Made by a program: the position numbers and the translations under genes. Below, piece by piece: positions 1 to 64,000 of a stretch of 64,000 bases of DNA (the first letter of the stretch is position 1; every line of letters begins with the position of its first letter). The notes beneath the pieces are model-generated. The model had not been told where the DNA came from. It did not search any database and worked only from the letters and a program-made list of their open reading frames with translations. The stretch covers positions 727,119 to 791,118 of the forward strand of contig NZ_FNCS01000001.1 in NCBI RefSeq assembly GCF_900100665.1. The letters are read 5' to 3'. The stretch comes from Pelagibacterium luteolum (GTDB taxonomy: Bacteria; Pseudomonadota; Alphaproteobacteria; Rhizobiales; Devosiaceae).

Positions 1-248
1 GCGATGTCGACGACGACGGGCTCGATCTGGCGACCCAGGATACCGCCGGCTTCGTTCTGCTGCTCGATGAGCATCAGCATGACGTCGCGAAGCGTGGTTT
101 CGGAAATCGCCATTGTGCCCGAAAGGGAGTGGAGAATGCCGACCTTGATCGGGCCTTCATCCTGGGCGGCGACGGGCGAAGAAATCAGTGTTGCGCTCAT
201 GGCCGAAGCCACAAGGACGCCCCCTATGCGTTTGGTCCAGTCTGTCAT
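1..248 (-). CDS. urtA: Urea ABC transporter substrate-binding protein, N-terminal part
   Basis: The gene runs off the left edge, so only about the first 82 residues are present. They hold a Sec signal peptide (charged start, hydrophobic stretch, cleavage near VAAQ, about residue 30) followed by GPIKVGILHSLSGTMAISE, the typical start of UrtA, the type I periplasmic binding protein of the UrtABCDE urea importer. The ATG at 248 is preceded by GGAGGA with good spacing. The rest of a urt operon would lie to the left. A related amide or branched-chain amino-acid binding protein is the main alternative, but the SLSGTMAISE wording favours UrtA. Confidence 0.85.
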   Translation of the reverse strand, partial: MTDWTKRIGGVLVASAMSATLISSPVAAQDEGPIKVGILHSLSGTMAISETTLRDVMLMLIEQQNEAGGILGRQIEPVVVDI

Positions 249-540
249 TTTGTCCTCCGACAGTTGCTGTTTGCACCGGGAAGACGAGTCGCAAGAAGCA
301 TGCCAGCGGTTTGACGCTGCCGTGCCGCGAGACGTTAAGAGAGGGTAAACACGCAGGAATCAGGGAACCTTTTTCATCGCCGATGCATTGCGACCGCAGG
401 CCTTGCCGCGAGGGGGGCACAGCGGGGTCTGGCCTTCCATATCAGCGGTGATGAATTGATAGGCACGGCTTTGCGCGTGTACTATTGTTGTGCATAGTTT
501 TCAGGCATTTGCGCAATGACAATGTGCATAAGCTGGCGTT

Positions 541-625
541 ACAGTGATGTGCCGGAGTCCTCCGGCAGAGGTTGTTTGCACCACAATCTCGAGAGGCCCC
601 GTACGCGCAAGCGTGCGGGGCTTTT
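541..625 (+). ncRNA. Candidate small RNA ending in a terminator
   Basis: A perfect 6-bp stem (GCCGGA at 551-556 with TCCGGC at 561-566) exposes the loop GTCC, and is followed by an unstructured stretch and a strong intrinsic terminator at 596-625. No protein gene precedes the terminator on this strand, so a short transcript is the simplest reason for it. No family was recognised and the 5' end is unknown; this is an inference from structure only. Confidence 0.3.
596..625 (+). terminator. Rho-independent terminator
   Basis: An 11-bp stem (596-606 with 611-621, one G-T pair) closes a GCAA tetraloop and is followed by TTTT. There is no plus-strand protein gene upstream of it. Confidence 0.75.
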
Positions 626-672
626 GTGTTTGGGGTCGCTTGGGGAGCCATGTCGCTGAACCCACCCCAAGT

Positions 673-803
673 GTCATCCCGGCCTTGAGCGGGGATCCAG
701 TATGCTCGGAGGGCGTGTTGACTTAGAGGGTGAGGCTGCATTGCAAAGCCTGCGTCTTTCAAAAGCGGAGCATACTGGGTACCGGGTCTTCGCCCGGGAT
801 GAC
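673..803. repeat. Dispersed palindromic element, copy 1
   Basis: The element starts with GTCATCCCGGCCTTGAGC and ends with CCGGGTCTTCGCCCGGGATG followed by AC, so its ends are inverted copies of each other. An internal pair, AGTATGCTC and GAGCATACT, makes a second inverted repeat. A second copy in opposite orientation lies at 4686-4782. It resembles the short intergenic palindromic elements common in Hyphomicrobiales genomes. Confidence 0.8.
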
Positions 804-929
804 GGGTGGTGGGGAGGAAGGGTGATGAGCCAAAGCATAGGTGCGAGGTGTTGAGGTGACGAGCGCGTGACTCCTCGCCCCGCACAAAAGTGGATTCCCC
901 TTTTCTGCGAAGCGCTTTAAGCAGGGGGC

Positions 930-2555
930 ATGACTGCTCTTGCCGAATTTGCGATGCTTTCCCATGGCTGGCGCCGGGCGCTGCTGCTGATCGTGGCGGG
1001 TGCGATCGCTGGGCTGTCGGCGGCGCCATTGTTTATCTTGCCGGCCCTGTTTTTGGCGCTGCCCGTGCTGGTCTGGGCGCTCGATGGGGCGGAGCGGGGC
1101 CGGGGGCTGCTGCATGCGGTGTTTGGTCCAGCCTTTCGGATCGGGCTGTTTTTCGGCTTTGGCTATTTCGCGGCGAGCCTCCACTGGATCGGGGCGGCGT
1201 TTTTCGTTGATGGTGGATGGCTGCTGGCGGCGATGCCTTTCGCGGTGGCGGGGCTGGCTCTGATCCTTGCGATCTTCTGGGGACTGGGCACGGCGCTGGC
1301 GTTCGTCTTCTGGTCGTCAGGCGCCGGGCGCATTTTTGCACTTGCGGTGGGGCTGACGCTGGCCGAACTGGCGCGCGGCTTTTTGTTTACCGGCTTTCCG
1401 TTCAATCTCCTGGGCTATGCTCTGACCGCCAATGTCGAGATGATGCAGGCGGCGAGCCTTGTCGGGGTCTATGGGCTGACCTTTGTTGCCGTGCTGCTCG
1501 CCGCGACGCCGGCCCTGGTGTGGCCGGGTGCCGAGCGGACAATGGTCGCGCGTGTCCTGCCGCTGTTTGTGGCACTGGGCGTGATTGCCGCGCAGGTGGG
1601 GTGGGGCAATTACCGCGTCAACCAGACAGAGACCGTGCCGTTCGACGACGTGGTGATGCGGATCGTCCAGCCGGTGATCCCGCAGGACGTCAAATGGCAG
1701 ACCTTTGCCCGCGAAGAAACGATCGTGCGCCTGCTCGACCTGTCGACGATGCAGACCGGCCCTGACGATCTCGGGCTCGACGACGTGACGCACCTTGTCT
1801 GGCCCGAGGCGGCGATCCCGTTCTTTTTGTCCGACGAGCCCGAACTTCTGGCGCGGATCGCGCGCGAATTGCCCGACGATATCTGGCTTCTGACCGGCGC
1901 GCCGCGCGAGGCCTATGGCACCAATGGCGAAATCGTTGTGGGCGCCAAGCCCTATAATTCCATCCTCGCCTTCAATGGCGCCGGCGAGGTGGTGACCTCG
2001 TATGACAAGACCCATCTCGTGCCGTTCGGGGAATATCTGCCGCTCGACGATCTGCTGCGCAGCCTTGGGTTTTCACAGCTCGTGCAGGGTTCTGACGGGT
2101 GGGCGGCCGGGGCCGAACGGCGCCTGATGAGCCTGCCGGGGTCACCATCCTTCCTGCCGCTGATCTGTTACGAGATCGTCTTTCCCGGCGCGTTGGGTGC
2201 GCCGGTCGATGAGGCGGAGTTCATTCTGGTCGTTACCAATGACGCGTGGTTCGATGGGTCGATCGGGCCGGGGCAGCATTTCCATCACGCCAGGGTGCGG
2301 GCGGTGGAGGAGGGGAAATCGATGGTGCGCGCGGCCAATTCCGGGATTTCGGCGATTGTCGATCCCTTGGGGCGCATCGATGTCATGCTGGCCGAGCAAC
2401 AGGTCGGAGCGATCAAGGGCACGCCGGCCCAGCCGCTCGATGCGACGCTCTATGCGCAAGTCCGCAACTGGCCATTGATCGGAATGCTGACATTGGGTGC
2501 GGTCCTGGCCCTGCCGGGCTGGATACGGCGGCGCCAGAAGCGCGACGATTACTGA
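930..2555 (+). CDS. lnt: Apolipoprotein N-acyltransferase
   Basis: This inner-membrane enzyme adds the third acyl chain to lipoproteins. The 541-residue protein has about six hydrophobic segments in residues 10-220, then a nitrilase-fold periplasmic domain and a final membrane segment before a basic tail. The catalytic triad is visible: Glu293 in WPEAAIP, Lys360 in YDKTHLVPFGEYLP and Cys413 in LICYEI. Length fits the family (about 510-550). It precedes metK and trmB, a conserved alphaproteobacterial neighbourhood. An in-frame ATG at 954 is an alternative start; 930 has GCAGGGGG just upstream. Confidence 0.96.
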   Translation: MTALAEFAMLSHGWRRALLLIVAGAIAGLSAAPLFILPALFLALPVLVWALDGAERGRGLLHAVFGPAFRIGLFFGFGYFAASLHWIGAAFFVDGGWLLAAMPFAVAGLALILAIFWGLGTALAFVFWSSGAGRIFALAVGLTLAELARGFLFTGFPFNLLGYALTANVEMMQAASLVGVYGLTFVAVLLAATPALVWPGAERTMVARVLPLFVALGVIAAQVGWGNYRVNQTETVPFDDVVMRIVQPVIPQDVKWQTFAREETIVRLLDLSTMQTGPDDLGLDDVTHLVWPEAAIPFFLSDEPELLARIARELPDDIWLLTGAPREAYGTNGEIVVGAKPYNSILAFNGAGEVVTSYDKTHLVPFGEYLPLDDLLRSLGFSQLVQGSDGWAAGAERRLMSLPGSPSFLPLICYEIVFPGALGAPVDEAEFILVVTNDAWFDGSIGPGQHFHHARVRAVEEGKSMVRAANSGISAIVDPLGRIDVMLAEQQVGAIKGTPAQPLDATLYAQVRNWPLIGMLTLGAVLALPGWIRRRQKRDDY

Positions 2556-2560
2556 TTGCG

Positions 2561-2580
2561 ATATAAAGCAATCTTTATGT
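2561..2580. promoter_or_regulatory. Inverted-repeat operator candidate upstream of metK
   Basis: Two 8-bp arms, ATATAAAG and CTTTATGT, separated by CAAT, match at 7 of 8 positions as an inverted repeat. It lies about 100 bp before the metK start and just after lnt. Methionine-cycle genes of proteobacteria are often controlled by SAM- or SAH-responsive repressors such as the ArsR-family SahR; assignment to that family is inference. Confidence 0.45.
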
Positions 2581-2683
2581 CCTCTTGATTTCCAAATCCG
2601 GACCTGCGAAAAGCAGCGCTGAAAGTGCGCGGAGAGTCTGCGCACGCGCAAACCACAGTGCGCCCTTGCTCAAGAGGTTTAAC

Positions 2684-3853
2684 GTGGCCAGTTCGAGCTA
2701 TCTTTTCACTTCGGAATCGGTTTCCGAAGGCCATCCCGACAAGATCTGCGATCAGGTGTCCGACGCTATCGTCGATGCTTTCTTTGCCGAAGACCCCTAT
2801 TCCCGCGTCGCACTGGAAACGCTGGCGACGACAAATCGCCTCGTTCTGGCCGGCGAAGTGCGCGGACCCGCATCGATCGATGCGGCGAAAATGGAAGAGG
2901 TGGCGCGCGGCGTCGTCAAGCGCATCGGCTATGAGCAAGACGGGTTCCACTGGAAGACGCTCGACGTCTCCTGCCACGTGCATGAACAATCCGCTCACAT
3001 TGCCCAGGGCGTCGATGCGGCCGGCAATAAGGACGAAGGCGCGGGCGACCAGGGCATAATGTTCGGTTTTGCCGTCAACGAGACGCCAGAATTGATGCCG
3101 GCGCCGCTGCTTTATGCGCACAAAATCTTGAAGGGCATGTCGGACGCGCGTCATTCGGGCCGCGTCACCGAATTCGGGCCCGACGCCAAGAGCCAGGTGA
3201 CGTTGAAATACGAAAACGGCAGGCCGGTCGGCGTTTCCGCCGTCGTCGTTTCCACTCAGCACAATGAAAACGTTACCCAGGCCTGCGTGCGCGACATGGT
3301 GCGCCCGTTCGTCGAAGACGTTTTGCCCAAGGGCTGGATGCCGCCCGAAGACGAGTTCTACGTCAACCCGACAGGCGCCTTCGTGATCGGCGGGCCGGAC
3401 GGGGATGCGGGGCTGACCGGGCGCAAGATTATCGTCGACACCTATGGCGGTGCCGCCCCCCATGGCGGCGGGGCGTTTTCGGGCAAGGATCCCACCAAGG
3501 TCGATCGCTCGGCAGCTTACGCCGCGCGTTATCTGGCCAAAAACATCGTTGCGGCAGGGCTGGCGGAAAAATGCGTCATCCAGCTGTCCTACGCCATCGG
3601 GGTTTCCAAGCCCCTGTCGATTTTTGTCGATACCTATGGCACGGGCAAAGTGGACGAGGACATTCTGGGCCCGGTGCTGCAAAAGGTCATGGATTTGTCC
3701 CCGCGCGGCATTCGCGAGCATCTGGGTTTGAACAAGCCGATCTATGAGCGCACGGCCGCCTATGGCCATTTCGGGCGCGCGCCAGAGGCCGATGGCGGAT
3801 TTTCCTGGGAAAAGACCGATCTGGTCGAGGCGATCCGGTCCGAATTGACCTGA
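2684..3853 (+). CDS. metK: S-adenosylmethionine synthase
   Basis: MetK makes S-adenosylmethionine from methionine and ATP in the cytoplasm. The GTG at 2684 is chosen because AGAGG stands 7 bases before it and the product then has 389 residues, close to the usual 384-400; the open frame continues upstream without homology. Signature motifs are present: SEGHPDK near residue 13, GAGDQG near residue 120, and [16 protein letters not shown] near residue 265. It follows lnt and precedes trmB. Confidence 0.98.
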
Positions 3854-3880
3854 TCCTTGCCCATCGATTGGATTGCCTTT

Positions 3881-3911
3881 AAAGCGCGGCGGACTGTTTC
3901 GTCGCGCTTTT
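3881..3911 (+). terminator. Terminator after metK
   Basis: A 10-bp stem (3881-3890 with 3901-3910, one G-T pair) around a 10-base loop ends in TTTT, 28 bases after the metK stop and just before trmB. It probably lowers read-through into trmB. Confidence 0.65.
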
Positions 3912-3930
3912 ATGTTTCGTATCTGGACCT

Positions 3931-4635
3931 ATGACCATCAAACCCATTCCGCAGGACCCCAAGGGGCCACGCGCCTTTTATGGCCGCCGTGCCGGCAAGA
4001 AACTGCACAAGGGCCAGCAGGCGCTGTTTGAAACCCTGCTGCCTGACCTGACCGTCGATATTTCCCGGCCGGTCGATCCAAAGGTGCTGTTCCCCGAAGC
4101 GCGGTGCATTCATCTCGAAATCGGCTATGGCGGCGGCGAGCATCTGGCACGGATCGCGCAGGAAAATCCCGACGATGGGTTTATCGGCTGCGAGGTGTTT
4201 ACCGGCGGCATCGGCAAGCTGCTTGAGACGATCGATATCGAGAAAATCTCGAATGTTCGCTTGTTTCCCGACGATGTGATCAAGCTTTTGGCTGTGATGC
4301 CGGATGCGTCCGTCGACTGCCTTTACGTGCTCTATCCGGACCCCTGGCCCAAGCCGCGCCACCACAAGCGACGCCTGATCCAGTTTCCAGTGCTCGAGCA
4401 GTTCGCACGGGTGGTCAAGCCCGGCGGCACATTCCGGTTCGCCACCGATATCGAGGATTATGCCAATTGGACGCTTGCCCATGTGCTGCGCAGCGAGGGC
4501 TTTGTGTGGCCCATGCAGGCGCCCGGTGCGTGGCACGCGCCCTATGAGGGGTGGCAGGCGACGCGCTATGAACAAAGGGCCCGTCGGCAGGGTCGGATGA
4601 AGAGCTTTTATTTCGAGTTCTCGCGGGCGGGGTAA
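3931..4635 (+). CDS. trmB: tRNA (guanine-N7)-methyltransferase
   Basis: TrmB forms 7-methylguanosine at position 46 of tRNAs using S-adenosylmethionine, the product of the adjacent metK. The 234-residue protein shows the SAM-binding motif EIGYGGGEHL near residue 63 and the family hallmark YPDPWPKPRHHKRR near residue 135, plus FATDIEDYA. In many Rhizobiales rimP and nusA follow trmB; here a repeat and a minus-strand aldehyde dehydrogenase follow instead. Confidence 0.96.
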   Translation: MTIKPIPQDPKGPRAFYGRRAGKKLHKGQQALFETLLPDLTVDISRPVDPKVLFPEARCIHLEIGYGGGEHLARIAQENPDDGFIGCEVFTGGIGKLLETIDIEKISNVRLFPDDVIKLLAVMPDASVDCLYVLYPDPWPKPRHHKRRLIQFPVLEQFARVVKPGGTFRFATDIEDYANWTLAHVLRSEGFVWPMQAPGAWHAPYEGWQATRYEQRARRQGRMKSFYFEFSRAG

Positions 4636-4685
4636 TCACGCCTTTGAGTGACGGCGAAGGACGATGGCCGGCCTCACCTAAAATC

Positions 4686-4782
4686 GTCATCCCGGGCGAA
4701 GACCCGGGACCCGGGATGCTCCAAGAATGCGATTGAGGCTAGGCGCCGAGCATACTGGCCCCCGGCTCAAGGCCGGGGTGAC
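4686..4782. repeat. Dispersed palindromic element, copy 2
   Basis: This is an inverted-orientation copy of the element at 673-803. It starts GTCATCCCGGGCGAAGACCC and ends GGCTCAAGGCCGGGGTGAC, and keeps the inner GAGCATACTGG block. The centre differs and is shorter than in copy 1. The stop codon and last codons of the adjacent minus-strand aldehyde dehydrogenase lie inside it. Confidence 0.8.
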
Positions 4783-6316
4783 AGGGTGTGGATTTGGCTG
4801 ACGATTGGGGCAGGTGGAGGGGCTCAATCTCGAACTTGATCCCCTGCGCCAGTGGCAGCTCGCGCGAATAGTTCACGGTGTTGGTCTGGCGCCGCATATA
4901 GGCTTTCCAGGAATCCGAGCCGCTTTCGCGGCCGCCGCCGGTTTCTTTTTCGCCGCCGAAGGCGCCACCGATTTCGGCGCCTGATGGCCCGATATTGACG
5001 TTGGCGATGCCGCAATCCGAGCCCGTGGCCGAGAGGAAGGTTTCGGTCTCGCGCACATCGGTGGAAAAGATGCAGCTCGATAGGCCCTGCGGCACGTCGT
5101 TCTGCAGCGCGATGGCTTCATCGAGCGTCTGATAGGTGAGGACGTAGAGAATCGGAGCGAAGGTCTCGTGCTTGACGATCTCGGACTGCTCGACCATTTC
5201 GACGATCGCCGGGCGCACATAATAGCCGCCCTCGACGGCATCGACTTTCTCACCACCTGTGATCTTGCCGCCTTCGGCCCGCGCGTTGTCGAGTGCATGC
5301 TGCATCGCATCGAAGGCTTGCTTGTCGATCAAGGGGCCGACGAGCGTGCCCTTTTCGAGCGGGCTGCCGATGGGCAGGCCGGCATAAGCCGATTTCAAGC
5401 GCTCCACCAATTGGTCGCGCACGTCCTGATGCACGATCAGGCGGCGCAGGCTTGTGCAGCGCTGGCCGCAGGTGCCGACGGCCGAAAAGACAATGGCACG
5501 GACTGCGTTTTCCAGATCGGCGGAGGGCGCCACGATCATGGCGTTATTGCCGCCGAGCTCCAAAATGGTCTTGCCGAAGCGCTCGGCAACCTTAGGGCCG
5601 ACGATGCGGCCCATGCGGGTCGAACCGGTGGCCGAAATCAGCGGCACGTCTTTGGACGATGTCAAAGCCTCGCCGATTTCGGCGCCGCCGATGGCCACAT
5701 GAAGCAGGCCCTCGGGGGCATCGCCGAATTTCTTAAGCGCTTTTTCGAAGATCTTTTGCACCGAGAGCGCGGTGAGCGGGGTCTTTTCGGACGGCTTCCA
5801 GATCGTGGTGTTGCCGCAGACCGTCGCCAGCGCGAAATTCCACGCGAACACGGCGACCGGGAAATTGAAGGCGGAAATGACGCCTGTCACCCCGAGCGGA
5901 TGCCAGGTCTCGCGCATCGAATGGCCGGGACGTTCCGAGGCGATGGTCAGCCCGAACAATTGCCGCGATTGGCCGACGGCGAGATCGCAGATATCGATCA
6001 TCTCCTGAACTTCGCCCAGACCTTCCTGCAGGATTTTACCCGCCTCGAGCGAAACGAGGGCGCCGAGTTCATTTTTCGCTGCGCGCAATTCGTCGCCGAA
6101 CAGACGGATCAATTCGCCACGGCGCGGAGCCGGGACTGATTTCCACCGATCGAAGGCCGACTTGGCCCGGGCGATCATGGCTTCGACATCATCGGCCGAG
6201 TGGGTGGCAACGCTGCCAAGCAGCGCGCCATCGACAGGAGAATGCACCTTGAGCCCACCGCCCGAAAGATCGGCATCGGTCAGAAAGGCTGAAGCGAGAA
6301 TATCTTTATGGGTCAT
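4739..6316 (-). CDS. amaB: Aldehyde dehydrogenase, ALDH7 / L-aminoadipate-semialdehyde dehydrogenase type
   Basis: An NAD-dependent aldehyde dehydrogenase; the wording (SAFNFPVAVFAWN, ELGGNNAM, CGQRCTSLRR) fits the ALDH7 group, which oxidises piperidine-6-carboxylate/aminoadipate semialdehyde in lysine breakdown. The catalytic Glu253 and Cys287 are both present and 34 residues apart as expected. The ATG at 6316 gives MTHKDIL, the natural N-terminus; the open frame extends further upstream without homology. The last 14 or so residues (through HPGLEPGASMLGA) are encoded by the palindromic repeat at 4686-4782, so the native C-terminus was probably altered. The substrate is inferred from family only. 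Confidence 0.88.
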   Translation of the reverse strand: MTHKDILASAFLTDADLSGGGLKVHSPVDGALLGSVATHSADDVEAMIARAKSAFDRWKSVPAPRRGELIRLFGDELRAAKNELGALVSLEAGKILQEGLGEVQEMIDICDLAVGQSRQLFGLTIASERPGHSMRETWHPLGVTGVISAFNFPVAVFAWNFALATVCGNTTIWKPSEKTPLTALSVQKIFEKALKKFGDAPEGLLHVAIGGAEIGEALTSSKDVPLISATGSTRMGRIVGPKVAERFGKTILELGGNNAMIVAPSADLENAVRAIVFSAVGTCGQRCTSLRRLIVHQDVRDQLVERLKSAYAGLPIGSPLEKGTLVGPLIDKQAFDAMQHALDNARAEGGKITGGEKVDAVEGGYYVRPAIVEMVEQSEIVKHETFAPILYVLTYQTLDEAIALQNDVPQGLSSCIFSTDVRETETFLSATGSDCGIANVNIGPSGAEIGGAFGGEKETGGGRESGSDSWKAYMRRQTNTVNYSRELPLAQGIKFEIEPLHLPQSSAKSTPCHPGLEPGASMLGA

Positions 6317-6478
6317 CGAAACGAGGGTCCGAAAATTGAGTGAAGCGGGGCGCCTGGCCCCTGAAGAATTCTGAACCCGCACATTCGCAGACTTCGCCGC
6401 CCTTTGCCACCGCTGTGGGGCCTACGGCAGGGAGGGGTGCGACCTCAGCCGGTTCCCAAGGTCGGGAGGTAAACGCTT

Positions 6479-6961
6479 CTAGGAAATCGAGATGATCTCG
6501 AGTTCGTGCTGGCCGAGGGGCACGACGTCCCCGACGCTTTTACCCATGAGGGCGTTCGCGACCGGGGAGACGTAGGATATTGTCCCTTCGGGCGGATTGG
6601 CTTCGTCTTCGCCCACGATGCGGAAGGTTTGCCGGCGACCGTCGTCGCGTTCGAAGCTTACCGTATGGCCAAATCCCACGACATCGTTTGAAGCCGGCGC
6701 CTCAACGAGTTGGGCGGTGCGGACGCGTTCGGCGAAATAGCGCGTGTCGCGCAGGGGCACAGCGGACTGCCGACGCCGTTCATTGAGATCGTCCAGGCCG
6801 TTCGCCTCATCGAGAGCCGATTTCGCGCGCGCGAGCTCGGCATTCAGCATGGCAAGGCCGGTCGCGGTGACGCGATTGGGGTGCTCGGAAATCGGGCGGG
6901 GCGGCAACACCGTTTCCGATGCCGCCTCGGCACTTTCCTCTTTGACGAACGCGACGCTCAA
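6479..6961 (-). CDS. greA: GreA/GreB-family transcription factor
   Basis: A 160-residue protein with a predicted N-terminal helical coiled coil (about residues 28-75) and a C-terminal FKBP-like domain (about 85-160, including VGFGHTVSFE and YVSPVANALMGKSVGDVV). The family restarts stalled RNA polymerase by stimulating transcript cleavage. The start is a TTG at 6961, preceded by AAAGGAG with 7 bases between; no ATG fits. The N-terminal 25 residues are an acidic extension not typical of GreA, so this may be a second Gre-like paralogue, not the housekeeping GreA. Confidence 0.8.
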   Translation of the reverse strand: MSVAFVKEESAEAASETVLPPRPISEHPNRVTATGLAMLNAELARAKSALDEANGLDDLNERRRQSAVPLRDTRYFAERVRTAQLVEAPASNDVVGFGHTVSFERDDGRRQTFRIVGEDEANPPEGTISYVSPVANALMGKSVGDVVPLGQHELEIISIS

Positions 6962-7271
6962 TTGATGGGCTCCTTTCGAGCACGGCTGTATGAATAATTC
7001 GCTGGCGGCGATAAGGCTGCATCGCCCGTAATATGCGATGGAAATCTTTTTCCTGCAGTCGCCAAGCAGCAGGGCCGTCTCTCATCCCTGCGCCCATTAG
7101 GATCGATCAGATCAGCATAATGCAACGCTACGGCTGGAAAAAGCCGATGGTATCGGGTCTTGCGATTTGTCGTCTGGGGGACGGTGTTTGTCAGCATCCT
7201 CGCCTCTAACTGGCTTGGCCAGCGGGCGAGAAAATGGCATGTGTTCGGTCTGCGCAAATCTGGACATGCTC

Positions 7272-7889
7272 ATGGATGTGACCATCGCCGATGCCCTGAA
7301 AGTGTTGCGAGACCGCGCCGCTGCGGGCCGCATAATCGTGGCACTGGCGGGACCTCCGGGTGCGGGAAAATCGACCCTGGCGTCAGAGTTGGCCAAAGGC
7401 CTCGGGGCCGATGGGGTGTCCGCGCGCGTGGTGCCTATGGACGGGTTTCATCTCGATGATGCGGTCCTTGATGAAATGGGCTGGCACGCGCGTAAGGGCG
7501 CGCCACATACCTATGATGTGGACGGGCTGAAGACGCTTCTGGAACGCTTGCGCCGCGAGAAGGCCGGCGAGATCTATTATCCGGTGTTCGACCGGACGAC
7601 AGAAATCGCGCACGCGGCTGCGGCGCGGGTGAGTCCGGATGACCGCGTGGTAATCGTTGAGGGCAATTACCTGCTGCTCGACGCGCCGGGCTGGAACGAC
7701 ATTGCCCGGCTTTTCGACGTGACCATCATGGTGAGCGCGCCGATCGGCGAGCTTGAGCGCAGACTGCTTGGACGATGGGCCGATCTCGCGCCCGACGCGG
7801 CACGCGCGAAGGTTGAGGGCAATGATCTGGTCAATGCAAGGCTGGTGATCTCAAAGAGCCTTGGCGCAGATATGACGATCTCGGCCTAA
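7272..7889 (+). CDS. frcK: P-loop kinase of the fructose uptake system (FrcK-like)
   Basis: A 205-residue uridine-kinase/phosphoribulokinase-like protein with Walker A GPPGAGKST near residue 27, a MDGFHLDD motif near residue 57 and VEGNYLLLD near residue 130. In Sinorhizobium meliloti, frcK is part of the fructose cluster frcBCAK next to the regulator frcR; here the kinase lies convergent to frcR, overlapping its end by 4 bp, and is split from frcBCA. The ATG at 7272 (MDVTIADAL) or 7266 is more plausible than upstream in-frame starts. The physiological substrate is not certain. Confidence 0.75.
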   Translation: MDVTIADALKVLRDRAAAGRIIVALAGPPGAGKSTLASELAKGLGADGVSARVVPMDGFHLDDAVLDEMGWHARKGAPHTYDVDGLKTLLERLRREKAGEIYYPVFDRTTEIAHAAAARVSPDDRVVIVEGNYLLLDAPGWNDIARLFDVTIMVSAPIGELERRLLGRWADLAPDAARAKVEGNDLVNARLVISKSLGADMTISA

Positions 7890-9124
7890 GCGTCCTTGAA
7901 AAGCACTTCGCGATCGAGCGTGAAGTTTGAAATCAGGGGCAGGCAGGCGCCGCCCATGGCGCGCGCATCGGGGCCGAACTGACCGGCAACGATTGCGGGC
8001 GCCGTTAGGCCCTGGCGATCGAACGCCTCCAGCTCCCGCTTGACCCGCTCGACCACCAGATCCCTCATCTCGGATGGGAAGCCGCCATCGATGACGATGG
8101 CTTCGAAATCGATGATGGCGGTGGCCGACATGATGATGACCGCTACGCTCTGGCAGAGCACCTCAAGCCAGTCGTCAAGGATCGGGCCGATGGTTTTCCA
8201 GTCGCCATCCTCGCGCCACAGCATCTCGGGGTCCATGCCCGCCGCGCGCATCTGTTCGGCGAGGACGTAGAGGGAGGTGCGCCGTAGCACCTGCTCATAG
8301 CCCTTGCCGTCGTGGCGCAAAACCGGCAAGGGGGCGATGGCACCGGCATAGCCGCTGCGCCCAGGAAAGAGCGAGCCATTGAGCACGACGCCGCCCCCGA
8401 TGAACGACCCGATGAAGATATAGAGAAAATCGAGATGCTGGCTGGGGTTTCCCAGCAAGAGTTCTGCGGCGCAGGCGGCCGTCGCATCATTATAGAAATA
8501 GACCGGCCAGGGGCTCAGCGCTTCCACTTCCGCCCTGATGTCGATGGTCTGCCAGGCCATGAGAATATCCTTGGGCGCGCCGACCTGATGCTCCCAATTC
8601 CACAATTCGAAGGGCGACGCGATCCCGATGCCGACCACACGGGCGCGTTGTTCGGGCGTCAACTGACCGGAGAGCTCGGCAATGCCGTCTTGGAGGAAGG
8701 CAAGGATTTGTGCCGGGTCGGGGTAGGGATATGGACGGTGGAGCTTGCCCCGCACCTTGCCGAGCAGGTCCATGACGATCAGATCGATGCTGCGTCGCCC
8801 GATCTTGAGGCCGAAGGCCAGCGCGCCGTCTGGGGCAAGGGCATAGGGAACGGAGGGCTGCCCAACGCGCCCCCGCTGGGGCGCCTGGCGCATCAACAGC
8901 CCGTCACGTTCGAGACCGTTGGCGATGGTTGAAATCGTCTGCGGAGACAGGCCGGTCAGACGGGCGATATCGGCCTTGGGAAGAGAGCCGCTGCGCCGGA
9001 TAAGCGAGAGGACGAGCCGTTCGTTATAAAGGCGAAGGCCGGCCTGGTTGGTGCCGCGGCTGAGATCGGTAAATTCCCCCGCAGATCGGCCCACCCGATC
9101 CGGTCGCAACTCCGCGTCGCTCAT
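7886..9124 (-). CDS. frcR: ROK-family transcriptional regulator of fructose uptake
   Basis: A 412-residue protein with an N-terminal winged-helix DNA-binding domain (about residues 30-80, LPKADIARLTGLSPQTIS) and a C-terminal ROK sugar-sensing domain. The ROK zinc motif CxCGxxGC is absent. The ATG at 9124 has GGGAG in a good position; the open frame runs on upstream through the operator, so a longer start is unlikely. It is divergent from frcB with a 33-bp palindrome between, matching a local repressor. Its stop overlaps that of the kinase gene by 4 bp. Confidence 0.87.
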   Translation of the reverse strand: MSDAELRPDRVGRSAGEFTDLSRGTNQAGLRLYNERLVLSLIRRSGSLPKADIARLTGLSPQTISTIANGLERDGLLMRQAPQRGRVGQPSVPYALAPDGALAFGLKIGRRSIDLIVMDLLGKVRGKLHRPYPYPDPAQILAFLQDGIAELSGQLTPEQRARVVGIGIASPFELWNWEHQVGAPKDILMAWQTIDIRAEVEALSPWPVYFYNDATAACAAELLLGNPSQHLDFLYIFIGSFIGGGVVLNGSLFPGRSGYAGAIAPLPVLRHDGKGYEQVLRRTSLYVLAEQMRAAGMDPEMLWREDGDWKTIGPILDDWLEVLCQSVAVIIMSATAIIDFEAIVIDGGFPSEMRDLVVERVKRELEAFDRQGLTAPAIVAGQFGPDARAMGGACLPLISNFTLDREVLFKDA

Positions 9125-9216
9125 AACAATGCTCCCTGCAGCCGGCTTTTTGATCCGGCTTGGCGCACCTATCGCAAAAGCGCGCCCTTGCAAATGATCG
9201 AATTCGAGACGCCGCG

Positions 9217-9249
9217 TCAATAAATAAATCCATTGGATAAACTTATTGA
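9217..9249. promoter_or_regulatory. FrcR operator and frcB promoter
   Basis: A palindrome centred at 9233: the left arm TCAATAAATAAATCCA matches the inverted right arm at 13 of 16 positions. A consensus -35 box, TTGACA at 9246-9251, overlaps its right end, pointing toward frcB; a weak -10 (TTGATT) lies near 9269. Binding here would block the frcB promoter, as expected for a ROK repressor. Confidence 0.7.
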
Positions 9250-9349
9250 CACAATGCAGTCGTGGTGCTTGATTTGCACAGGGCCGATCCGGGAGGGAAA
9301 CGGTTCGTCAAATGAGGATGGGCGCCGATGGCGCCTCGGGAGGAAAGAC

Positions 9350-10378
9350 ATGAAGACCAGATTGATGGCGTCCGCTTGCGGCGCTGCGCTTTTGGGCATG
9401 CTGTCGGTCGGCAGCGCTCATGCACAAGATAACGTGCTTGCCTGCCTGATCACCAAGACAGATACCAACCCGTTTTTCGTCAAGATGAAGGAAGGTGCCG
9501 AAGCCAAGGCGGAAGAACTCGGCGTTGAATTGCGCTCCTATGCGGGGCGTATCGACGGCGACCATGAAAGCCAGGTCCAGGCGATCGAATCCTGCATCGC
9601 CGATAATGCAGACGGTATATTGATCACGGCGTCCGACACATCGAGCATCGTTTCGTCGGTGCAGCAGGCCCGCGATGCCGGCATTCTGGTGATTGCGCTC
9701 GACACCCCGCTCGATCCCGTCGATGCCGCTGATGCGACCTTCGCCACCGACAATTTCCTGGCTGGTGAGCTGATCGGCCAATGGGCCGCCGCAACGCTCG
9801 GCGCGGAGGCTGAAAATGCGCGGATCGCCTTCCTCAACCTCACCCCTTCGCAGCCCACTGTCGACGTCTTGCGCAATCAGGGCTTCATGAGCGGGTTTGG
9901 CATCGACCTCGCCGATCCCAATGTGATCGGCGACGAATCCGATCCACGTATCGTGGGCCACGACGTCACCAACGGCAATGAAGAGGGCGGGCGCACGGCA
10001 ATGGAAAACCTGCTCCAGCAGGATCCCACGATCAACGTCGTCCACACCATCAACGAGCCGGCTGCCGCAGGGGCCTATGAAGCGCTGCGGGCCGTGGGTC
10101 GTGAGAACGATGTGCTCATCGTTTCGGTCGATGGCGGCTGCCCAGGTGTCCAGAACGTGATCGATGGCGTGATCGGCGCGACATCGCAGCAATATCCGTT
10201 GCAGATGGCCGCGCTCGGCATCGAGGCGATCGCCAATTACGCTGCCGACGGCACGCTGCCAGAGCCGACGGAAGGCAAGGACTTTTTCGATACGGGCGTC
10301 CAACTGGTGACCGATGCACCGGTCGATGGCGTTCCCTCCATCGATACGACCGAGGGCATGGAGCTTTGCTGGGGTTAA
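9350..10378 (+). CDS. frcB: Fructose ABC transporter, periplasmic binding protein
   Basis: A 342-residue type I sugar-binding protein of the ribose/xylose/fructose ABC family. A Sec signal peptide ends near HAQDN (about residue 25), followed by [19 protein letters not shown], the usual start of the mature domain. The ATG at 9350 has GGGAGGA six bases upstream. The divergent ROK regulator and downstream permease and ATPase, plus the FrcK-like kinase, make this the frc system; without these neighbours ribose or another pentose would be possible. Confidence 0.87.
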
Positions 10379-10397
10379 CCGGTAAGTCCAAGTGATA

Positions 10398-10429
10398 TCG
10401 GGCCGGAGCGGCACATGGCCCCGGCCCGA
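10398..10429 (+). other. Intercistronic stem-loop between frcB and frcC
   Basis: A 9-bp perfect stem (TCGGGCCGG at 10398 with CCGGCCCGA at 10421) and a 14-base loop, without a T-run. Such hairpins behind binding-protein genes usually stabilise the upstream message so the binding protein is made in excess of the permease. Confidence 0.6.
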
Positions 10430-10458
10430 CACTTTCCCTCTCCAGTGAGGATCGCCAG

Positions 10459-11532
10459 ATGAGCAAGACCGAGTCTTCCACCCAGGGCTATGAAGGCGGG
10501 CTGAGCGCCGGCAGTGCCGATGTCGCCCAGTTTGCGCCGGAGCGACGGACGATCGTCAAATCCATCCAGCACGCGCTTCACGTCAATCCGGCCCTGATCC
10601 CGCTGTTCATTCTTTCGTTGTCGGTGGCCGGGTTCGGCATCATTTTAGGTGACCGGTTCTTTTCGCCTTTTTCCCTGACGCTCATTTTGCAGCAGGTGGC
10701 GATCGTCGGCGTGGTCGCCGCGGCACAAACCCTTGTCATCCTCACCAAGGGGATCGATCTGTCGGTGGGCGCCATCATGGTGCTCAGTTCGGTGGTCATG
10801 GGGCAGTTTACCTTCCGCTATGGCTTCCCGCCTGAACTTGCGATCCTCTGCGGGTTTGCCGTCGGCGCTCTGTGTGGGCTGATCAATGGTGTCCTGGTGG
10901 CCGTGGTCAAACTGCCGCCCTTCATCGTGACTTTGGGGATGTGGCAGATCGTTCTGGCCTCCAATTTCCTTTATTCGCGCAATGAAACCATCCGGTCGCA
11001 AGACATTCAGGCCGACGCGCCGCTGCTCCAGTTCTTCGGCCAGAGCCTGCGCTTTGGCGGCGCGGTGCTGACGTTCGGCGTCATCGCCATGGTCATCCTG
11101 GTCGCGGTTCTGACCTATGTGCTCAACAACACGGCATGGGGGCGGCACGTCTATGCGGTGGGCGACGATGCCGACGCTGCGCAGCTGGCCGGCGTGCGGG
11201 TGAAGCGCACGCTGATTTCGGTCTATGTGCTGAGCGGCCTGATCTGCGCGCTTGCGGGTTGGGTGTTGATCGGCCGTATCGGATCGGTGTCACCAACCGC
11301 GGGCCAGTTCACCAACATCGAATCCATTACCGCCGTGGTGATTGGGGGCATATCGCTGTTTGGCGGGCGCGGGTCGATCTTGGGCGCGCTGTTTGGCGCG
11401 CTGATCGTCGGCGTGTTCGGCCTGGGCCTGCGGCTGATGGGCACCGATCCACAATGGACCTATTTGATGATCGGCGTCCTTATCATCGCGGCGGTCGCCC
11501 TCGACCAGTGGATCAGGAGAGTTTCCACATGA
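10459..11532 (+). CDS. frcC: Fructose ABC transporter, permease
   Basis: A 357-residue inner-membrane protein of the RbsC type with about eight to ten hydrophobic segments from residue 50 to the end and a soluble N-terminal tail of about 45 residues. The family motifs TLVILTKGIDLSVGA and IGRIGSVSPTAGQ and GGISLFGGRGS are present. It follows frcB and overlaps frcA by the sequence ATGA, so the two are translationally coupled. Confidence 0.9.
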   Translation: MSKTESSTQGYEGGLSAGSADVAQFAPERRTIVKSIQHALHVNPALIPLFILSLSVAGFGIILGDRFFSPFSLTLILQQVAIVGVVAAAQTLVILTKGIDLSVGAIMVLSSVVMGQFTFRYGFPPELAILCGFAVGALCGLINGVLVAVVKLPPFIVTLGMWQIVLASNFLYSRNETIRSQDIQADAPLLQFFGQSLRFGGAVLTFGVIAMVILVAVLTYVLNNTAWGRHVYAVGDDADAAQLAGVRVKRTLISVYVLSGLICALAGWVLIGRIGSVSPTAGQFTNIESITAVVIGGISLFGGRGSILGALFGALIVGVFGLGLRLMGTDPQWTYLMIGVLIIAAVALDQWIRRVST

Positions 11533-12302
11533 GTGAGTTCATTCTTGAGGCCAAGGGGCTGGTCAAACGCTTCGGACGCGTCGTAGCGCTCGATTCCGCG
11601 GATTTCGAGCTCAAGGCCGGCGAAATCCTCGCCGTCATCGGCGACAATGGCGCCGGGAAATCCACGCTGATCAAGTCGCTGTCGGGCGCCATGATCCCGG
11701 ACGAGGGCGAGGTGCTGCTCAATGGCGAGCGGGTGATGTTCTCCTCGCCCATGGCAGCGCGGGCCGCCGGCATCGAGACGGTCTATCAGAACCTCGCGCT
11801 GTCCCCGGCGCTTTCGATTGCCGACAACATGTTCATGGGCCGTGAAATCCGCAAACAGGGTTTTATGGGACGGGTGTTCCGGACGCTGGACAAAAAGACC
11901 ATGGACAAGCTGGCCCGGGACAAATTGAGCGAACTGGGCCTGATGACCATTCAGAACATCCGCCAACCGGTCGAGACATTATCGGGTGGCCAAAGGCAGG
12001 GCGTCGCCGTGGCGCGGGCCGCGGCGTTCGGCTCCCGTGTCGTCATCCTCGACGAGCCCACCGCGGCACTGGGCGTAAAGGAATCGCGCAAAGTGCTCGA
12101 CCTCATCCTGGGACTGCGCGAGCGTGGCCTGCCGGTTGTCCTGATCAGCCACAACATGCCCCATGTGTTCGAAGTGGCCGACAGGATCCACATCCACCGG
12201 CTTGGACGCCGCGCGGCACTGATCAATCCGGGCGACTATTCCATGTCCGATGCTGTGGCCATCATGACAGGCGCCATGACCGCCCACGCCGTAGCAGCCT
12301 GA
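11529..12302 (+). CDS. frcA: Fructose ABC transporter, ATP-binding protein
   Basis: A 257-residue ABC ATPase with Walker A GDNGAGKST near residue 40, signature LSGGQRQG near residue 150 and Walker B VVILDEPT near residue 172. It is a single-domain subunit, unlike the double-domain RbsA type, as known for FrcA. The ATG at 11529 overlaps the frcC stop; a longer in-frame reading upstream lies wholly inside frcC and is not real. Confidence 0.92.
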   Translation: MSEFILEAKGLVKRFGRVVALDSADFELKAGEILAVIGDNGAGKSTLIKSLSGAMIPDEGEVLLNGERVMFSSPMAARAAGIETVYQNLALSPALSIADNMFMGREIRKQGFMGRVFRTLDKKTMDKLARDKLSELGLMTIQNIRQPVETLSGGQRQGVAVARAAAFGSRVVILDEPTAALGVKESRKVLDLILGLRERGLPVVLISHNMPHVFEVADRIHIHRLGRRAALINPGDYSMSDAVAIMTGAMTAHAVAA

Positions 12303-12397
12303 AGCGAGAGTCGCCGCGCGCTCATCGAACTCCGTCAACGCGCCATTTGGCCGATCCCTGAGCCACTATCAGTGACAAATTGACAAGCCAAAGAATT

Positions 12398-12409
12398 CTA
12401 GCATACTAG
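12398..12409. promoter_or_regulatory. Regulon operator, site a (CTAGCATACTAG)
   Basis: First of six copies of the CTAGTATMCTAG motif. It lies 20 bases before the GTG of the small membrane protein gene and 5 bases before its GAGGAGGA ribosome-binding site, so it must overlap the transcription start region of the eboDEC unit. Confidence 0.7.
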
Positions 12410-12429
12410 GACTCGAGGAGGATCCCGGT

Positions 12430-12738
12430 GTGTTTGACCAAAGGCGTTGGCGCGTCCAGCATCCAAAAGATACGCGACAGCGCGAAGTGGTTTTGGCGTC
12501 CTGCGCAGCAAGCCTGGTCGCAACTCTTTTCGCTGTGATCGCCTTCGGACAGGGTCTGAGCGGCATCCATTGGCATGGTCTTGCCCTGTCATGTTGCGCC
12601 ACCGTGATCAATGTGGGGCTAGCTGGACTGCTTCTTCGAACTCGGCCCCGCATTAGAACCAAATCGCGCGATGCAACGAGCTTGCAGCCATTCCCGCACA
12701 GCCAAAAGATCAAGATCCATGTCAGCGATACAGTCTGA
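12430..12738 (+). CDS. Small two-helix membrane protein, first gene of the eboDEC unit
   Basis: A 102-residue protein with a basic N-terminus and two likely membrane segments (about residues 20-40 and 48-68) ending in a basic, RTRPRIRTK-containing tail. The GTG at 12430 has an excellent GAGGAGGA site 7 bases upstream, and operator site a directly precedes it. The end overlaps the eboD start by 20 bp, suggesting coupled translation. I do not recognise a family; it could be a membrane anchor or an accessory of the UbiA-type enzyme, but this is inference. The strong signals make it likelier than not to be real. Confidence 0.6.
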   Translation: MFDQRRWRVQHPKDTRQREVVLASCAASLVATLFAVIAFGQGLSGIHWHGLALSCCATVINVGLAGLLLRTRPRIRTKSRDATSLQPFPHSQKIKIHVSDTV

Positions 12739-13948
12739 GCTGGTGCTCGCAGCGTCCATAGAGCTGGCTGTCGACCGCTCTGAATTGCATGTGAGCCAGC
12801 AGAGCTTTTCGGTTTCCTATCAGTTTCCGGTCATCTTCTGCACGGGAGTCTTTTGCCCGAACAGTCGGGTCCTTGCCGAAGTCGTCCGCCAAATGGAACC
12901 CCTCGGACGACACCGGCTGCTGGTGTTCGTCGATGCCGGACTGCTTGAGGCGCGCCCGACCCTATTCGAAGAAATCGTGGATCACGTCGGGGCAAATGGC
13001 GCCGTCCTGGAACTCGCGGCGGCGCCGGTGGCCATCGCTGGAGGCGAGAGCATAAAGCAGGGGCTGGAGACGATCCTTGAGATGCAGCGGCTGATGGTCG
13101 AGCACAGGATCGACCGGCATTCCTATGTTGTCGCCATTGGCGGCGGCGCGGTGCTGGATGCTGTGGGGCTGGCCGCGGCGACGGCGCATCGCGGCATTCG
13201 CCACATCCGCATACCGACAACCGTTCTGTCGCAGAACGACTCCGGCGTGGGCGTCAAGAATGGGGTCAACCTCTTCGGTGCCAAGAATTATTTCGGCACG
13301 TTCGCGCCCCCCTCGGCGGTCATCAACGACTATGACTTTATCGAAAGCCTGCCGGTGCGCGAGAAGCGCGCGGGGATAGCGGAAGCCATCAAGGTCGCGC
13401 TGATCCGAGACCGGCGCTTTTTCGAATGGCTCGAGAGCTCGGTCGAGGCATTGCACAGCTTCGATCCGACCGCCATGCGCTACATGATCCGGCGCTGCGC
13501 TGAACTGCATATGCATCAGATCGGGCAAGGCGGAGACCCGTTCGAGCGCGGCACAGCGCGCCCACTCGATTTCGGACACTGGGCGGCCCACCGTCTGGAA
13601 ATGCTCAGCGAATTTTCGGTCCGGCACGGTGAGGCTGTAGCCATCGGCATTGCGCTCGACACCGAATATTCGGTGCTGGTCGGGCTGCTTGGCGAAGAGG
13701 ATGCCGCGAGGGTTCGGACTGTCCTCAAGGGCCTGGGCTTTTCGCTGTGGCACGATTTGATGGAGGCCAACGCGGCTGATGGCAGCCTCTTGATGCAGGG
13801 TTTGCGGGAATTTCAGGAGCATTTGGGCGGTGAGTTGACCATCACCCTGCTTGCGGCGCTCGGCACTGGGCTCGAGGTCCATGACATCAGCGAGCCTCTG
13901 ATGCTGCAGGCGATTGCGAACCTCAAGCAGCGAGCCGCCATGTCATGA
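12719..13948 (+). CDS. eboD: EboD: 3-dehydroquinate-synthase-like sugar phosphate cyclase family protein
   Basis: A 409-residue member of the AroB/sugar-phosphate-cyclase superfamily. The NAD-binding GGGAVLDAVGL (near residue 140) and TTVLSQNDSGVGVKNGVN (near residue 165) are recognisable, as are probable metal ligands Glu in AGIAEAIKVALI and His in HWAAHRLE and RHGEAVAIG. The protein is longer than AroB (about 360) with an N-terminal extension. With the neighbours eboE and eboC it fits EboD of the ebo cluster. The reaction is unknown; by superfamily it would close a sugar phosphate to a cyclitol. The ATG at 12719 has only a weak ribosome site and probably depends on the overlapping upstream gene. 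Confidence 0.85.
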   Translation: MSAIQSELVLAASIELAVDRSELHVSQQSFSVSYQFPVIFCTGVFCPNSRVLAEVVRQMEPLGRHRLLVFVDAGLLEARPTLFEEIVDHVGANGAVLELAAAPVAIAGGESIKQGLETILEMQRLMVEHRIDRHSYVVAIGGGAVLDAVGLAAATAHRGIRHIRIPTTVLSQNDSGVGVKNGVNLFGAKNYFGTFAPPSAVINDYDFIESLPVREKRAGIAEAIKVALIRDRRFFEWLESSVEALHSFDPTAMRYMIRRCAELHMHQIGQGGDPFERGTARPLDFGHWAAHRLEMLSEFSVRHGEAVAIGIALDTEYSVLVGLLGEEDAARVRTVLKGLGFSLWHDLMEANAADGSLLMQGLREFQEHLGGELTITLLAALGTGLEVHDISEPLMLQAIANLKQRAAMS

Positions 13949-15132
13949 GAATTGCCCAGAGTTCGGTCCATCTGACCTATTGCACCAATATTCATAAGGG
14001 CGAGAGCTGGGGCGAAACGTTCGACGCCATCCGCCGCAATGTGCCTCCGATCCAGGAGCGGGTGTCCAGCGATGCGCCGTTCGGTATCGGTCTGCGGCTT
14101 TCGGCTGCCGCGGCGACAGAACTCTCAAGCGGCTCGGCGCTCGATGAGTTCAAAACCTATCTCGCCGCGCAGAATGCTTATGTCTTTACAATCAACGGCT
14201 TTCCCTACGGGGATTTCCATGGCGTGCGCGTCAAGGAGAACGTCTACAGCCCCGACTGGTCCGACCCCGATCGGCTGAACTATACCAACACCCTGGCCGA
14301 TATCTTGTGCGCGCTTTTGCCCGACGGCATGGAGGGTAGTATCAGCACGGTGCCCGGGAGTTTTGCGCCCTGGGCGGAGGGCCGTATCGACGAGATCAGA
14401 GACACGATCATCGATCACGTCGCCCATCTTGTTGCGATCAAAGAAAAAAGCGGTAAGCGCATAACCCTCGCTCTCGAACCCGAGCCCTGCTGCATGCTCG
14501 AAACGATCGATGAGGCCGTCGCTTTTTTCAACGACGAGATCTATTCGGGCCGAGCCATTGCGCGGCTGTCGGAGCGGACGGCGCTGACATCGGATCAAAG
14601 CGCCAAGGCCCTGCGCGATCATGTCGGGCTTTGCTATGATGTGTGTCACGCAGCCATCGAGTTCGAAGACCCCGCTCAGAGTATCGCCAAGCTGCGCGAA
14701 AATGGCATTGCCATTTATAAGCTGCAGCTCAGTTCGGCCCTAAGGTTCGGCGCTGTGGACCATGATACGGCGAACCTTTTGGCGCCGTTCAATGAGCCGA
14801 CCTATCTCCATCAAGTTGTCGGTCGGCGTGGCGGCAGGCTCTCGAAATGGCTGGACCTCAAATCGGCGCTCGACGATCTCGACAACGAGATCGGCAGCGA
14901 ATGGCGGGTGCATTTTCACGTGCCGGTGTTTTTGGACACCATGGGCGCGTTCGGCACCACGCAGGCCTTCCTGCGCGACATTCTCGCCTTGCATCGTGAG
15001 CAGAAAATTTCCGATCACCTCGAGGTCGAAACATACACCTGGGACGTCCTGCCGGAGCAATATCGTGGTGAGCCCATGCCCGAGGCCATCTCGCGCGAGC
15101 TGAATTGGGTTCTGGAGCAGCTTGCGACATGA
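13945..15132 (+). CDS. eboE: EboE: xylose-isomerase-like TIM-barrel protein, metabolite traffic protein
   Basis: A 395-residue protein that starts in the ATGA overlap with the eboD stop. It matches the EboE type: an N-terminal YCTNIHKGESWGETF motif (near residue 12), NGFPYGDFHG (near residue 88), LALEPEPCCMLET (near residue 172) and CYDVCHAAIEFEDP (near residue 230), all features of a divalent-metal TIM barrel of the sugar isomerase/epimerase fold. The catalytic role is not known; cyanobacterial ebo genes are needed to move the scytonemin monomer to the periplasm. The gene overlaps eboC by 4 bp. Confidence 0.87.
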   Translation: MRIAQSSVHLTYCTNIHKGESWGETFDAIRRNVPPIQERVSSDAPFGIGLRLSAAAATELSSGSALDEFKTYLAAQNAYVFTINGFPYGDFHGVRVKENVYSPDWSDPDRLNYTNTLADILCALLPDGMEGSISTVPGSFAPWAEGRIDEIRDTIIDHVAHLVAIKEKSGKRITLALEPEPCCMLETIDEAVAFFNDEIYSGRAIARLSERTALTSDQSAKALRDHVGLCYDVCHAAIEFEDPAQSIAKLRENGIAIYKLQLSSALRFGAVDHDTANLLAPFNEPTYLHQVVGRRGGRLSKWLDLKSALDDLDNEIGSEWRVHFHVPVFLDTMGAFGTTQAFLRDILALHREQKISDHLEVETYTWDVLPEQYRGEPMPEAISRELNWVLEQLAT

Positions 15133-15992
15133 GGATCGCAACCGCGCTGAAGCTCGGGCGCGTTTCCAATCTGCCGACGGTCGTGACCAACGCCATGGCC
15201 GGCTTCATCCTCGCTAGCCAAGGGATGCTGAACGACGCTGTATTCCCGGTGATCGTCGGCGCGGCGCTCGCCTATGTGGCAGGCATGTTTTTAAACGACG
15301 CTTTTGACGCCGAATACGATGCGCGGCTTCAGCCCTATCGCCCGATACCGTCTGGATTGGCAGGACGCGGAGAAGTGTTTGGCTGGGGCTTTGGGCTCTT
15401 AGGCGCAAGTCTGGCGCTGTTTGTCGCTGCGGGTTTTTCTGGTGGGACCGGGTGGGCGGCGGGGACGGCGGGCCTGGTCCTTGCGCTGACAATTGTCGTT
15501 TACAATCGCCACCACAAGGAGAACGCCTTCGGGCCCGTCCTGATGGGCATGTGCCGTTTGCTCGTCTATCTTACGGCGGCACTTGCGGTGGTGCCGGCGC
15601 CGGGTTTGGCGCTTTATATTGGCGCGGGTCTGCTCATGGCGCATGTGATGGGACTGACGTTCATCGCCAAAGCCGAGCAGAGCGCAGGCGTTGGCAGATA
15701 TTGGCCCTTTCTCGCGCTTGCGGCAGCGCCGATCTGGGGCATCTATCTCGCGCTGGATAATCCTGTCGTCTGGCCGTTTGTGATCGCACTGATCGTGGCC
15801 GACGGGGTAGCCGTAAAGTTGGTTACCCTGCCCAAGCCTGACTTTGGCCGCGTCATTCCGCTGCTGATCGCGGCGATAACATTGCTCGACGGCATGCTGA
15901 TCGCACAGATGGGTCAGCCCGTTCTGGCGGTCGTCGCATGCCTTTGCTTTCCATTGACGCTTTTTCTGCAGCGCTGGGTGCGCGGCACGTAA
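15129..15992 (+). CDS. eboC: EboC: UbiA-family membrane prenyltransferase
   Basis: A 287-residue integral membrane protein with about eight to nine hydrophobic segments. The first UbiA aspartate motif is seen as NDAFDAEYDARLQPYRPIPSG near residue 55, which would bind the Mg-diphosphate of a prenyl donor. The second aspartate motif is less clear, as is known in divergent UbiA members. It starts in an ATGA overlap with eboE and closes the plus-strand unit. Together with idi nearby it suggests that the Ebo product is prenylated; donor and acceptor are unknown. Confidence 0.85.
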   Translation: MRIATALKLGRVSNLPTVVTNAMAGFILASQGMLNDAVFPVIVGAALAYVAGMFLNDAFDAEYDARLQPYRPIPSGLAGRGEVFGWGFGLLGASLALFVAAGFSGGTGWAAGTAGLVLALTIVVYNRHHKENAFGPVLMGMCRLLVYLTAALAVVPAPGLALYIGAGLLMAHVMGLTFIAKAEQSAGVGRYWPFLALAAAPIWGIYLALDNPVVWPFVIALIVADGVAVKLVTLPKPDFGRVIPLLIAAITLLDGMLIAQMGQPVLAVVACLCFPLTLFLQRWVRGT

Positions 15993-16004
15993 CGCGGGCG
16001 CCGG

Positions 16005-17387
16005 TCATCTAAAGACGTGGTCGAGCACCAGTGACTTGAACCGCGTCGCCAGAACCGGGCCATCGGGCAAGAGGTCGGGACGACTGGAAATGACCAGCGG
16101 GCCGTCTTCGTCTCGATCGGTGGGACGACCGTGCGAGCCCCTGACGATATCGGTTCGGTTGACCGATATGACGTCCAGCAATCCTCGAAAACCCAGCTTG
16201 CGCTTGCCGATCTTCCAGGCGATCTGCGCCTTGGCCATCTTCATGGCCGGATCAACGAACAGTTCGACTGGGTCGTAGCCGGGCTTGCGGTGGATATCGA
16301 CGGTCGCCGCATAATCGGGGGCTTTTTCGTCGTCGAGCCAATAGTAATAGCTGAACCAGCGATCAGCGCGGGAGATGGCCACAAGTTCGCCCGAACGCGG
16401 ATGATCGAGCCCTGCCTCGCGCTTGCCGTCTTCGGACAGAACGGTCTCGACGCCATCGAGACCGGCGATCAGTGCTGAGACCATCGGAATATCGTTAGGA
16501 TCGCGGACATAGATATGAGCGATCTGATGATCGGCGACGGCGAAGGCACGTGACTCGCCGTGATCGATCACCTCGCGCCCCATCTCCTCGCGCCATGCGA
16601 TAAGCCCGGCCTCGCGCAGCGCACGATTGATGTGGATGGCGTCGGTCACGGGCGTGATGCCATATTCGGAAACGATGATGACCTCGCGTCCTTCCCGCTC
16701 AGCACTCTCGATCAGCGGCGCTATGGCGGCATCGACATCGCGCAAGGACCTCTGGACGCGCGGGTGGGTAAGGTCGGGTCCGAAGCGTTGGATGTCGTAG
16801 TCGAGATGAGGGATATAGGCGAGGGTCAGTGTCGGTTTGCGGGTTTGGGTGACATGGCCCGTCGCGCCGACGATCCATTCGGTCGATTTCAGACTCGCCG
16901 TCGGACCCCAATAGTTGAACAGCGGGAAGGTGCCCAATTGCGCGTTCAACTCGTCACGCAGCGCGCCGGGCTTGGTATAGTGATCGGACACCTTGCGCCC
17001 GTCGGCGGGATACATGGGACGCGGCGTCGCGGTCCAATCTGCGGTCGAATACATATTGTACCACCAGAACATCTTGGCGCAGGTGAATTCGGGATCGCGC
17101 TTGCGACCGGCCTCCCAGATCATTTCGCCGCCCAAAAGGCGTTCGGGCTGTTTCCAGAGCGCGACTTCGCTGGTTTCGCGGAAGTACCAGCCATTGGCGA
17201 CCGCGCCGTGGCGAGAGGGCAAGCTGCCCGTCATTAGCGTAGCCTGGACGGCGCAGGTAACGGCCGGGGTTATCGTCGTAAGCGGACGCTGACCGCCCTT
17301 TTTGGCGAAGGCCGCGATGTGTGGCGTGTGTTCGCCCACCAGCGACGGGGTCAGCCCCACGACCAGCAAAACCAGTGTCTCTCTCAC
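16005..17387 (-). CDS. eboF: EboF: alkaline phosphatase-like phosphodiesterase/nucleotide pyrophosphatase
   Basis: A 460-residue protein of the type I phosphodiesterase/nucleotide pyrophosphatase (alkaline phosphatase) superfamily. It opens with VLLVVGLTPSLVGEHTP, has TITPAVTCAVQATLMTG with the likely nucleophile Thr near residue 38, and metal-site motifs such as HLDYDIQRFGP and IIVSEYGITPV. No signal peptide is seen. The GTG at 17387 is preceded by AGGGGAGAG and fixes the start; upstream in-frame codons would read through the operator. It is convergent to eboC (13-base gap) and divergent from eboA. In ebo clusters this is the sixth gene. Confidence 0.83.
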   Translation of the reverse strand: MRETLVLLVVGLTPSLVGEHTPHIAAFAKKGGQRPLTTITPAVTCAVQATLMTGSLPSRHGAVANGWYFRETSEVALWKQPERLLGGEMIWEAGRKRDPEFTCAKMFWWYNMYSTADWTATPRPMYPADGRKVSDHYTKPGALRDELNAQLGTFPLFNYWGPTASLKSTEWIVGATGHVTQTRKPTLTLAYIPHLDYDIQRFGPDLTHPRVQRSLRDVDAAIAPLIESAEREGREVIIVSEYGITPVTDAIHINRALREAGLIAWREEMGREVIDHGESRAFAVADHQIAHIYVRDPNDIPMVSALIAGLDGVETVLSEDGKREAGLDHPRSGELVAISRADRWFSYYYWLDDEKAPDYAATVDIHRKPGYDPVELFVDPAMKMAKAQIAWKIGKRKLGFRGLLDVISVNRTDIVRGSHGRPTDRDEDGPLVISSRPDLLPDGPVLATRFKSLVLDHVFR

Positions 17388-17419
17388 GCGACTCTCCCCT
17401 TGATGTATGCAGTGCGATA

Positions 17420-17431
17420 CTAGTATACAAA
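17420..17431. promoter_or_regulatory. Regulon operator, site b (CTAGTATACAAA)
   Basis: The left nine bases match the consensus exactly; the right end diverges. It sits between the divergent eboF (start 33 bases away) and eboA (start 21 bases away, with GAGGAGGA between), so it can control both. Confidence 0.65.
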
Positions 17432-17451
17432 TACGAGGAGGATCAATTGCC

Positions 17452-18321
17452 GTGCTGGACAGGGTGGACAATCGCTGTGATAGCGTGATGCTCGATTGGC
17501 TCGAAAGGCGGGTCGATGCCGATCGGTTGAACTGGCTGACGGCCGCGGCCAACCAGGTTGCCGACATGGATGACGCGCGCCTGGAACGTGCTCTTGCGCT
17601 TGCGGGCCGGAAGGTCGGGAAGGCCGATCTGGCCCCGACCGATACCGAGTTGTCGGATGCCGATGCTGTGCGTTTGGGCTGGAGCCCGCATCAGTGGTCC
17701 CTTGCCGATGTGGCGCGTGCTTACATCCTGACGGTGCTCGCAATGGAGCGCGAGGGGTTTGGTTCGAGATTTCGCCGCCTGTGCCAGACGGCCGATCTCG
17801 CCAGCCTGATCGGGCTTTATCGCGCCACGCCGGTTCTCCCCTATAACGCCGATCTCGACTGGCAATTGGGGGAAGGGTTGCGGACCTCGATCGGAGAAAT
17901 CTTCGAGGCGATTGCCCATCATAACCCTGTCCCGGCCGAAGCGTTTTCAGAACACCGCTGGAACCACATGGTGCTCAAGGCGCTGTTCGTCGACTCCAGC
18001 CTGCCGCCAATTTGGGGTTTGGACCAATGCCGGAACGCCGCACTGGCAGCGACGCTGGTCGATCATGTCCATGAGCGCCGTGCGGCCGGTCGGGCCGTCA
18101 ATCATCACGTGTGGCGCTGCATTGCGCCCTTCGCGACGGGCGAGGTTTTGAACGAAATCTTGCCGCTCTCCCAAAGCGCTGATCCGACCGCGCGACAGGT
18201 CGCCGCCTTGTTTCTGAGCGAAAGCCCCGACTCAAAGGCTGCAGCACGTTTGGACACATTGCCGGGTGAACGCGATGCGATCGCGGCCGGACACCTTGGC
18301 TGGTCGGCCATTCCTGGCTGA
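17452..18321 (+). CDS. eboA: EboA domain protein
   Basis: A 289-residue soluble, mostly helical protein with no known catalytic motif. FNHM-like EHRWNHMVLKALFV near residue 170 and the run ERRAAGRAVNHHVWRCIAPF near residue 210 are typical of EboA proteins. The GTG at 17452 is chosen because GAGGAGGA lies 9 bases before it; it follows operator site b. Downstream eboB begins 25 bases after the stop. The function of EboA is not known in any organism to my knowledge. Confidence 0.85.
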   Translation: MLDRVDNRCDSVMLDWLERRVDADRLNWLTAAANQVADMDDARLERALALAGRKVGKADLAPTDTELSDADAVRLGWSPHQWSLADVARAYILTVLAMEREGFGSRFRRLCQTADLASLIGLYRATPVLPYNADLDWQLGEGLRTSIGEIFEAIAHHNPVPAEAFSEHRWNHMVLKALFVDSSLPPIWGLDQCRNAALAATLVDHVHERRAAGRAVNHHVWRCIAPFATGEVLNEILPLSQSADPTARQVAALFLSESPDSKAAARLDTLPGERDAIAAGHLGWSAIPG

Positions 18322-18346
18322 CACCACCATTTTTCAGGAGACCGCA

Positions 18347-19264
18347 ATGTTCATCGATGCGCACGCCCACATGATTTCCCGCACGACCGATGATTATCAG
18401 GCCATGGCGGCGGCCGGTGTCGTTGCGTTGATCGAGCCGTCATTCTGGATCGGGCAGCCACGGACGTTCATTGGCAGCTATGTCGACTATCTCTCCCACA
18501 TCGTGGGGTTCGAGCGGTTCCGCGCGTCCCAGTTCGGCATCCGGCACTATTGCACCATTGGGCTCAATTCCAAGGAAGCCAATAACGAAGAACTGGCTGA
18601 GGGCGTGATGGAGATCCTGACCCAGTTCGCACTCAAGGACGGCGTCGTGGCGATCGGGGAAATCGGCTATGACGAGCAGACCCCGCTTGAAGACAAATAT
18701 TTCCGTGCCCAGCTTGAACTCGCCAAAGAGCTTGAGCTGCCGATCATGGTGCACACGCCGCACCGGGACAAAAAGAAGGGTACGCTCCGTTCGATGGAGG
18801 TTTGCCTCGAGCACGGTATCGATCCCAAGATGATCGTGATCGATCACAATAACGAAGAGACCGTCGACGACGTTCTTGATCGGGGGTTCTGGGCAGCGTT
18901 TTCGATCTATCCATCCACCAAGATGGGCAATGTGCGCATGGTGGAACTGCTCAAGCGCTATGGCGGTGACCGGATCATTCTCGACTCGGCGACCGATTGG
19001 GGGATTTCCGATCCGCTCGCCGTGCCCAAGACCGCCGAACTTGCGCGGCAGGAAGGCGTGTCCGAAGATGCGATCAGAAAAGCCACGTATCTGAACGCGT
19101 TGACCGCTTACGGCCAATCGGGACAGATGAGCGAAAACGACTGGACCGATGGCATTGATATCGATCAGACGGCGCTGCACGAAGGCAATTCGATCCTGCG
19201 GGGCGGGCGCGAACCCGTGGTCGCCGATGGGGCGACACGTAAGGGTTCCTTGATCATCGAATAG
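18347..19264 (+). CDS. eboB: EboB: TatD-family metal-dependent hydrolase
   Basis: A 305-residue TatD/amidohydrolase-fold protein. The family motif is the very start, FIDAHAHMISR, giving the HxH metal pair, followed by GEIGYDE near residue 104, IMVHTPHRDKKK near residue 133 and a final ILDSATDWG with the conserved aspartate near residue 210. The ATG at 18347 has CAGGAG seven bases upstream. It is co-directional with eboA and idi. TatD relatives are nucleases or lactonase-like hydrolases; the Ebo substrate is unknown. Confidence 0.87.
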   Translation: MFIDAHAHMISRTTDDYQAMAAAGVVALIEPSFWIGQPRTFIGSYVDYLSHIVGFERFRASQFGIRHYCTIGLNSKEANNEELAEGVMEILTQFALKDGVVAIGEIGYDEQTPLEDKYFRAQLELAKELELPIMVHTPHRDKKKGTLRSMEVCLEHGIDPKMIVIDHNNEETVDDVLDRGFWAAFSIYPSTKMGNVRMVELLKRYGGDRIILDSATDWGISDPLAVPKTAELARQEGVSEDAIRKATYLNALTAYGQSGQMSENDWTDGIDIDQTALHEGNSILRGGREPVVADGATRKGSLIIE

Positions 19265-19273
19265 GCTCGTGAG

Positions 19274-19825
19274 ATGACCGCCAGCGAATATTTTGATGAT
19301 GCGCTTGAGGAATTGATCACCGGGGTCGACGATCAAGGCGAGCCCTACCCGATTGGCAAGCTCGACGCTCATCGCGCGAGCATCCGGCACAGGGCGGTGT
19401 CGATCTTCCTGTTCCGGGGCGATCAGCTGTTGCTGCAGCAACGAGCCGGTGTGAAGTATCATGCGCCTCTTCAATGGGCCAACTCGGCGTGCTCGCACCC
19501 GCGCTGGGGCGAAGACAGCAAGGCCTGCGCAAAACGCACTTTGCGGCGCGAACTCTCATTGGAAACGCCGCTGCGGTTAGCCGGCTCCATTGCCTACGAC
19601 GCCCCGATCGGCACGCTCTTTGAAAACGAGGTGGTCGACTGTTTTCGTGGCGATCTAGCTCCGGATATCGAACTCGACAATTTGGGATCACCCGAAGTGG
19701 CCAACCTGAAACTCGTTTCGGTTGCGGTCCTTAATGAAGCGATTAGAACGCGGTGCCAGGACTTTGCGCCGTGGTTCCGCATCTATGTCGACCGAGGGCT
19801 GGTTCATGAGATTCTGGCAGCATGA
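19274..19825 (+). CDS. idi: Isopentenyl-diphosphate delta-isomerase, type 1
   Basis: A 183-residue Nudix-fold enzyme that interconverts isopentenyl and dimethylallyl diphosphate. The catalytic cysteine is in WANSACSHPRWGE near residue 73 and the catalytic glutamate in LFENEVVDCF near residue 117; the Nudix helix is seen as KRTLRRELSLE. It starts 9 bases after the eboB stop, so it is part of the eboAB unit. Its presence supports a prenyl step in the Ebo route (EboC being a UbiA-type transferase). Confidence 0.92.
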   Translation: MTASEYFDDALEELITGVDDQGEPYPIGKLDAHRASIRHRAVSIFLFRGDQLLLQQRAGVKYHAPLQWANSACSHPRWGEDSKACAKRTLRRELSLETPLRLAGSIAYDAPIGTLFENEVVDCFRGDLAPDIELDNLGSPEVANLKLVSVAVLNEAIRTRCQDFAPWFRIYVDRGLVHEILAA

Positions 19826-19862
19826 GGGTGAGAAAGGCAGTTGCAACACTCAAGTTGGTACT

Positions 19863-19874
19863 CTAGTATCCTAG
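19863..19874. promoter_or_regulatory. Regulon operator, site c (CTAGTATCCTAG)
   Basis: A full match to the consensus, 12 bases before the GAGGAGGA site and 24 bases before the start of the exported TIM-barrel gene. Confidence 0.75.
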
Positions 19875-19898
19875 ATGTCACAGATTGAGGAGGATGAC

Positions 19899-20834
19899 AT
19901 GAATTCACCAAAAGTGTTTGGTGCGACTTTGCTGGCGGGAGCCGGCGCGCTCGCCATGATGGCGGCGCTCACTTCCGCCCCCGCTTTCGCGCAGTCTTCG
20001 GAAATGTCCCATCTCGGCATTCCGGTCGACCGTATCGGGCTTGTCGGTTTCACCGTCCGCGACCAGCTTGGCGAAGACCCGCGCGCCACGATCGAGGCCG
20101 TCGCAGCGTGCGGCATCGAAAATATCGAATTCTCGGGCCCCGATCTCGAGGGCGACGTTCCGAGCTTCCAGGGCGTCGACGTCAACCAGATCTCAGAATT
20201 TGCCGACGAGTTCGGCTTTTCGGTGCCCTCGCTCGGGGTTAATGCCGGTGATCTGCAGGATCGACTGGATAAGGTGATCGAGGCGGCACAGGCAGTCGGT
20301 GCGAGCTATGTGCGCATCAGCGGCAATCGTCCTCAGGAGGGTGTGGCTCAAACCGAGGACGACTATCTCGCGCTCGCGGAAATCCTCAACACGGCTGGCG
20401 GACCGCTGCAGGAAGCCGGCATCACCGTGGCCTATCACAACCACGGTTGGGAGTTCGAAGACCTCGGCGATGGCCGCACCGGCATGGATGTGCTCTTGGC
20501 CGAGACCGATCCCGAAAGCGTCGCGTTCGAACTCGATCTTTACTGGTCAGAAACCGGCGGCGGCGATGCCATCGCGCTGATCGAAGATCATCCCGGCCGT
20601 TTCCCGCTGCTGCACGTCAAGGACGCCATGATGGTGACCAATGATGCGGGCGAAGAAGCGCCAACATTTGCGACCGTGGGCCAAGGCTATATCGACTTCG
20701 CCGCGATCTTCGAGCACGCCGAAACCGCGGGCACTGAATACTTCTTTATCGAAAACGATCAGCCCGATCCCGATGGGGTGACCGTTGCTTGCGAGAGCTA
20801 CGACTACATGGTCAGCGCCGAAGCGCCGAACTGA
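19899..20834 (+). CDS. Exported sugar isomerase/epimerase-like TIM-barrel protein
   Basis: A 311-residue protein with a clear Sec signal peptide (MNSPKV start, hydrophobic core, cleavage near AFAQSS, about residue 31) and an AP-endonuclease-2/xylose-isomerase-like TIM barrel. Metal-ligand motifs are visible: GIENIEFSG, VAYHNHGWEFE (His and Glu ligands near residue 180), FELDLYW and LHVKDAM. Such enzymes are usually cytoplasmic; the exported ones belong with periplasmic keto-sugar pathways and may act as lyases or hydratases on 3-keto-glycosides. The ATG at 19899 has GAGGAGGA upstream; an in-frame ATG at 19875 lacks a site. It is the only gene of its unit. Confidence 0.85.
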   Translation: MNSPKVFGATLLAGAGALAMMAALTSAPAFAQSSEMSHLGIPVDRIGLVGFTVRDQLGEDPRATIEAVAACGIENIEFSGPDLEGDVPSFQGVDVNQISEFADEFGFSVPSLGVNAGDLQDRLDKVIEAAQAVGASYVRISGNRPQEGVAQTEDDYLALAEILNTAGGPLQEAGITVAYHNHGWEFEDLGDGRTGMDVLLAETDPESVAFELDLYWSETGGGDAIALIEDHPGRFPLLHVKDAMMVTNDAGEEAPTFATVGQGYIDFAAIFEHAETAGTEYFFIENDQPDPDGVTVACESYDYMVSAEAPN

Positions 20835-20873
20835 GATTGCGAAGGGGCCCGACGCTCTTTCCAACCTAATGAG

Positions 20874-20901
20874 ATGGCCGCTCTTCGGGGCGGCCATTTT
20901 T
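20874..20901 (+). terminator. Terminator between the TIM-barrel gene and gntR
   Basis: An 8-bp stem ATGGCCGC/GCGGCCAT with an 8-base loop followed by five T; convergent genes lie on both sides. Confidence 0.8.
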
Positions 20902-20906
20902 CGTTG

Positions 20907-21602
20907 TCAGATAATGTCCAGCGCAGAACGGACATGCTTGTCCATCCGCTTGGCGGCAAGATCGGGATCGCTCTCTTCGATTGCCTCGAGGATCCCCAGA
21001 TGCTCCTCATAGGCCGTCGCCGCGCGACCGGGGATGGCGCTTTGCAGGCTGAGCCGTGCGCGATCCACATGCGTCTTGCTCGAGAGGATCAACTGCCAGG
21101 CTTCCGGAACGCCCGCGGTTTCCGCAAGCAAGGCGTGGAATGTCTCATCGACGTCAAAAAAGCCGATATAGTCGTCGCGGGCACTGAATTCTTCCTGTAG
21201 CGCCAGAATGCGCCTGAACGGCTTGGCGTCGAAGGTCTTGAGATCGGCAAGCCGACGTACGACAGCGGTTTCGAGCGCGCTGCGGCAGAACACCGCCGAA
21301 ACGATTTTCCGCCGGTCGATGGGGGCGACGATCGAGCCGACCTGGGGGCGGGTTTCCACCAGCCCTTCCTTGGCCAGTTGTTGCAGCGCCGCGCGCAAAG
21401 GGGTGCGGCTGACGCCGATGACCTCGGAAAATTTGGCTTCAAAGATCGGCGTTCCCGGGGCCAGCCTGTTCTGGACAATGGCCTTGCGCATGGACTCATA
21501 GATCTGGGATGCCATGGGGCGGCTGTAGTTGAGGCGTACGTCACGCAGCGCCTCTGCGTACAGCGCCCCGATCGAATGCGTTTCTCGCGCGATTTTTGCC
21601 AT
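20907..21602 (-). CDS. GntR/FadR-family (FCD) transcriptional regulator
   Basis: A 231-residue regulator with an N-terminal winged helix (about residues 22-90, FSEVIGVSRTPLRAALQQLAKEGLV) and an FCD ligand-binding domain (about 95-225, with the metal/ligand positions around DVDETFHALL and YEEHLGILEAI). The ATG at 21602 has GAGGGGATC directly upstream. It is the only regulator inside the 12.4-32.3 kb region that carries six copies of CTAGTATMCTAG, whose GTATAC centre suits FadR-type proteins; it is therefore the best candidate repressor of that regulon. The ligand is probably a sugar acid or keto sugar, by inference. Confidence 0.85.
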   Translation of the reverse strand: MAKIARETHSIGALYAEALRDVRLNYSRPMASQIYESMRKAIVQNRLAPGTPIFEAKFSEVIGVSRTPLRAALQQLAKEGLVETRPQVGSIVAPIDRRKIVSAVFCRSALETAVVRRLADLKTFDAKPFRRILALQEEFSARDDYIGFFDVDETFHALLAETAGVPEAWQLILSSKTHVDRARLSLQSAIPGRAATAYEEHLGILEAIEESDPDLAAKRMDKHVRSALDII

Positions 21603-21808
21603 GATCCCCTCTTTCAAAGCCCGGGTATGCCAGCGTCGGTCCATGCGACTGATATACCAGATAAGACTTAAGTTGTATGTTAGCGGCGGCCGGTATTCAA
21701 CCACACTTGACTGCTAAAGCACGCCTGATGCAGGGGTTTTACCCAGCAGGGCGCCTTTTCCAGCGAAACGGTAACACAGGGGTTGCGGAGGTCCAAATAG
21801 GGTGTATG

Positions 21809-21820
21809 CTAGTATCCTAG
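21809..21820. promoter_or_regulatory. Regulon operator, site d (CTAGTATCCTAG)
   Basis: An exact copy of site c, 48 bases before the tctC start and on the upstream side of gntR, so it could also affect the gntR promoter about 200 bases away. Confidence 0.75.
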
Positions 21821-21868
21821 CTGATGAGCGTAGCGCTCTTGGCGATGCTAATGCATGGGAGGAACAGC

Positions 21869-22903
21869 ATGCTTTCAATCCGCACACTCGCTGCCACGAT
21901 GGCGGTTTCCGCAGTGGCCCTTTCGGCGGCCGTCGTCAATGCACAGGAGTGGTCCCCGGATCGCCCGATCAACATCATCGTTCCCTGGGGCGCCGGTGGC
22001 GCGACCGATCAGGTCAGCCGCGTGACGGCACCGGTTCTGGCCGAGGCGCTGGGGACCGATGTTGTCGTCGTCAACCAGCCTGGCGCGTCGGGCGCGGTAG
22101 GAACTCAGGAGGTGCTCGGCGGTAATTCGGACGGCTATACCTTCTTGGGAAATGCTATTGCCGATGCGGCCACCTATTCGGTAACCGGCCTGATCGAAGG
22201 CACCTCGATCGATGATTGGCATGTCTATGTCACCGTCGCAAACGTTGCCGTCGTCAGCGTTCCCGCCAACAGCCCTTACGAAGATTTCGGCGACTTGCTT
22301 GCTGCCTTTGAGGAAGAGGGAGGCAACGTCACTGTTGCGACCGCCGGCGTCAGTTCAGCGGGCGGCACGGCAATCTCGACCATCGCTGAGGCAGGCGGGT
22401 TTGACTACAATCTGGTTGCCTATGATGGCGGCGCGGCAGCGACCGTTGCTGCGGCATCGGGCGAAGCCATGGTCACAACGCAGCTCGCCGGCGAGCAGGC
22501 CGAGCTCATTCGCGGGGGCAGGTTGCGCCCATTGGCCGTAATTTCCGAGCAGCCGCTTGAGATGGAAGGCGTCGACCCGATTCCGCCTGTCACCGAATGG
22601 CTGCCCGACGTCAATATTGCCTACCAGTATTTCGGTATCCTCGTCCCACAGGGCGTGCCTGACGATGTGGTGGCGACGCTCGATGCGATCTGGGCAGAGG
22701 ATGTCGTCAATTCGGAAGCGTTGCGCTCTTACGCAATGACGGCCGGTGCGCTGTTCGACCCGGCATATGGCGACGAAGCACGCGAAATGATCGCCTCGGG
22801 AATCGTTGCTCAAGCGTGCGCCGCCGTCGAGCGCGGAGATGCCGTCAACGACCCTTCAACGATCGGGGTCGATTGCGAAGCTGGCGAAATCACACAGCAG
22901 TAA
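21869..22903 (+). CDS. tctC: Tripartite tricarboxylate transporter, periplasmic binding protein
   Basis: A 344-residue Bug/TctC-family binding protein. The signal peptide ends near VNAQE (about residue 26), followed by the family signature RPINIIVPWGAGGATD near residue 32. The ATG at 21869 has GGGAGGA five bases upstream, and operator site d lies before it. Together with tctB and tctA it forms a sodium- or proton-driven importer for a carboxylated compound. The substrate is not readable from sequence; the neighbours (mannonate dehydratase, keto-sugar enzymes) suggest a sugar acid, not citrate. Confidence 0.87.
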   Translation: MLSIRTLAATMAVSAVALSAAVVNAQEWSPDRPINIIVPWGAGGATDQVSRVTAPVLAEALGTDVVVVNQPGASGAVGTQEVLGGNSDGYTFLGNAIADAATYSVTGLIEGTSIDDWHVYVTVANVAVVSVPANSPYEDFGDLLAAFEEEGGNVTVATAGVSSAGGTAISTIAEAGGFDYNLVAYDGGAAATVAAASGEAMVTTQLAGEQAELIRGGRLRPLAVISEQPLEMEGVDPIPPVTEWLPDVNIAYQYFGILVPQGVPDDVVATLDAIWAEDVVNSEALRSYAMTAGALFDPAYGDEAREMIASGIVAQACAAVERGDAVNDPSTIGVDCEAGEITQQ

Positions 22904-22911
22904 TGTTGACC

Positions 22912-22947
22912 ATGTGCTGGAGGGCGCAGGCTCTCCAGCACATTTTT
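22912..22947 (+). terminator. Stem-loop with T-run between tctC and tctB
   Basis: A 10-bp perfect stem (22913-22922 with 22933-22942) around a 10-base loop followed by five T. It probably acts as a partial terminator or message stabiliser that keeps the binding protein in excess over the membrane subunits. Confidence 0.7.
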
Positions 22948-22966
22948 GTAGTCCAGAGGCCAGGAT

Positions 22967-23485
22967 ATGACTTCCGATACAGGGCAGCAGTCCGTCAGGG
23001 ATAAGGCGGACTTCATCACAGGCTTGGTCTTTGTCGTATTGGGGGCAGTGGTGTTCTACCTCTCCTATACGATGCCCCGCCTGGAAGCGCGCAATATTCA
23101 CCCCACGACCATTCCCGGCCTCGTACCGATGGCGCTAGGCGCCGGGCTTTTCGTTCTCGGCGGGCTGTTGGCGGTCAAGGCGCGAAAAGGCATCGCGGGC
23201 GAATGGGAAAGCTTCTTCGCGGTGTTCCGCACCCTGGAGGTCGCGCGATCCATGGCGGCGCTTGGCCTCGTGCTCGTGTTCACCCTGGTGCTGGTCGGAT
23301 CGATGCCCTTTTGGGCCGCTTCCATGATTTTCCTCTTTGCCTTCGTGGTCATGATGGAAGGGGTTCTGACCCCAACCCGAGCCTCCTGGACGAGTATCCT
23401 GCTCTGGGCCGCGCTGACTGCGGCGCTCGCCGGAAGCGCCATCTATTATCTTTTCGCCGAACTGTTCCTCGTTCGGCTTCCGTAG
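22967..23485 (+). CDS. tctB: Tripartite tricarboxylate transporter, small membrane subunit
   Basis: A 172-residue inner-membrane protein with four hydrophobic segments (about residues 18-38, 50-65, 90-130 as a pair, and 145-165), the layout of TctB. It lies between tctC and tctA, with 7 bases to tctA. ATG at 22967 follows a CCAGGATA region. Confidence 0.85.
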   Translation: MTSDTGQQSVRDKADFITGLVFVVLGAVVFYLSYTMPRLEARNIHPTTIPGLVPMALGAGLFVLGGLLAVKARKGIAGEWESFFAVFRTLEVARSMAALGLVLVFTLVLVGSMPFWAASMIFLFAFVVMMEGVLTPTRASWTSILLWAALTAALAGSAIYYLFAELFLVRLP

Positions 23486-23492
23486 GTGAACC

Positions 23493-25052
23493 ATGTTTGA
23501 CGGACTCGTTTTACTGGGCCAGGGCATTGGTCACTTCCTGACGCCCGAAGGCATTTTCAACGTCATCTGGGCGACCCTTCTAGGTCTTGCGATCGGCATT
23601 TTGCCCGGCCTGACAGCGACGATGGGTGTCGCCCTTTTGGTGACGCTCACCTATGGAATGGAAACCTCCCAGGCCATTCTGACGCTGATGAGCGTCTATC
23701 TGGGATCGATCTTTGGCGGGAGCCGCACGGCCATCCTCCTCAATATCCCCGGCACGCCGGCAAGCGCCGCGACGTCTCTTGACGGCTATCCGCTGGCCCA
23801 GCAGGGGCGCGCGGGTCTCGCCATGGGGCTCGCCACCACGTCATCGACGCTTGGCACTTTGGTCGGCATATTCTTTCTGGCTCTGCTCGCGCCGCTTTTG
23901 ACCGAAGTTGCCCTGAATTTCGGGACATACGAGTTTTTCTGGCTCGCCGTATTCGGTGTTGTGATTTCGGGCCAGCTCAGTGGCTCCGATACGCCGATCA
24001 AGGGATACGTCACCGGCATTCTCGGCCTGCTTGCAGCGACAGTGGGTATGGAAAGCCTGCACGCCTACCAGCGCTTCACCTTCGGAATTCCCCAGCTTGG
24101 CGCCGGCATCGACATCATACCAGCCATGGTGGGTGCGTTCGGGCTAGCTGAAATTCTGTCTCAGATCAAGCGCCAGCCGACCCTGCTGACGAGAACGGTT
24201 ACAGACCGCGTAGTGCCGACATTGAAGGAAGTTTTTCAATATTGGAAAACGATCATCCGGTCGGGCGTCATCGGGACCTTTGTCGGCATTATCCCCGGCG
24301 TTGGCGAAGATGTGGGCGCATGGTCGTCCTATGCTGCAGCCAAGCGCTTTTCCAAAAAACCCCAGGAGTTTGGCAAGGGCAGCCAGGAAGGCTTGATTGC
24401 TGCTGAGACTGGCAACAACGCGGTCGTTTCCGGCGCGATGATCCCCACGCTCACGCTCGCATTGCCGGGCTCTGCAGCAGCCGCGGTCCTCATCGCAGCG
24501 ATGTATATCCACGGGGTCCGTCCTGGACCGATGCTGATGATCGAGAACGCGCCGTTCCTCTATCAGGTCGTGGGCATGCTGTTGCTCGCGACGCTGGCCA
24601 ATCTGGTGTTCGGTCTTACGCTGACCAAGCTGTTCATCAAGATCGTTTCGATCCCCCAGGATCGCCTTATGGCGGTGATTGCGGTGCTCTGCGTGGTGGG
24701 GTCGTTTGCGATCACCCAGCGCATGTTCGACGTCTATGTGATGCTTGGCTTTGGCGTAATTGGCTTTCTCCTGCGGGAGATGCGGTATCCGATGGCGCCC
24801 TTGGTGCTCGGGATCGTGCTTGGTGACCTGCTCGACAGCAATTTACGGCGCGGCCTGGGTCTGACCAACGGTGATTGGACGCCGTTCTTTACTCGCCCGA
24901 TCAGCTTGGTGCTGTTCCTCATCGTCGCCGTGACCATCGTGCTGAGCATACCGCCAATAAGCCGCGGGTTGGGCAGGCTTTTGGCCAATCTGACCCGGCG
25001 CAAGACAGTTACAGAACCATCCGTCCCCGACGGCCCTCGACCAAAGGAGTAG
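23493..25052 (+). CDS. tctA: Tripartite tricarboxylate transporter, large permease subunit
   Basis: A 519-residue permease with about eleven to twelve membrane segments. The TctA hallmark GILPGLTATMGVALLV near residue 30 and its inverted-repeat partner GIIPGVGEDVGAWSSYA near residue 265 are both present, as is GSIFGGSRTAILLNIPGTP. It overlaps the ribosome site of the following cytochrome gene (2 bases apart), so transport and oxidation genes share one message. Confidence 0.93.
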   Translation: MFDGLVLLGQGIGHFLTPEGIFNVIWATLLGLAIGILPGLTATMGVALLVTLTYGMETSQAILTLMSVYLGSIFGGSRTAILLNIPGTPASAATSLDGYPLAQQGRAGLAMGLATTSSTLGTLVGIFFLALLAPLLTEVALNFGTYEFFWLAVFGVVISGQLSGSDTPIKGYVTGILGLLAATVGMESLHAYQRFTFGIPQLGAGIDIIPAMVGAFGLAEILSQIKRQPTLLTRTVTDRVVPTLKEVFQYWKTIIRSGVIGTFVGIIPGVGEDVGAWSSYAAAKRFSKKPQEFGKGSQEGLIAAETGNNAVVSGAMIPTLTLALPGSAAAAVLIAAMYIHGVRPGPMLMIENAPFLYQVVGMLLLATLANLVFGLTLTKLFIKIVSIPQDRLMAVIAVLCVVGSFAITQRMFDVYVMLGFGVIGFLLREMRYPMAPLVLGIVLGDLLDSNLRRGLGLTNGDWTPFFTRPISLVLFLIVAVTIVLSIPPISRGLGRLLANLTRRKTVTEPSVPDGPRPKE

Positions 25053-25054
25053 AT

Positions 25055-25516
25055 ATGTCCATTTACCGCAACCTCGGTGGGGTGGCGCTTGCCGCGTTTT
25101 GTCTCGTGTCTCTGCCTATCGCAACATCGCTGGCCCAGGACGCTGAGCAGGAAAGCGAGGCCGTTCAAGAGGACGGCGACGCCGCCGAACTGAGCCCCAT
25201 CACTTTCACAGCGCCTCAGGCGATTGGTGGTGGCGGAAATTATGCGCGCTCATGCGCTTCCTGCCACGGGGCCGAGCTGGAGGGCTCTGCGGGCCCGGCG
25301 CTGTCGGGAGCTAATTTCTCCTGGCTCGACCGGTCCGTCGCCGACTTGCACGCCTACATCCAGGACCTGATGCCTGCCGACGCACCGGGCAGTCTCTCGG
25401 ACGCACAGGTCTCCACGATCATCGCCTTCATGGCGCAAAAACAGGGCATGGAAGCGGGCGACGAACCGATCTCGACCGATCCTGCAGACCTGGAATCGGT
25501 GAGGTTCGGCCAATAG
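25055..25516 (+). CDS. Periplasmic cytochrome c, single heme
   Basis: A 153-residue exported protein. A Sec signal ends near SLAQDA (about residue 27), then an acidic linker, then a cytochrome c domain with the heme motif CASCH near residue 66 and a likely Met ligand in LMPADAPG near residue 107. AAGGAG at 25044-25049 fixes the ATG at 25055. It stands directly before the large dehydrogenase gene and is probably its electron acceptor; in many relatives the cytochrome domain is fused to the dehydrogenase instead. Confidence 0.87.
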   Translation: MSIYRNLGGVALAAFCLVSLPIATSLAQDAEQESEAVQEDGDAAELSPITFTAPQAIGGGGNYARSCASCHGAELEGSAGPALSGANFSWLDRSVADLHAYIQDLMPADAPGSLSDAQVSTIIAFMAQKQGMEAGDEPISTDPADLESVRFGQ

Positions 25517-25534
25517 CCGCCGCCAATCCGCATT

Positions 25535-25555
25535 GCGGCCCTCCCCCGTGGCCGC
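25535..25555 (+). other. Intercistronic hairpin between cytochrome and dehydrogenase genes
   Basis: A 6-bp GCGGCC/GGCCGC stem with a 9-base loop, 20 bases before the dehydrogenase start. It has no proper T-run and may set the ratio of the two proteins. Confidence 0.4.
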
Positions 25556-25577
25556 ACCTTTTGGAGGAGTGAGAAAA

Positions 25578-27911
25578 ATGAAATCGACACTAAGACGTTT
25601 CGGCTCGGTTGTGGCGCTGTCCACACTGACCTGCTCGCTGATGGCAGGCACCGCGCTGGCCCAGCAGAGCCAGGAATGGCCTCCGGAGTTTCAACCGCTG
25701 CCGGATTATTTCGGCTATATGGAACCCGAGGAATCGCTCGAGACCTTTACGCTCCCGCCCGGCTACCAGATCGATCTCGTCGCCTCCGAACCCCTGCTCG
25801 GTGATGGCATCGTCATGCAATGGGACTATCAGGGCCGGCTCTGGGTCGTCGAAACGACCTTCATGCTGAACCTTGAAGATCTCACCAGCGCCGAGCCCAG
25901 CAGCTCGCTCGTGATCCTCGAGGACACTAACGGCGACGGCGTCATGGATGAGCGCAAGGTGTTTGCCGAAAATCTCGTCCTGCCCCGTTCGCTGCTGATC
26001 CTCGAGCCCGGCAAGGTGATCCTGGGCGAGTCTCCCAATATCTGGTTGCTCGAAGATACCGACGGCGACGACGTCGCCGACGTAAAGGAGCCGATCACAG
26101 AAGGCAATTACGGCGCGCTGGGCGGCTCGATCGAGCACAATCCCAACGGGATGTTCTGGAACATCGATAACCGCATCTACAACGCCTATCTGGACGAAGT
26201 GTACCAGTGGAATGGCGAAGGCTTCGACGTCGACCGTGGCATCTCGATCGCGCAATGGGGCGTTACAGCCGACGATGAGGGCCGCATCCTGCGCCAGGGC
26301 AATTCGGCCGCGCCATCGATGAGCTATGTTGCCGACTATTATTATGGTCGCAGTTCGATCTTCACCCGCAACCGCGGCAATCACGAATGGATCGGCGGGC
26401 AATCGCGCGATGCAAATCGCGTTTGGCCCATCCGTCCCACGCCGGGCATCAACCGCGGCTATGTCGATGGCACGCTCGATGAGAATGGCGCCATGATGGA
26501 ATTGACATCCGCCGGCGGCGCCGCTGTCTATCGCGGCACGGCGCTCGGCGCTTCGGACTATGGCAACGTCTTTGTGCCAGAGCCCGCTGGCCAGCTCGTG
26601 ACGATGAGCACGCTTCAGGACTCAGGCGCCGGCATCTATTTGCGCAAGGCCTACGAGCAGGGCGACTTCCTGACCTCGACCGAAGAGCGCTTCCGCCCCG
26701 TCTTCACGCAGGTGGGACCGGATGGTGCGCTTTACGTGCTTGATCTCTATCACGGCATCGTCCAGGACGCCGTGTTCATGAGCAACTACCTCAAGGATTG
26801 GGTCGACGAGCACGATCTTGGCAATACTCATGGCGTCAACGGACGTATCTACCGCGTCAGCCACGAGGACGGTGAAGCCTCCGAGATCATGGATCTCACC
26901 CAGATGTCGCCAGAAGAACTGGTGGGCCTGCTCGAGCACGACAACGGTTGGTACCGCGACCACGCTCAGCGCTTGATCGTCGTACAGCAACAGGCCGACG
27001 CCGCGCCCGCGCTTGTCGATCTGTTCAATTCCGACGCGGATGATGTCGCACGTCTTCATGCGCTGTGGACGCTCGATGGCCTCGATGCGCTCGAAGCCGA
27101 GCACGTCGTTTCCGCCCTTGGTGACGCGAATGCGGAAATCCAGACTGCAGCGCTTAGGGTGTCGGAATCCTTCCTGAGCGATGGCAATCAGGAGGTGATC
27201 GACGCCTTCCTTAACCTGATCGGGAATACGCAAAACAAGTGGCAGGTCCAGTACCAGCTTGCCGCCTCGGCCGGCGAACTCGACGACGCCAATCGCCTCG
27301 ATGCGATAATCGACATCATCGACACCTATGGTGAAGACTATATCGCTCTGGACGCGGCGTTGAGCGGAGTGCCGGACGAGCAGGTATCCGAACTTCTCAC
27401 GATGCTGTTCGATATCGAAAATGGCAGCACGGGCATCGGCAATGCGATAACCACAATCGCCTCAGGTCTGACGCAAGTCGGTTCTGCCGACGAAGTCTCG
27501 GCAATGCTTGAAGCAGTTGGTGCCGAGGATCGTCCGGCCTGGCAGCGCGACGCAGCGCTTCTGGGCATGGAAGTCATACTTGCAGGCGTGTCCGATCCCG
27601 GTCTCGCACCGGCATTGCCCCGCAGCAATACGGGTTCGTGGACTGTCGGCGATTTGGGTGAACGCGCCTTTGCGGACTTCAACGCCGAGGTCAACGCCGC
27701 CGACGCGGCCGCGCAGGCCGAGCTTGCCGAACAGCGTGCTGCCAATGCCCCGCAGCGCCCTGAATCGGCAATGTCCGATGTTGACGGCGTACCCATGCTG
27801 GCACTTGAGGCGGCACCCGAAGGCTTCCTGGCTTTGCAGGACGATGAAGACCTTTCGGGTCGCATCGCCGGCATCACAGCCTTGATGACATGGCCCGAGG
27901 CCAACCAGTAA
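25578..27911 (+). CDS. Periplasmic beta-propeller dehydrogenase with HEAT-like C-terminus (PVC-type glucose/sorbosone dehydrogenase-like)
   Basis: A 777-residue exported protein. The signal peptide ends near ALAQQS (about residue 28). Residues about 55-430 resemble the soluble-glucose/sorbosone dehydrogenase-like propeller (GYQIDLVASEPLL, MQWDYQGRLWVVET, DTNGDGVMDERKVFA, VGPDGALYVLDLYHGIVQD), and residues about 445-640 look like HEAT repeats. Calcium-like DTNGDG and DTDGDD loops are visible. The usual C-terminal cytochrome domain is missing; a separate cytochrome gene precedes it. It likely oxidises a sugar hydroxyl in the periplasm. GGAGGAG precedes the ATG. The exact reaction and cofactor are unproven. 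Confidence 0.78.
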   Translation: MKSTLRRFGSVVALSTLTCSLMAGTALAQQSQEWPPEFQPLPDYFGYMEPEESLETFTLPPGYQIDLVASEPLLGDGIVMQWDYQGRLWVVETTFMLNLEDLTSAEPSSSLVILEDTNGDGVMDERKVFAENLVLPRSLLILEPGKVILGESPNIWLLEDTDGDDVADVKEPITEGNYGALGGSIEHNPNGMFWNIDNRIYNAYLDEVYQWNGEGFDVDRGISIAQWGVTADDEGRILRQGNSAAPSMSYVADYYYGRSSIFTRNRGNHEWIGGQSRDANRVWPIRPTPGINRGYVDGTLDENGAMMELTSAGGAAVYRGTALGASDYGNVFVPEPAGQLVTMSTLQDSGAGIYLRKAYEQGDFLTSTEERFRPVFTQVGPDGALYVLDLYHGIVQDAVFMSNYLKDWVDEHDLGNTHGVNGRIYRVSHEDGEASEIMDLTQMSPEELVGLLEHDNGWYRDHAQRLIVVQQQADAAPALVDLFNSDADDVARLHALWTLDGLDALEAEHVVSALGDANAEIQTAALRVSESFLSDGNQEVIDAFLNLIGNTQNKWQVQYQLAASAGELDDANRLDAIIDIIDTYGEDYIALDAALSGVPDEQVSELLTMLFDIENGSTGIGNAITTIASGLTQVGSADEVSAMLEAVGAEDRPAWQRDAALLGMEVILAGVSDPGLAPALPRSNTGSWTVGDLGERAFADFNAEVNAADAAAQAELAEQRAANAPQRPESAMSDVDGVPMLALEAAPEGFLALQDDEDLSGRIAGITALMTWPEANQ

Positions 27912-27935
27912 CGTCCTCCCTGACGTCACGCAGAG

Positions 27936-27960
27936 AAAGAGGGGCCACGGCCCCTCTTTT
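27936..27960 (+). terminator. Terminator after the dehydrogenase gene
   Basis: A stem of AAAGAGGGGCC with GGCCCCTCTTT around a very short loop, then TTTT; it closes the tctCBA-cytochrome-dehydrogenase unit. Confidence 0.85.
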
Positions 27961-28057
27961 GTGTTGTCGCGATGTTGGCTTTGCCAGCTTAATGTTTGGA
28001 GCAGACTGGCCGATCAGCTTGGCGAAGAAATCGGCGCGATCGATAGGACCCCCGAGG

Positions 28058-29275
28058 TCAGTTCGATGCCGCCAGGGCGTGCATCACGCCGCGTAATTCG
28101 GCCAGGCCCTTGAGGCGGCCAACGGCGGGGTAGCCCGGTCGCGCACCACGCGCCGCATCATCGAGCAGATCGTGTCCATGATCGGGGCGCATAGGGATTT
28201 GCCAGTCGGCCCGACCTTCGTCGCGCCGCCGCTCCTGTTCGCGCAGCAAGGCTCCGACGACGGCAACCATGTCGACATTGCCATGGAGATGGTCGTCCTC
28301 GAGAAATCCGGTCGGCGTACCCTTGTGATAGGTCGTGACGTTGCGCAGATGGCAGAAGGCGATTTTAGACCCCAGACGATCTACAAATCCGGGCAGGTCG
28401 GCGTCATCGCGCGACCCAAGCGATCCGGTACAGAACGTGATGCCGTTTGCGGGACTATCGACGGCCTCGACCATAAGTCGGTAATCGTTTTCCGTTGACG
28501 CGACCTTCGGCAGGCCCAGCAGCGAGAAGGGGGGATCGTCCGGATGGCAGCATAGCCGGAGGCCAAGCCGCTCAGCTGTGGGCACGACAGCTTCGAGAAA
28601 ATCGAAATGGTGGCGGCGAAGCTGTTCTGAACTGACCCCGCTGTAGCGATCGAGTTGGCGCCGCAGGGTTTCGAGGGTCCAGCTTTCGACCGCCCCTGCC
28701 AGGCCGGCGATGATGGCGTGACTGAGCTCGTCCTTTTGCGCCTCGCTCATCTTCTGCGCGTGCCGGGCGGCCTCGCGAACAATGTCTTCGCGATAGTTAC
28801 CCGCGGCGTCAGGCCGGGCCAGAATATGGATATCGAATGCGGCGAACTCGGCGAGGTCGAACACCATTGCAGTGCCACCATTGGGGAGGATTTGCCGGTG
28901 GTTGGTGCGCGTCCAATCTAGGATGGGCATGAAATTGTAGCACACCGTCTCAAGCCCTGCGGCGGCGAGATGCTCGAGGCTGGTTGTCCAGTTTGCGACG
29001 TGCTCGCGCCAGTCGCCGGTCTGTGTCTTGATCGCCTCCGAGACGGGAAGACTTTCAACGACATCCCAATAAAGCCCGGACTTGGCGCCATTGGCGGCAA
29101 AGCGGGTTTCGTGCAGGCGCGTTTCGATGTCTTCGGGCGTCCAGATCGCGCCGGGCGGGATGTGATAAAGCGCGGTGACGATACCTTCGGCGCCTGCCTG
29201 ATGCGCGTCACGCAGGCTCACCTTGTCGTCGGGGCCGAACCAGCGCCACGTCTGCCGCATCAGTCTTTTCGTCAC
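28058..29275 (-). CDS. uxuA: Mannonate dehydratase
   Basis: A 405-residue TIM-barrel enzyme that dehydrates D-mannonate to 2-keto-3-deoxygluconate in the glucuronate pathway. It starts MRQTWRWFGP, the usual UxuA N-terminus, and has VESLPVSEAIK near residue 75, CYNFMPILDWTRT near residue 115, LCCHPDDPPFSLLGLPK near residue 245 and ITFCTGSLGSR near residue 285, which carry the metal-binding Cys and His. The GTG at 29275 has GGAGGA six bases upstream. It is divergent from the first Gfo/Idh gene with operator e between. Confidence 0.95.
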   Translation of the reverse strand: MTKRLMRQTWRWFGPDDKVSLRDAHQAGAEGIVTALYHIPPGAIWTPEDIETRLHETRFAANGAKSGLYWDVVESLPVSEAIKTQTGDWREHVANWTTSLEHLAAAGLETVCYNFMPILDWTRTNHRQILPNGGTAMVFDLAEFAAFDIHILARPDAAGNYREDIVREAARHAQKMSEAQKDELSHAIIAGLAGAVESWTLETLRRQLDRYSGVSSEQLRRHHFDFLEAVVPTAERLGLRLCCHPDDPPFSLLGLPKVASTENDYRLMVEAVDSPANGITFCTGSLGSRDDADLPGFVDRLGSKIAFCHLRNVTTYHKGTPTGFLEDDHLHGNVDMVAVVGALLREQERRRDEGRADWQIPMRPDHGHDLLDDAARGARPGYPAVGRLKGLAELRGVMHALAASN

Positions 29276-29332
29276 GCGATATCCTCCGTATTCCGCTTCG
29301 TGGAAAGGCTCAGCCTTGTCTGACTTCTCGAT

Positions 29333-29344
29333 GTAGGATACTAG
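29333..29344. promoter_or_regulatory. Regulon operator, site e (GTAGGATACTAG)
   Basis: On the minus strand this reads CTAGTATCCTAC, 11 of 12 to the site c/d form. It lies between the divergent uxuA (57 bases) and Gfo/Idh gene 1 (72 bases). Confidence 0.7.
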
Positions 29345-29416
29345 AATACATATTGCAGATGATGTGCCATGGCAAGCACGCTCGTCGGGCCGAAATTGCC
29401 GTATCGGGAGAGATTG

Positions 29417-30451
29417 ATGTTAGGTGTTGCGATCGTTGGCGTTGGCATGGTGGCAGGCATTCACGCCCGCGCCTTGCAGGATCTTGGGGACATCGCGCAG
29501 GTGCGCGCAGTCTATGACCGTGATCAGGAACGGCTCGAAGCTTTTTGTAAGAAATGGGACCTCCCGGGTGCGACATCGCTCGAGGAGATTTTGGCCAAAC
29601 CCGATATCGATGTGGTGATCGTGCTCACGCCCCCCAATGCCCGGCGCGATATCGTGGCAGCGGCGGCAGCGGCACAAAAGCACATCTTGCTCGAAAAGCC
29701 CTTGGCAACGGACAGCGCGGCTGGGCGCGAGCTTGTCGATCTTGCCGAGAGCGCTGGTGTCACGCTTGGCGTTATCTTCCAGCACCGCTATCGCGAGGCA
29801 TCCCAGTGGCTGAAGACGCTTGTGGAGTCGGGCAAGCTCGGCGCGCTCGGCATTGCCCAGGTGAACGTGCCCTGGTGGCGTCCGCAATCTTATTATGACG
29901 AGCCGGGTCGGGGGACATACGCGCGTGACGGCGGTGGCGTCCTGATCAATCAGGCTATCCACACCCTCGATCTCCTACAGGTCTATACCGGCCCGATCGC
30001 CGAAGTCATGGCCATGATGGGGACCTCTGCGCTGCACCAAATGGAGGCCGAGGATTTCGTTGGTGCCGGCATCAGGTTCGAGTCCGGCGCATTGGGTTCG
30101 ATTGTCGCGACGACGGCGGCCTATCCGGGCGGGGCGGAAACCATTGAGCTGGGCTTTGAGAATGCCGCCGTCCATCTCGGCTCGGGGACGGCGACCGTCT
30201 CCTATCATGACGGCACGGTTGACAGTTTCGGCGAACCCGCCGCTACCGGTGGTGGCGCCGACCCCATGGCCTTCCCTCATGACTGGCACGCATCCGCGCA
30301 ACGCGACTTTCTCGAGGCGGTGCGCGATGGGCGCCAGCCGGGCGCGACCGGCGCGGAGGCGTTGAACGTCCATCGGCTGATCGATGCTCTGGTGCTTTCG
30401 TCGAGGGAACGTCGGGCCGTAACGCTCAAGGAGGTGGCCGACAATGGGTAA
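29417..30451 (+). CDS. Gfo/Idh/MocA-family oxidoreductase 1
   Basis: A 344-residue NAD(P)-dependent sugar or cyclitol dehydrogenase. The Rossmann start is VAIVGVGMVAGIHARAL, the family EKP motif is LLEKPLA near residue 95, and the substrate-side GGGVLINQAIHTLDLL with the likely catalytic His is near residue 180. No signal peptide, so it is cytoplasmic. ATG at 29417 has GGGAGAG upstream. It overlaps the next Gfo/Idh gene by 8 bp. Such pairs often interconvert 3-keto and hydroxy sugars or inositols. Confidence 0.87.
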   Translation: MLGVAIVGVGMVAGIHARALQDLGDIAQVRAVYDRDQERLEAFCKKWDLPGATSLEEILAKPDIDVVIVLTPPNARRDIVAAAAAAQKHILLEKPLATDSAAGRELVDLAESAGVTLGVIFQHRYREASQWLKTLVESGKLGALGIAQVNVPWWRPQSYYDEPGRGTYARDGGGVLINQAIHTLDLLQVYTGPIAEVMAMMGTSALHQMEAEDFVGAGIRFESGALGSIVATTAAYPGGAETIELGFENAAVHLGSGTATVSYHDGTVDSFGEPAATGGGADPMAFPHDWHASAQRDFLEAVRDGRQPGATGAEALNVHRLIDALVLSSRERRAVTLKEVADNG

Positions 30452-31469
30452 CGCTGACGTCGTCATCGGCGTTGTGGGCATCGACCATCGCCACATCTAC
30501 GGCATGCTGTCGGGCATGCTCGATGCAGGAGCGCGCTGCAAGAAATGGTGGACCGAGGGCGAACCGCAAACCCTACAGGGCTTTGAAAAGCGCTTCGATA
30601 CCGTCCCCCGCGCGGCCGACCGCAGGGAACTTTTCGAGGATCCGGAAATCAATCTGATCCTGATCGCCGCGCCGCCGCACCAACGTGCCGATCTTGCCAT
30701 CGAGGCCATGGAGCATGGCAAGGATGTGATGCTCGACAAGCCGGGCTGCATCTCGTTTGCCGAACTCGAGCGCATCAAGGCGGTTGTCGAGCGCACCGGG
30801 CAGATATGGTCGGTGGATTTTTCCGAGCGGTTCGAAGTTCCCGCCTCCATCAAGGCGCTGGAACTCGTGCGTGGCGGCGAGATCGGCGAGGTGGTTCAAA
30901 CACTCGCCGTCGGTCCCCATCGGCTCAATCGGGCTACGCGGCCCGACTGGTTTTTCGATAGCGCGCTCTATGGCGGCATTCTCGGTGATATCGGTACTCA
31001 TCAGATCGATCAGTTTCTGACGTTTACCGGATCTCAGGATGCCGAAATCGTTGCCGCGAGCGTGGGCAATTTCGCAAACCCGAACGATGAGAATTTTCAG
31101 GATTTCGGCGAAATCCTGCTGCGCAGTGACATCGCGCGCGGCTATGCCCGTCTCGACTGGTACACGCCCGATGCGCTGCCCAACTGGGGGGATGGACGCC
31201 TGATGATCTTGGGTACCGAAGGCTATATCGAGCTGCGCAAATACGTCGATATCGAAGGCCGGCCCGGCACAGACCATCTGTTCATAGTCAATAACAAACG
31301 CTCCGACTACATCGACTGTTCGGGCATCCCCCTCACATATTTCAAGGATTTGGCGACCGACGTCCGCGAGCGCACCGAAACGGCCCTCACATTCTCCCAT
31401 GCCTATACGGTGACGCGCCTTGCCCTCGAGGCTCAGCAATTTGCCGAACGCAACGCCTCCGGCAAGTAA
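30444..31469 (+). CDS. Gfo/Idh/MocA-family oxidoreductase 2
   Basis: A 341-residue relative with VVIGVVGIDHRHIYG at the start, MLDKPGC (the EKP motif as DKP) near residue 96 and GGILGDIGTHQIDQF near residue 178. The first loop, GIDHRH, departs from the classical GxGxxG dinucleotide motif, so cofactor use may differ from that of gene 1. It is translationally coupled to gene 1 and ends before a bidirectional terminator. Confidence 0.85.
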   Translation: MGNADVVIGVVGIDHRHIYGMLSGMLDAGARCKKWWTEGEPQTLQGFEKRFDTVPRAADRRELFEDPEINLILIAAPPHQRADLAIEAMEHGKDVMLDKPGCISFAELERIKAVVERTGQIWSVDFSERFEVPASIKALELVRGGEIGEVVQTLAVGPHRLNRATRPDWFFDSALYGGILGDIGTHQIDQFLTFTGSQDAEIVAASVGNFANPNDENFQDFGEILLRSDIARGYARLDWYTPDALPNWGDGRLMILGTEGYIELRKYVDIEGRPGTDHLFIVNNKRSDYIDCSGIPLTYFKDLATDVRERTETALTFSHAYTVTRLALEAQQFAERNASGK

Positions 31470-31490
31470 CACCAGCGCAGGTAGATGCGG

Positions 31491-31519
31491 AAAGGCCCGG
31501 GTTCATCTCCCGGGCCTTT
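31491..31519. terminator. Bidirectional terminator
   Basis: A perfect 11-bp stem (AAAGGCCCGGG with CCCGGGCCTTT) around a 7-base loop, between convergent genes. Confidence 0.85.
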
Positions 31520-31534
31520 CTCTTTAGAAGGGTC

Positions 31535-32290
31535 CTAGAGAGGACGGACCCAGATGTTGCGGAAGTCGACATCGGCATTGTGGTCCTGGAGCCGGATCGG
31601 GTCGCAGCCGTGCTCGGTATATGTCGGATATCCCACCCAGGCGGTCGTGCCCTGCACCTGCGCGTGGTTTTGAACCACGACGCCATTGTGCAGCACGGTC
31701 ATATATGCGGGTTTGCGCACTGAACCATTTTCGCCAAAGATCGGTGCTTCGAAAATGATGTCATAGGTCTGCCATTCGCCTGGAGCGCGCGAAGCATTCA
31801 CCAGCGGTGCGTGCTGCTTGTAGATCGACGCCGCCTGTCCGTTCACATATGTCGGGTTGTCGATGCTGTCGAGAATCTGGACCTCGTAGCGATCCTGGAT
31901 CTTGACCCCACTATTGCCGCGATCCTGCCCGTCATAGCCCTCGGTGTCTTCCGATACGCGCCACTCCATATGCAGCTGAATGTCACAAAACCCCTCGCTG
32001 GTTATGATGTCGCCTGTCCCGCGCGCGACCGAAAGGACGCCGTCCTCGACAGTCCATTCAGCAGGCCCGCCATTTGCCGACTCCCAGGCGTCCAGGTTTT
32101 CACCGTCAAAAAGCGCAATCGCATCGGACGGAATGGCGCCGTCAGGAGCATCCACTTCCGCAGGAATCGGCTCCCAGACCTCGGTCACCTGAGATTGCAC
32201 ATCTCGTGGAATATCGATTTCCTGACTGATCGCGCCCGTGCTGACCAAAACGGCGGCTACGCTCGCAGTAATCACATTCACATACCGCAT
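31535..32290 (-). CDS. Exported DUF1080 protein (3-keto-disaccharide hydrolase family)
   Basis: A 251-residue protein with a Sec signal (cleavage near AISQE, residue 23) and the DUF1080 lectin-like fold: ALFDGENLDAWESANG near residue 55, GNSGVKIQDRYEVQILDS near residue 120 and IRLQDHNADVDFRNIWVRPL at the C-terminus, all family hallmarks. Pfam lists this family as 3-keto-disaccharide hydrolase; members cleave 3-oxidised glycosides. The ATG at 32290 has AAGGAG upstream. It is under operator site f, and fits with the periplasmic dehydrogenase and TIM-barrel protein as a keto-glycoside pathway. Confidence 0.88.
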   Translation of the reverse strand: MRYVNVITASVAAVLVSTGAISQEIDIPRDVQSQVTEVWEPIPAEVDAPDGAIPSDAIALFDGENLDAWESANGGPAEWTVEDGVLSVARGTGDIITSEGFCDIQLHMEWRVSEDTEGYDGQDRGNSGVKIQDRYEVQILDSIDNPTYVNGQAASIYKQHAPLVNASRAPGEWQTYDIIFEAPIFGENGSVRKPAYMTVLHNGVVVQNHAQVQGTTAWVGYPTYTEHGCDPIRLQDHNADVDFRNIWVRPL

Positions 32291-32333
32291 CCGGTTTCTC
32301 CTTCTCCACAAACAAAGCGTCCGCACCGTAGCA

Positions 32334-32345
32334 TTAGTATACTAG
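32334..32345. promoter_or_regulatory. Regulon operator, site f (TTAGTATACTAG)
   Basis: Nearly perfect palindrome, 43 bases before the DUF1080 gene start. It is the right-most of the six sites; the neighbouring TRAP gene dctP points the same way but lies downstream of nothing controlled by it. Confidence 0.7.
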
Positions 32346-32440
32346 AATGCAAATTCTTCGCGGCTGAGAAGATTGTGCCATCTGGATATGTGAGTTCGGC
32401 CACTTACCCACCGGCCGCATGTTCAGTAGTTCGCTGGCGG

Positions 32441-32467
32441 AAAAAAGGGGCGCACAGGGCGCCCCTT
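32441..32467 (-). terminator. Terminator of the TRAP operon
   Basis: A 9-bp stem AAGGGGCGC/GCGCCCCTT with a 5-base loop; on the minus strand it ends in a T-run, six bases after the dctP stop. Confidence 0.8.
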
Positions 32468-32472
32468 GAAAC

Positions 32473-33465
32473 TTAGAGCTCCGCACTCGCCGCGCGCAGT
32501 CCGGGCAGATTGGGCGCCAAAGCGTTCCACTTCTCATCATAGCGCGCAATCAGGTCCTCGACATCGGTTGCACTCACGGTGCTGATCGCGATGCCCGATC
32601 CTTCGAAGTTTTCGATCAGCTGCGGCTCTTCGGCCACTAAACCGTCGATCTGGGCGTCGAGCGCCGCGCTGGTGGCCGTCGCGATGATTTCGCGGTCGGC
32701 TTCCGACAAACCCTGCCATACGCGCCCGGAAACCAGGGCCACAACAGGCATGAACAGCGCGTCCATGCGCAGCATTGACTGGGACACCTGATCAAAGCGT
32801 TGGTTCCAGGAAAATTCGAGATCGGCCTCGAGCCCATCGACCTGGCCGTTGGCCATTGCATCGTACACTTGCGGCGTGGGCAGCGGTGTCGGTGCGGCGC
32901 CCAGCATTTCGTAAAAGTCCCGGAATGCGGGCGTTGTGTGGGTCCGAAGCTTGAGGCCAGCCAGGTCGGCAACCGTTTCCACGGGACGGGACGAAAAGAC
33001 CGAGCGCATGCCGGTGATGCCCCAACCGAGGCCGACCGTGCCGGTTTCGGCAGGCAGCAACTCGAGAAGCTGAGTGGCAACAGGGTGGCGAATGAGGCTG
33101 GGTATCTGCGCTGTGGACTGGACGAGATACGGCGCGTTGATCGCGGCGATCTGCGGCACGCGGGTGCCCAGTTCGGCGGTCTGCAGCCATCCAAAATCCA
33201 GGGCTCCCGACTGCAATTGCTGGAGCATCGCAGCCTCGGTGCCCAACTGGCTGGCGTGGAAGACAGTCACCTCGATCCGGCCATCGCTGGCTTCCGTCAT
33301 CAGTTCCCCTGCGGCGAGGGCCGCGTCGTTCCACGAATGCCCCGGAGGCGTAGCGATGCCCAGCCGGAAGCTGTGATTCTGGGCCAGAGCCAGATTGGGT
33401 GTAAATAATGTTGCACCGGCAGCGGCGGAACTGGCGGCGAGAAAACGCCTGCGATTGAGTTTCAT
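32473..33465 (-). CDS. dctP: TRAP transporter, periplasmic binding protein (DctP family)
   Basis: A 330-residue exported protein. The start KLNRRRFLAASSAAAGAT is a twin-arginine-type signal, cleaved near ALAQNH (residue 29). The DctP domain follows, with PPGHSWNDAALAAGELM and the conserved ligand-arginine region LRTHTTPAFRDFYEMLGA near residue 175. Last gene of the minus-strand operon dctQ-dctM-dctP. The substrate should be an organic acid; the downstream-regulated DapA-type enzyme suggests a keto acid or imino acid. Confidence 0.88.
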   Translation of the reverse strand: MKLNRRRFLAASSAAAGATLFTPNLALAQNHSFRLGIATPPGHSWNDAALAAGELMTEASDGRIEVTVFHASQLGTEAAMLQQLQSGALDFGWLQTAELGTRVPQIAAINAPYLVQSTAQIPSLIRHPVATQLLELLPAETGTVGLGWGITGMRSVFSSRPVETVADLAGLKLRTHTTPAFRDFYEMLGAAPTPLPTPQVYDAMANGQVDGLEADLEFSWNQRFDQVSQSMLRMDALFMPVVALVSGRVWQGLSEADREIIATATSAALDAQIDGLVAEEPQLIENFEGSGIAISTVSATDVEDLIARYDEKWNALAPNLPGLRAASAEL

Positions 33466-33499
33466 TTCATTTCCCCTTTGGTTGAGTGTGTTGGCCCCG

Positions 33500-34765
33500 T
33501 CAGCGCGACAGGACTGTCGAAAAGAACGGAAACACGGACAGGATGACGAGTATGGCGACGGTGACGAAGAAGAACGGCAAGGTCACGATAAAGAGCCGCG
33601 ATGGCTTGACCCCCGTCACTGCGGAGGCGACGTAAAGACAAAGCCCCACCGGTGGCGTCATGAATCCCAGGACCAGATTGACGACGACGACCACGCCGAA
33701 ATGGAAGGGGTCGATGCCATAGATTTCGGTCGCGATCGGAAGCAGGATTGGAACGGTCATGATCAGCGCCGGAGCGCCGTCGATCACCGTGCCGATCAGC
33801 AAGAGGATCAGATTGACCAGCAGCATGAAGCTGATCGGATCGGTTGCCACGGTCTGGATCCAGGCCGCCACCTGCTGCGGCACGCGACCATAGGTCAACA
33901 CCCACGAAAACACGCCCGCAGCCGCGACCAGAAATAAGATGATGGCGGAATACCCCGCAGCACGCATCAGGATGCGGGGCATGGCCGAAACCTTGAGGTC
34001 GCCCACCCACAGCCAGCCGATGAGGAATGCGGCCAGTGCGCCGACGGCGGCAGCCTCTGTCGGGTTTGCGAACCCGCCCATGATCGATCCGACGATTACA
34101 AAGGGAATGAGCAGCGTCGGCAAGCCATCGCGCACGGCACGCAGTCGCGCGGGGAAAGGCTGTGGCTCGTTGACGGGGTAGGGATAAAACAGTCCCAGGA
34201 TCGCGATGAGAACCAGAAACGATCCCGCCAGCATCAATCCCGGAACCAACCCCGACAAGAGCATGTCTCCAACCGAGATCTGAGCCAGTACGCTATAGAC
34301 GACGAACATGATCGAGGGCGGAATGATCGGCCCCAGGATGCCTGAATAGACGGTAAGCCCGGCTGCGAAATCGCGCCGATACCCCTGCCGTTCCATCTCT
34401 GGCACCATGACCCGCGACATCACGGCGACCTGCGAGGAGGCCGATCCCATGATGGACGCCACGAACATATTGGCCACCAGGTTGACATAGGCCAGCCCGC
34501 CACGCAGCGACCCGACGAAGGCTAGCGCCATGCGAACGATGCGACCGGTGATGCCGCCTTCGTTCATGATGTCACCGATCAGGATGAACAACGGAATGGC
34601 GATCAGTCCGTAATTGCCGGCGCTGTCGAACATTTGGGTAGGATAGGAGGCAAAAAGCAGCGTATTGCCTTCTGCATAAAGGAAGATGATCGCTGCGATG
34701 CAAAGGCAGATGCCGATCGGCGCACCCACCAACATGGCAAAGAAAAATGTTGCCCCGGTCCACAT
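33500..34765 (-). CDS. dctM: TRAP transporter, large permease subunit
   Basis: A 421-residue membrane protein with about twelve segments and typical DctM motifs (GILGPIIPPSIMFVVYS near residue 140, FANPTEAAAVGALAAF near residue 230, MTPPVGLCLYVASAVTG near residue 365). The ATG lies in an ATGA overlap with the dctQ stop. Confidence 0.93.
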   Translation of the reverse strand: MWTGATFFFAMLVGAPIGICLCIAAIIFLYAEGNTLLFASYPTQMFDSAGNYGLIAIPLFILIGDIMNEGGITGRIVRMALAFVGSLRGGLAYVNLVANMFVASIMGSASSQVAVMSRVMVPEMERQGYRRDFAAGLTVYSGILGPIIPPSIMFVVYSVLAQISVGDMLLSGLVPGLMLAGSFLVLIAILGLFYPYPVNEPQPFPARLRAVRDGLPTLLIPFVIVGSIMGGFANPTEAAAVGALAAFLIGWLWVGDLKVSAMPRILMRAAGYSAIILFLVAAAGVFSWVLTYGRVPQQVAAWIQTVATDPISFMLLVNLILLLIGTVIDGAPALIMTVPILLPIATEIYGIDPFHFGVVVVVNLVLGFMTPPVGLCLYVASAVTGVKPSRLFIVTLPFFFVTVAILVILSVFPFFSTVLSR

Positions 34766-35370
34766 CAGACGGCCTCCTCTTCAAATCCGGACGTAACAGT
34801 CCGTTCGATCAAACCGATTTCTTCAAAGAGATTGGCGATGGCATGGATGACGAGGCACACGGCAAACAGCGGAATGGTCATCATCACCGCCCAGCGCGGC
34901 CACTGCAGGGTCTGGGTGTATTCGGTGTAGAGAAAGTTGAACGAGGTGCCGGCAAAGGCGCGTGCATCAAAGCCTGCCGCCGCGATCCCGATCGGGTCGG
35001 CCCAGATCCAGCTCATCCAGCCAAGAGCGATGCCGAACGCAATGATCAGGACGATCGACCCCGATCGAATGATCGGCCCCATCCAAACTGGCGCGTTGTC
35101 GGCCAGAAATGTCACGGCAAAATCGAGCTTGAGCCGGGACATGGCCGAGGTGCCGATAAAGGCCAGCCAGACCATCACGAATACCGCCAGCTCGTCGATC
35201 AAATAGATTGGCGTGCCGACATAGCGGGTGATGACATTGGTCAAGATGATTAAGGCCAGCGCCAGAAGCAGGGCGGCGGCCGCCCGCAATTCGATAAACA
35301 CCAGCCCGTTCGAAAACGCCGCCCAGAAGCGAACCGGCGCCGGCGCTGCATGTGATGAACTGGCTGTCAT
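34765..35370 (-). CDS. dctQ: TRAP transporter, small permease subunit
   Basis: A 201-residue DctQ protein with four membrane segments. The ATG at 35370 is preceded by GAGGGAG; a longer in-frame start at 35391 has no ribosome site. It is the first gene of the TRAP operon and divergent from the second GntR regulator, with a TTGTCGACAA palindrome between. Confidence 0.88.
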   Translation of the reverse strand: MTASSSHAAPAPVRFWAAFSNGLVFIELRAAAALLLALALIILTNVITRYVGTPIYLIDELAVFVMVWLAFIGTSAMSRLKLDFAVTFLADNAPVWMGPIIRSGSIVLIIAFGIALGWMSWIWADPIGIAAAGFDARAFAGTSFNFLYTEYTQTLQWPRWAVMMTIPLFAVCLVIHAIANLFEEIGLIERTVTSGFEEEAV

Positions 35371-35452
35371 AGACGCTCCCTCGCTCGTCATCCACTGCCG
35401 CCCATTCCCCCGAAAAGATGGCAAGGCATGACGCTAACAAGTTGCATTCACG

Positions 35453-35462
35453 TTGTCGACAA
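35453..35462. promoter_or_regulatory. TTGTCGACAA operator, copy 1
   Basis: A perfect 10-bp palindrome in the dctQ-gntR divergent gap. The same palindrome recurs at 36305-36314 before the DapA-type gene. Probably bound by the adjacent GntR protein. Confidence 0.65.
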
Positions 35463-35538
35463 ATAAAATAACGACAGTACTCATTCTTTTTTGCGTCGCC
35501 GCAAGCTATGCATATTCAACGCGATGGAGACCGGGGCG

Positions 35539-36261
35539 ATGAAGCAGACATCGAAGGACAAGGCGAATGGGGAGCAACTGGGTTACCGCCGGGGCTCAGG
35601 CGTTGGCCACGTCTATGAAACCTTGCGCAATGAGATCGTCGAACTTCGCCTCGCCCCGGGCGCGCCTATAGACGAGGTGCAGTTGGCCGAGCGCTTTTCG
35701 CTCTCGCGGACGCCGATCCGCGAGGCGTTGGTGCGACTGGTCGGCGACGGTCTGGTCACGACTTTGCCCAATCGGGCGACCATCGTCGCCAATATCGACT
35801 TTCTCAACCTGTCCCATTTTTTCGATGCGCTGACTTTGATGTATCGGGTGACGACGCGTCTGGCCGCTGCCAATCACGGCTCTGGCGATCTCGAAGCGAT
35901 CGCCACGCATCAGGAAGCCTTCGCAAGGGCCGTCGAGGCCCGCGACGCGATGAGCATGATTTCAACCAATCGCGACTTCCACCGCGCCATCGCTATTGCC
36001 GGCCGCAACCGATATTATATCGACCTCTTCACCCAGCTCCTCGATGAGGGACGGCGTATCCTGCGGCTCTACTATTCATCCTTCAACGACGAGTTGCCCC
36101 GCCGCTACGTCACCGAACATGAGGACCTCCTTGCCGCAATCAAGGCGCGTGACGTCGCATTAGCGGATCAGTTGGCCCAAGCCCATGCCGACCAGATCGT
36201 GCGCCAGATCAAGGGGCTCATCACTGCCGATTCCAACGTCAACACTGCGTTGGCGCTGTGA
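35539..36261 (+). CDS. GntR/FadR-family (FCD) regulator of the TRAP/DapA-type genes
   Basis: A 240-residue regulator: winged helix at about residues 20-85 (LAERFSLSRTPIREALVRLVGDGLV) and FCD domain at about 90-225 (NRDFHRAIAIAGRNRYYIDLF, EHEDLLAAI with metal-binding His). ATG 35539 has GGAGA at fitting distance; an earlier ATG at 35524 lacks one. It sits between dctQMP and the DapA-type gene, both preceded by TTGTCGACAA, so it likely controls both and itself. Confidence 0.87.
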   Translation: MKQTSKDKANGEQLGYRRGSGVGHVYETLRNEIVELRLAPGAPIDEVQLAERFSLSRTPIREALVRLVGDGLVTTLPNRATIVANIDFLNLSHFFDALTLMYRVTTRLAAANHGSGDLEAIATHQEAFARAVEARDAMSMISTNRDFHRAIAIAGRNRYYIDLFTQLLDEGRRILRLYYSSFNDELPRRYVTEHEDLLAAIKARDVALADQLAQAHADQIVRQIKGLITADSNVNTALAL

Positions 36262-36304
36262 GGTTTGGAACGATGAGGAAAATAATCAGACCTGCCTGCA
36301 ATTT

Positions 36305-36314
36305 TTGTCGACAA
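36305..36314. promoter_or_regulatory. TTGTCGACAA operator, copy 2
   Basis: The palindrome extends to TTTTGTCGACAAAA (36303-36316) and lies about 90 bases before the DapA-type gene start. Confidence 0.65.
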
Positions 36315-36405
36315 AAAAAATACAAGTGCTATTTTGACTGCATGCACTTGGCTACCTCGCGTAGCCGTAAACGCTTTGACCTCTGTTGATGCAAGGACGA
36401 CACTC

Positions 36406-37368
36406 GTGACCCAGACCATATTCTCCGGCTGCATCCCGGCTCTGATGACGCCATGCACCAACGACCGGGCGCCTGATTTCGATGCGCTTGTTAAAAAGGG
36501 CAAAGACCTGATCAATGCCGGTATGTCCGCAGTGGTTTACTGCGGCTCGATGGGTGATTGGCCACTCCTGACCGACGCGCAGCGCATGGAAGGCGTTGAG
36601 CGCTTGGTTGCAGCCGACATTCCGGTGATCGTGGGCACCGGCGCCATCAACACCGGCTCGGCGGTCGCTCTGGCTGCTCATGCCCAGAAGGCCGGCGCCA
36701 AGGGCTTGATGGTCATCCCGCGGGTTCTTTCACGCGGCACATCGTCCGCTGCGCAGCGCCATCACTTCAAAGCAGTTCTCTCGGCAGCGCCCGATCTGCC
36801 CGCCGTGATCTACAACAGCCCCTACTACGGGTTTGCCACGCGCGCCGAACTCTTCTTCGCTTTGCGTTCCGAGCACAAGAACCTCGTTGGCTTCAAGGAA
36901 TTTGGCGGCGCGGCCGATCTGACCTATGCCGCCGAGCACATCACCAGCCAGGACGACAGCGTCTCGCTGATGATCGGGGTGGACACCACTGTGTTCCATG
37001 GCTTTGTCAATTGCGGAGCCACCGGCGCGATCACCGGCATTGGCAATGTCCTGCCCAAGGAAGTGCTTCATCTGTGCGCACTGTCACGCGCCGCCGCCAA
37101 GGGCGATCCTGATGCGCGCCAGCGTGCGCTTGAACTCGACAGCGCGCTGGCCGTGCTCTCGTCGTTCGACGAAGGCGCAGACCTGGTGCTCTATTATAAA
37201 TATCTCATGGTGCTGAAGGGAAATCCCGAATTCTCGCTGCATTTCATCGAAACCGACGAACTCAGCGCCAGCCAGCGCAATTACGCCAAGGCCCAGCTCG
37301 AACTGTTTGATGCGTGGTATGCCAAGTGGAGCCAGCAAGGCGGCGCGGCGAGCCAATACGCTGCGTGA
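36406..37368 (+). CDS. DapA-family lyase/deaminase, LhpC-like
   Basis: A 320-residue class I aldolase-fold protein of the dihydrodipicolinate synthase superfamily. FSGCIPALMTPC at the start, YCGSMGDWPLLTD near residue 45, VIYNSPYYGF near residue 132 with the Schiff-base Lys in VGFKEFGGAA near residue 162. The wording resembles 1-pyrroline-4-hydroxy-2-carboxylate deaminase (LhpC) of hydroxyproline breakdown, but no other lhp genes are in the window, so a keto-sugar-acid aldolase or dehydratase is also possible. GTG at 36406 has AAGGACG upstream; the longer frame has no signal. Confidence 0.8.
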   Translation: MTQTIFSGCIPALMTPCTNDRAPDFDALVKKGKDLINAGMSAVVYCGSMGDWPLLTDAQRMEGVERLVAADIPVIVGTGAINTGSAVALAAHAQKAGAKGLMVIPRVLSRGTSSAAQRHHFKAVLSAAPDLPAVIYNSPYYGFATRAELFFALRSEHKNLVGFKEFGGAADLTYAAEHITSQDDSVSLMIGVDTTVFHGFVNCGATGAITGIGNVLPKEVLHLCALSRAAAKGDPDARQRALELDSALAVLSSFDEGADLVLYYKYLMVLKGNPEFSLHFIETDELSASQRNYAKAQLELFDAWYAKWSQQGGAASQYAA

Positions 37369-37393
37369 ACTGATCTCATGGCGGGATCGCCTC

Positions 37394-37422
37394 GGGGCGG
37401 CGCCAATGCGCTGGCCCCTTTT
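37394..37422 (+). terminator. Terminator after the DapA-type gene
   Basis: An interrupted GC-rich stem with a CAAT loop (GGGGC..GCGC / GCGC..GCCCC, one bulge) followed by TTTT. Confidence 0.6.
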
Positions 37423-37512
37423 GGTTTGGCACGTCCTTGAGACGCGCGCCGAATCTTTCAGCCGGTCTACTAAACCGACTTTGAGACCGCGGATCCTAAG
37501 GCGGCATTTTGC

Positions 37513-38655
37513 CTAGATCCGCTTTGGTGCGGCAAAGATCCCAACCAGTTCTTTCTGGCTCGACGTGCCGGTCTTTTCCAGCAGTGACGCGACCTGATTA
37601 CGCACTGTATGGATGGACGTGTTCCTGTCAGCCGCCAGTTCTTTCAAGCCCTTGCCCTGGACAAGCCCGCTAAGCACTGCGGCTTCGGCCGGGGACAGGC
37701 CAAACCGCGCCTGAGCGGCCTTGAGCATTGGCTGCGAGGAGGAAATGGAGATGATGACCGCTGCGTGGGAGCGGGTGCCCATGAGCTGGTGCATGGTCTG
37801 GCGCCCTTGTGTGCCAAGCGGGATGGCGCGCAAATATCCTGATGGCGTCAGATCGTCGATCGGGACGGCGATGCCATCGCCGAAATCGGAGCTTCCCGCC
37901 GCTGCCTTGGCCACAGCCTCTTGAATGAAATTCGAGCCCGCCTGATGGTTCATCATCAGCGAGCCGCCGAAATCGAGCGTGAGGACGCCCCCATCGAACA
38001 GGGCGCGTGCCTGGCGGTTGACCTCGAGCGGACGCCCCTGTTCGTCAAGGACGAGAAAGGCGGCACGCGCCTCTTCCATGAAGGTCTCTAGGATCGAGGC
38101 CTTGTTGGCCACACGGTGAGCACTCTGATTGAGGCGCAGCGAACGCTGCATATGGGGAACGATCAGCTCGACCACCGCCATCAAATCGTCTGTCGATGGT
38201 TCCGCCTTGGCGCGCGGCAACAGGGCGCTGAAGGTGATGATGCGGTGTTCCTTGTTGGACAGAACCGCCAGCCCGCCCGCATTGAGCTCGCCTTGTGGCT
38301 TGAGCCACTCCGTATAGAACTTTGAGCGCTCGAGCACATTGGGTGGGACGAGTTCGTCCATCCGCAGCGACGCACCCTCAGGTTTGACGCGCAGGGCCTC
38401 GATGAGAATGTTGTGTTGATCGTGATGCTGCTTGTAGCTGGCCCATGCAGCGTCGTCATGGCCGGAATAATAGGCGCCGAGGTTGCGGTTGGTGACCAGA
38501 TCGTGGCTTGCGATGCAAGCAAAGGCCCCGAAGGCTGCGTGAAACCAGTCGCATACGGTCTGCCATTCGTCGGGCGCGAACGCCGCGTCATACACCGCGT
38601 CCATGAGGACGTTAACCGGTGCGGTGTTCGACGAAAAGGCTGCAGCAGAACGCAT
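37513..38655 (-). CDS. LuxR-type regulator with PAS-like sensor region
   Basis: A 380-residue protein. The C-terminal 60 residues are a LuxR helix-turn-helix (FGLSPAEAAVLSGLVQGKGLKELA, then TSIHTVRNQVASLLEKTGTSSQKELV); the middle (about residues 190-250, with FLVLDEQGRPLEVNRQARAL) looks like a PAS fold. Start 38655 is favoured by AAGGA upstream; an in-frame ATG at 38763 has none. It is divergent from the small curlin gene, with a palindrome between, and could be the curli activator in place of CsgD. This role is inferred from position. Confidence 0.8.
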   Translation of the reverse strand: MRSAAAFSSNTAPVNVLMDAVYDAAFAPDEWQTVCDWFHAAFGAFACIASHDLVTNRNLGAYYSGHDDAAWASYKQHHDQHNILIEALRVKPEGASLRMDELVPPNVLERSKFYTEWLKPQGELNAGGLAVLSNKEHRIITFSALLPRAKAEPSTDDLMAVVELIVPHMQRSLRLNQSAHRVANKASILETFMEEARAAFLVLDEQGRPLEVNRQARALFDGGVLTLDFGGSLMMNHQAGSNFIQEAVAKAAAGSSDFGDGIAVPIDDLTPSGYLRAIPLGTQGRQTMHQLMGTRSHAAVIISISSSQPMLKAAQARFGLSPAEAAVLSGLVQGKGLKELAADRNTSIHTVRNQVASLLEKTGTSSQKELVGIFAAPKRI

Positions 38656-38789
38656 ATAATCTTTTATTCCTTGCCCGGATGACGCGGCGCAGGGCCAGAG
38701 GCTCACGATCGATCCATCCCGATTGCGGGGATGGAAGCGTGGTACGGGCGTCGCGTCATTCAATTGCGTAAAATTTTATAGTTTGTCGT

Positions 38790-38818
38790 ATCCAAGTTGA
38801 AACCACGTCAATTTGGAT
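38790..38818. promoter_or_regulatory. Operator candidate between the LuxR-type gene and the small curlin gene
   Basis: Arms ATCCAAGTTGA and TCAATTTGGAT match at 10 of 11 positions as an inverted repeat with a 7-base spacer, 62 bases before the curlin start. Confidence 0.55.
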
Positions 38819-38879
38819 CAATTTAATTCGTTTAGGTCATCCTGCAGTCAACTTAGAACAAATAGACAGGCAGGCACCA

Positions 38880-39323
38880 ATGAAAACTCTCCTCGCTTCA
38901 GTTCTTCTTTCAAGTTTGGCTAACGCTGCTTACGCATCGCCAGCCTATATACAGCAGTCACCCTTTCTGGACGCGGCGCCCGCGCTGACCATCGACATGG
39001 TCGACTTCTCCTCCATCGCTGCCCACGTCGACGAGGTGATGCGTCCCCTCTCCCAGGGGAACCTGCCGGCCGCGACGGTCATCCAGACCGGCCTGTTCAA
39101 CCAGGCCGACATCACCCAAACGGGAACCGACAATCTCGGCCTCATCGTCCAGCGCGGCACGGCCAACTCGGCGTCTCTGCTGCAGGGCGGCAGCCGCAAT
39201 ATCGGCTTCGTCCAGCAAGTTGGCTATGGCAACGCCGCTGCGCTCACCCAAGTAGGGTCTGGCCACAATGCCTTCATCTCGCAGCAGGGTCGCGGCAACG
39301 TCGCCGTCGTGCGTCAATACTAG
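38880..39323 (+). CDS. Small curlin-repeat protein (CsgA/CsgB-like)
   Basis: A 147-residue exported protein with a signal peptide (cleavage near AYASPA, residue 20) and about four curlin units in the C-terminal half (TVIQTGLFNQADITQ, TGTDNLGLIVQ, GGSRNIGFVQQ, VGSGHNAFISQQ), of the QxGxxNxxxxxQ type. The long non-repeat N-terminal segment (residues 25-65) could serve nucleation, as in CsgB. It is alone on the plus strand, opposite to the rest of the curli genes, and its stop overlaps that of the first csgF by 4 bp. Confidence 0.85.
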   Translation: MKTLLASVLLSSLANAAYASPAYIQQSPFLDAAPALTIDMVDFSSIAAHVDEVMRPLSQGNLPAATVIQTGLFNQADITQTGTDNLGLIVQRGTANSASLLQGGSRNIGFVQQVGYGNAAALTQVGSGHNAFISQQGRGNVAVVRQY

Positions 39324-39607
39324 TTCGCCCCTTCCGCGCCCGGCCCGCCGGGCACTTCAGGCAGCTCGATCGGGTTGGGATTGGGCTGCAATATGCCCCC
39401 GAAGTCGGGAAAATCGATAACAAAGCTCGGGGAGGTGCCACCGCCACCTTCCGATTGCGCCGTCGCCTGGGAGATGAGCCAATTTCCATTGAGAGGGTTG
39501 CCCCCGAACGATGGATTGATGGGCTCATAGACGAGGGAAGAGGCCATGGCCGGGGCGCCGGTCAGCGCCAGCGCGCCCATGCATCCCAGGATCATCAATG
39601 TTCTCAT
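39320..39607 (-). CDS. csgF: Curli assembly protein CsgF, copy 1
   Basis: A 95-residue exported protein. The signal peptide ends near AMASS (residue 22); the mature start SSLVYEPINPSFGGNPLNGNWLI carries the CsgF hallmark NPSFGG.NPLNG that inserts into the CsgG pore. A proline-rich tail follows. AAAGGA precedes the ATG. It lies 46 bases after a second csgF. Confidence 0.92.
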   Translation of the reverse strand: MRTLMILGCMGALALTGAPAMASSLVYEPINPSFGGNPLNGNWLISQATAQSEGGGGTSPSFVIDFPDFGGILQPNPNPIELPEVPGGPGAEGAN

Positions 39608-39653
39608 TGTCGTATCCTTTCCGCCGGCAGGACGAAGCCTGCGCGCCGCTCGA

Positions 39654-39911
39654 TTATTCTTCAGCCGTTGCGTCATCTTCATCGACCGGCTGCTCGCCGC
39701 CGCCGATCAGACCTAGATCGGGGAAGTCGATGGCAAAGCTGGGCGCGCCGGCGCCCGGTGTCTGCGCCGTCGCCTGGGACAACAGCCACGCGCCATTGAG
39801 CGGATCGCCGCCGAAAGACGGGTTGACCGGCGCGTAAACCATGGACGAAGCCATGGCGGGTGCACTGACGAGAATGGCGGCTGTCGCCAGAGAAATCCGT
39901 GAGATTTTCAT
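39654..39911 (-). CDS. csgF: Curli assembly protein CsgF, copy 2
   Basis: An 85-residue paralogue with the same mature start (SSMVYAPVNPSFGGDPLNG) and a short acidic tail. GGAGGC precedes the ATG at 39911. The two csgF genes differ mainly in the tail after residue 50, suggesting different partners among the curlins of this locus. Confidence 0.92.
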   Translation of the reverse strand: MKISRISLATAAILVSAPAMASSMVYAPVNPSFGGDPLNGAWLLSQATAQTPGAGAPSFAIDFPDLGLIGGGEQPVDEDDATAEE

Positions 39912-39933
39912 TTTTGCCTCCGATGGCATCGAA

Positions 39934-40563
39934 TTATTTGTCGAAGATGTACATGCGGCCAGGGACGATCACGACCACGTGGTTCTGCAGGCCGCCGATG
40001 CCGGTGGGCATGAGATAGCTGCCCGATGCCTGCGTCTGGACGGCCAGCACGGATGAATTGACGCCGCCCACGCTGATGGCGCCGGCAAGGTCGTTGCCGG
40101 CCTGGATATAGGCGACTTCGTTGCTGTTTCCCTCGACCCCGACCATCTGCAGATTGTCGTTGCCGATGCTCGCCTGCAGGACGGTGTTGTTTTCGCCACC
40201 CTGGTGGAGCAGCAGGGCATTGCCATTGCCCACCATCGCCTGGACCGCGCGATTGTTGGTGCCGGTCTGGTTGATGTAGGAGAGGTTGGAATTGCCCGTG
40301 ATGCCCGACTGGGCGAACAGATCGTCGCCAAGCTGATTGATCATCGTCGTGTTTGGCGCGCCTTCGGATGTGAAAGGCGAAAGAGCCGACTTCACGCTCT
40401 CGAGCAGCGCGATGCCACCCTCGGTGACCGGCACGTCGTACCAACCAGGCGCCGGCTGGTCGTAAAGGCTGATGATGTCGTCGCCGAGGGCGACCGATAC
40501 GGTCAGCGCAATGGCCGCGAGCCCGGCGCCGAGCGCCTGCATCATTTTGGAAAATCTAACCAT
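39934..40563 (-). CDS. Curlin-repeat protein, possible nucleator
   Basis: A 209-residue exported protein (signal cleaved near VALGDD, residue 27). Residues about 75-180 hold five or six degenerate curlin units (INQLGDDLFAQ, GITGNSNLSYINQ, TGTNNRAVQA, GENNTVLQA, GNDNLQMV). The end GRMYIFDK is charged, as in CsgB-type nucleators. GGGAGG precedes the ATG. Its start overlaps the csgH end by 8 bp. Confidence 0.83.
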   Translation of the reverse strand: MVRFSKMMQALGAGLAAIALTVSVALGDDIISLYDQPAPGWYDVPVTEGGIALLESVKSALSPFTSEGAPNTTMINQLGDDLFAQSGITGNSNLSYINQTGTNNRAVQAMVGNGNALLLHQGGENNTVLQASIGNDNLQMVGVEGNSNEVAYIQAGNDLAGAISVGGVNSSVLAVQTQASGSYLMPTGIGGLQNHVVVIVPGRMYIFDK

Positions 40564-40960
40564 GCATTCCTCCCGAATGGCTGGTCGAACGCTGGACCAG
40601 ATGATTGGCTGGGTGGCTGACCTCGATCGAGCACAGCGCCACGCCATGTGCATCGGTAACCTCGAAACCGGCTTCGATGTGTGCGCCGGTACCGAGCGTG
40701 ACGGTTGGGCCATGGACCCGACCCGCGAAAAACCTGTTCGCCTGGCGTGTCACGGACCGTCCGCCATTTGAAACCGAGGTGACCACGAAGCTGTATTCGC
40801 CTTCGACATCCTCACCGGCCAGAAAGATCGGCTGCAGGGTCGTCGTTTCGTTGGAAGCCATTTCGATGGCGCAGCGCGTGACACCTGTTGCCAGGACATC
40901 GGCTTCGAAGCTCAGGACTTCGGACGCGACCATCAATGCTACCCCCAGTATCGCAATCAC
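40556..40960 (-). CDS. csgH: CsgH-like curli chaperone
   Basis: A 134-residue protein with a short hydrophobic N-terminus, then a beta-sandwich-like domain (CAIEMASNETTTLQPIF, GEYSFVVTSVSNGGRSVTRQ, HGVALCSIEV) with two cysteines (near residues 30 and 111). This is the CsgH pattern, an alphaproteobacterial periplasmic inhibitor of curlin aggregation that replaces CsgC. GTG start at 40960 with a weak AAAGG upstream. Confidence 0.8.
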   Translation of the reverse strand: MIAILGVALMVASEVLSFEADVLATGVTRCAIEMASNETTTLQPIFLAGEDVEGEYSFVVTSVSNGGRSVTRQANRFFAGRVHGPTVTLGTGAHIEAGFEVTDAHGVALCSIEVSHPANHLVQRSTSHSGGMHG

Positions 40961-41013
40961 CGTTCAAACCTTTTGAGGATGCCGCGCGGGAGAACCCGCG
41001 CGGCGCAGTTTGC

Positions 41014-44000
41014 TTAGTTGCCCTGAACCACGGCAGCCATGTTGCCCTGGCCCCACTGGACCACGGTGGCCGCATTGTGAGCGCCCGACTGGATGACAGC
41101 GGCGCGGTTGGCCTGGGCGAGGGTGTCGCCGGTGCCGACCTGGAAGACGTTGGCCGTCTGGCTTTCGCCGCCCTGGAGGACCAGGGACGCGCTGTAGGAG
41201 CCGAATTGGACAACATTCGCTTCATGACCGCCGGCTCCGCCCTGAAGGATCGCAGCCGTCGAATGATCGGCCGAGGTCAGAATGGTAGCGGCATTGCCAT
41301 TGCTCGACTGGGCGATAAAGGCGCCGTTGTCGCTGCCCGCCTGAACCGTGAGCGCGGTGTTCGCCGATCCGGTCTGGATCGTGATGGCACCATTGCGGTC
41401 ACCGATCTGAGCGGTGGTCGAGAGGTCAGCGGCGGCAACCGAGAGACCTCCAAGGCCATCTGCCAACAGCGTTTCAAGGCTGATCGTGCCCGTCTGGCTG
41501 GTGGACGAGAAGTTGCCGTTACCGATCTGGATGGTGCCGGCGGCGACAGCCACTGCAGCTTCCTGATTGGTGAGGGCGACGTTTCCATTGCCCGACTGAA
41601 CGGTAGCGGCGAGCGCACCGACGGTCAGTTCCTGGCTCTGGAGGGCAAAGTTGCCGTCTTCGAGCTGGACGATGCCGGCCAGCGAGGCGATCGCACCGGT
41701 CTGGCTGTTGATGGCAAAGTTGTCGTCACCGAGCTGAACGATACCTGCAGCCGAAGCGACGGTCGGGATCGAGAATTCGCCAAGCGGATTGGTGCCACTT
41801 ACGGATGTCTCCGTGGATGCGCTTTCTTGGCTCCAAGAGCCAAATAGGCCCAGGAAACCCGCCGGCGTATATTCAGCCCAATACGCAGTCTGCGTTTGGC
41901 TGATGGTACCCTCGCCCGGCATGATCAGCTTGCCTGCTTGCGCATTGATCGCAGTATTGCTCTCGCCGACCTGCACGACCACTGCCATCGCAGCCTCTGC
42001 CGGAGCATTTCCGCTGCCGGATATCTCCGAGTCGGCGCCCGCTAGGCCCACACGGAAGCCCGCGATCTCGGTTGTGAGATCAAAATCGAGCATAGACAGG
42101 CCGTAAGTAACGGTCTGCTCTTCGCCCTGCACGTTGAAGGCATTATTGCCCGAACCCACCTGAACGATGGCAGCAAGGACATCCGAGCTTTCGTTCTGCT
42201 GCAGGTTCGCACCCACGTTGCCGACACCGAACTGGCCGATGAACGCCGTGGCGTCTTCGACGTCGTTCTGGGTGTTGAAGGCAAGGTTGAAGCCGCCGGC
42301 CTGGATAGTCGTCGCGGAGCTGCCGTCAGCCTCTGTCTGGCTGTTGGCGGCGCCATTGCCGACGCCGACCTGAACGATCAGCGCATCAGCACCTGCGGTC
42401 TCGCCCTGGACGTTGCCGGCCCAGTTGAAGCCACCGATCTGGAAGATGTCGGCGGAAAGGTTCGAACCATTGGACTGGACGTTGCCTGCGTTGTTGTTGA
42501 CGCCAGCCTGGAAGATGGCGGCATCGACGCTCGCAACGTTTTCGACCTGAACATTGCCACCGGCATTGTTGGCGCCGATCTGCGTGACCCGGGCGGTGTT
42601 GCCCACGCCATCAGTCTGGAAGTTGGCACCCGTGTTGTTGAGGCCGTATTGGGCCACGACAGCTTGGTTGCCTTCGCCGCCATCCTGAACGTTCAGACCA
42701 GTGTTGTCGGCGCCGACCTGCAGCACGTTCGCGACCAAAAGCTCGCCCTCGGACTGGAGATTGGTGCCATCGTTGAACGCACCGATCTGTTCGATGCCAG
42801 CGGCGTTGGTGGCGCCATCGGCCTGAACGTTGGTCGCTGCGTTGTCGAGACCTATCTGGTTCACGCTGGCGTGGAGGTCCGTACCGCCCGTCTGCGTGTT
42901 GCTGGCTTCGTTCAGAGCGCCCGCCTGTGTGATGCCAGCGAGACCGTTGGAGCCATTGGTTTGCGCGTTGGCGGCTTCGTTGCCGAAACCGTACTGCACA
43001 ATGCTGGCTTCGGCATCCGTGCCACCGGCCTGAGCATTCGAAGCGGTGTTTGCGACACCGTACTGCGCGATACCGGCAGCAAGATTTGATCCGCCAGTTT
43101 GCGCATTCTCGGCCAGATTGAAGGCACCGAATTGGTCGCTGCCAGCATCGTTCCCGATACCGTCGGTCTGCGCATTGCTCGCCTGATTCATAAGGCCGAC
43201 CTGGTTGACGCCAGCGTCGTTGCCGAGCGCAGCGTTGCCGCCATTGGTCTGTGTGTTGGTAGCGAAGTTACCGGCGCCAGCCTGTGAAATCGCGGCTGTG
43301 GCCGAGTAGGGGTTGGTCTGTGTGTTGGTGCCTACGTTTCCAGCGCCAAACTGCTCAATGCTGGCGACGCCCTGGGCGGCACGATCCTGTTCGTTGGCCG
43401 CGATATTGCCGACGCCGACCTGTGCGATCGTTGCCTGGTTGTCGGTGTTGAAATGCGCGGGCGAGCCGGGCAGGTTGGTCTGGGCGTTGGACGCCAGGTT
43501 GCCGACGCCGATCTGTGTGATATCCGCCGACAAGTCGGCGCCGCTATCCTGTGCGTTGGATGCAGCGTTGAAGGCACCGAACTGGGCGACGTTGGTATCG
43601 CTCGTGGTCGTGCGCCACTGCTCATTCTCCGCGGCATTGCCGACACCGGCCTGAACAATGTTGGCCGTGTTCTGTGTCTGCGGCGCAGAGTGATTATTTG
43701 AGGATTGATCGTTGGTCGCTACGTTGCCCAGGCCGAACTGTGCGATCTCGGCCGAGTTCGAAGTGAAAGTGGGCGAGCCGCTTCCCTGAAGAACCTGGCT
43801 ATTAGTCGCCTGATTGGCTGCGCCGACCTGAAGGATCGAAGCATCGTTACCGAGATCATTGCTGACGGCCTGATTGCCGCCACGCTCGGAATAATTGCTG
43901 GCCTGATTGCCAATACCGAACTGAGCAATTTCCTTCTCATGGCCAGTGCCGCCGTTGTTGGCGTTCTCGGCTTCGTTGCCTGCGCCGACCTGGAGAATTT

Positions 44001-44973
44001 CGCTCGAATTCGCGCGTCCATCATTCTGCAAATTCGTACCGGTGTTGCCGATGCCGAACTGTGCAATGTCCGCCTGGTTCAAACGATTGTCGTTGCCGCC
44101 ATGGAATGTGCCGGTCTGCGAATTGATAGCCTGATTGGCGACGCCAACCTGATTGATCGAGGCCGTGTTGTCGTGATTTACGCCAGTCGATTGCGTGTTC
44201 GACCCAACGTTGAACGCGCCGAACTGCGTGACGGATGCGTCGAGCTCCGTGCCGCCCGTCTGGGTGTTCGAGGCGATGTTGCCAGCGCCCTGCGACCAGA
44301 TGCTGGCATCGGCGTCGGGAGCGTTGGTCTGGCTGTTGACGCCGAAATTGCCGGCGCCGAGCTGGACGATGGCCGAATCGGCATTAGCCGAGCTGTCCTG
44401 AGCGGACACTGCGAAGTTGGACGTGCCGCCCTGGAAGATGCGGCCGATCTGGTCTGCACCCTGCTGGTTGTTGAAGGCGATGTTGCCGAAGGCTTCCGAG
44501 CCGTTAATCTGGATGATGCCGCCGTCGTTGCCTTCGCCGTTCTGGATGTTGCTGGCGAGGTTGTAGTTACCGCCCTGGAAGACCGCGCCGCGGTTGTCCA
44601 CGCCGGTCTGACGGAATTGGCCGACAGCGTTGCCATTGCCGAACTGGGCGATGGCGCCGACATTGTCTCCGGACTGGTGGAGATTGCCGCCAACGAAGTT
44701 GTTGCGGCCCATCTGATAGACGCCGAGCTCGTTGGTGCCCTGTTGTGCAACGCCGTTCAAGCCGGGTGCGTAGGGCAGGAACACGTTGCTCTCGCCATAC
44801 TGGTAGATGAATCCGGTGTTGCCGGCGGCAGGGCCGGCGGCGATCTGAACGAGGTAGGCCAGGTTGTTTTCGTTGTACTGGCCCACATAGGCCGTGTTCG
44901 ACGTTTGCGCCAGGGCGCCGCTGGCGCTCAAGGCAGCCAAGGCCACGCCGGCCATAAGAGTATATCGGGTCAT
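41014..44973 (-). CDS. Giant curlin-repeat amyloid protein
   Basis: A 1319-residue exported protein (signal cleaved near GALAQTS, residue 23) made almost wholly of curlin-like units. I count about 55-57 by eye. The N-terminal and C-terminal blocks carry the short QxGxxNxxxxxQ form; the long middle block uses a 25-30-residue form, roughly QxGxxNxAxNxQTxG followed by a variable Asp/Ser-rich loop. Two non-repeat inserts interrupt the array near nucleotides 41770-41930 and 41970-42110. GGAGGG precedes the ATG. CsgA of E. coli has 131 mature residues and five repeats. The unbroken frame and conserved Gln/Asn positions argue for an active gene. Confidence 0.9.
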   Translation of the reverse strand: MTRYTLMAGVALAALSASGALAQTSNTAYVGQYNENNLAYLVQIAAGPAAGNTGFIYQYGESNVFLPYAPGLNGVAQQGTNELGVYQMGRNNFVGGNLHQSGDNVGAIAQFGNGNAVGQFRQTGVDNRGAVFQGGNYNLASNIQNGEGNDGGIIQINGSEAFGNIAFNNQQGADQIGRIFQGGTSNFAVSAQDSSANADSAIVQLGAGNFGVNSQTNAPDADASIWSQGAGNIASNTQTGGTELDASVTQFGAFNVGSNTQSTGVNHDNTASINQVGVANQAINSQTGTFHGGNDNRLNQADIAQFGIGNTGTNLQNDGRANSSEILQVGAGNEAENANNGGTGHEKEIAQFGIGNQASNYSERGGNQAVSNDLGNDASILQVGAANQATNSQVLQGSGSPTFTSNSAEIAQFGLGNVATNDQSSNNHSAPQTQNTANIVQAGVGNAAENEQWRTTTSDTNVAQFGAFNAASNAQDSGADLSADITQIGVGNLASNAQTNLPGSPAHFNTDNQATIAQVGVGNIAANEQDRAAQGVASIEQFGAGNVGTNTQTNPYSATAAISQAGAGNFATNTQTNGGNAALGNDAGVNQVGLMNQASNAQTDGIGNDAGSDQFGAFNLAENAQTGGSNLAAGIAQYGVANTASNAQAGGTDAEASIVQYGFGNEAANAQTNGSNGLAGITQAGALNEASNTQTGGTDLHASVNQIGLDNAATNVQADGATNAAGIEQIGAFNDGTNLQSEGELLVANVLQVGADNTGLNVQDGGEGNQAVVAQYGLNNTGANFQTDGVGNTARVTQIGANNAGGNVQVENVASVDAAIFQAGVNNNAGNVQSNGSNLSADIFQIGGFNWAGNVQGETAGADALIVQVGVGNGAANSQTEADGSSATTIQAGGFNLAFNTQNDVEDATAFIGQFGVGNVGANLQQNESSDVLAAIVQVGSGNNAFNVQGEEQTVTYGLSMLDFDLTTEIAGFRVGLAGADSEISGSGNAPAEAAMAVVVQVGESNTAINAQAGKLIMPGEGTISQTQTAYWAEYTPAGFLGLFGSWSQESASTETSVSGTNPLGEFSIPTVASAAGIVQLGDDNFAINSQTGAIASLAGIVQLEDGNFALQSQELTVGALAATVQSGNGNVALTNQEAAVAVAAGTIQIGNGNFSSTSQTGTISLETLLADGLGGLSVAAADLSTTAQIGDRNGAITIQTGSANTALTVQAGSDNGAFIAQSSNGNAATILTSADHSTAAILQGGAGGHEANVVQFGSYSASLVLQGGESQTANVFQVGTGDTLAQANRAAVIQSGAHNAATVVQWGQGNMAAVVQGN

Positions 44974-45194
44974 GATGCCCTCCGAATGAATCCCCACATA
45001 GAGGGGCGTACCCCTCCCTCAAGCCCCAAAGGTCGCCAGGCCACCTTCGGTTAACAATATGTTAAATCGCTGGGATTAGTTCGAAGCGCAAGTCAAACTT
45101 CAAATCAAATAAGTCTATCGTAAACACGAGTGGTAAACATGTGACTCGATAGCAAGTAATAGTCAAAATCTACTATGGATATTTTCTTGGAGCG

Positions 45195-45210
45195 TAGTGC
45201 ATATGCACTA
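45195..45210. promoter_or_regulatory. Palindrome TAGTGCATATGCACTA
   Basis: A perfect 16-bp palindrome about 220 bases before the giant curlin start. Its right arm continues as TGCACTATGA, a 10-mer found again at 46281-46290 near csgG. Confidence 0.55.
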
Positions 45211-45225
45211 TGACGGGCGCAGAGC

Positions 45226-45253
45226 ACAAAAAAGGGCGCCTCAGGCGCCCTTT
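45226..45253 (-). terminator. Terminator after csgG
   Basis: A perfect 10-bp stem AAAGGGCGCC/GGCGCCCTTT with a 3-base loop; on the minus strand it ends in a T-run. Confidence 0.85.
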
Positions 45254-45278
45254 GACGATCGGTGATGTAGAAAATCGG

Positions 45279-46118
45279 CTACTGCACTGGCGCCGTGTAT
45301 TGCTGATTGTAGGCGGCGACCAGGGTTGCCTTTGCGCTTGAGTCGCGCAGATCCCATAGGCCGCGCTCCAGCCCCTCGACGACCAATGAGAATACCGCCA
45401 GTTCGATCGCTTCGCGCACCGCAAGTTGGGTCGGATCGTTACGCGCCATACCGGCTTCGATCTCCAGCAGACGCTGGGGTTCGGCAAAGACATACGCCCC
45501 GGCGCGGTTCATGTAGGAATAGATCTGCTTTGTAGTCGTAGTCGAGGCGAGAACCTCGCCATTCTGTACGCTGACCGCGCGCAGGTTCACGGTGACCGTA
45601 TCGGACCGGTATTCCGTATCGGCACCGATGCCGAAATAGCGTGCGCCCGCACCACCGGACATCGTGTCGGCATCATACCCGACGATCCCGCCTTCAAGGA
45701 TGATGCCGGCAAAACGGATCGGGGGCAGCGGGCCAACGCCGCCATAGGCGGAATTGGTATTTTCGATCAGCGTGCGTTCCTGGACGAGATTGCGCAACCC
45801 GGTGCGTTCGGCAATGCGGAACCACTGGCCATCGCCGGCCCGCGTCAGGACATCGACGAGGATCTGTGCACCGCCCTGGGTAACGGCACGGCTCGATTCG
45901 GCGAAATTGGGATTGGGCCGGGCCTGTCCTGTCAGGTCTGCGAATTCGTAGACCGCGACGTCAAGCGGCTGGCGCGGCGGGGGTAGGGTGCGCAACGAAG
46001 CGGTGGCGTGTGTGTCGCTCACGAGTGTCGCCGCGGGCGCATTGGACTGCTGCCCCATCGTGGCGCAGCCCGTAAGAAGAACGGCTGATACCAGCGCGAC
46101 TGCGATGCCTCTGAACAT
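45279..46118 (-). CDS. csgG: Curli secretion channel lipoprotein CsgG
   Basis: A 279-residue outer-membrane lipoprotein that forms the curli export pore. The lipobox is LTGCAT near residue 18, followed by VAVYEFADLTGQ near residue 55, AQILVDVLTRAGDGQWFRIAERTGLRNLVQER near residue 88 and YSYMNRAGAYVFAEPQRLLEIEAGM near residue 205, all CsgG features. No csgE was found near it. A terminator follows. Confidence 0.96.
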   Translation of the reverse strand: MFRGIAVALVSAVLLTGCATMGQQSNAPAATLVSDTHATASLRTLPPPRQPLDVAVYEFADLTGQARPNPNFAESSRAVTQGGAQILVDVLTRAGDGQWFRIAERTGLRNLVQERTLIENTNSAYGGVGPLPPIRFAGIILEGGIVGYDADTMSGGAGARYFGIGADTEYRSDTVTVNLRAVSVQNGEVLASTTTTKQIYSYMNRAGAYVFAEPQRLLEIEAGMARNDPTQLAVREAIELAVFSLVVEGLERGLWDLRDSSAKATLVAAYNQQYTAPVQ

Positions 46119-46307
46119 GGTTCCCCCAGAAATTAACCGCCGGTGAACTTCTGCTCCCGGCTTTCGACAGTACTTCTTGGTTAGGCTGGCGCCAAAAGCA
46201 AGTTTGCAAGCTCAATATGATGAATAAGCGGGGAATGTGTGCTCGCCAGGACACAAAGTTGCTGGTTTGGAAAGTCATCGTGCACTATGAAATGCACTAT
46301 AGATCGG
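46119..46307. promoter_or_regulatory. csgG upstream region with TGCACTAT direct repeats
   Basis: TGCACTAT occurs at 46281-46288 and again at 46293-46300, 12 bases (about one helical turn) apart, just behind the preceding gene and about 165 bases before csgG. The extended form TGCACTATGA is shared with the palindrome before the giant curlin. Confidence 0.45.
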
Positions 46308-46712
46308 CTAGTTGGCGACCGCGCCTGGTCCCACCGATGGCAATTGAGCGACTGTCTGGGGCGTGAGGATAACCGTCACGCCCGCGCCGACCGAAGGCAC
46401 TGGGTCTTCGCCAGGCGCTGCAACGATCGGTGCATCATCGGTCACGGTATTCCAGTCCTCGGGCCGCGAAGCGCTTTCGTCAGTAGAGACGAAGGCCTGT
46501 GCCACGGGCTGTTGCACGATGCGGGTCGCGACCGGTTGTGGACGGATTCGCGCCGATGACGGAAGCTGGGTAATGGCGGTCAGCGGTGGCGAGGGCAGCT
46601 GCCGAACATGGGTGGCCGGCCCCCGGTCGACTTGGTTTACCCCCACCGGCTGGCCCGAAACCGGCGCCACGGCGCCCAAAAGAATGGCTAGGGCATATAC
46701 TGCAGGGCGCAT
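46308..46712 (-). CDS. Secreted hypothetical protein of the curli locus
   Basis: A 134-residue protein with a signal peptide (cleavage near VSGQPV, residue 20) and a proline/valine/glutamine-rich mature part without recognisable domain (VNQVDRGPATHVRQLP, RIVQQPVAQAFV). It precedes csgG on the same strand and is divergent from the IalB-family gene. No family recognised; low complexity suggests a surface or periplasmic linker protein. Confidence 0.6.
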   Translation of the reverse strand: MRPAVYALAILLGAVAPVSGQPVGVNQVDRGPATHVRQLPSPPLTAITQLPSSARIRPQPVATRIVQQPVAQAFVSTDESASRPEDWNTVTDDAPIVAAPGEDPVPSVGAGVTVILTPQTVAQLPSVGPGAVAN

Positions 46713-46849
46713 GGCGGACTCTCGGTATTGCTGTCGGTTGCCCACTAATACGGGCAGGCTGTCAAAGGCGCAACTGTCGCTTTTCGGTCTGGCAATCGAT
46801 TAGACATCAGTATATTCCATTTCCGATATTTTCGGCAGGGGGAAGACTT

Positions 46850-47533
46850 ATGCGTTTGATTGGCCTGGCTGCGACGGCTTCATTATTGACGGCGTTTGTC
46901 GCCGCGCCTGCATTGGGGCAGGCGAGCGTAGCGGTGCCCCCTTCGCCGCCGCCGCTCATCGACAGCGATCCCGAACCGGAAACCGATCCGGTCGAATTGC
47001 CCGGCGGTCAGCAGCCATCAAGTTCCGAAGTGGCTCCCGCCGCCGCACCCGCGCCACAGCCGGCGCCCGACCCGATCAATGTCGTCAACGCTCCGGTCGA
47101 AGGCGCCGAAACGCAGCAGCATCAGGACTGGGCGCTTGAATGCTTTGAAGAGACCGATACCTGCCAGATCACACATCGCGTCCTGGCGGCCGAAGGCAGC
47201 CAGACGGTGATCGTTGTTGCGCTCTATGCGGCAGAGGACGCCGGCCCCGCCCAATTGCAGATAGCCGTCCCGCTCGGCGTGTCGACCACGGCCGGCGTGC
47301 GCCTGGCGATCGGCCCTGAGTACCAGGCCAATATTCCCATATCGCGGTGCACGCCGCAGGGCTGCCTTGTCGAGGGCACGGCCTCCGACACCTTGCTCGC
47401 AGCAATGCGCCAGGGTCGCCAGGGCCAGCTAAGCGTGGTCAACGACGCCGGCGCGACAATCGATCTGCCATTCTCCCTCATGGGCTTCACAGCTGCCTAT
47501 GCGAACATGATTGGGGGCAATCAGGCGGATTAG
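46850..47533 (+). CDS. Invasion-associated locus B (IalB) family protein
   Basis: A 227-residue exported protein: signal peptide (cleavage near ALGQAS, residue 22), a proline/acidic linker to about residue 85, then the IalB domain (HQDWALECFEETDTCQITHRV, PLGVSTTAGVRLAIGP, SRCTPQGCLVEG). The four cysteines of the family are present. GGGGGAAG precedes the ATG at 46850. The family was named in Bartonella but is widespread in free-living alphaproteobacteria; its role is not established. Confidence 0.85.
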   Translation: MRLIGLAATASLLTAFVAAPALGQASVAVPPSPPPLIDSDPEPETDPVELPGGQQPSSSEVAPAAAPAPQPAPDPINVVNAPVEGAETQQHQDWALECFEETDTCQITHRVLAAEGSQTVIVVALYAAEDAGPAQLQIAVPLGVSTTAGVRLAIGPEYQANIPISRCTPQGCLVEGTASDTLLAAMRQGRQGQLSVVNDAGATIDLPFSLMGFTAAYANMIGGNQAD

Positions 47534-48060
47534 TTTGGGTGGGTGATAGCAGCGTTCTACTGCAGGGCGTTCCGCGCCAACTATATGCACAAGAACGCCC
47601 AATACTTTCGATTAGTGCGTGTTTAAATCCTCGAGCTATCCAATTCTCGTACTCAATATCGTATCGGCGAGTGTTCACGCTGACCATCTGGTTGTGCTCG
47701 ATTATCTCTCCGTACGCGGCAATTAATCCCATCAGCTTCTCGGTACGCGGCCCACAGCAGCAGTTATGCAACAGAGACCGGTATCCGACGACCGCCTTTC
47801 GCAGAGATAGTGGTGTGTTCGCATGGCCTCGTTCTTGCCAACGGCCAGCCCCCGCAACCACCCGGTATCGACGCCCCTGACTAGAGGTTCAACAACGGGC
47901 CGCGGGCCAACTACGACAGTGGCGACATTCCCAACCGACAATGACTACGATCTGACCGATGACGTCGACGTTCGCTCGGTTTTGCAAGTTCAGTCATGCG
48001 GTTGCGCCGTCTTGGCCCGACCTAATGCACGTGCGGGGCGGCCCATGTCCGCAAGTGGAG
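47534..48060. other. Gene-poor, lower-GC stretch
   Basis: No gene with a good start, ribosome site or family match is seen. A minus-strand frame at 47487-47861 contains a peptide (MVSVNTRRYDIEYENWIARGF) that looks more protein-like than random but I do not recognise it; it may be a decayed gene. The base composition is closer to even than that of the flanks. Confidence 0.4.
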
Positions 48061-48639
48061 TCATAGACCGACATCTTTCCAACGTTTGACGACATTAGCG
48101 TCGATGTCAAAAATATCCAGGGCGCGACCTATCGTCTGGCTGATCAGGTCATCAATTGTTTCTGGCTTGTTGTAAAACGCCGGTACTGGCGGCATGACGA
48201 TGGCGCCGTTGAGGGTAGCACGCTCCATAAGTGCAATATGGCCCGCATGGAGCGGCGTTTCGCGAAAGAGCAGAACGACGCGTCTGCGCTCTTTAAGACA
48301 GACATCGGCTGCGCGGACGATGAGTTCGTCATTGTAGCAATGCGCGATCCCGCTCAACGTTTTGACTGAGCATGGGGCAACCAACATGCCAAGCGTCTTG
48401 AACGAGCCAGACGAGATGGCGGCGCCGATGTCCTTGGGACTGTGCACATGATCGGCAAGCGCTTTAACGTCGTCGCCACATAAATTCGTTTCCTCCCCGA
48501 GCGTGCGGATGGCTGCAGGGCTAATGACCAGATGGGTTTCGATGTCAGAAACGGCCTTGAGAATTTCCAGGGCGCGGACGCCATAAATGACGCCGGATGC
48601 TCCGGAAATCCCGATGATCAGTCGTCTCTGAGCAGTCAC
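48061..48639 (-). CDS. ubiX: UbiX/Pad1-type flavin prenyltransferase
   Basis: A 192-residue flavoprotein that makes prenylated FMN, the cofactor of UbiD decarboxylases. IIGISGASGVIYGVRALE is the family start; SSGSFKTLGMLVAPCSVKTLSGIAHCYNDELIVRAADVCLKERRR with MPPVPAFYNKP carry the prenyl/flavin site. Its ATG overlaps the stop of the flavin monooxygenase gene (ATGA). It belongs with the ubiD gene at 58495, so it is probably the dedicated copy for this pathway. Confidence 0.93.
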   Translation of the reverse strand: MTAQRRLIIGISGASGVIYGVRALEILKAVSDIETHLVISPAAIRTLGEETNLCGDDVKALADHVHSPKDIGAAISSGSFKTLGMLVAPCSVKTLSGIAHCYNDELIVRAADVCLKERRRVVLLFRETPLHAGHIALMERATLNGAIVMPPVPAFYNKPETIDDLISQTIGRALDIFDIDANVVKRWKDVGL

Positions 48640-50267
48640 GCGTAGCGCTCCTTCAGGTTCGCCTGTCGATCAATGGCCACAGCGCGAGCAAGAATGTCTG
48701 ACGCCTCTCCTGGCGAAACCGAGTTGCCGGTCCAACTGACGAACTGGTCGGGACGGATAAGAATATAGTGGGCACCATAGAGACCACATTCCCCTTCTCC
48801 GTGATCGGCGATCACCGTGAGGGGAATTCCGAGAATAGAGGCGGCCTGTGCAAATTCTGCTGCAATGAGATTGTCTTCGCCCAGTGCCAAAAGGGTATAG
48901 CCGCTGCCGAGCGCCTCATAAATGTTGCGACCATCGGACAGTGTCTTGGGCGTCAGGTGATGCCCCGGCCGCGCTACGTCGCTGTGAGTGCCATTGGCGT
49001 TGCAAATAGCGTTGTTGGGGCCAAAAACAATCGACGACCCGGCATAGTTTGGCTCGTAGGCGTTGACTTCCCCGCGCGCACCCGAGCCCCGCGACGTCCA
49101 TTCGGCCTCAAATGCGGCCCGGTCATGTTTAGGATTGAAAGCCGCCAGGAACGCCTTGTCGTTTTCGATAGATTTTTCGATGAAGTCCTTGGCGGTGGAG
49201 GCAAATACCGGCCGGCGTTCTTCGTCATAGGTCGCCAGTAATTCTTCGCCGGCCCACCCCTTGATCGTCGCCGCCAGTTTCCAACCGAGATTTCGCGCGT
49301 CTTCGAGACCAGTGTTGATGCCGTATCCACCATAGGGAGGATGGCTATGTGCGGCGTCGCCGGCAATAAAGATGCGGCCTTTGTTGTAATTGCGGGCGAT
49401 GGCCACCCGCAAATCCCAAAAGCCGATATGGTCGAACGACACGTCGAATTCCGCACCAACCGCCTTGTGCAGATAAGAGGCGAAATCGAAATTGTCCTCT
49501 GTGGTGCCGAGAGGGACAGGGGCATGGAAGAACCACGTATCGCCGAGATCAACGCGGCCGAAAAACTGCCAATAGCCTTCGAGATCTGGGTGCAGGACGT
49601 TGTAGAATGACTTGCCTGGAAACCGGGCCAAAAGGTCGTGCAATGTCTTGGACTTGAAGACCAGCAGGACCATCAGTCGGTCGTGATCAGATCGATCCTG
49701 AACGATCCCTGCGCTTTCGCGCACTACCGATTTGGATCCGTCGCAGCCGACCAGATAGAGAGCGCTAACAATCTTTTGCTCGCCAGTTTCGCGGTTGACG
49801 ATTGTCGCACTTGCGCTTGCTGCGTTTTGCTCGGTCTCGATGCACGACCACCCAAACAAGGTTGTGACTGAGGGCAATTGTGCGGCCCGGGCGCGCAACA
49901 CAGCCTCGGTCGCGTACTGAGGCAGACGCTCATTGTCGGTGTAATAATAGGGCCTCACCAGTTCCCGCTGCAGCCAATCATAATGATAGTCGCCCAGCAG
50001 CGTGCCGTAGGCGGTCAGGCCGCCGATACCGTAGTCCCTCGGTATGGTGCGGGCCGCTCGCAACTGGTCCTCGATGCCCCAGAAATGGAAGTGTTCCATC
50101 GTTCGCTGCGTCAAGTTCTGCCCCTTGGGAACGGGCTGAGGCGAGGGGTATTTTTCGACAACCAGCACCGTGATGCCACGCTGCCCCAATTCGATGGCCA
50201 ACCCCATGCCGACCGGGCCGCCACCCACGATCAGGACTTCGGCACTCGCCCGCGACTGAGCCGTCAT
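48636..50267 (-). CDS. FAD-dependent aromatic hydroxylase (MhpA/phenol hydroxylase-like)
   Basis: A 543-residue group A flavin monooxygenase with the GxGxxG motif VLIVGGGPVGMGLAIEL near residue 11, the DG motif CDGSKSVVRESAG near residue 177 and GDAAHSHPPYGGYGINTGLEDA near residue 307. The C-terminal thioredoxin-like region (about 430-530) is present. GGAGGAG precedes the ATG. It hydroxylates an aromatic ring using NAD(P)H; the substrate is not readable. It is in one unit with ubiX, downstream of the LysR gene. Confidence 0.9.
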   Translation of the reverse strand: MTAQSRASAEVLIVGGGPVGMGLAIELGQRGITVLVVEKYPSPQPVPKGQNLTQRTMEHFHFWGIEDQLRAARTIPRDYGIGGLTAYGTLLGDYHYDWLQRELVRPYYYTDNERLPQYATEAVLRARAAQLPSVTTLFGWSCIETEQNAASASATIVNRETGEQKIVSALYLVGCDGSKSVVRESAGIVQDRSDHDRLMVLLVFKSKTLHDLLARFPGKSFYNVLHPDLEGYWQFFGRVDLGDTWFFHAPVPLGTTEDNFDFASYLHKAVGAEFDVSFDHIGFWDLRVAIARNYNKGRIFIAGDAAHSHPPYGGYGINTGLEDARNLGWKLAATIKGWAGEELLATYDEERRPVFASTAKDFIEKSIENDKAFLAAFNPKHDRAAFEAEWTSRGSGARGEVNAYEPNYAGSSIVFGPNNAICNANGTHSDVARPGHHLTPKTLSDGRNIYEALGSGYTLLALGEDNLIAAEFAQAASILGIPLTVIADHGEGECGLYGAHYILIRPDQFVSWTGNSVSPGEASDILARAVAIDRQANLKERYA

Positions 50268-50370
50268 ATTCAGTACTCCTCCGGATGGCGGTTTTTCCGC
50301 CCATCGATATTTGGACCAGCGGTCCGGTTCAACATGACCAAATCAATGTCGTCCGAACCTCTGGGGAGGC

Positions 50371-51330
50371 TCAGGCGATCAGTTTGGCGGTGTTTTCGGC
50401 GTCCTGCTGGCGCCAGTGGAAATCGCCGAGCGCGATGTGCTCGGAGACCAAAGGTTTGACCATTTCGAATAGGCGGCTGACGGCGACCGCAGGCATCTTG
50501 CGATTGAGCGCCAGGCACATGGTTCGCGATACGGTCGGATTAACGACGCGACGGCAACTGATCTGGCCGTTCTGGATGTCGCTCAAGAATAATCCGTAAG
50601 GCGCGATCGTGCAGTAATCGTAGTGAATAAGAAACTCGCGCTTGAGCCCGATCAGTTCGAGTTCGACAACCGGGGCGATCGTAACCGCCGTCTCGCGCGC
50701 TCGCGCCTCTATCATTTCACGGAGATAATTTGGGCGTGGGCTGAGAACGAGAGGAAGCCCGCGCAGCGCGGAAAATTCGATTGCGGATTTATCGGTCCCG
50801 ATCACTGAAGACGGGCCGACCAAACACAAATCCTCGGTGTAGAGAGGGGTGATGGCCAGCATCTGTTCGGGCGCCGGATCGTAGCAGAACGCACAATCGA
50901 GGTCTCCAACGGACACCATGTGAATCAGCTTGTCCGATACGCCTTCTTCGCAATCGACGCGCATGGCGATGTCGGGCTGGGCAGCCCTGTGCATCATGTG
51001 GGCGAGAATGGTGCGTCCGATGGTCGGGGTAATCCCGAGCCGCAATGAAATCGGCTGATTGCCCCGAAAACTTGCCATAGCAAGCTCGGCCTCTTCGAGC
51101 TCCCGCAACATGACTTCGGCATGTTTGAGATACGCCCTGCCTGCGGGCGTAATATCCACACCGCGAGAATGGCGGTCAAAAAGGGGGAGGCCGAGACGGT
51201 CCTCGAGGAATTTGACCTGCAGCCCGACGGCGGGCTGGGACACGTGCAGTGCTTCCGCCGCGGCTGTGAAGCTGCCCGTGTTGGCAACGGCCACGAAATA
51301 GCGGATTTGTCGAAGCGAACTGGCTGTCAT
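50371..51330 (-). CDS. LysR-type transcriptional regulator
   Basis: A 319-residue LTTR: N-terminal winged helix at residues 5-65 (LRQIRYFVAVANTGSFTAAAEALHVSQPAVGLQVKFLEDRLGLPLF) and a substrate-binding domain to about residue 295. It is divergent from the Rieske ferredoxin gene, the classic arrangement for a LysR activator of an aromatic pathway. Confidence 0.93.
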   Translation of the reverse strand: MTASSLRQIRYFVAVANTGSFTAAAEALHVSQPAVGLQVKFLEDRLGLPLFDRHSRGVDITPAGRAYLKHAEVMLRELEEAELAMASFRGNQPISLRLGITPTIGRTILAHMMHRAAQPDIAMRVDCEEGVSDKLIHMVSVGDLDCAFCYDPAPEQMLAITPLYTEDLCLVGPSSVIGTDKSAIEFSALRGLPLVLSPRPNYLREMIEARARETAVTIAPVVELELIGLKREFLIHYDYCTIAPYGLFLSDIQNGQISCRRVVNPTVSRTMCLALNRKMPAVAVSRLFEMVKPLVSEHIALGDFHWRQQDAENTAKLIA

Positions 51331-51435
51331 CGCACTTTGTGAGGTTGGCGTTCGCGCGTTTTGGGAACACGCGTAACGGCGTGGATCGGCGCAGGTTGGC
51401 TCCCGAGCTCACCTGCTTGCTTAGCATTGAACGCA

Positions 51436-51452
51436 TGCTGCCACAGGCAACA
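51436..51452. promoter_or_regulatory. Inverted repeat in the lysR-ferredoxin divergent gap
   Basis: TGCTGCC and GGCAACA pair at 6 of 7 positions with a 3-base spacer, in the 250-base gap where LysR should bind. The exact T-N11-A form is not met, so this is only a candidate. Confidence 0.3.
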
Positions 51453-51579
51453 AATCCCACACTAAGACATAAGGAAAACTCATAGCAAGTCACAGCACAC
51501 GGTATTTGCAGGTGGCAGGCGCCCAAGGGTAACCGTTTGAAGGGAGCAAAAATCGAATTGACGTCAAGGGAGCGAGACA

Positions 51580-51936
51580 TTGAGTCGAGATGTGATCTGT
51601 CAGGTGGACGACCTCGCTCCGGGTGAGCCGCTCAAGATCGAGATTGGCGGCAGGGAACTGGCGGTGTTCAGGGTCGCTGACGAGGTCTATGTGATTGATG
51701 ACCAATGCACACACGGGCCGGGTTCGCTCTCAGAAGGCGAGTTGGACGGTTACGTCATCGAGTGCGATTTCCATCAGGGCGGCTTTGATATCCGGACGGG
51801 TGAGGCCGTAATCCCGCCTTGTATGGTACCTGTGCGCACCTATGCGGTGGAACTCGTAGACGGAGCAGTGATCGTCGATTTCGACCAGGCGGCGGTGGCT
51901 TGTGCCAACAAGGTCAGGGCGGAAGCGGGCGCCTGA
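51580..51936 (+). CDS. Rieske-type [2Fe-2S] ferredoxin
   Basis: A 118-residue ferredoxin with the Rieske ligands CTH near residue 47 and CDFH near residue 66 (C-x-H, 16 residues, C-xx-H). The start is a TTG at 51580 with GGGAG at suitable distance. It feeds electrons to the Rieske oxygenase that follows 43 bases downstream. Confidence 0.92.
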   Translation: MSRDVICQVDDLAPGEPLKIEIGGRELAVFRVADEVYVIDDQCTHGPGSLSEGELDGYVIECDFHQGGFDIRTGEAVIPPCMVPVRTYAVELVDGAVIVDFDQAAVACANKVRAEAGA

Positions 51937-51978
51937 GAGCCCCGCCTTCACAACACGTATCAAGAGGAGGCGGCGCGC

Positions 51979-53259
51979 ATGGCGAGCCAGGAACAGAACG
52001 AACTGCTGACCCGTACCGGACCCGAGACGCCGATGGGCGCGCTGATGCGGCGGTACTGGATTCCGATCATGCTATCGGAAGAACTGCCTGAGCCCGATTG
52101 CCCTCCCGTCCGGATCAAGATCCTGTCCGAACGCCTCATCGCTTTCCGGGACACCAATGGCGAACTGGGGCTGATCGACGAGTTCTGCGCGCACCGGGGT
52201 GTGTCGCTCTGGTTTGGCCGCAACGAAGAAGGCGGCATCCGCTGCCCCTATCATGGCTGGAAATACAATACTAAGGGCGAGTGCCTCGAAGTACCTTCCG
52301 AGCCGGCAGAGAGCGGGTTCTGCCAGCGTATCAAGCTGACCGCCTATACCCTGAAGGAAAAGGGTGGGATCATCTGGGCCTACATGGGCAATGCAGACGA
52401 CGAGCCCGAATTGCCTGGGTTCGAATGGATGGATCTGCCAGCCAGCCATGTCTACATTTCCAAGCGCTGGCAGGAAAGCAATTACCTCCAAGCCATGGAA
52501 GGCGGGATCGACTCGGCACACGTGTCCTTCCTGCACTCAGGCGAATTGGTGACCGACAAACTGCATCAAGGCACCAAGGGTGCACAGTACCAACGCGATC
52601 GCATGCCGAAGTTCGAGGTCGTCGATTCATCGGGCGGATTGTTTATCGGTGCGCGGCGGAATGGCGAGAACGACAGTTACTATTGGCGGATCACGCAATG
52701 GATTATGCCCTGGTACACGATGGTGCCGCCCTATGGCGACAACGCCCTCAACGGTCATGCCTGGGTCCCGATCGACGACGAAAACAATTTCGCCTGGACC
52801 TTCACCTACCATCCGACCCGTCCGCTGACCGACGAGGAAGTGGAGACGATGAAGGCCGGAGGCGGCATTCACACCAACCTCATTCCCGGCACGTTCCAGC
52901 CCGTGCTCAACATGCGCAACGATTATGGCATGGATCGCCAGGCGCAAAAGGAGGGTCGCTATTACAGCGGCATTCCGGGTATCGCCATGCAGGATGCCTC
53001 ACTGCAGGAAAGCATGGGGCCGATCCAGGACCGTACGAAGGAAAATCTAACTTCGACGGATAACGCAATCATCATGGCACGCCAGCGCCTGCGCAAAGCG
53101 GCCAAGGCGCTCGAAAAGGGTGCGCTGCCCCCGGGGCGCGAACCTAACTGCCACAAGGTGCGATCTGCCTCGTTCGTTTTGCCTGTAGGCGAGGCGTTTC
53201 AGGATACCATGATGGATGCGCTCACCGCGCGTCCTGGCATTCATCACACCTCGATATGA
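51979..53259 (+). CDS. Rieske non-heme iron oxygenase, catalytic subunit
   Basis: A 426-residue oxygenase of the phthalate dioxygenase/vanillate O-demethylase class. The Rieske centre is CAHRG near residue 72 and CPYHG near residue 91; the mononuclear iron site is in EGGIDSAHVSFLHSG near residue 175. There is no beta-subunit gene, as expected for this class. The reductase at 55756-56757 and the ferredoxin upstream complete a three-component system. Ring hydroxylation or O-demethylation are both possible. Confidence 0.93.
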   Translation: MASQEQNELLTRTGPETPMGALMRRYWIPIMLSEELPEPDCPPVRIKILSERLIAFRDTNGELGLIDEFCAHRGVSLWFGRNEEGGIRCPYHGWKYNTKGECLEVPSEPAESGFCQRIKLTAYTLKEKGGIIWAYMGNADDEPELPGFEWMDLPASHVYISKRWQESNYLQAMEGGIDSAHVSFLHSGELVTDKLHQGTKGAQYQRDRMPKFEVVDSSGGLFIGARRNGENDSYYWRITQWIMPWYTMVPPYGDNALNGHAWVPIDDENNFAWTFTYHPTRPLTDEEVETMKAGGGIHTNLIPGTFQPVLNMRNDYGMDRQAQKEGRYYSGIPGIAMQDASLQESMGPIQDRTKENLTSTDNAIIMARQRLRKAAKALEKGALPPGREPNCHKVRSASFVLPVGEAFQDTMMDALTARPGIHHTSI

Positions 53260-53267
53260 GAGGCCCC

Positions 53268-54377
53268 ATGATACAGGCTGCAGTATCCTACGATGCGCGC
53301 GCCACCGAAATCCGCGAATTTGAGCAACCGGAGCTGCCCAATGACGGAGGGCTGCTTAAGGTCGAACTGACGGGAGTCTGCGGGAGCGATTGGCCCTACT
53401 ACTTGAAGTATCCCAAATCAAAGGGGCCGCTCATACTTGGTCACGAGGCGGTGGGCCATGTCGACAAACTCGGCAAGGATGCACAGCGGCGGTTCGGGTT
53501 CAAAGAGGGTGATCGCGTTGCGCTCGAAGAATATCTGCCGTGTGGTCATTGTTCTTTCTGCCGAACCGGCGAATTCAGGCTGTGCAAGGAGACTGACACC
53601 CTCAATCGCCAGGGCACCGTTCGCTACGGCTCCACCCCGATTTCGGTCGCTCCATCTCTTTGGGGCGGGTACAGCCAGTACCAGTATCTCCATCCCAATG
53701 CCGTCATGCACAAGGTGCCCGACAATGTGCCCGCCAAGCTCGCGACGCTCGCTCTCCCGTTAGGGAACGGCGTCGAATGGGCCTATCTTCAAGGGAAGGT
53801 CTCGCTTGGCGAAGTCGTTGTCATTCAAGGTCCTGGGCAGCAGGGCCTGTCTTGCGTAATCGCGGCCAAGGAGGCCGGGGCAGGGCTTATCATCGTCACG
53901 GGACTTTCGACGCCTGCCGACAAGGCTCGCCTCGAACTGGCCAAGGTTTTCGGCGCTGACCATACCATCATGGTGGACCAGGACGATTTGCTCGAAAAGG
54001 TCGCCGACTACACCAATGGCGAGATGGCCGACCTCGTCATCGATTGCGCGTCGGGCGGTCCCGCTACCGTGGTTTCGGCCATGCAACTGGCTCGCACCGC
54101 AGGGCGGGTGATCCTGGGGGGGCGGAAATTCCAGCCCATACCGGACTTCGACAGCGACCTGATGATCACCCGGTTCTTGACCGTGAAGGGCATGCGCGGC
54201 CACAGTTTCGAGGCCGTCGAGCTTGCGATCGGCATGATTGCTTCAGGGAAATATCCGCTCGAAAAGATGTGCACGCATCTGTTCGGGCTCGATGAGGTCG
54301 ACGAGGCCTTGAAGACGGTCGGAGGGGAAGGCCAGCAGGGCGCGATTCATTGTACGGTGGACCCATGGAAATCTTGA
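53268..54377 (+). CDS. Zinc-dependent alcohol dehydrogenase
   Basis: A 369-residue medium-chain dehydrogenase. Catalytic zinc Cys is in TGVCGSDWPYY near residue 36, GHEAVG near residue 62, and the structural zinc cysteines are in CGHCSFCRTGEFRLC near residue 90. NAD-binding GPGQQGLS is near residue 190. ATG 53268 follows GAGAGG; an in-frame ATG at 53256 overlaps the oxygenase stop and could give four more residues by coupling. The substrate may be a cis-diol or an aromatic alcohol. Confidence 0.9.
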   Translation: MIQAAVSYDARATEIREFEQPELPNDGGLLKVELTGVCGSDWPYYLKYPKSKGPLILGHEAVGHVDKLGKDAQRRFGFKEGDRVALEEYLPCGHCSFCRTGEFRLCKETDTLNRQGTVRYGSTPISVAPSLWGGYSQYQYLHPNAVMHKVPDNVPAKLATLALPLGNGVEWAYLQGKVSLGEVVVIQGPGQQGLSCVIAAKEAGAGLIIVTGLSTPADKARLELAKVFGADHTIMVDQDDLLEKVADYTNGEMADLVIDCASGGPATVVSAMQLARTAGRVILGGRKFQPIPDFDSDLMITRFLTVKGMRGHSFEAVELAIGMIASGKYPLEKMCTHLFGLDEVDEALKTVGGEGQQGAIHCTVDPWKS

Positions 54378-54811
54378 GCTCCCTTGCCAACGCGAACCCG
54401 GCCCACCGTATCCAACGTCCAAATTCCATCCCGCGCAGTATTGCGATTTTCGGCCTTGGGGTAGAGGGCACGCGCTTGGCGGAGAATGCCGTCGCCAGCG
54501 GGGTCGCGGTGACGCCGCTCAGCCTTGCTGCAATCGCCAGGGACACTCGGCCCGCTGAACTGTCGAAACTCAATTCGGTCGTGATCGTCGGGCGCCCCGA
54601 TGAGGAAACTGGCGGCACGGCAGCACGAATCTATCAGTGGGCCGGCAAGATTGGCGTGCTGGTCACGGCGGTCGTCGTATCGCGAGACCAGACCGGTCTG
54701 GCCATCGGTGCCAACGTTCACACGATGCGGACCAATGCCGATCTCATCACCATGACGACCGACGAGGATTATCTGCCAACCATGCTTCAGTGGATCGGTC
54801 GCACGGGCTAG
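54365..54811 (+). CDS. Small protein with FtsZ/tubulin-like or dinucleotide-fold features
   Basis: A 148-residue protein of unknown family. After a 25-residue basic/polar leader it has SIAIFGLGVEGTRLAENAV (a GxGxxG Rossmann-like start) and then VVIVGRPDEETGGTAARIYQWA followed by KIGVLVTAVVVSRDQ, which weakly recalls the GGGTGTGA loop and following strand of FtsZ/tubulin GTPases. It lies between the alcohol dehydrogenase (13-bp overlap) and the G3E GTPase (3-base gap), so it is cotranscribed. Function unknown. Confidence 0.75.
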   Translation: MEILSSLANANPAHRIQRPNSIPRSIAIFGLGVEGTRLAENAVASGVAVTPLSLAAIARDTRPAELSKLNSVVIVGRPDEETGGTAARIYQWAGKIGVLVTAVVVSRDQTGLAIGANVHTMRTNADLITMTTDEDYLPTMLQWIGRTG

Positions 54812-54814
54812 ACG

Positions 54815-55759
54815 ATGCGCGTCGAACCCATCCCCATCGTCCTGCTCACGGGTTTTCTGGGAAGCGGAAAGACGACGCTCCTCGCGCAGGCGCTGTCAGA
54901 CCCGGCCATGGGTGACGCGCTTGTGCTCGTCAACGAACTCGGGTCGGTTGGCCTTGACCACGATCTGCTTTGGGCGGGTGGAGAGGTTGCGTTGTCGCTC
55001 GACAATGGCTGCATCTGCTGCTCGGTCAGCGATGACCTCATTACATTACTCAGAGATCTGTTTTGGAAGCGGCTCCATCGTTCCATTACGCGGTTCTCTC
55101 GGGTCGTGATCGAAACCACGGGGATTGCTGACCCCTATGGCATCCTTACGGCGCTTCAGACGAACCCGCTGGTCGCGGACCGTTACCGTTATGCCGGCAC
55201 GGTGACGGTGATCGACGCGCACAAGGGCATGGAGCTCATTCGGAAGCACGATGAGGCGCTGGCGCAGGCAGCGATCGCAGATCGTATCGTTCTCAGTCAT
55301 GCCGACGCGACCCCGCAAGATGTGCGGGATCGGTTGCGCCGCGATCTCCAAGCGCTGAATGGATTTGCAGACATTGTCGAGAGTGAGCGCGGTAGCGCTG
55401 GGAACGCTGGGCTGTTCGATGTCGCGTCCAAGGTCCCCACAAAACTCACGCCCCACACTCATGCCGGGCACCGACACATCGACACCTTCGCAATCGCCTT
55501 GCGAGCGGACCGTGATCTCGCAACTGTGCATGCGGCGTTGGAGGCCCTGGGGCAAGCGGGTGGACCGAATCTGCTTCGGGCCAAGGGACTTGTTCTGATC
55601 GATGACCAGCTTTTTGTCATTCAAATGGTGGGGAAAGTCATCACGTCTCTCGATCCAGTCAATGGGCCGGTCGATCACGAGGGATTTCTTGTCGTGATTG
55701 GCAAGGGGATGGACGTGGCTGCGACGAGGGCCGTGCTGGCGGGTATCACGCACGATTAA
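54815..55759 (+). CDS. COG0523/CobW-family G3E GTPase, putative metal chaperone
   Basis: A 314-residue GTPase with Walker A LLTGFLGSGKTTLL near residue 12, the metal motif GCICCS (CxCC) near residue 68, and ETTGIADP near residue 105. A His-containing stretch, THAGHRHID, occurs near residue 215. The family inserts or delivers metals to enzymes; in this unit the client could be the iron site of the Rieske oxygenase or the zinc enzyme. It is convergent with the reductase gene, overlapping by 4 bp. Confidence 0.88.
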   Translation: MRVEPIPIVLLTGFLGSGKTTLLAQALSDPAMGDALVLVNELGSVGLDHDLLWAGGEVALSLDNGCICCSVSDDLITLLRDLFWKRLHRSITRFSRVVIETTGIADPYGILTALQTNPLVADRYRYAGTVTVIDAHKGMELIRKHDEALAQAAIADRIVLSHADATPQDVRDRLRRDLQALNGFADIVESERGSAGNAGLFDVASKVPTKLTPHTHAGHRHIDTFAIALRADRDLATVHAALEALGQAGGPNLLRAKGLVLIDDQLFVIQMVGKVITSLDPVNGPVDHEGFLVVIGKGMDVAATRAVLAGITHD

Positions 55760-56757
55760 TAGAACTCGTCATAGTGAACCTGCTCTTGCGGTACGCCGCG
55801 CTCGAAGAGCAGTTTCTTGATCGCCCCGGCCATGGGCGGCGGGCCGGCGAAGTAAATCTCGAAATTGCCGAGTTCGTCGCCAAATTTTTCCGAGATCGCT
55901 TCGTGGACATATCCTCTGGCTCCCGTCCAGCCGTCCGGATCATCGATCGGGTGGTTGGAGAGGACCGGCCAATAGTGAAGGCGGTGGCCATAGCCTGGAA
56001 GGGTCTCCAGCATCGGTTGGCCGCACAGATCTCTGATCATGCGCCCGCCATAGACGAAGTGAATGGTCCGACCCGTCAGCTCGGGAGAATGCGCGGCGGC
56101 TCGCGTGATCGAAATCATGGGCGAAAGCCCCGATCCGCCAGCGATGCACAAGATGTCGCGCGGTGCCTCTGGCCGCAAAAAGGCAGTCCCATAGGGGCCG
56201 TCGATTCCGACATTTGCGGCTGGTTCAAGCGCACCAAGTGCTGCAGAGCCCGCGCCGCCCGGCACGAGCTTGATCTGGAAGGACCAGATGTCCCCGCCTT
56301 GCGAAATCTCGCACATGGAATACGCGCGAGGCATGTCCATGCCTGGGAGATAGATGAGAGCGTATTGGCCGGGGAGCGCTTGCATGGGCGCATCCAGCGC
56401 GAATGAAAATTCGAAAATATCGTGGGTAATCTGAGTAGCGTGCACAAATTTTGACGCCATGCGTCGAGGCTTGTGCATTGGCTCGTACGATCGATCGAGG
56501 CGAAGCTTGATTGTGCAGTCACTTTGTGGAACGGCTTGGCAGCCCATCCAGCGGTTTTTCTTCAGGTCCCGCTCAGACCAGGCGGGGGGCGGCGATGCAT
56601 GGGTGATCGAACCCTCGACCAGCGTAAAACGGCAATTGCCGCATGACCCAGTGTTGCACGCATAGGGGAATCCCAAACCAGCACGGAGGGCTGCGCGAAG
56701 GATCGTATCACCCTCGCAGGGGAACGATGTGTGGTCGCCTTCAAGGATAATGTTCAC
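55756..56757 (-). CDS. Oxygenase reductase: [2Fe-2S] ferredoxin fused to FAD/NAD domain
   Basis: A 333-residue protein with an N-terminal plant-type ferredoxin (CNTGSCGNC near residue 34, last Cys in MGCQAV near residue 73), an FAD domain with RAYSM near residue 145, and an NAD domain with AGGSGLSPMIS near residue 207 and YFAGPPPM near the end. It would pass electrons from NAD(P)H to the Rieske ferredoxin. It lies opposite to the oxygenase genes, in one unit with no other clear gene. Confidence 0.93.
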   Translation of the reverse strand: MNIILEGDHTSFPCEGDTILRAALRAGLGFPYACNTGSCGNCRFTLVEGSITHASPPPAWSERDLKKNRWMGCQAVPQSDCTIKLRLDRSYEPMHKPRRMASKFVHATQITHDIFEFSFALDAPMQALPGQYALIYLPGMDMPRAYSMCEISQGGDIWSFQIKLVPGGAGSAALGALEPAANVGIDGPYGTAFLRPEAPRDILCIAGGSGLSPMISITRAAAHSPELTGRTIHFVYGGRMIRDLCGQPMLETLPGYGHRLHYWPVLSNHPIDDPDGWTGARGYVHEAISEKFGDELGNFEIYFAGPPPMAGAIKKLLFERGVPQEQVHYDEFY

Positions 56758-56848
56758 TGTTGCCTCCCGGATTTTTTCCGACGCTAGGACGCGCGCGGTG
56801 GCGGGAGAAGAATCGTCACAAGACCTGAGTCATTAGAAAAACTTACAC

Positions 56849-58276
56849 CTAGGAGTGTTGAAGGAAGGTGTGCTTGGTTTCCATGAAATCGGACAATCCC
56901 TCGACCCCATGCAACCGCCCCAGGCCGCTTTCGCCAAACCCGCCGACTTCGGCCTCCGCAAATTGTCGCCGATGGCAGTTGAGCCAGACAGTGCCGAAGC
57001 GCAGGCGTCTTGCCATGCGGTGCCCGCGTTCGAGGTTGCTGGTGTGGACGCTGGCGGCTAGGCCGTAAACGGTGGCGTGGGCTTTGCGTAACGCTTCCTC
57101 TTCGGATGCGAAGGTCTCAAAGGTGATGATGGGGCCGAACAGTTCGTCCTGAACAAGATGCGATCCTGGATTGTCGACGGAGACGAGAGTGGGCGTGAGG
57201 AAACTGCCGTTCCCCTCCAGCGGGCGGCCCGATACGATCAATTCTCCGTCTTGATGGGCGCCGCGGATCAGGCCCAATAGCCTTTGGCGATTTGCCTCGT
57301 CGATGACGGGTCCCATCTGACTTTCAGCGTTAGATGCCGGGCCGACACGGAGTGCGGCGAAACGCTCGGCCAGTCGCCGCTTGAGCTCGTTTTGGACGTC
57401 CCGATGCACGAGGAAGCGGCTTGCGCACATGCAGAATTGGCCGGCCACCGAAAGCGCGCCGAAGGTCAGTTCAGCCACCGCCCGCTCAAGATCGGCATCG
57501 GGAAAGACGATAGCGGGCGATTTGCCTCCAAGTTCGAGCGACAGACGCTTCATGGTCGGCGCCGCCGCGACCATTATGGCCTTGCCTGTGCGTGAGGATC
57601 CGGTGAAGCTGATGACATGCACATTGCTCGAGGCGACTAGCGCTTGACCAACTTCGGTGCCGCGTTCGTTGACGATATTGATGACGCCCTTCGGTATTTC
57701 CGGGTCCGCGAGAAGGGCATCAAGGATGGCGCGGTTGATGAGGGCTGTCTGATTGGCGGGTTTGATAACCACCGTGCAGCCAGCGGCAAGCGCCGGGGCA
57801 AGCGAGCGCACCAGCAGCGTGACCGGAGCATTCCATGGAACGATGATGGCGGCAACGCCAGCCGCTTCACGCGATAAGATCGATAACCCGCCCGGGATAA
57901 CTTCGCTACTCCGACCATGCGGCACGCGGGCGACGCCGGCATAGAACCTGGCTTCGGAGATTGCCGAGATCAGTTCGCCCTTTGCTTCGTGCTTGAGCTT
58001 CCCGTTCTCAAGTGAGAGCAGGGCGACTAGTTCGTCGCTGCGGGCTTCCAGCCGGTCGGCGAACCTGCGCAGGATGCCCTCTCGCAGGCGGGCGTCAGAC
58101 GACCAAGTGGTGTCGAAAAAGGCCCTGCTGGCTGCCGCTGCGGCTTCCTCTGCCATCTCAGTATCGCCCGGCGCGTAGCGGGCGATCGCAGCCCCTGTTG
58201 CCGGGTCGATGCTATCGATCCAGGTGTTATCTTGTGCAGCCCGGTCGGCCCCTGCGATATGATTGAGTGCGTCCAT
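56849..58276 (-). CDS. Aldehyde dehydrogenase
   Basis: A 475-residue NAD(P)-dependent aldehyde dehydrogenase. WNAPVTLLVRSLAPALAAGCTVVIKPANQTAL near residue 150, catalytic Glu in LELGGKSPAIVF near residue 250 and catalytic Cys in AGQFCMCASR near residue 283. ATG 58276 (MDALNH) is favoured by GGGAGGAT at good distance over the ATG two codons earlier. With the downstream thiamine-diphosphate enzyme it forms the decarboxylase-plus-aldehyde-dehydrogenase pair known from mandelate-type routes. Confidence 0.93.
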   Translation of the reverse strand: MDALNHIAGADRAAQDNTWIDSIDPATGAAIARYAPGDTEMAEEAAAAASRAFFDTTWSSDARLREGILRRFADRLEARSDELVALLSLENGKLKHEAKGELISAISEARFYAGVARVPHGRSSEVIPGGLSILSREAAGVAAIIVPWNAPVTLLVRSLAPALAAGCTVVIKPANQTALINRAILDALLADPEIPKGVINIVNERGTEVGQALVASSNVHVISFTGSSRTGKAIMVAAAPTMKRLSLELGGKSPAIVFPDADLERAVAELTFGALSVAGQFCMCASRFLVHRDVQNELKRRLAERFAALRVGPASNAESQMGPVIDEANRQRLLGLIRGAHQDGELIVSGRPLEGNGSFLTPTLVSVDNPGSHLVQDELFGPIITFETFASEEEALRKAHATVYGLAASVHTSNLERGHRMARRLRFGTVWLNCHRRQFAEAEVGGFGESGLGRLHGVEGLSDFMETKHTFLQHS

Positions 58277-58494
58277 GCCCATCCTCCCACGGCGCTGAAG
58301 CTGCAATCATCGTATCGGCAGCCATAAGGAACGCGCATACCGAAAGGTATTGGCTGCTGAAATGAATTCTTTCTTGTGGTTTAGCTCCCCCGGCTTAGCC
58401 TTTCATGCAACATCGCTCATACTGCGAGTGACGCGGCAAGCGTGCGAAAAACGGTGGAGGACCGTCCGCATGCAGATTGCCCTTGGGAGGATAT

Positions 58495-59943
58495 ATGACC
58501 GAACACGAGCCGGCCTGGCGCCATCAGGATTTGCGCGATCTCATTGAACGCTTCGAGGAGATGGGCGAGCTTGCCCACGTCGACGGCGCCGATTGGGATC
58601 TTGAAATCGGTGCCGTGGCAGAGATGGTTGCCCAACATACGCCGGGTCGTTCTCCGGCCGTGCTGTTCGACAACGTCAAGGGATATCCTGAGGGATTTCG
58701 TGTTCTCTCAGGGGCTGCCAATTCGTTTCGGCGCCTGGCGACGGTCCTTGGCCTTCCAATGCCCAAGGATGAGACGGACCTAGTCTTGTCTTATCGCAAC
58801 TGGCTCAACAGCGATTTCAGGCTGATCCCCCCCGTCGAGGTCGAGGACGGCCCGATCCTCGAAAATATCATCGAAGGCGATGATATCGACCTGTTCAAAT
58901 TCCCGGTGCCGAAAGTGCACGAACTCGACGGAAATCGTTACATCGGGACCGACGATATGATCGTGATGCGCGATCCCGAGACCGGCTACATCAATCTGGG
59001 AACCTACAGGATCGCCGTACATGATCGGAACACTGTCGGCATCTGGATCAGTCCCGGCAAGCACGGCCGCTTCATACGCGACAAGTACTTCGCCAAGGGC
59101 GAGCCTTGCCCGGTTCTGATCTCGTGTGGTCAGGACCCGCTGTTGTTTTTGGCGAGCCATCAGGAGATCAAGGGCGGCGTCTCAGAACTCGACTACGCCG
59201 GTGGCCAGCGTGGCCGCCCGTTCGAGGTCATTCCGTCCAAAACCCATGGCCTTCCGATTCCCGCTAATGCGGAGATCGTTCTGGAGGGCTGGATACACCC
59301 GGGCGATGAGATGCTCGAAGGGCCGTTCGGGGAGTTTATGGGCTATTATGCCTCTGAAGCCTCGATGCAACCTGTCGTGCGCATCGAACGTGTGTATCAC
59401 CGTAACAATCCAATTCTGACTCTCGCCGTCCCATCACGGCCACCGGAAAACTTCACGTTCGCGCGCTCGGCCATCAAATCGGCGATGATCTGGGACGAAG
59501 TGGAAAAGGCAGGCTTGGCCGGCGTGACAGGTGTCTGGTGTCATGAGGCAGGAGCGGGACGCTTGTTCAACGTCATTTCGATCAAACAGAACTACCCAGG
59601 CCATGCCATTCAGGCAGGCATGCTGGCCGCCAATTGCAGGGCCGGAAATTATGCAGGCCGCTGGACGATCGTCGTCGATGACGACATCAATCCCGTTGAG
59701 ATCAACGACGTGATCTGGGCCATGTCGACGCGATGCGATCCGGTCGAGGATATCGATTTCATCCGGAGGGCATGGTCCACGCCGCTCGATCCCATGCTTC
59801 CCAGCGGGCCCTGGGAGTCTAACCGCGCAGTGGTCAATGCCTGTAAGCCGTACGGGCGTCTCTCGACGTTCCCGATTACCGCGGAGGCGAGCCCGGACCT
59901 GAGGAGGACCGTTCGGGATAAATGGCCGGATCTGTTCCGGTAG
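58495..59943 (+). CDS. UbiD-family prenyl-FMN-dependent decarboxylase
   Basis: A 482-residue UbiD-type (de)carboxylase: LRDLIERFEEMGELAHVDGADWDLEIGAVAE at the start, DNVKGYPEGFRVLSGA near residue 60, and the prFMN region LGTYRIAVHDRNTVGIWISPGKHG near residue 165 and GPFGEFMGYYASEASMQPVV near residue 275 with acidic active-site residues. GGGAGG precedes the ATG at 58495. It depends on prenyl-FMN, made by the UbiX enzyme at 48061. The substrate is an aromatic or heteroaromatic carboxylate, unknown. Confidence 0.93.
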   Translation: MTEHEPAWRHQDLRDLIERFEEMGELAHVDGADWDLEIGAVAEMVAQHTPGRSPAVLFDNVKGYPEGFRVLSGAANSFRRLATVLGLPMPKDETDLVLSYRNWLNSDFRLIPPVEVEDGPILENIIEGDDIDLFKFPVPKVHELDGNRYIGTDDMIVMRDPETGYINLGTYRIAVHDRNTVGIWISPGKHGRFIRDKYFAKGEPCPVLISCGQDPLLFLASHQEIKGGVSELDYAGGQRGRPFEVIPSKTHGLPIPANAEIVLEGWIHPGDEMLEGPFGEFMGYYASEASMQPVVRIERVYHRNNPILTLAVPSRPPENFTFARSAIKSAMIWDEVEKAGLAGVTGVWCHEAGAGRLFNVISIKQNYPGHAIQAGMLAANCRAGNYAGRWTIVVDDDINPVEINDVIWAMSTRCDPVEDIDFIRRAWSTPLDPMLPSGPWESNRAVVNACKPYGRLSTFPITAEASPDLRRTVRDKWPDLFR

Positions 59944-59980
59944 ACGAGCAGTCAATCAGATCGTCATAAGGGAGGAACAC

Positions 59981-60991
59981 ATGTCGATCACACTCAACCG
60001 CCGCCAGATGTTGGCAGCACTCGGCGCTTCAACCGCCGTTCTCGGTTTGCCGAATTCTGTTTTTGCTCAAACACAGGCCGTTCGCATCGGCACGTCGAGC
60101 GTGGGCTCGGTCTTTTATACGCTCGCCATCGGCGCCGGCGAGATCATCACCGACTACGCCGGCATCAACAGCACGGTGGAACCGGTGGGCGGGTCCGCGG
60201 CCAATATCAATGGCCTCGTACAGAACAACATCGATCTGTCGATCAACAATTCGTTCTCCTCTTATTCCGGATTGACCGGACAATATGGATTCCCCGAGCC
60301 TATCGACGTCCGCCTTCTGGTGCAGGGCCAGCCGAGCTATCGTTGGATTTTCGTGCGCCCAGGCGCAGGTATCGAAACGCCTGCCGACCTGAACGGCCGG
60401 ACGATCATCGGCGAACGTCGGGCCCTTCCTGAACTCCGCATTCTGCTGGACGCGTTCATCACCCATTTTGGTCTCGATGAGTCCTCGATGAATATCGTCG
60501 AAACCAACGAGACCACCGAGGCCATCGAAGCCATTCGCGTGGGCAGCGTCGATGCCGTAATTCTACCCTTCAGCCCGCGGGCTGGTCAGGTGGAAGAGCC
60601 CATGCTGGGCGGCGCCATGGAGTTTTTGCAGATTTCTCCAGAAGATCGGGATGCCTTGCTCGAGCTACTTCCGGCTGCGTTCTATGGGGTCGATCAACCA
60701 GCCGACGATTTCTCCAATCAGCCCGAAATCGTACCACTCACATCGCTCAACACATACCTTATCTCGCATGCCAACCTCGACGAGGAGATAGCCTATCAGG
60801 TGACCAAGGCGCTCTTCGATAACCACGAGGACTTTGTGTCGTACCACGGCACCGCGCGAGATTGGACGGTCGAGAATACGCTTGCTTCACCGGCCATTCC
60901 CTTCCATCCGGGCGCAATTCGATATTTCGAAGAGACCGGCGTCTGGACTGAGGAGCTGGCGGCGCTGCAGGAAGAACTGCTCGCAATCTAA
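59981..60991 (+). CDS. TAXI-family TRAP transporter binding protein
   Basis: A 336-residue exported protein. MSITLNRRQMLAALGAS is a twin-arginine-like signal, cleaved near VFAQTQ (residue 29). The mature part starts VRIGTSSVGSVFYTLAIGAGEII and has EPVGGSAANINGLVQNNIDL, the TAXI pattern. GGGAGG lies before the ATG. A matching fused permease follows. The substrate should be the acid degraded by this cluster. Confidence 0.9.
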   Translation: MSITLNRRQMLAALGASTAVLGLPNSVFAQTQAVRIGTSSVGSVFYTLAIGAGEIITDYAGINSTVEPVGGSAANINGLVQNNIDLSINNSFSSYSGLTGQYGFPEPIDVRLLVQGQPSYRWIFVRPGAGIETPADLNGRTIIGERRALPELRILLDAFITHFGLDESSMNIVETNETTEAIEAIRVGSVDAVILPFSPRAGQVEEPMLGGAMEFLQISPEDRDALLELLPAAFYGVDQPADDFSNQPEIVPLTSLNTYLISHANLDEEIAYQVTKALFDNHEDFVSYHGTARDWTVENTLASPAIPFHPGAIRYFEETGVWTEELAALQEELLAI

Positions 60992-61003
60992 CCGGCTTGT
61001 ACT

Positions 61004-61033
61004 TGCGCCGCCTTCTTCCATGTGGAGGCGGCG
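61004..61033 (+). other. Intercistronic stem-loop between the TAXI gene and its permease
   Basis: A perfect 9-bp stem GCGCCGCCT/AGGCGGCGC with a 12-base loop and no T-run, same position and probable role as the hairpins behind frcB and tctC. Confidence 0.55.
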
Positions 61034-61058
61034 CGCCCCTTTGGCGAGGAACGTTTCG

Positions 61059-62996
61059 ATGAAGCCCCTGGATCGTATTAGCTTATCCTCAGGTATATTG
61101 CTGACCCTGACCACGATTACGGCCATATGGCATCTGGTCATGATCGCGCAGTTGCCCACCTGGTTTGGTATCTTTATCCCCCAGGGCTCCGTGCGTGCCA
61201 TAAGTCTCGTCCTTGCGGTGCTGTTGATCTTCATCACCCTCAACAACAAGCACAGTGACACCGATGAGGTGCATGCCGACAAAGTGGAGCTTAAGTGGTA
61301 CGATGCCTTGCTCTGGTTGGCACTTGCTGTCAGTTGCGGTTTCGTCGTCTTTTTCAACGATCGAGTGCAAGATTACGGCTTTTACGGCACGCTAGACACA
61401 TTCGGCGTGATTATGGCGCTATGTCTCGTTATCCCTGTACTCGAGGCCGTGCGCCGAAAAACAGGGATTGTGCTGCCGATCATCATTCTGACATTCGTGG
61501 CTATCGCGATGTTCCAGCGCTATTTGCCTGGCGTCTTGTATGGGCAGGGGTACTCTCTCGAACGCCTGCTCTATAGCGCGATGGTCAGCAATGCCGGCGT
61601 GTTCGGAATGCCCTTGGGCATCGCTGTCAGCATCGTCATCGTTTTTCTGGTGTTCGGCGCGCTGATGGAACGGGCCGGGGCCAGTCGCTGGTTCATGGAC
61701 CTTGCTCTCTGCCTGACGGGCTGGTCACGTGGCGGGCCGGCCAAGGCTGCGGTTCTGTCTTCGGCGATGTTCGGATCGATCTCGGGATCGCCATCCGCAA
61801 ATGCAGCGACCACCGGCGTTTTCACAATCCCGATGATGAAAAAGGTTGGCTACAAGCCGGAATTTGCAGCCGGTGTGGAGGCTGTCGCCTCGACGGGTGG
61901 AATGATCCTGCCGCCCGTGATGGGCGCCATTGCGTTTCTGATGGCTGAGTGGATCGGTCGCCCCTATGTCGAGGTCGTTGGTGCGGCGCTGTTGCCGGCT
62001 ATCCTTTACTTTCTCATTGTCTTCTTTTCGGTACATTTTGAAGCACGGCGGAATGGCATCAAGGCCATTCCGAAGGCCGACTTGCCCAATCTCTGGCTCA
62101 CACTGAAAACCGGTTGGTACAATGTGATCCCGATCGCAGCATTGGTCGTGTTCCTCATCGTTTTGGCGATGCCTCCGGGCATGGCCGGGATTTATGCCTC
62201 GCTTGTCGTCTTCGCCTGCAGTTTTCTGTCCAAGGACAAAAACAATTGGTTGTTGCCGATGCCGATTATCCTGGCGCTTCGCGACGCCGTGATGCGTTGG
62301 TTGGTGATCGTCGCCATTACCGCGGCAGTTGGCATCATGATCGGTGCTTTGGAGCTGTCGGGCGTTGGTATCAACGTTTCGCGCTTTATAGTCGATCTCG
62401 GCGGTGGCAATTTGCTGTTCACACTGATCCTTGTTGGACTGGTCAGCCTGATCGTCGGGATGGGCCTTGATGCAACGCCCGCCTATGTGACACTCGCTAC
62501 CCTTATGGCACCCGCACTTATTCGGCTCGGGGTGCCTGATATCGCCGCGCATCTCTACGTTATTTACTGGGGCCTTGCATCGTTCTTTACACCCCCGACC
62601 TGCATCGCGATTTTCGTCACTGCACCGATCGCGGGCGCGACGATTTGGGGCAGTGGCTGGCAGGCCGTACGGCTCGGCATTGCCGCGTTCCTTGTCCCCA
62701 TAGCGTTCGCGCTCAATCCTGCGCTGCTTATGCAGGGTGACGATATTGTCGCTATTGTTCATGTCGCGAGCACGGCGTTGGTCGGGTCGGTTCTTGTTGC
62801 TGCCGGCCTGCGCGGCTTTGCCTTCACAATGCTGTCGATGCCGTCGCGCATTTTGATAGCGGTCGGTGGAGCGCTTCTGATTATGCCTGTGCTGTATGCC
62901 GAACTGATCGGTGCAGCCCTCGCTCTGGTGGGGTTGGCGCTCGCCAGCCTCCCGATCCCAGGTCTCGCAGCCGCCGCGCCGCGCCGGGAGCCGTGA
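61059..62996 (+). CDS. TRAP transporter permease, fused DctQ-DctM type
   Basis: A 645-residue membrane protein with about sixteen to eighteen segments: a DctQ-like four-helix part (residues 10-150) fused to a DctM part with AMFGSISGSPSANAATTGVFTIPMMKKVGY near residue 240 and MILPPVMGAIAFLMAEWIG near residue 285. This fused form is the usual partner of TAXI binding proteins. ATG 61059 has GCGAGGA upstream; the long upstream extension overlapping the TAXI gene has no homology. Confidence 0.93.
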   Translation: MKPLDRISLSSGILLTLTTITAIWHLVMIAQLPTWFGIFIPQGSVRAISLVLAVLLIFITLNNKHSDTDEVHADKVELKWYDALLWLALAVSCGFVVFFNDRVQDYGFYGTLDTFGVIMALCLVIPVLEAVRRKTGIVLPIIILTFVAIAMFQRYLPGVLYGQGYSLERLLYSAMVSNAGVFGMPLGIAVSIVIVFLVFGALMERAGASRWFMDLALCLTGWSRGGPAKAAVLSSAMFGSISGSPSANAATTGVFTIPMMKKVGYKPEFAAGVEAVASTGGMILPPVMGAIAFLMAEWIGRPYVEVVGAALLPAILYFLIVFFSVHFEARRNGIKAIPKADLPNLWLTLKTGWYNVIPIAALVVFLIVLAMPPGMAGIYASLVVFACSFLSKDKNNWLLPMPIILALRDAVMRWLVIVAITAAVGIMIGALELSGVGINVSRFIVDLGGGNLLFTLILVGLVSLIVGMGLDATPAYVTLATLMAPALIRLGVPDIAAHLYVIYWGLASFFTPPTCIAIFVTAPIAGATIWGSGWQAVRLGIAAFLVPIAFALNPALLMQGDDIVAIVHVASTALVGSVLVAAGLRGFAFTMLSMPSRILIAVGGALLIMPVLYAELIGAALALVGLALASLPIPGLAAAAPRREP

Positions 62997-62997
62997 T

Positions 62998-64000
62998 ATG
63001 CCGGTGACGCTGAACAATCTTACAGTCGCAGAGGCTTACCTGCGTCTGCTCAAACTGCGTGGTATCGACTATCTCTTCGCCAATGCCGGTACCGATTTCG
63101 CTCCCATCATCGAAGCTTTTGCGAGTGCGGGATCGGACACCAACATCATGCCGGAACCGATTCTGGTTCCGCACGAAAATGTGGCCGTGGCGATGGCGAT
63201 GGGCCATACGCTGGTCAGCGGCAAGCCACAGGCGGTTATGGTTCACGTCAATGTTGGTACCGCCAACGCGCTTTGCGGGATCATGAACGCCAACCGCATC
63301 CAGATTCCCATGCTTTTCACTGCCGGACGAACCCCGATATTGGAAGAAGGGGCCCCCGGCGCTCGGTCGGGGTTCATCCACTGGCCGCAGGAAATGTACG
63401 ACCAAGGTGGGATCGTGCGCGAGATGGTGCGCTGGGACTATGAGCTTCGCGATGCGCGCCAATTGGAGGCGGTTGTCGACAGAGCCCTGGCAATGTCCGG
63501 ATCGACTCCAGCCGGACCGGTTTATCTGACCTTGCCTCGAGAAGTTCTGGCCGAAAAGATCGAGTCGATTACTTTTGCTGACATGGCAAGTATGCGGCCG
63601 GTGGTCGCTGGCTTGCCGCCATCCGACGCGCTAGATGAGGTCGCTGAATGGCTGAGCGAAGCAAAACGCCCCGTTCTCGTGACCTCAGCGACAGGGCGTA
63701 CCCAGGCTGCGCTCGACGCCGTTCAAAATTTTGCCGAGACATTTGCGATCCCAGTGATCCCGTTCAATCCGCGGTTCGTCGAGATTTCGCATGATCATCC
63801 CATGAACATGGGGGCTGACCTCGGCAAGTTTCTCCCGGATGCCGATCTGGTTTTTGTGTCTGAGGCTATAGCGCCGTGGATACCGAGCCAGGTTCGGCCT
63901 GGAGATGGTGCGCGTATCGTTCACATCGGTGAGGATCCGTTGTTTGGCGATCTGCCCATGCGTTCGTTTGCCGCCCACGGCACGCTAGCCGGAGCACCGG
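62998..64000 (+). CDS. Thiamine-diphosphate-dependent enzyme (acetolactate synthase/benzoylformate decarboxylase-like), N-terminal part
   Basis: The first 334 residues are present and the gene continues beyond the window. LTVAEAYLRLLKLRGIDYLFANAGTDFAPI at the start, HENVAVAMAMGH with the cofactor-activating Glu near residue 60, VNVGTANALCGIMNANR near residue 84, and GPVYLTLPREVL near residue 175. The ATG at 62998 is two bases after the permease stop. The family makes or breaks C-C bonds next to a keto group; here a 2-keto acid decarboxylase paired with the aldehyde dehydrogenase seems likely. Confidence 0.87.
   Translation, partial: MPVTLNNLTVAEAYLRLLKLRGIDYLFANAGTDFAPIIEAFASAGSDTNIMPEPILVPHENVAVAMAMGHTLVSGKPQAVMVHVNVGTANALCGIMNANRIQIPMLFTAGRTPILEEGAPGARSGFIHWPQEMYDQGGIVREMVRWDYELRDARQLEAVVDRALAMSGSTPAGPVYLTLPREVLAEKIESITFADMASMRPVVAGLPPSDALDEVAEWLSEAKRPVLVTSATGRTQAALDAVQNFAETFAIPVIPFNPRFVEISHDHPMNMGADLGKFLPDADLVFVSEAIAPWIPSQVRPGDGARIVHIGEDPLFGDLPMRSFAAHGTLAGAP

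Follow-up and report, generated by a model that had tools for sequence, protein, structure and literature searches.

A conserved local regulon probably joins the ebo cluster to sugar-acid genes in Pelagibacterium luteolum

Six short operator sites spread over about 20 kb of the Pelagibacterium luteolum genome mark a real and conserved local regulon, ordinary in kind and unusual in content. Probably a GntR/FCD protein encoded among them (GntR1) binds all six as the operators of a single regulon, through which a glucuronide-type module and the ebo genes would be controlled together. While this type of regulation is familiar, its content is not: the operator would place every ebo unit under the same control as a sugar-acid pathway. 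Plastids and bacteria of many phyla carry ebo genes, and proposals for their role so far have been 'a cofactor' or 'translocation to the periplasm' (accessible parts of PMC6282210 and PMC5133447); the operator link is a new clue to that role.

Six operator sites and the units they precede

The sequence-only reading of the window, that is, of the whole stretch of 64,000 nucleotides analysed here, had placed a six-copy operator at 12398, 17420, 19863, 21809, 29333 and 32334. All six sites were found at these coordinates, among the following features:

12398..12409, minus: operator 1, before small membrane ORF-eboD-eboE-eboC
12430..12738, plus: small ORF (102 aa) with a hydrophobic middle; no Pfam match over cut-off
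12719..13948, plus: eboD, AroB-like sugar phosphate cyclase
13945..15132, plus: eboE, TIM barrel (NF035939 468 bits, cut-off 250)
15105..15992, plus: eboC, UbiA-type prenyltransferase (43 bits to PF01040, above the cut-off; 78 bits to NF035940, short of its cut-off of 250)
16005..17387, minus: eboF, type I phosphodiesterase / nucleotide pyrophosphatase, probably starting at 17387
17420..17431, plus: operator 2, between divergent eboF (minus) and eboA-eboB-Nudix (plus); right half degenerate
17446..18321, plus: eboA (NF035938 133 bits, cut-off 50; NF035937 187 bits, below 320)
18266..19264, plus: eboB, TatD-like hydrolase
19274..19825, plus: Nudix protein
19863..19874, plus: operator 3, before the sugar-isomerase-like gene
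19899..20834, plus: xylose-isomerase-like TIM barrel with an apparent signal peptide (by eye)
20907..21602, minus: GntR1, GntR/FCD (FadR-subfamily) regulator and proposed repressor, by domain matches and ortholog comparison
21809..21820, plus: operator 4, before tctC-tctB-tctA-DUF7133 (plus), 206 bases before GntR1 (minus)
21869..22903, plus: TctC-type periplasmic binding protein
22967..23485, plus: TctB
23493..25052, plus: TctA permease
25533..27911, plus: DUF7133 / PVC-type 'heme-binding' protein with a HEAT-like region and an apparent signal peptide
28058..29275, minus: UxuA, mannonate dehydratase
29333..29344, minus: operator 5, between divergent uxuA (minus) and Gfo1-Gfo2 (plus)
29369..30451, plus: Gfo/Idh/MocA dehydrogenase 1 (Gfo1)
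30444..31469, plus: Gfo/Idh/MocA dehydrogenase 2 (Gfo2)
31535..32290, minus: 3-keto-disaccharide hydrolase (DUF1080), probably starting at 32290, with an apparent signal peptide
32334..32345, minus: operator 6, before the 3-keto-disaccharide hydrolase gene (minus)
35491-36261: second FCD regulator (GntR2), beside a TRAP transporter and outside the synteny with G001, a second genome of the genus

In a common orientation the sites read CTAGTATGCTAG at 12398 (minus), CTAGTATACAAA at 17420, CTAGTATCCTAG at both 19863 and 21809, CTAGTATCCTAC at 29333 (minus) and CTAGTATACTAA at 32334 (minus). The earlier consensus, CTAGTATMCTAG, is matched exactly at 19863 and 21809 only, and its right half is missing at 17420. 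Across all 12 sites of the two genomes, CTAGTATNC is invariant and the right half variable, so that the operator is asymmetric, with one strong half. In form the site agrees with the FadR-subfamily operator, in which 2-3 bases part GT from AC, though with a weakened right half: a GTATAC centre is found in 4 of the 12 sites (by eye); elsewhere the first A of AC is replaced by C or G, while the C of AC is invariant. A second, GTAT-like half-box is present at a distance of 8 bases from the middle of the site; for the FadR subfamily, the accessible part of PMC4494728 describes such additional half-boxes at 7-12 bases.

The distance from site to likeliest start codon, read from the sequence, is about 14-72 bases, close to the 20-75 bases before each transcription unit claimed earlier, with the exception of the regulator gene, whose own start lies 206 bases away. 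Divergent pairs do share a site, eboF/eboA at 17420 and uxuA/Gfo1 at 29333.

Clustering and conservation of the motif

At two or fewer mismatches the motif returned 12 rows in the window (the six sites on both strands), against a mean of 1.00 and a largest count of 6 in 100 dinucleotide shuffles. Comparison of the entire genome (4,296,818 bases) with CTAGTATACTAG gave no exact match and 14 distinct places at two or fewer mismatches. The region of about 20 kb holds all four one-mismatch places and two of the ten two-mismatch places (6 of 14 in total). The other 8 of the 14 places lie elsewhere. A GntR paralog and a second uxuA flank one of these eight, and another coincides with the beginning of a TctA-like gene; the others are within or next to ORFs that show no clear operon start. 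The outside rate predicts 0.037 sites per 20 kb, giving a Poisson P of about 4e-12, a figure that is overstated because the motif was read off these same sites; a control count with the pattern reversed (168 places) is an unfair yardstick, as that pattern contains GATC. The exact 12-mer CTAGTATMCTAG occurs in 10 of 397 genomes of the order, with two copies here and a single copy in each of the nine others, and no operator of the CTAGTATACTAG type at one or fewer mismatches was found in 80 ebo loci from named genomes (1.33 Mb; best 80 of 380). When near-palindromes were counted de novo in the window, in G001 and in seven ebo loci, GC-rich words dominated and the known sites were not recovered.

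G001 (3.9 Mb) has all 17 genes, with order and orientation unchanged, and provides an independent test of the motif, which had been read off the sites of the first genome. Its whole genome contains exactly six places at two or fewer mismatches, and all six are the syntenic counterparts, before the orthologous genes, of the sites described here. Neither of the outcomes named earlier as refuting the regulon, a random frequency across the genome and a lack of conservation before the orthologous genes, was observed. Sites are 75-100% identical between the two genomes, as compared with 17-62% (ungapped) in the 60 bases on either side. A weight matrix built from the six sites of either genome ranks the six of the other first (in the 64 kb window and in 50 kb of G001), with a thin margin for 17420 (12.4 vs 11.3 bits). 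DNA synteny with G001 ends at 32224. An ortholog of GntR1 and the block co-occur in 2 of 136 genomes of the family at E<=1e-45, and, as the gene set is carried by these two genomes only, conservation amounts to one comparison. Cumulatively, the interpretation of the six sites as one regulon is supported.

The co-controlled genes and the role of ebo

As judged from gene families, the sugar genes read as a set that would take up a glycoside of a uronic acid and open it oxidatively, the identity of the substrate being a guess from family names. The dehydrogenase, DUF1080 hydrolase and isomerase-like protein of a 3-keto pathway are encoded together. Gfo1 matches 8tdi, whose chain is named glucuronide-3-dehydrogenase, at 4e-23, its better PDB matches being the generic dehydrogenases 3q2i (2.7e-40) and 3q2k; Gfo2 matches 3u3x, the isomerase-like TIM barrel 8tcs and 8tcd (about 4.5e-24), and the hydrolase 4qhz (7.6e-73) and also 8rr2. 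We take 8tcd, 8tda and 8tdi to be structures from the work of Nasseri 2024. In G001, UxaC (8.7e-72) and a mannitol-dehydrogenase-family (UxuB-like) gene are added beside uxuA. The accessible text of PMC9007349 ties DUF1080 to periplasmic hydrolysis of 3-keto-lactose. The module resembles 3-keto glycoside pathways such as Caulobacter LacABC-DUF1080 in its Gfo/Idh/MocA dehydrogenases, DUF1080 hydrolase and isomerase-like TIM barrel, but no LacABC-type dehydrogenase is found among the annotated genes here, and the DUF7133 protein, UxuA and ebo are added.

We propose that TctCBA would import a glycoside of a uronic acid, to be opened by 3-keto oxidation through the Gfo/Idh/MocA dehydrogenases, the 3-keto-disaccharide hydrolase and the isomerase-like TIM barrel, and that the uronate would then be routed via mannonate by UxuA (plus, in G001, UxaC and the UxuB-like protein). 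The whole ebo cluster would be co-induced with the sugar genes, most likely because its product serves a periplasmic oxidation or transport step.

As in other ebo (EDB) clusters, eboA-F are all present, EboE being recognized over its curated cut-off, EboA by a domain model and EboC by Pfam UbiA only; a small ORF similar to that of the window lies between site and eboD in G001 as well. Unlike many other ebo loci, this one is co-controlled with a uronide module and has neither a GSDH (PQQ-type sugar dehydrogenase family) gene nor a cytochrome c gene beside it. No GSDH gene was found within the regulon, the two of this genome being on contig C37, and no cytochrome c gene was detected in the regulon by tblastn as applied to other ebo loci. 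In G001, too, no GSDH lies near ebo, its GSDH being far away.

The DUF7133 protein, encoded 10.4 kb from eboE, may take the place of GSDH and cytochrome c near ebo. It fits TIGR02604 (178 bits, cut-off 122), has no CxxCH, and is rare (2 of 385 genomes of the class at E 1e-60; DUF7133 in 1 of 150 genomes of the phylum at E 1e-30). A distant homolog in a genome without EboE (G650) carries a cytochrome c domain. No sequence match to the protein was found in the PDB, and a single-sequence model (pLDDT 32) was too poor for use. A relationship to GSDH was considered and rejected for want of a profile link (E 0.074); the BLAST match to an SGL-like neighbour protein is weak (E 0.001), and the SGL match of the latter falls below the Pfam cut-off.

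Among the ebo loci of named genomes (best 80 of 380 EboE relatives, 38 of the 80 with both flanks of about 10 kb), GSDH is the commonest non-ebo neighbour family, present in 37 of 80 loci, and cytochrome c follows in 33 (both by tblastn, E 1e-5). GSDH occurs in 23 of the 38 loci with full flanks, and 13 of these 38 have neither GSDH nor SGL. EboE is encoded in 14 of 297 whole genomes of the order. In 11 of the 13 besides our own, representing 9 of 10 genera, a GSDH gene shares the contig of eboE at a distance of no more than 15 kb (14.3 kb in one genome, up to 6.1 kb in the other ten), where random placement expects 0.33 of 13 if the genomes are treated as independent, which they are not; the two misses are G135 and G212 (eboE on contig C118, GSDH on other contigs). 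GSDH proteins scoring 60-150 bits, a band picked after the scores had been seen, occur in 12 of the 13 ebo genomes and in none of 22 same-family controls without EboE. A structural model of the ebo-linked GSDH (pLDDT 86, 14 sequences) has a six-bladed propeller fold; its best match is Hedgehog-interacting protein, followed by PQQ sugar dehydrogenases from E 9.3e-21, and the modelled protein likely uses PQQ. The recurrence of GSDH and cytochrome c at ebo loci suggests that ebo serves periplasmic oxidations; against this stands the present regulon, which has neither.

In Nostoc, all ebo mutants studied retain the scytonemin monomer in the cytoplasm, and a cofactor and a lipid carrier were weighed as roles for ebo (Klicki 2018, PMC6282210); a cofactor role is also allowed by Yurchenko 2016 (PMC5133447), and EDB-dependent indole products of Pseudomonas are covered in a review (PMC9655573). 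Sorbosone dehydrogenase appears in the available part of PMC6282210 as a periplasmic marker only, and in the literature, as far as covered in part, ebo was linked neither to GSDH nor to a GntR regulon.

GntR1 might control the sites while the role of ebo is unconnected with the sugar pathway, for instance if ebo serves to export or modify some compound that the cell produces under the inducing condition. We regard this as possible, if less than probable. Relatives of the isomerase-like, DUF7133, UxuA, hydrolase and GntR1 proteins occur in none of the 80 ebo loci at E 1e-8 (best 80 of 380; flanks often short), which makes the pairing private to this lineage, and the cytoplasmic retention of the scytonemin monomer in Nostoc would fit as well. 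However, two of the six sites serve ebo units only, both are kept in G001, and ebo elsewhere also accompanies sugar-dehydrogenase-type genes. A more specific conjecture, which we offer tentatively and hold to be less likely than not, is that periplasmic propeller-type dehydrogenases need a component made or delivered by ebo (for example a prenylated cyclitol-type cofactor or a lipid-side electron carrier), and that the regulon induces ebo together with a glycoside opened by such oxidation. If true, this would unite scytonemin dimerisation in Nostoc, the EDB-dependent oxidation of indole in Pseudomonas and that of sugars in Proteobacteria. The operator link and the GSDH and cytochrome c neighbours make the function of ebo testable, through a substrate that induces ebo and an oxidation that fails without it.

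GntR1 and other candidate regulators

GntR1 carries both domains of the FadR subfamily (PF00392, 56 bits; PF07729, 67 bits; both above cut-off); among regulators of solved structure, 7u5q is nearest to it in sequence (6e-29). The view that it is the only regulator inside holds among the annotated proteins between the first and last sites, the second FCD protein lying just outside. Its ortholog in G001 is 80% identical, the next match among 61 relatives being at E 3.4e-37 and 37%; 15 stretches from named genomes fitted the ortholog patterns, none of them a relative.

We infer from sequence that GntR1 binds the six sites. According to the accessible part of PMC4494728, the FadR subfamily has two operator forms, one of which, GT-N2-AC, is given for UxuR, and its usual mode is repression released by an acid ligand. 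As the operator fits this form, a local repressor is likely. A paralog elsewhere in the genome (35% to GntR1) is divergent to a uxuA2-uxaC-uxuB-like operon, with a two-mismatch site between it and uxuA2, and this arrangement makes a uronate-type regulator likely; the likeness of GntR1 to UxuR follows from this paralog and from operator spacing, no UxuR model being among the NCBIfam matches. GntR1 would most likely repress, seated on or just downstream of promoters, and would release the DNA upon binding an acid of the pathway, either hexuronate or a catabolite; with its start 206 bases from the nearest site, autoregulation is uncertain. Like UxuR and other sugar-acid regulons of the subfamily, the present one has an FCD regulator beside its targets, a GT-N2-AC operator, one site for divergent units, and targets of the uxuA/uxaC/uxuB type. 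It differs in the CTA-TAG flanks and asymmetric strong half of the operator, in having no close autoregulatory site and in the ebo cluster among its targets. Among the papers listed for the operator sequence, none was, as judged by title, on a bacterial regulator and this site.

Alternatively, another regulator, such as GntR2 (35491-36261) or some more distant paralog, might bind the sites, with GntR1 a bystander; this we consider unlikely. A search with GntR1 gives 20 matches in this genome at E<=0.001, and of the eight sites outside the region one adjoins the GntR paralog/uxuA2 pair and another precedes the TctA-like gene. However, GntR2 and its adjoining TRAP genes lie outside the conserved block, for which reason this candidate was rejected, whereas GntR1 is inside the block in both genomes, and G001 has no site beyond the six syntenic places.

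In keeping with GntR1 as a repressor, the best promoter-like match of the region (TTGACA-16-CATACT, 12380-12407) overlaps operator 1, its TTGACA being kept in G001, and another overlaps operator 5. Nevertheless, the region has four such matches, two of them overlapping sites, against a shuffle mean of 6.6, and since this number is not above chance, promoter overlap lends little weight. That the motif is a chance or promoter-element repeat and no operator is highly improbable and strongly disfavoured: its core, TAGTAT/GTATAC, does resemble a -10 element and it was chosen after the sites had been seen, but all six genome-wide places in G001 are syntenic sites, far better kept than their flanks.

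As a separate observation, an FCD regulator gene stands beside ebo and GSDH in three loci by tblastn and in five by clustering (best 80 of 380). Three ebo loci with an FCD gene of their own (L075, L076 and L080) carry TGTTTT-N2-AAAACA-like sites before GSDH, and in L075 and L076 such a site, with 2 mismatches, also lies close to where eboF begins. Given four further matches in L076, these sites serve as a lead only.

Companions of the ebo genes

Genes of the PQQ-type sugar dehydrogenase family (GSDH) and for cytochrome c are recurring companions of ebo, being present in 37 and 33, respectively, of the 80 named ebo loci (L073-L151; the best 80 of 380 EboE relatives), and no partnership of ebo with either was found in the literature searched. 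Three ebo loci that encode their own FCD gene (FadR-subfamily GntR) carry a TGTTTT-N2-AAAACA-type palindrome upstream of GSDH (L075 6073, L076 6185, L080 2666), which differs from the window operator and is possibly the operator of the FCD regulator in those loci.

Further features of the window

12430-12738, first ORF of the eboD-E-C unit, small and hydrophobic in its middle part
32473-37368, TRAP transporter (DctP, DctM, DctQ; TRAP genes on the minus strand), second FCD regulator and DHDPS-family gene
35491-36261, the second FCD regulator, adjoining the TRAP transporter

A comparable small ORF occupies this position in the same-genus genome G001. The TRAP region is probably a distinct sugar-acid locus.

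Operator-like sites in the P. luteolum genome

A second uxuA-uxaC-UxuB-like operon lies at about 10780-15820 of L155 (G000:C14:145001-165000), divergent from a GntR paralog with 35% identity to GntR1, the proposed repressor; an operator-like site with two mismatches separates them. Another two-mismatch site was observed where a TctA-like gene begins (G000:C14:804434-804445; L048 13316), and an FCD regulator 40% identical to GntR1 (C14:818852-819451) is encoded ~14 kb from it.
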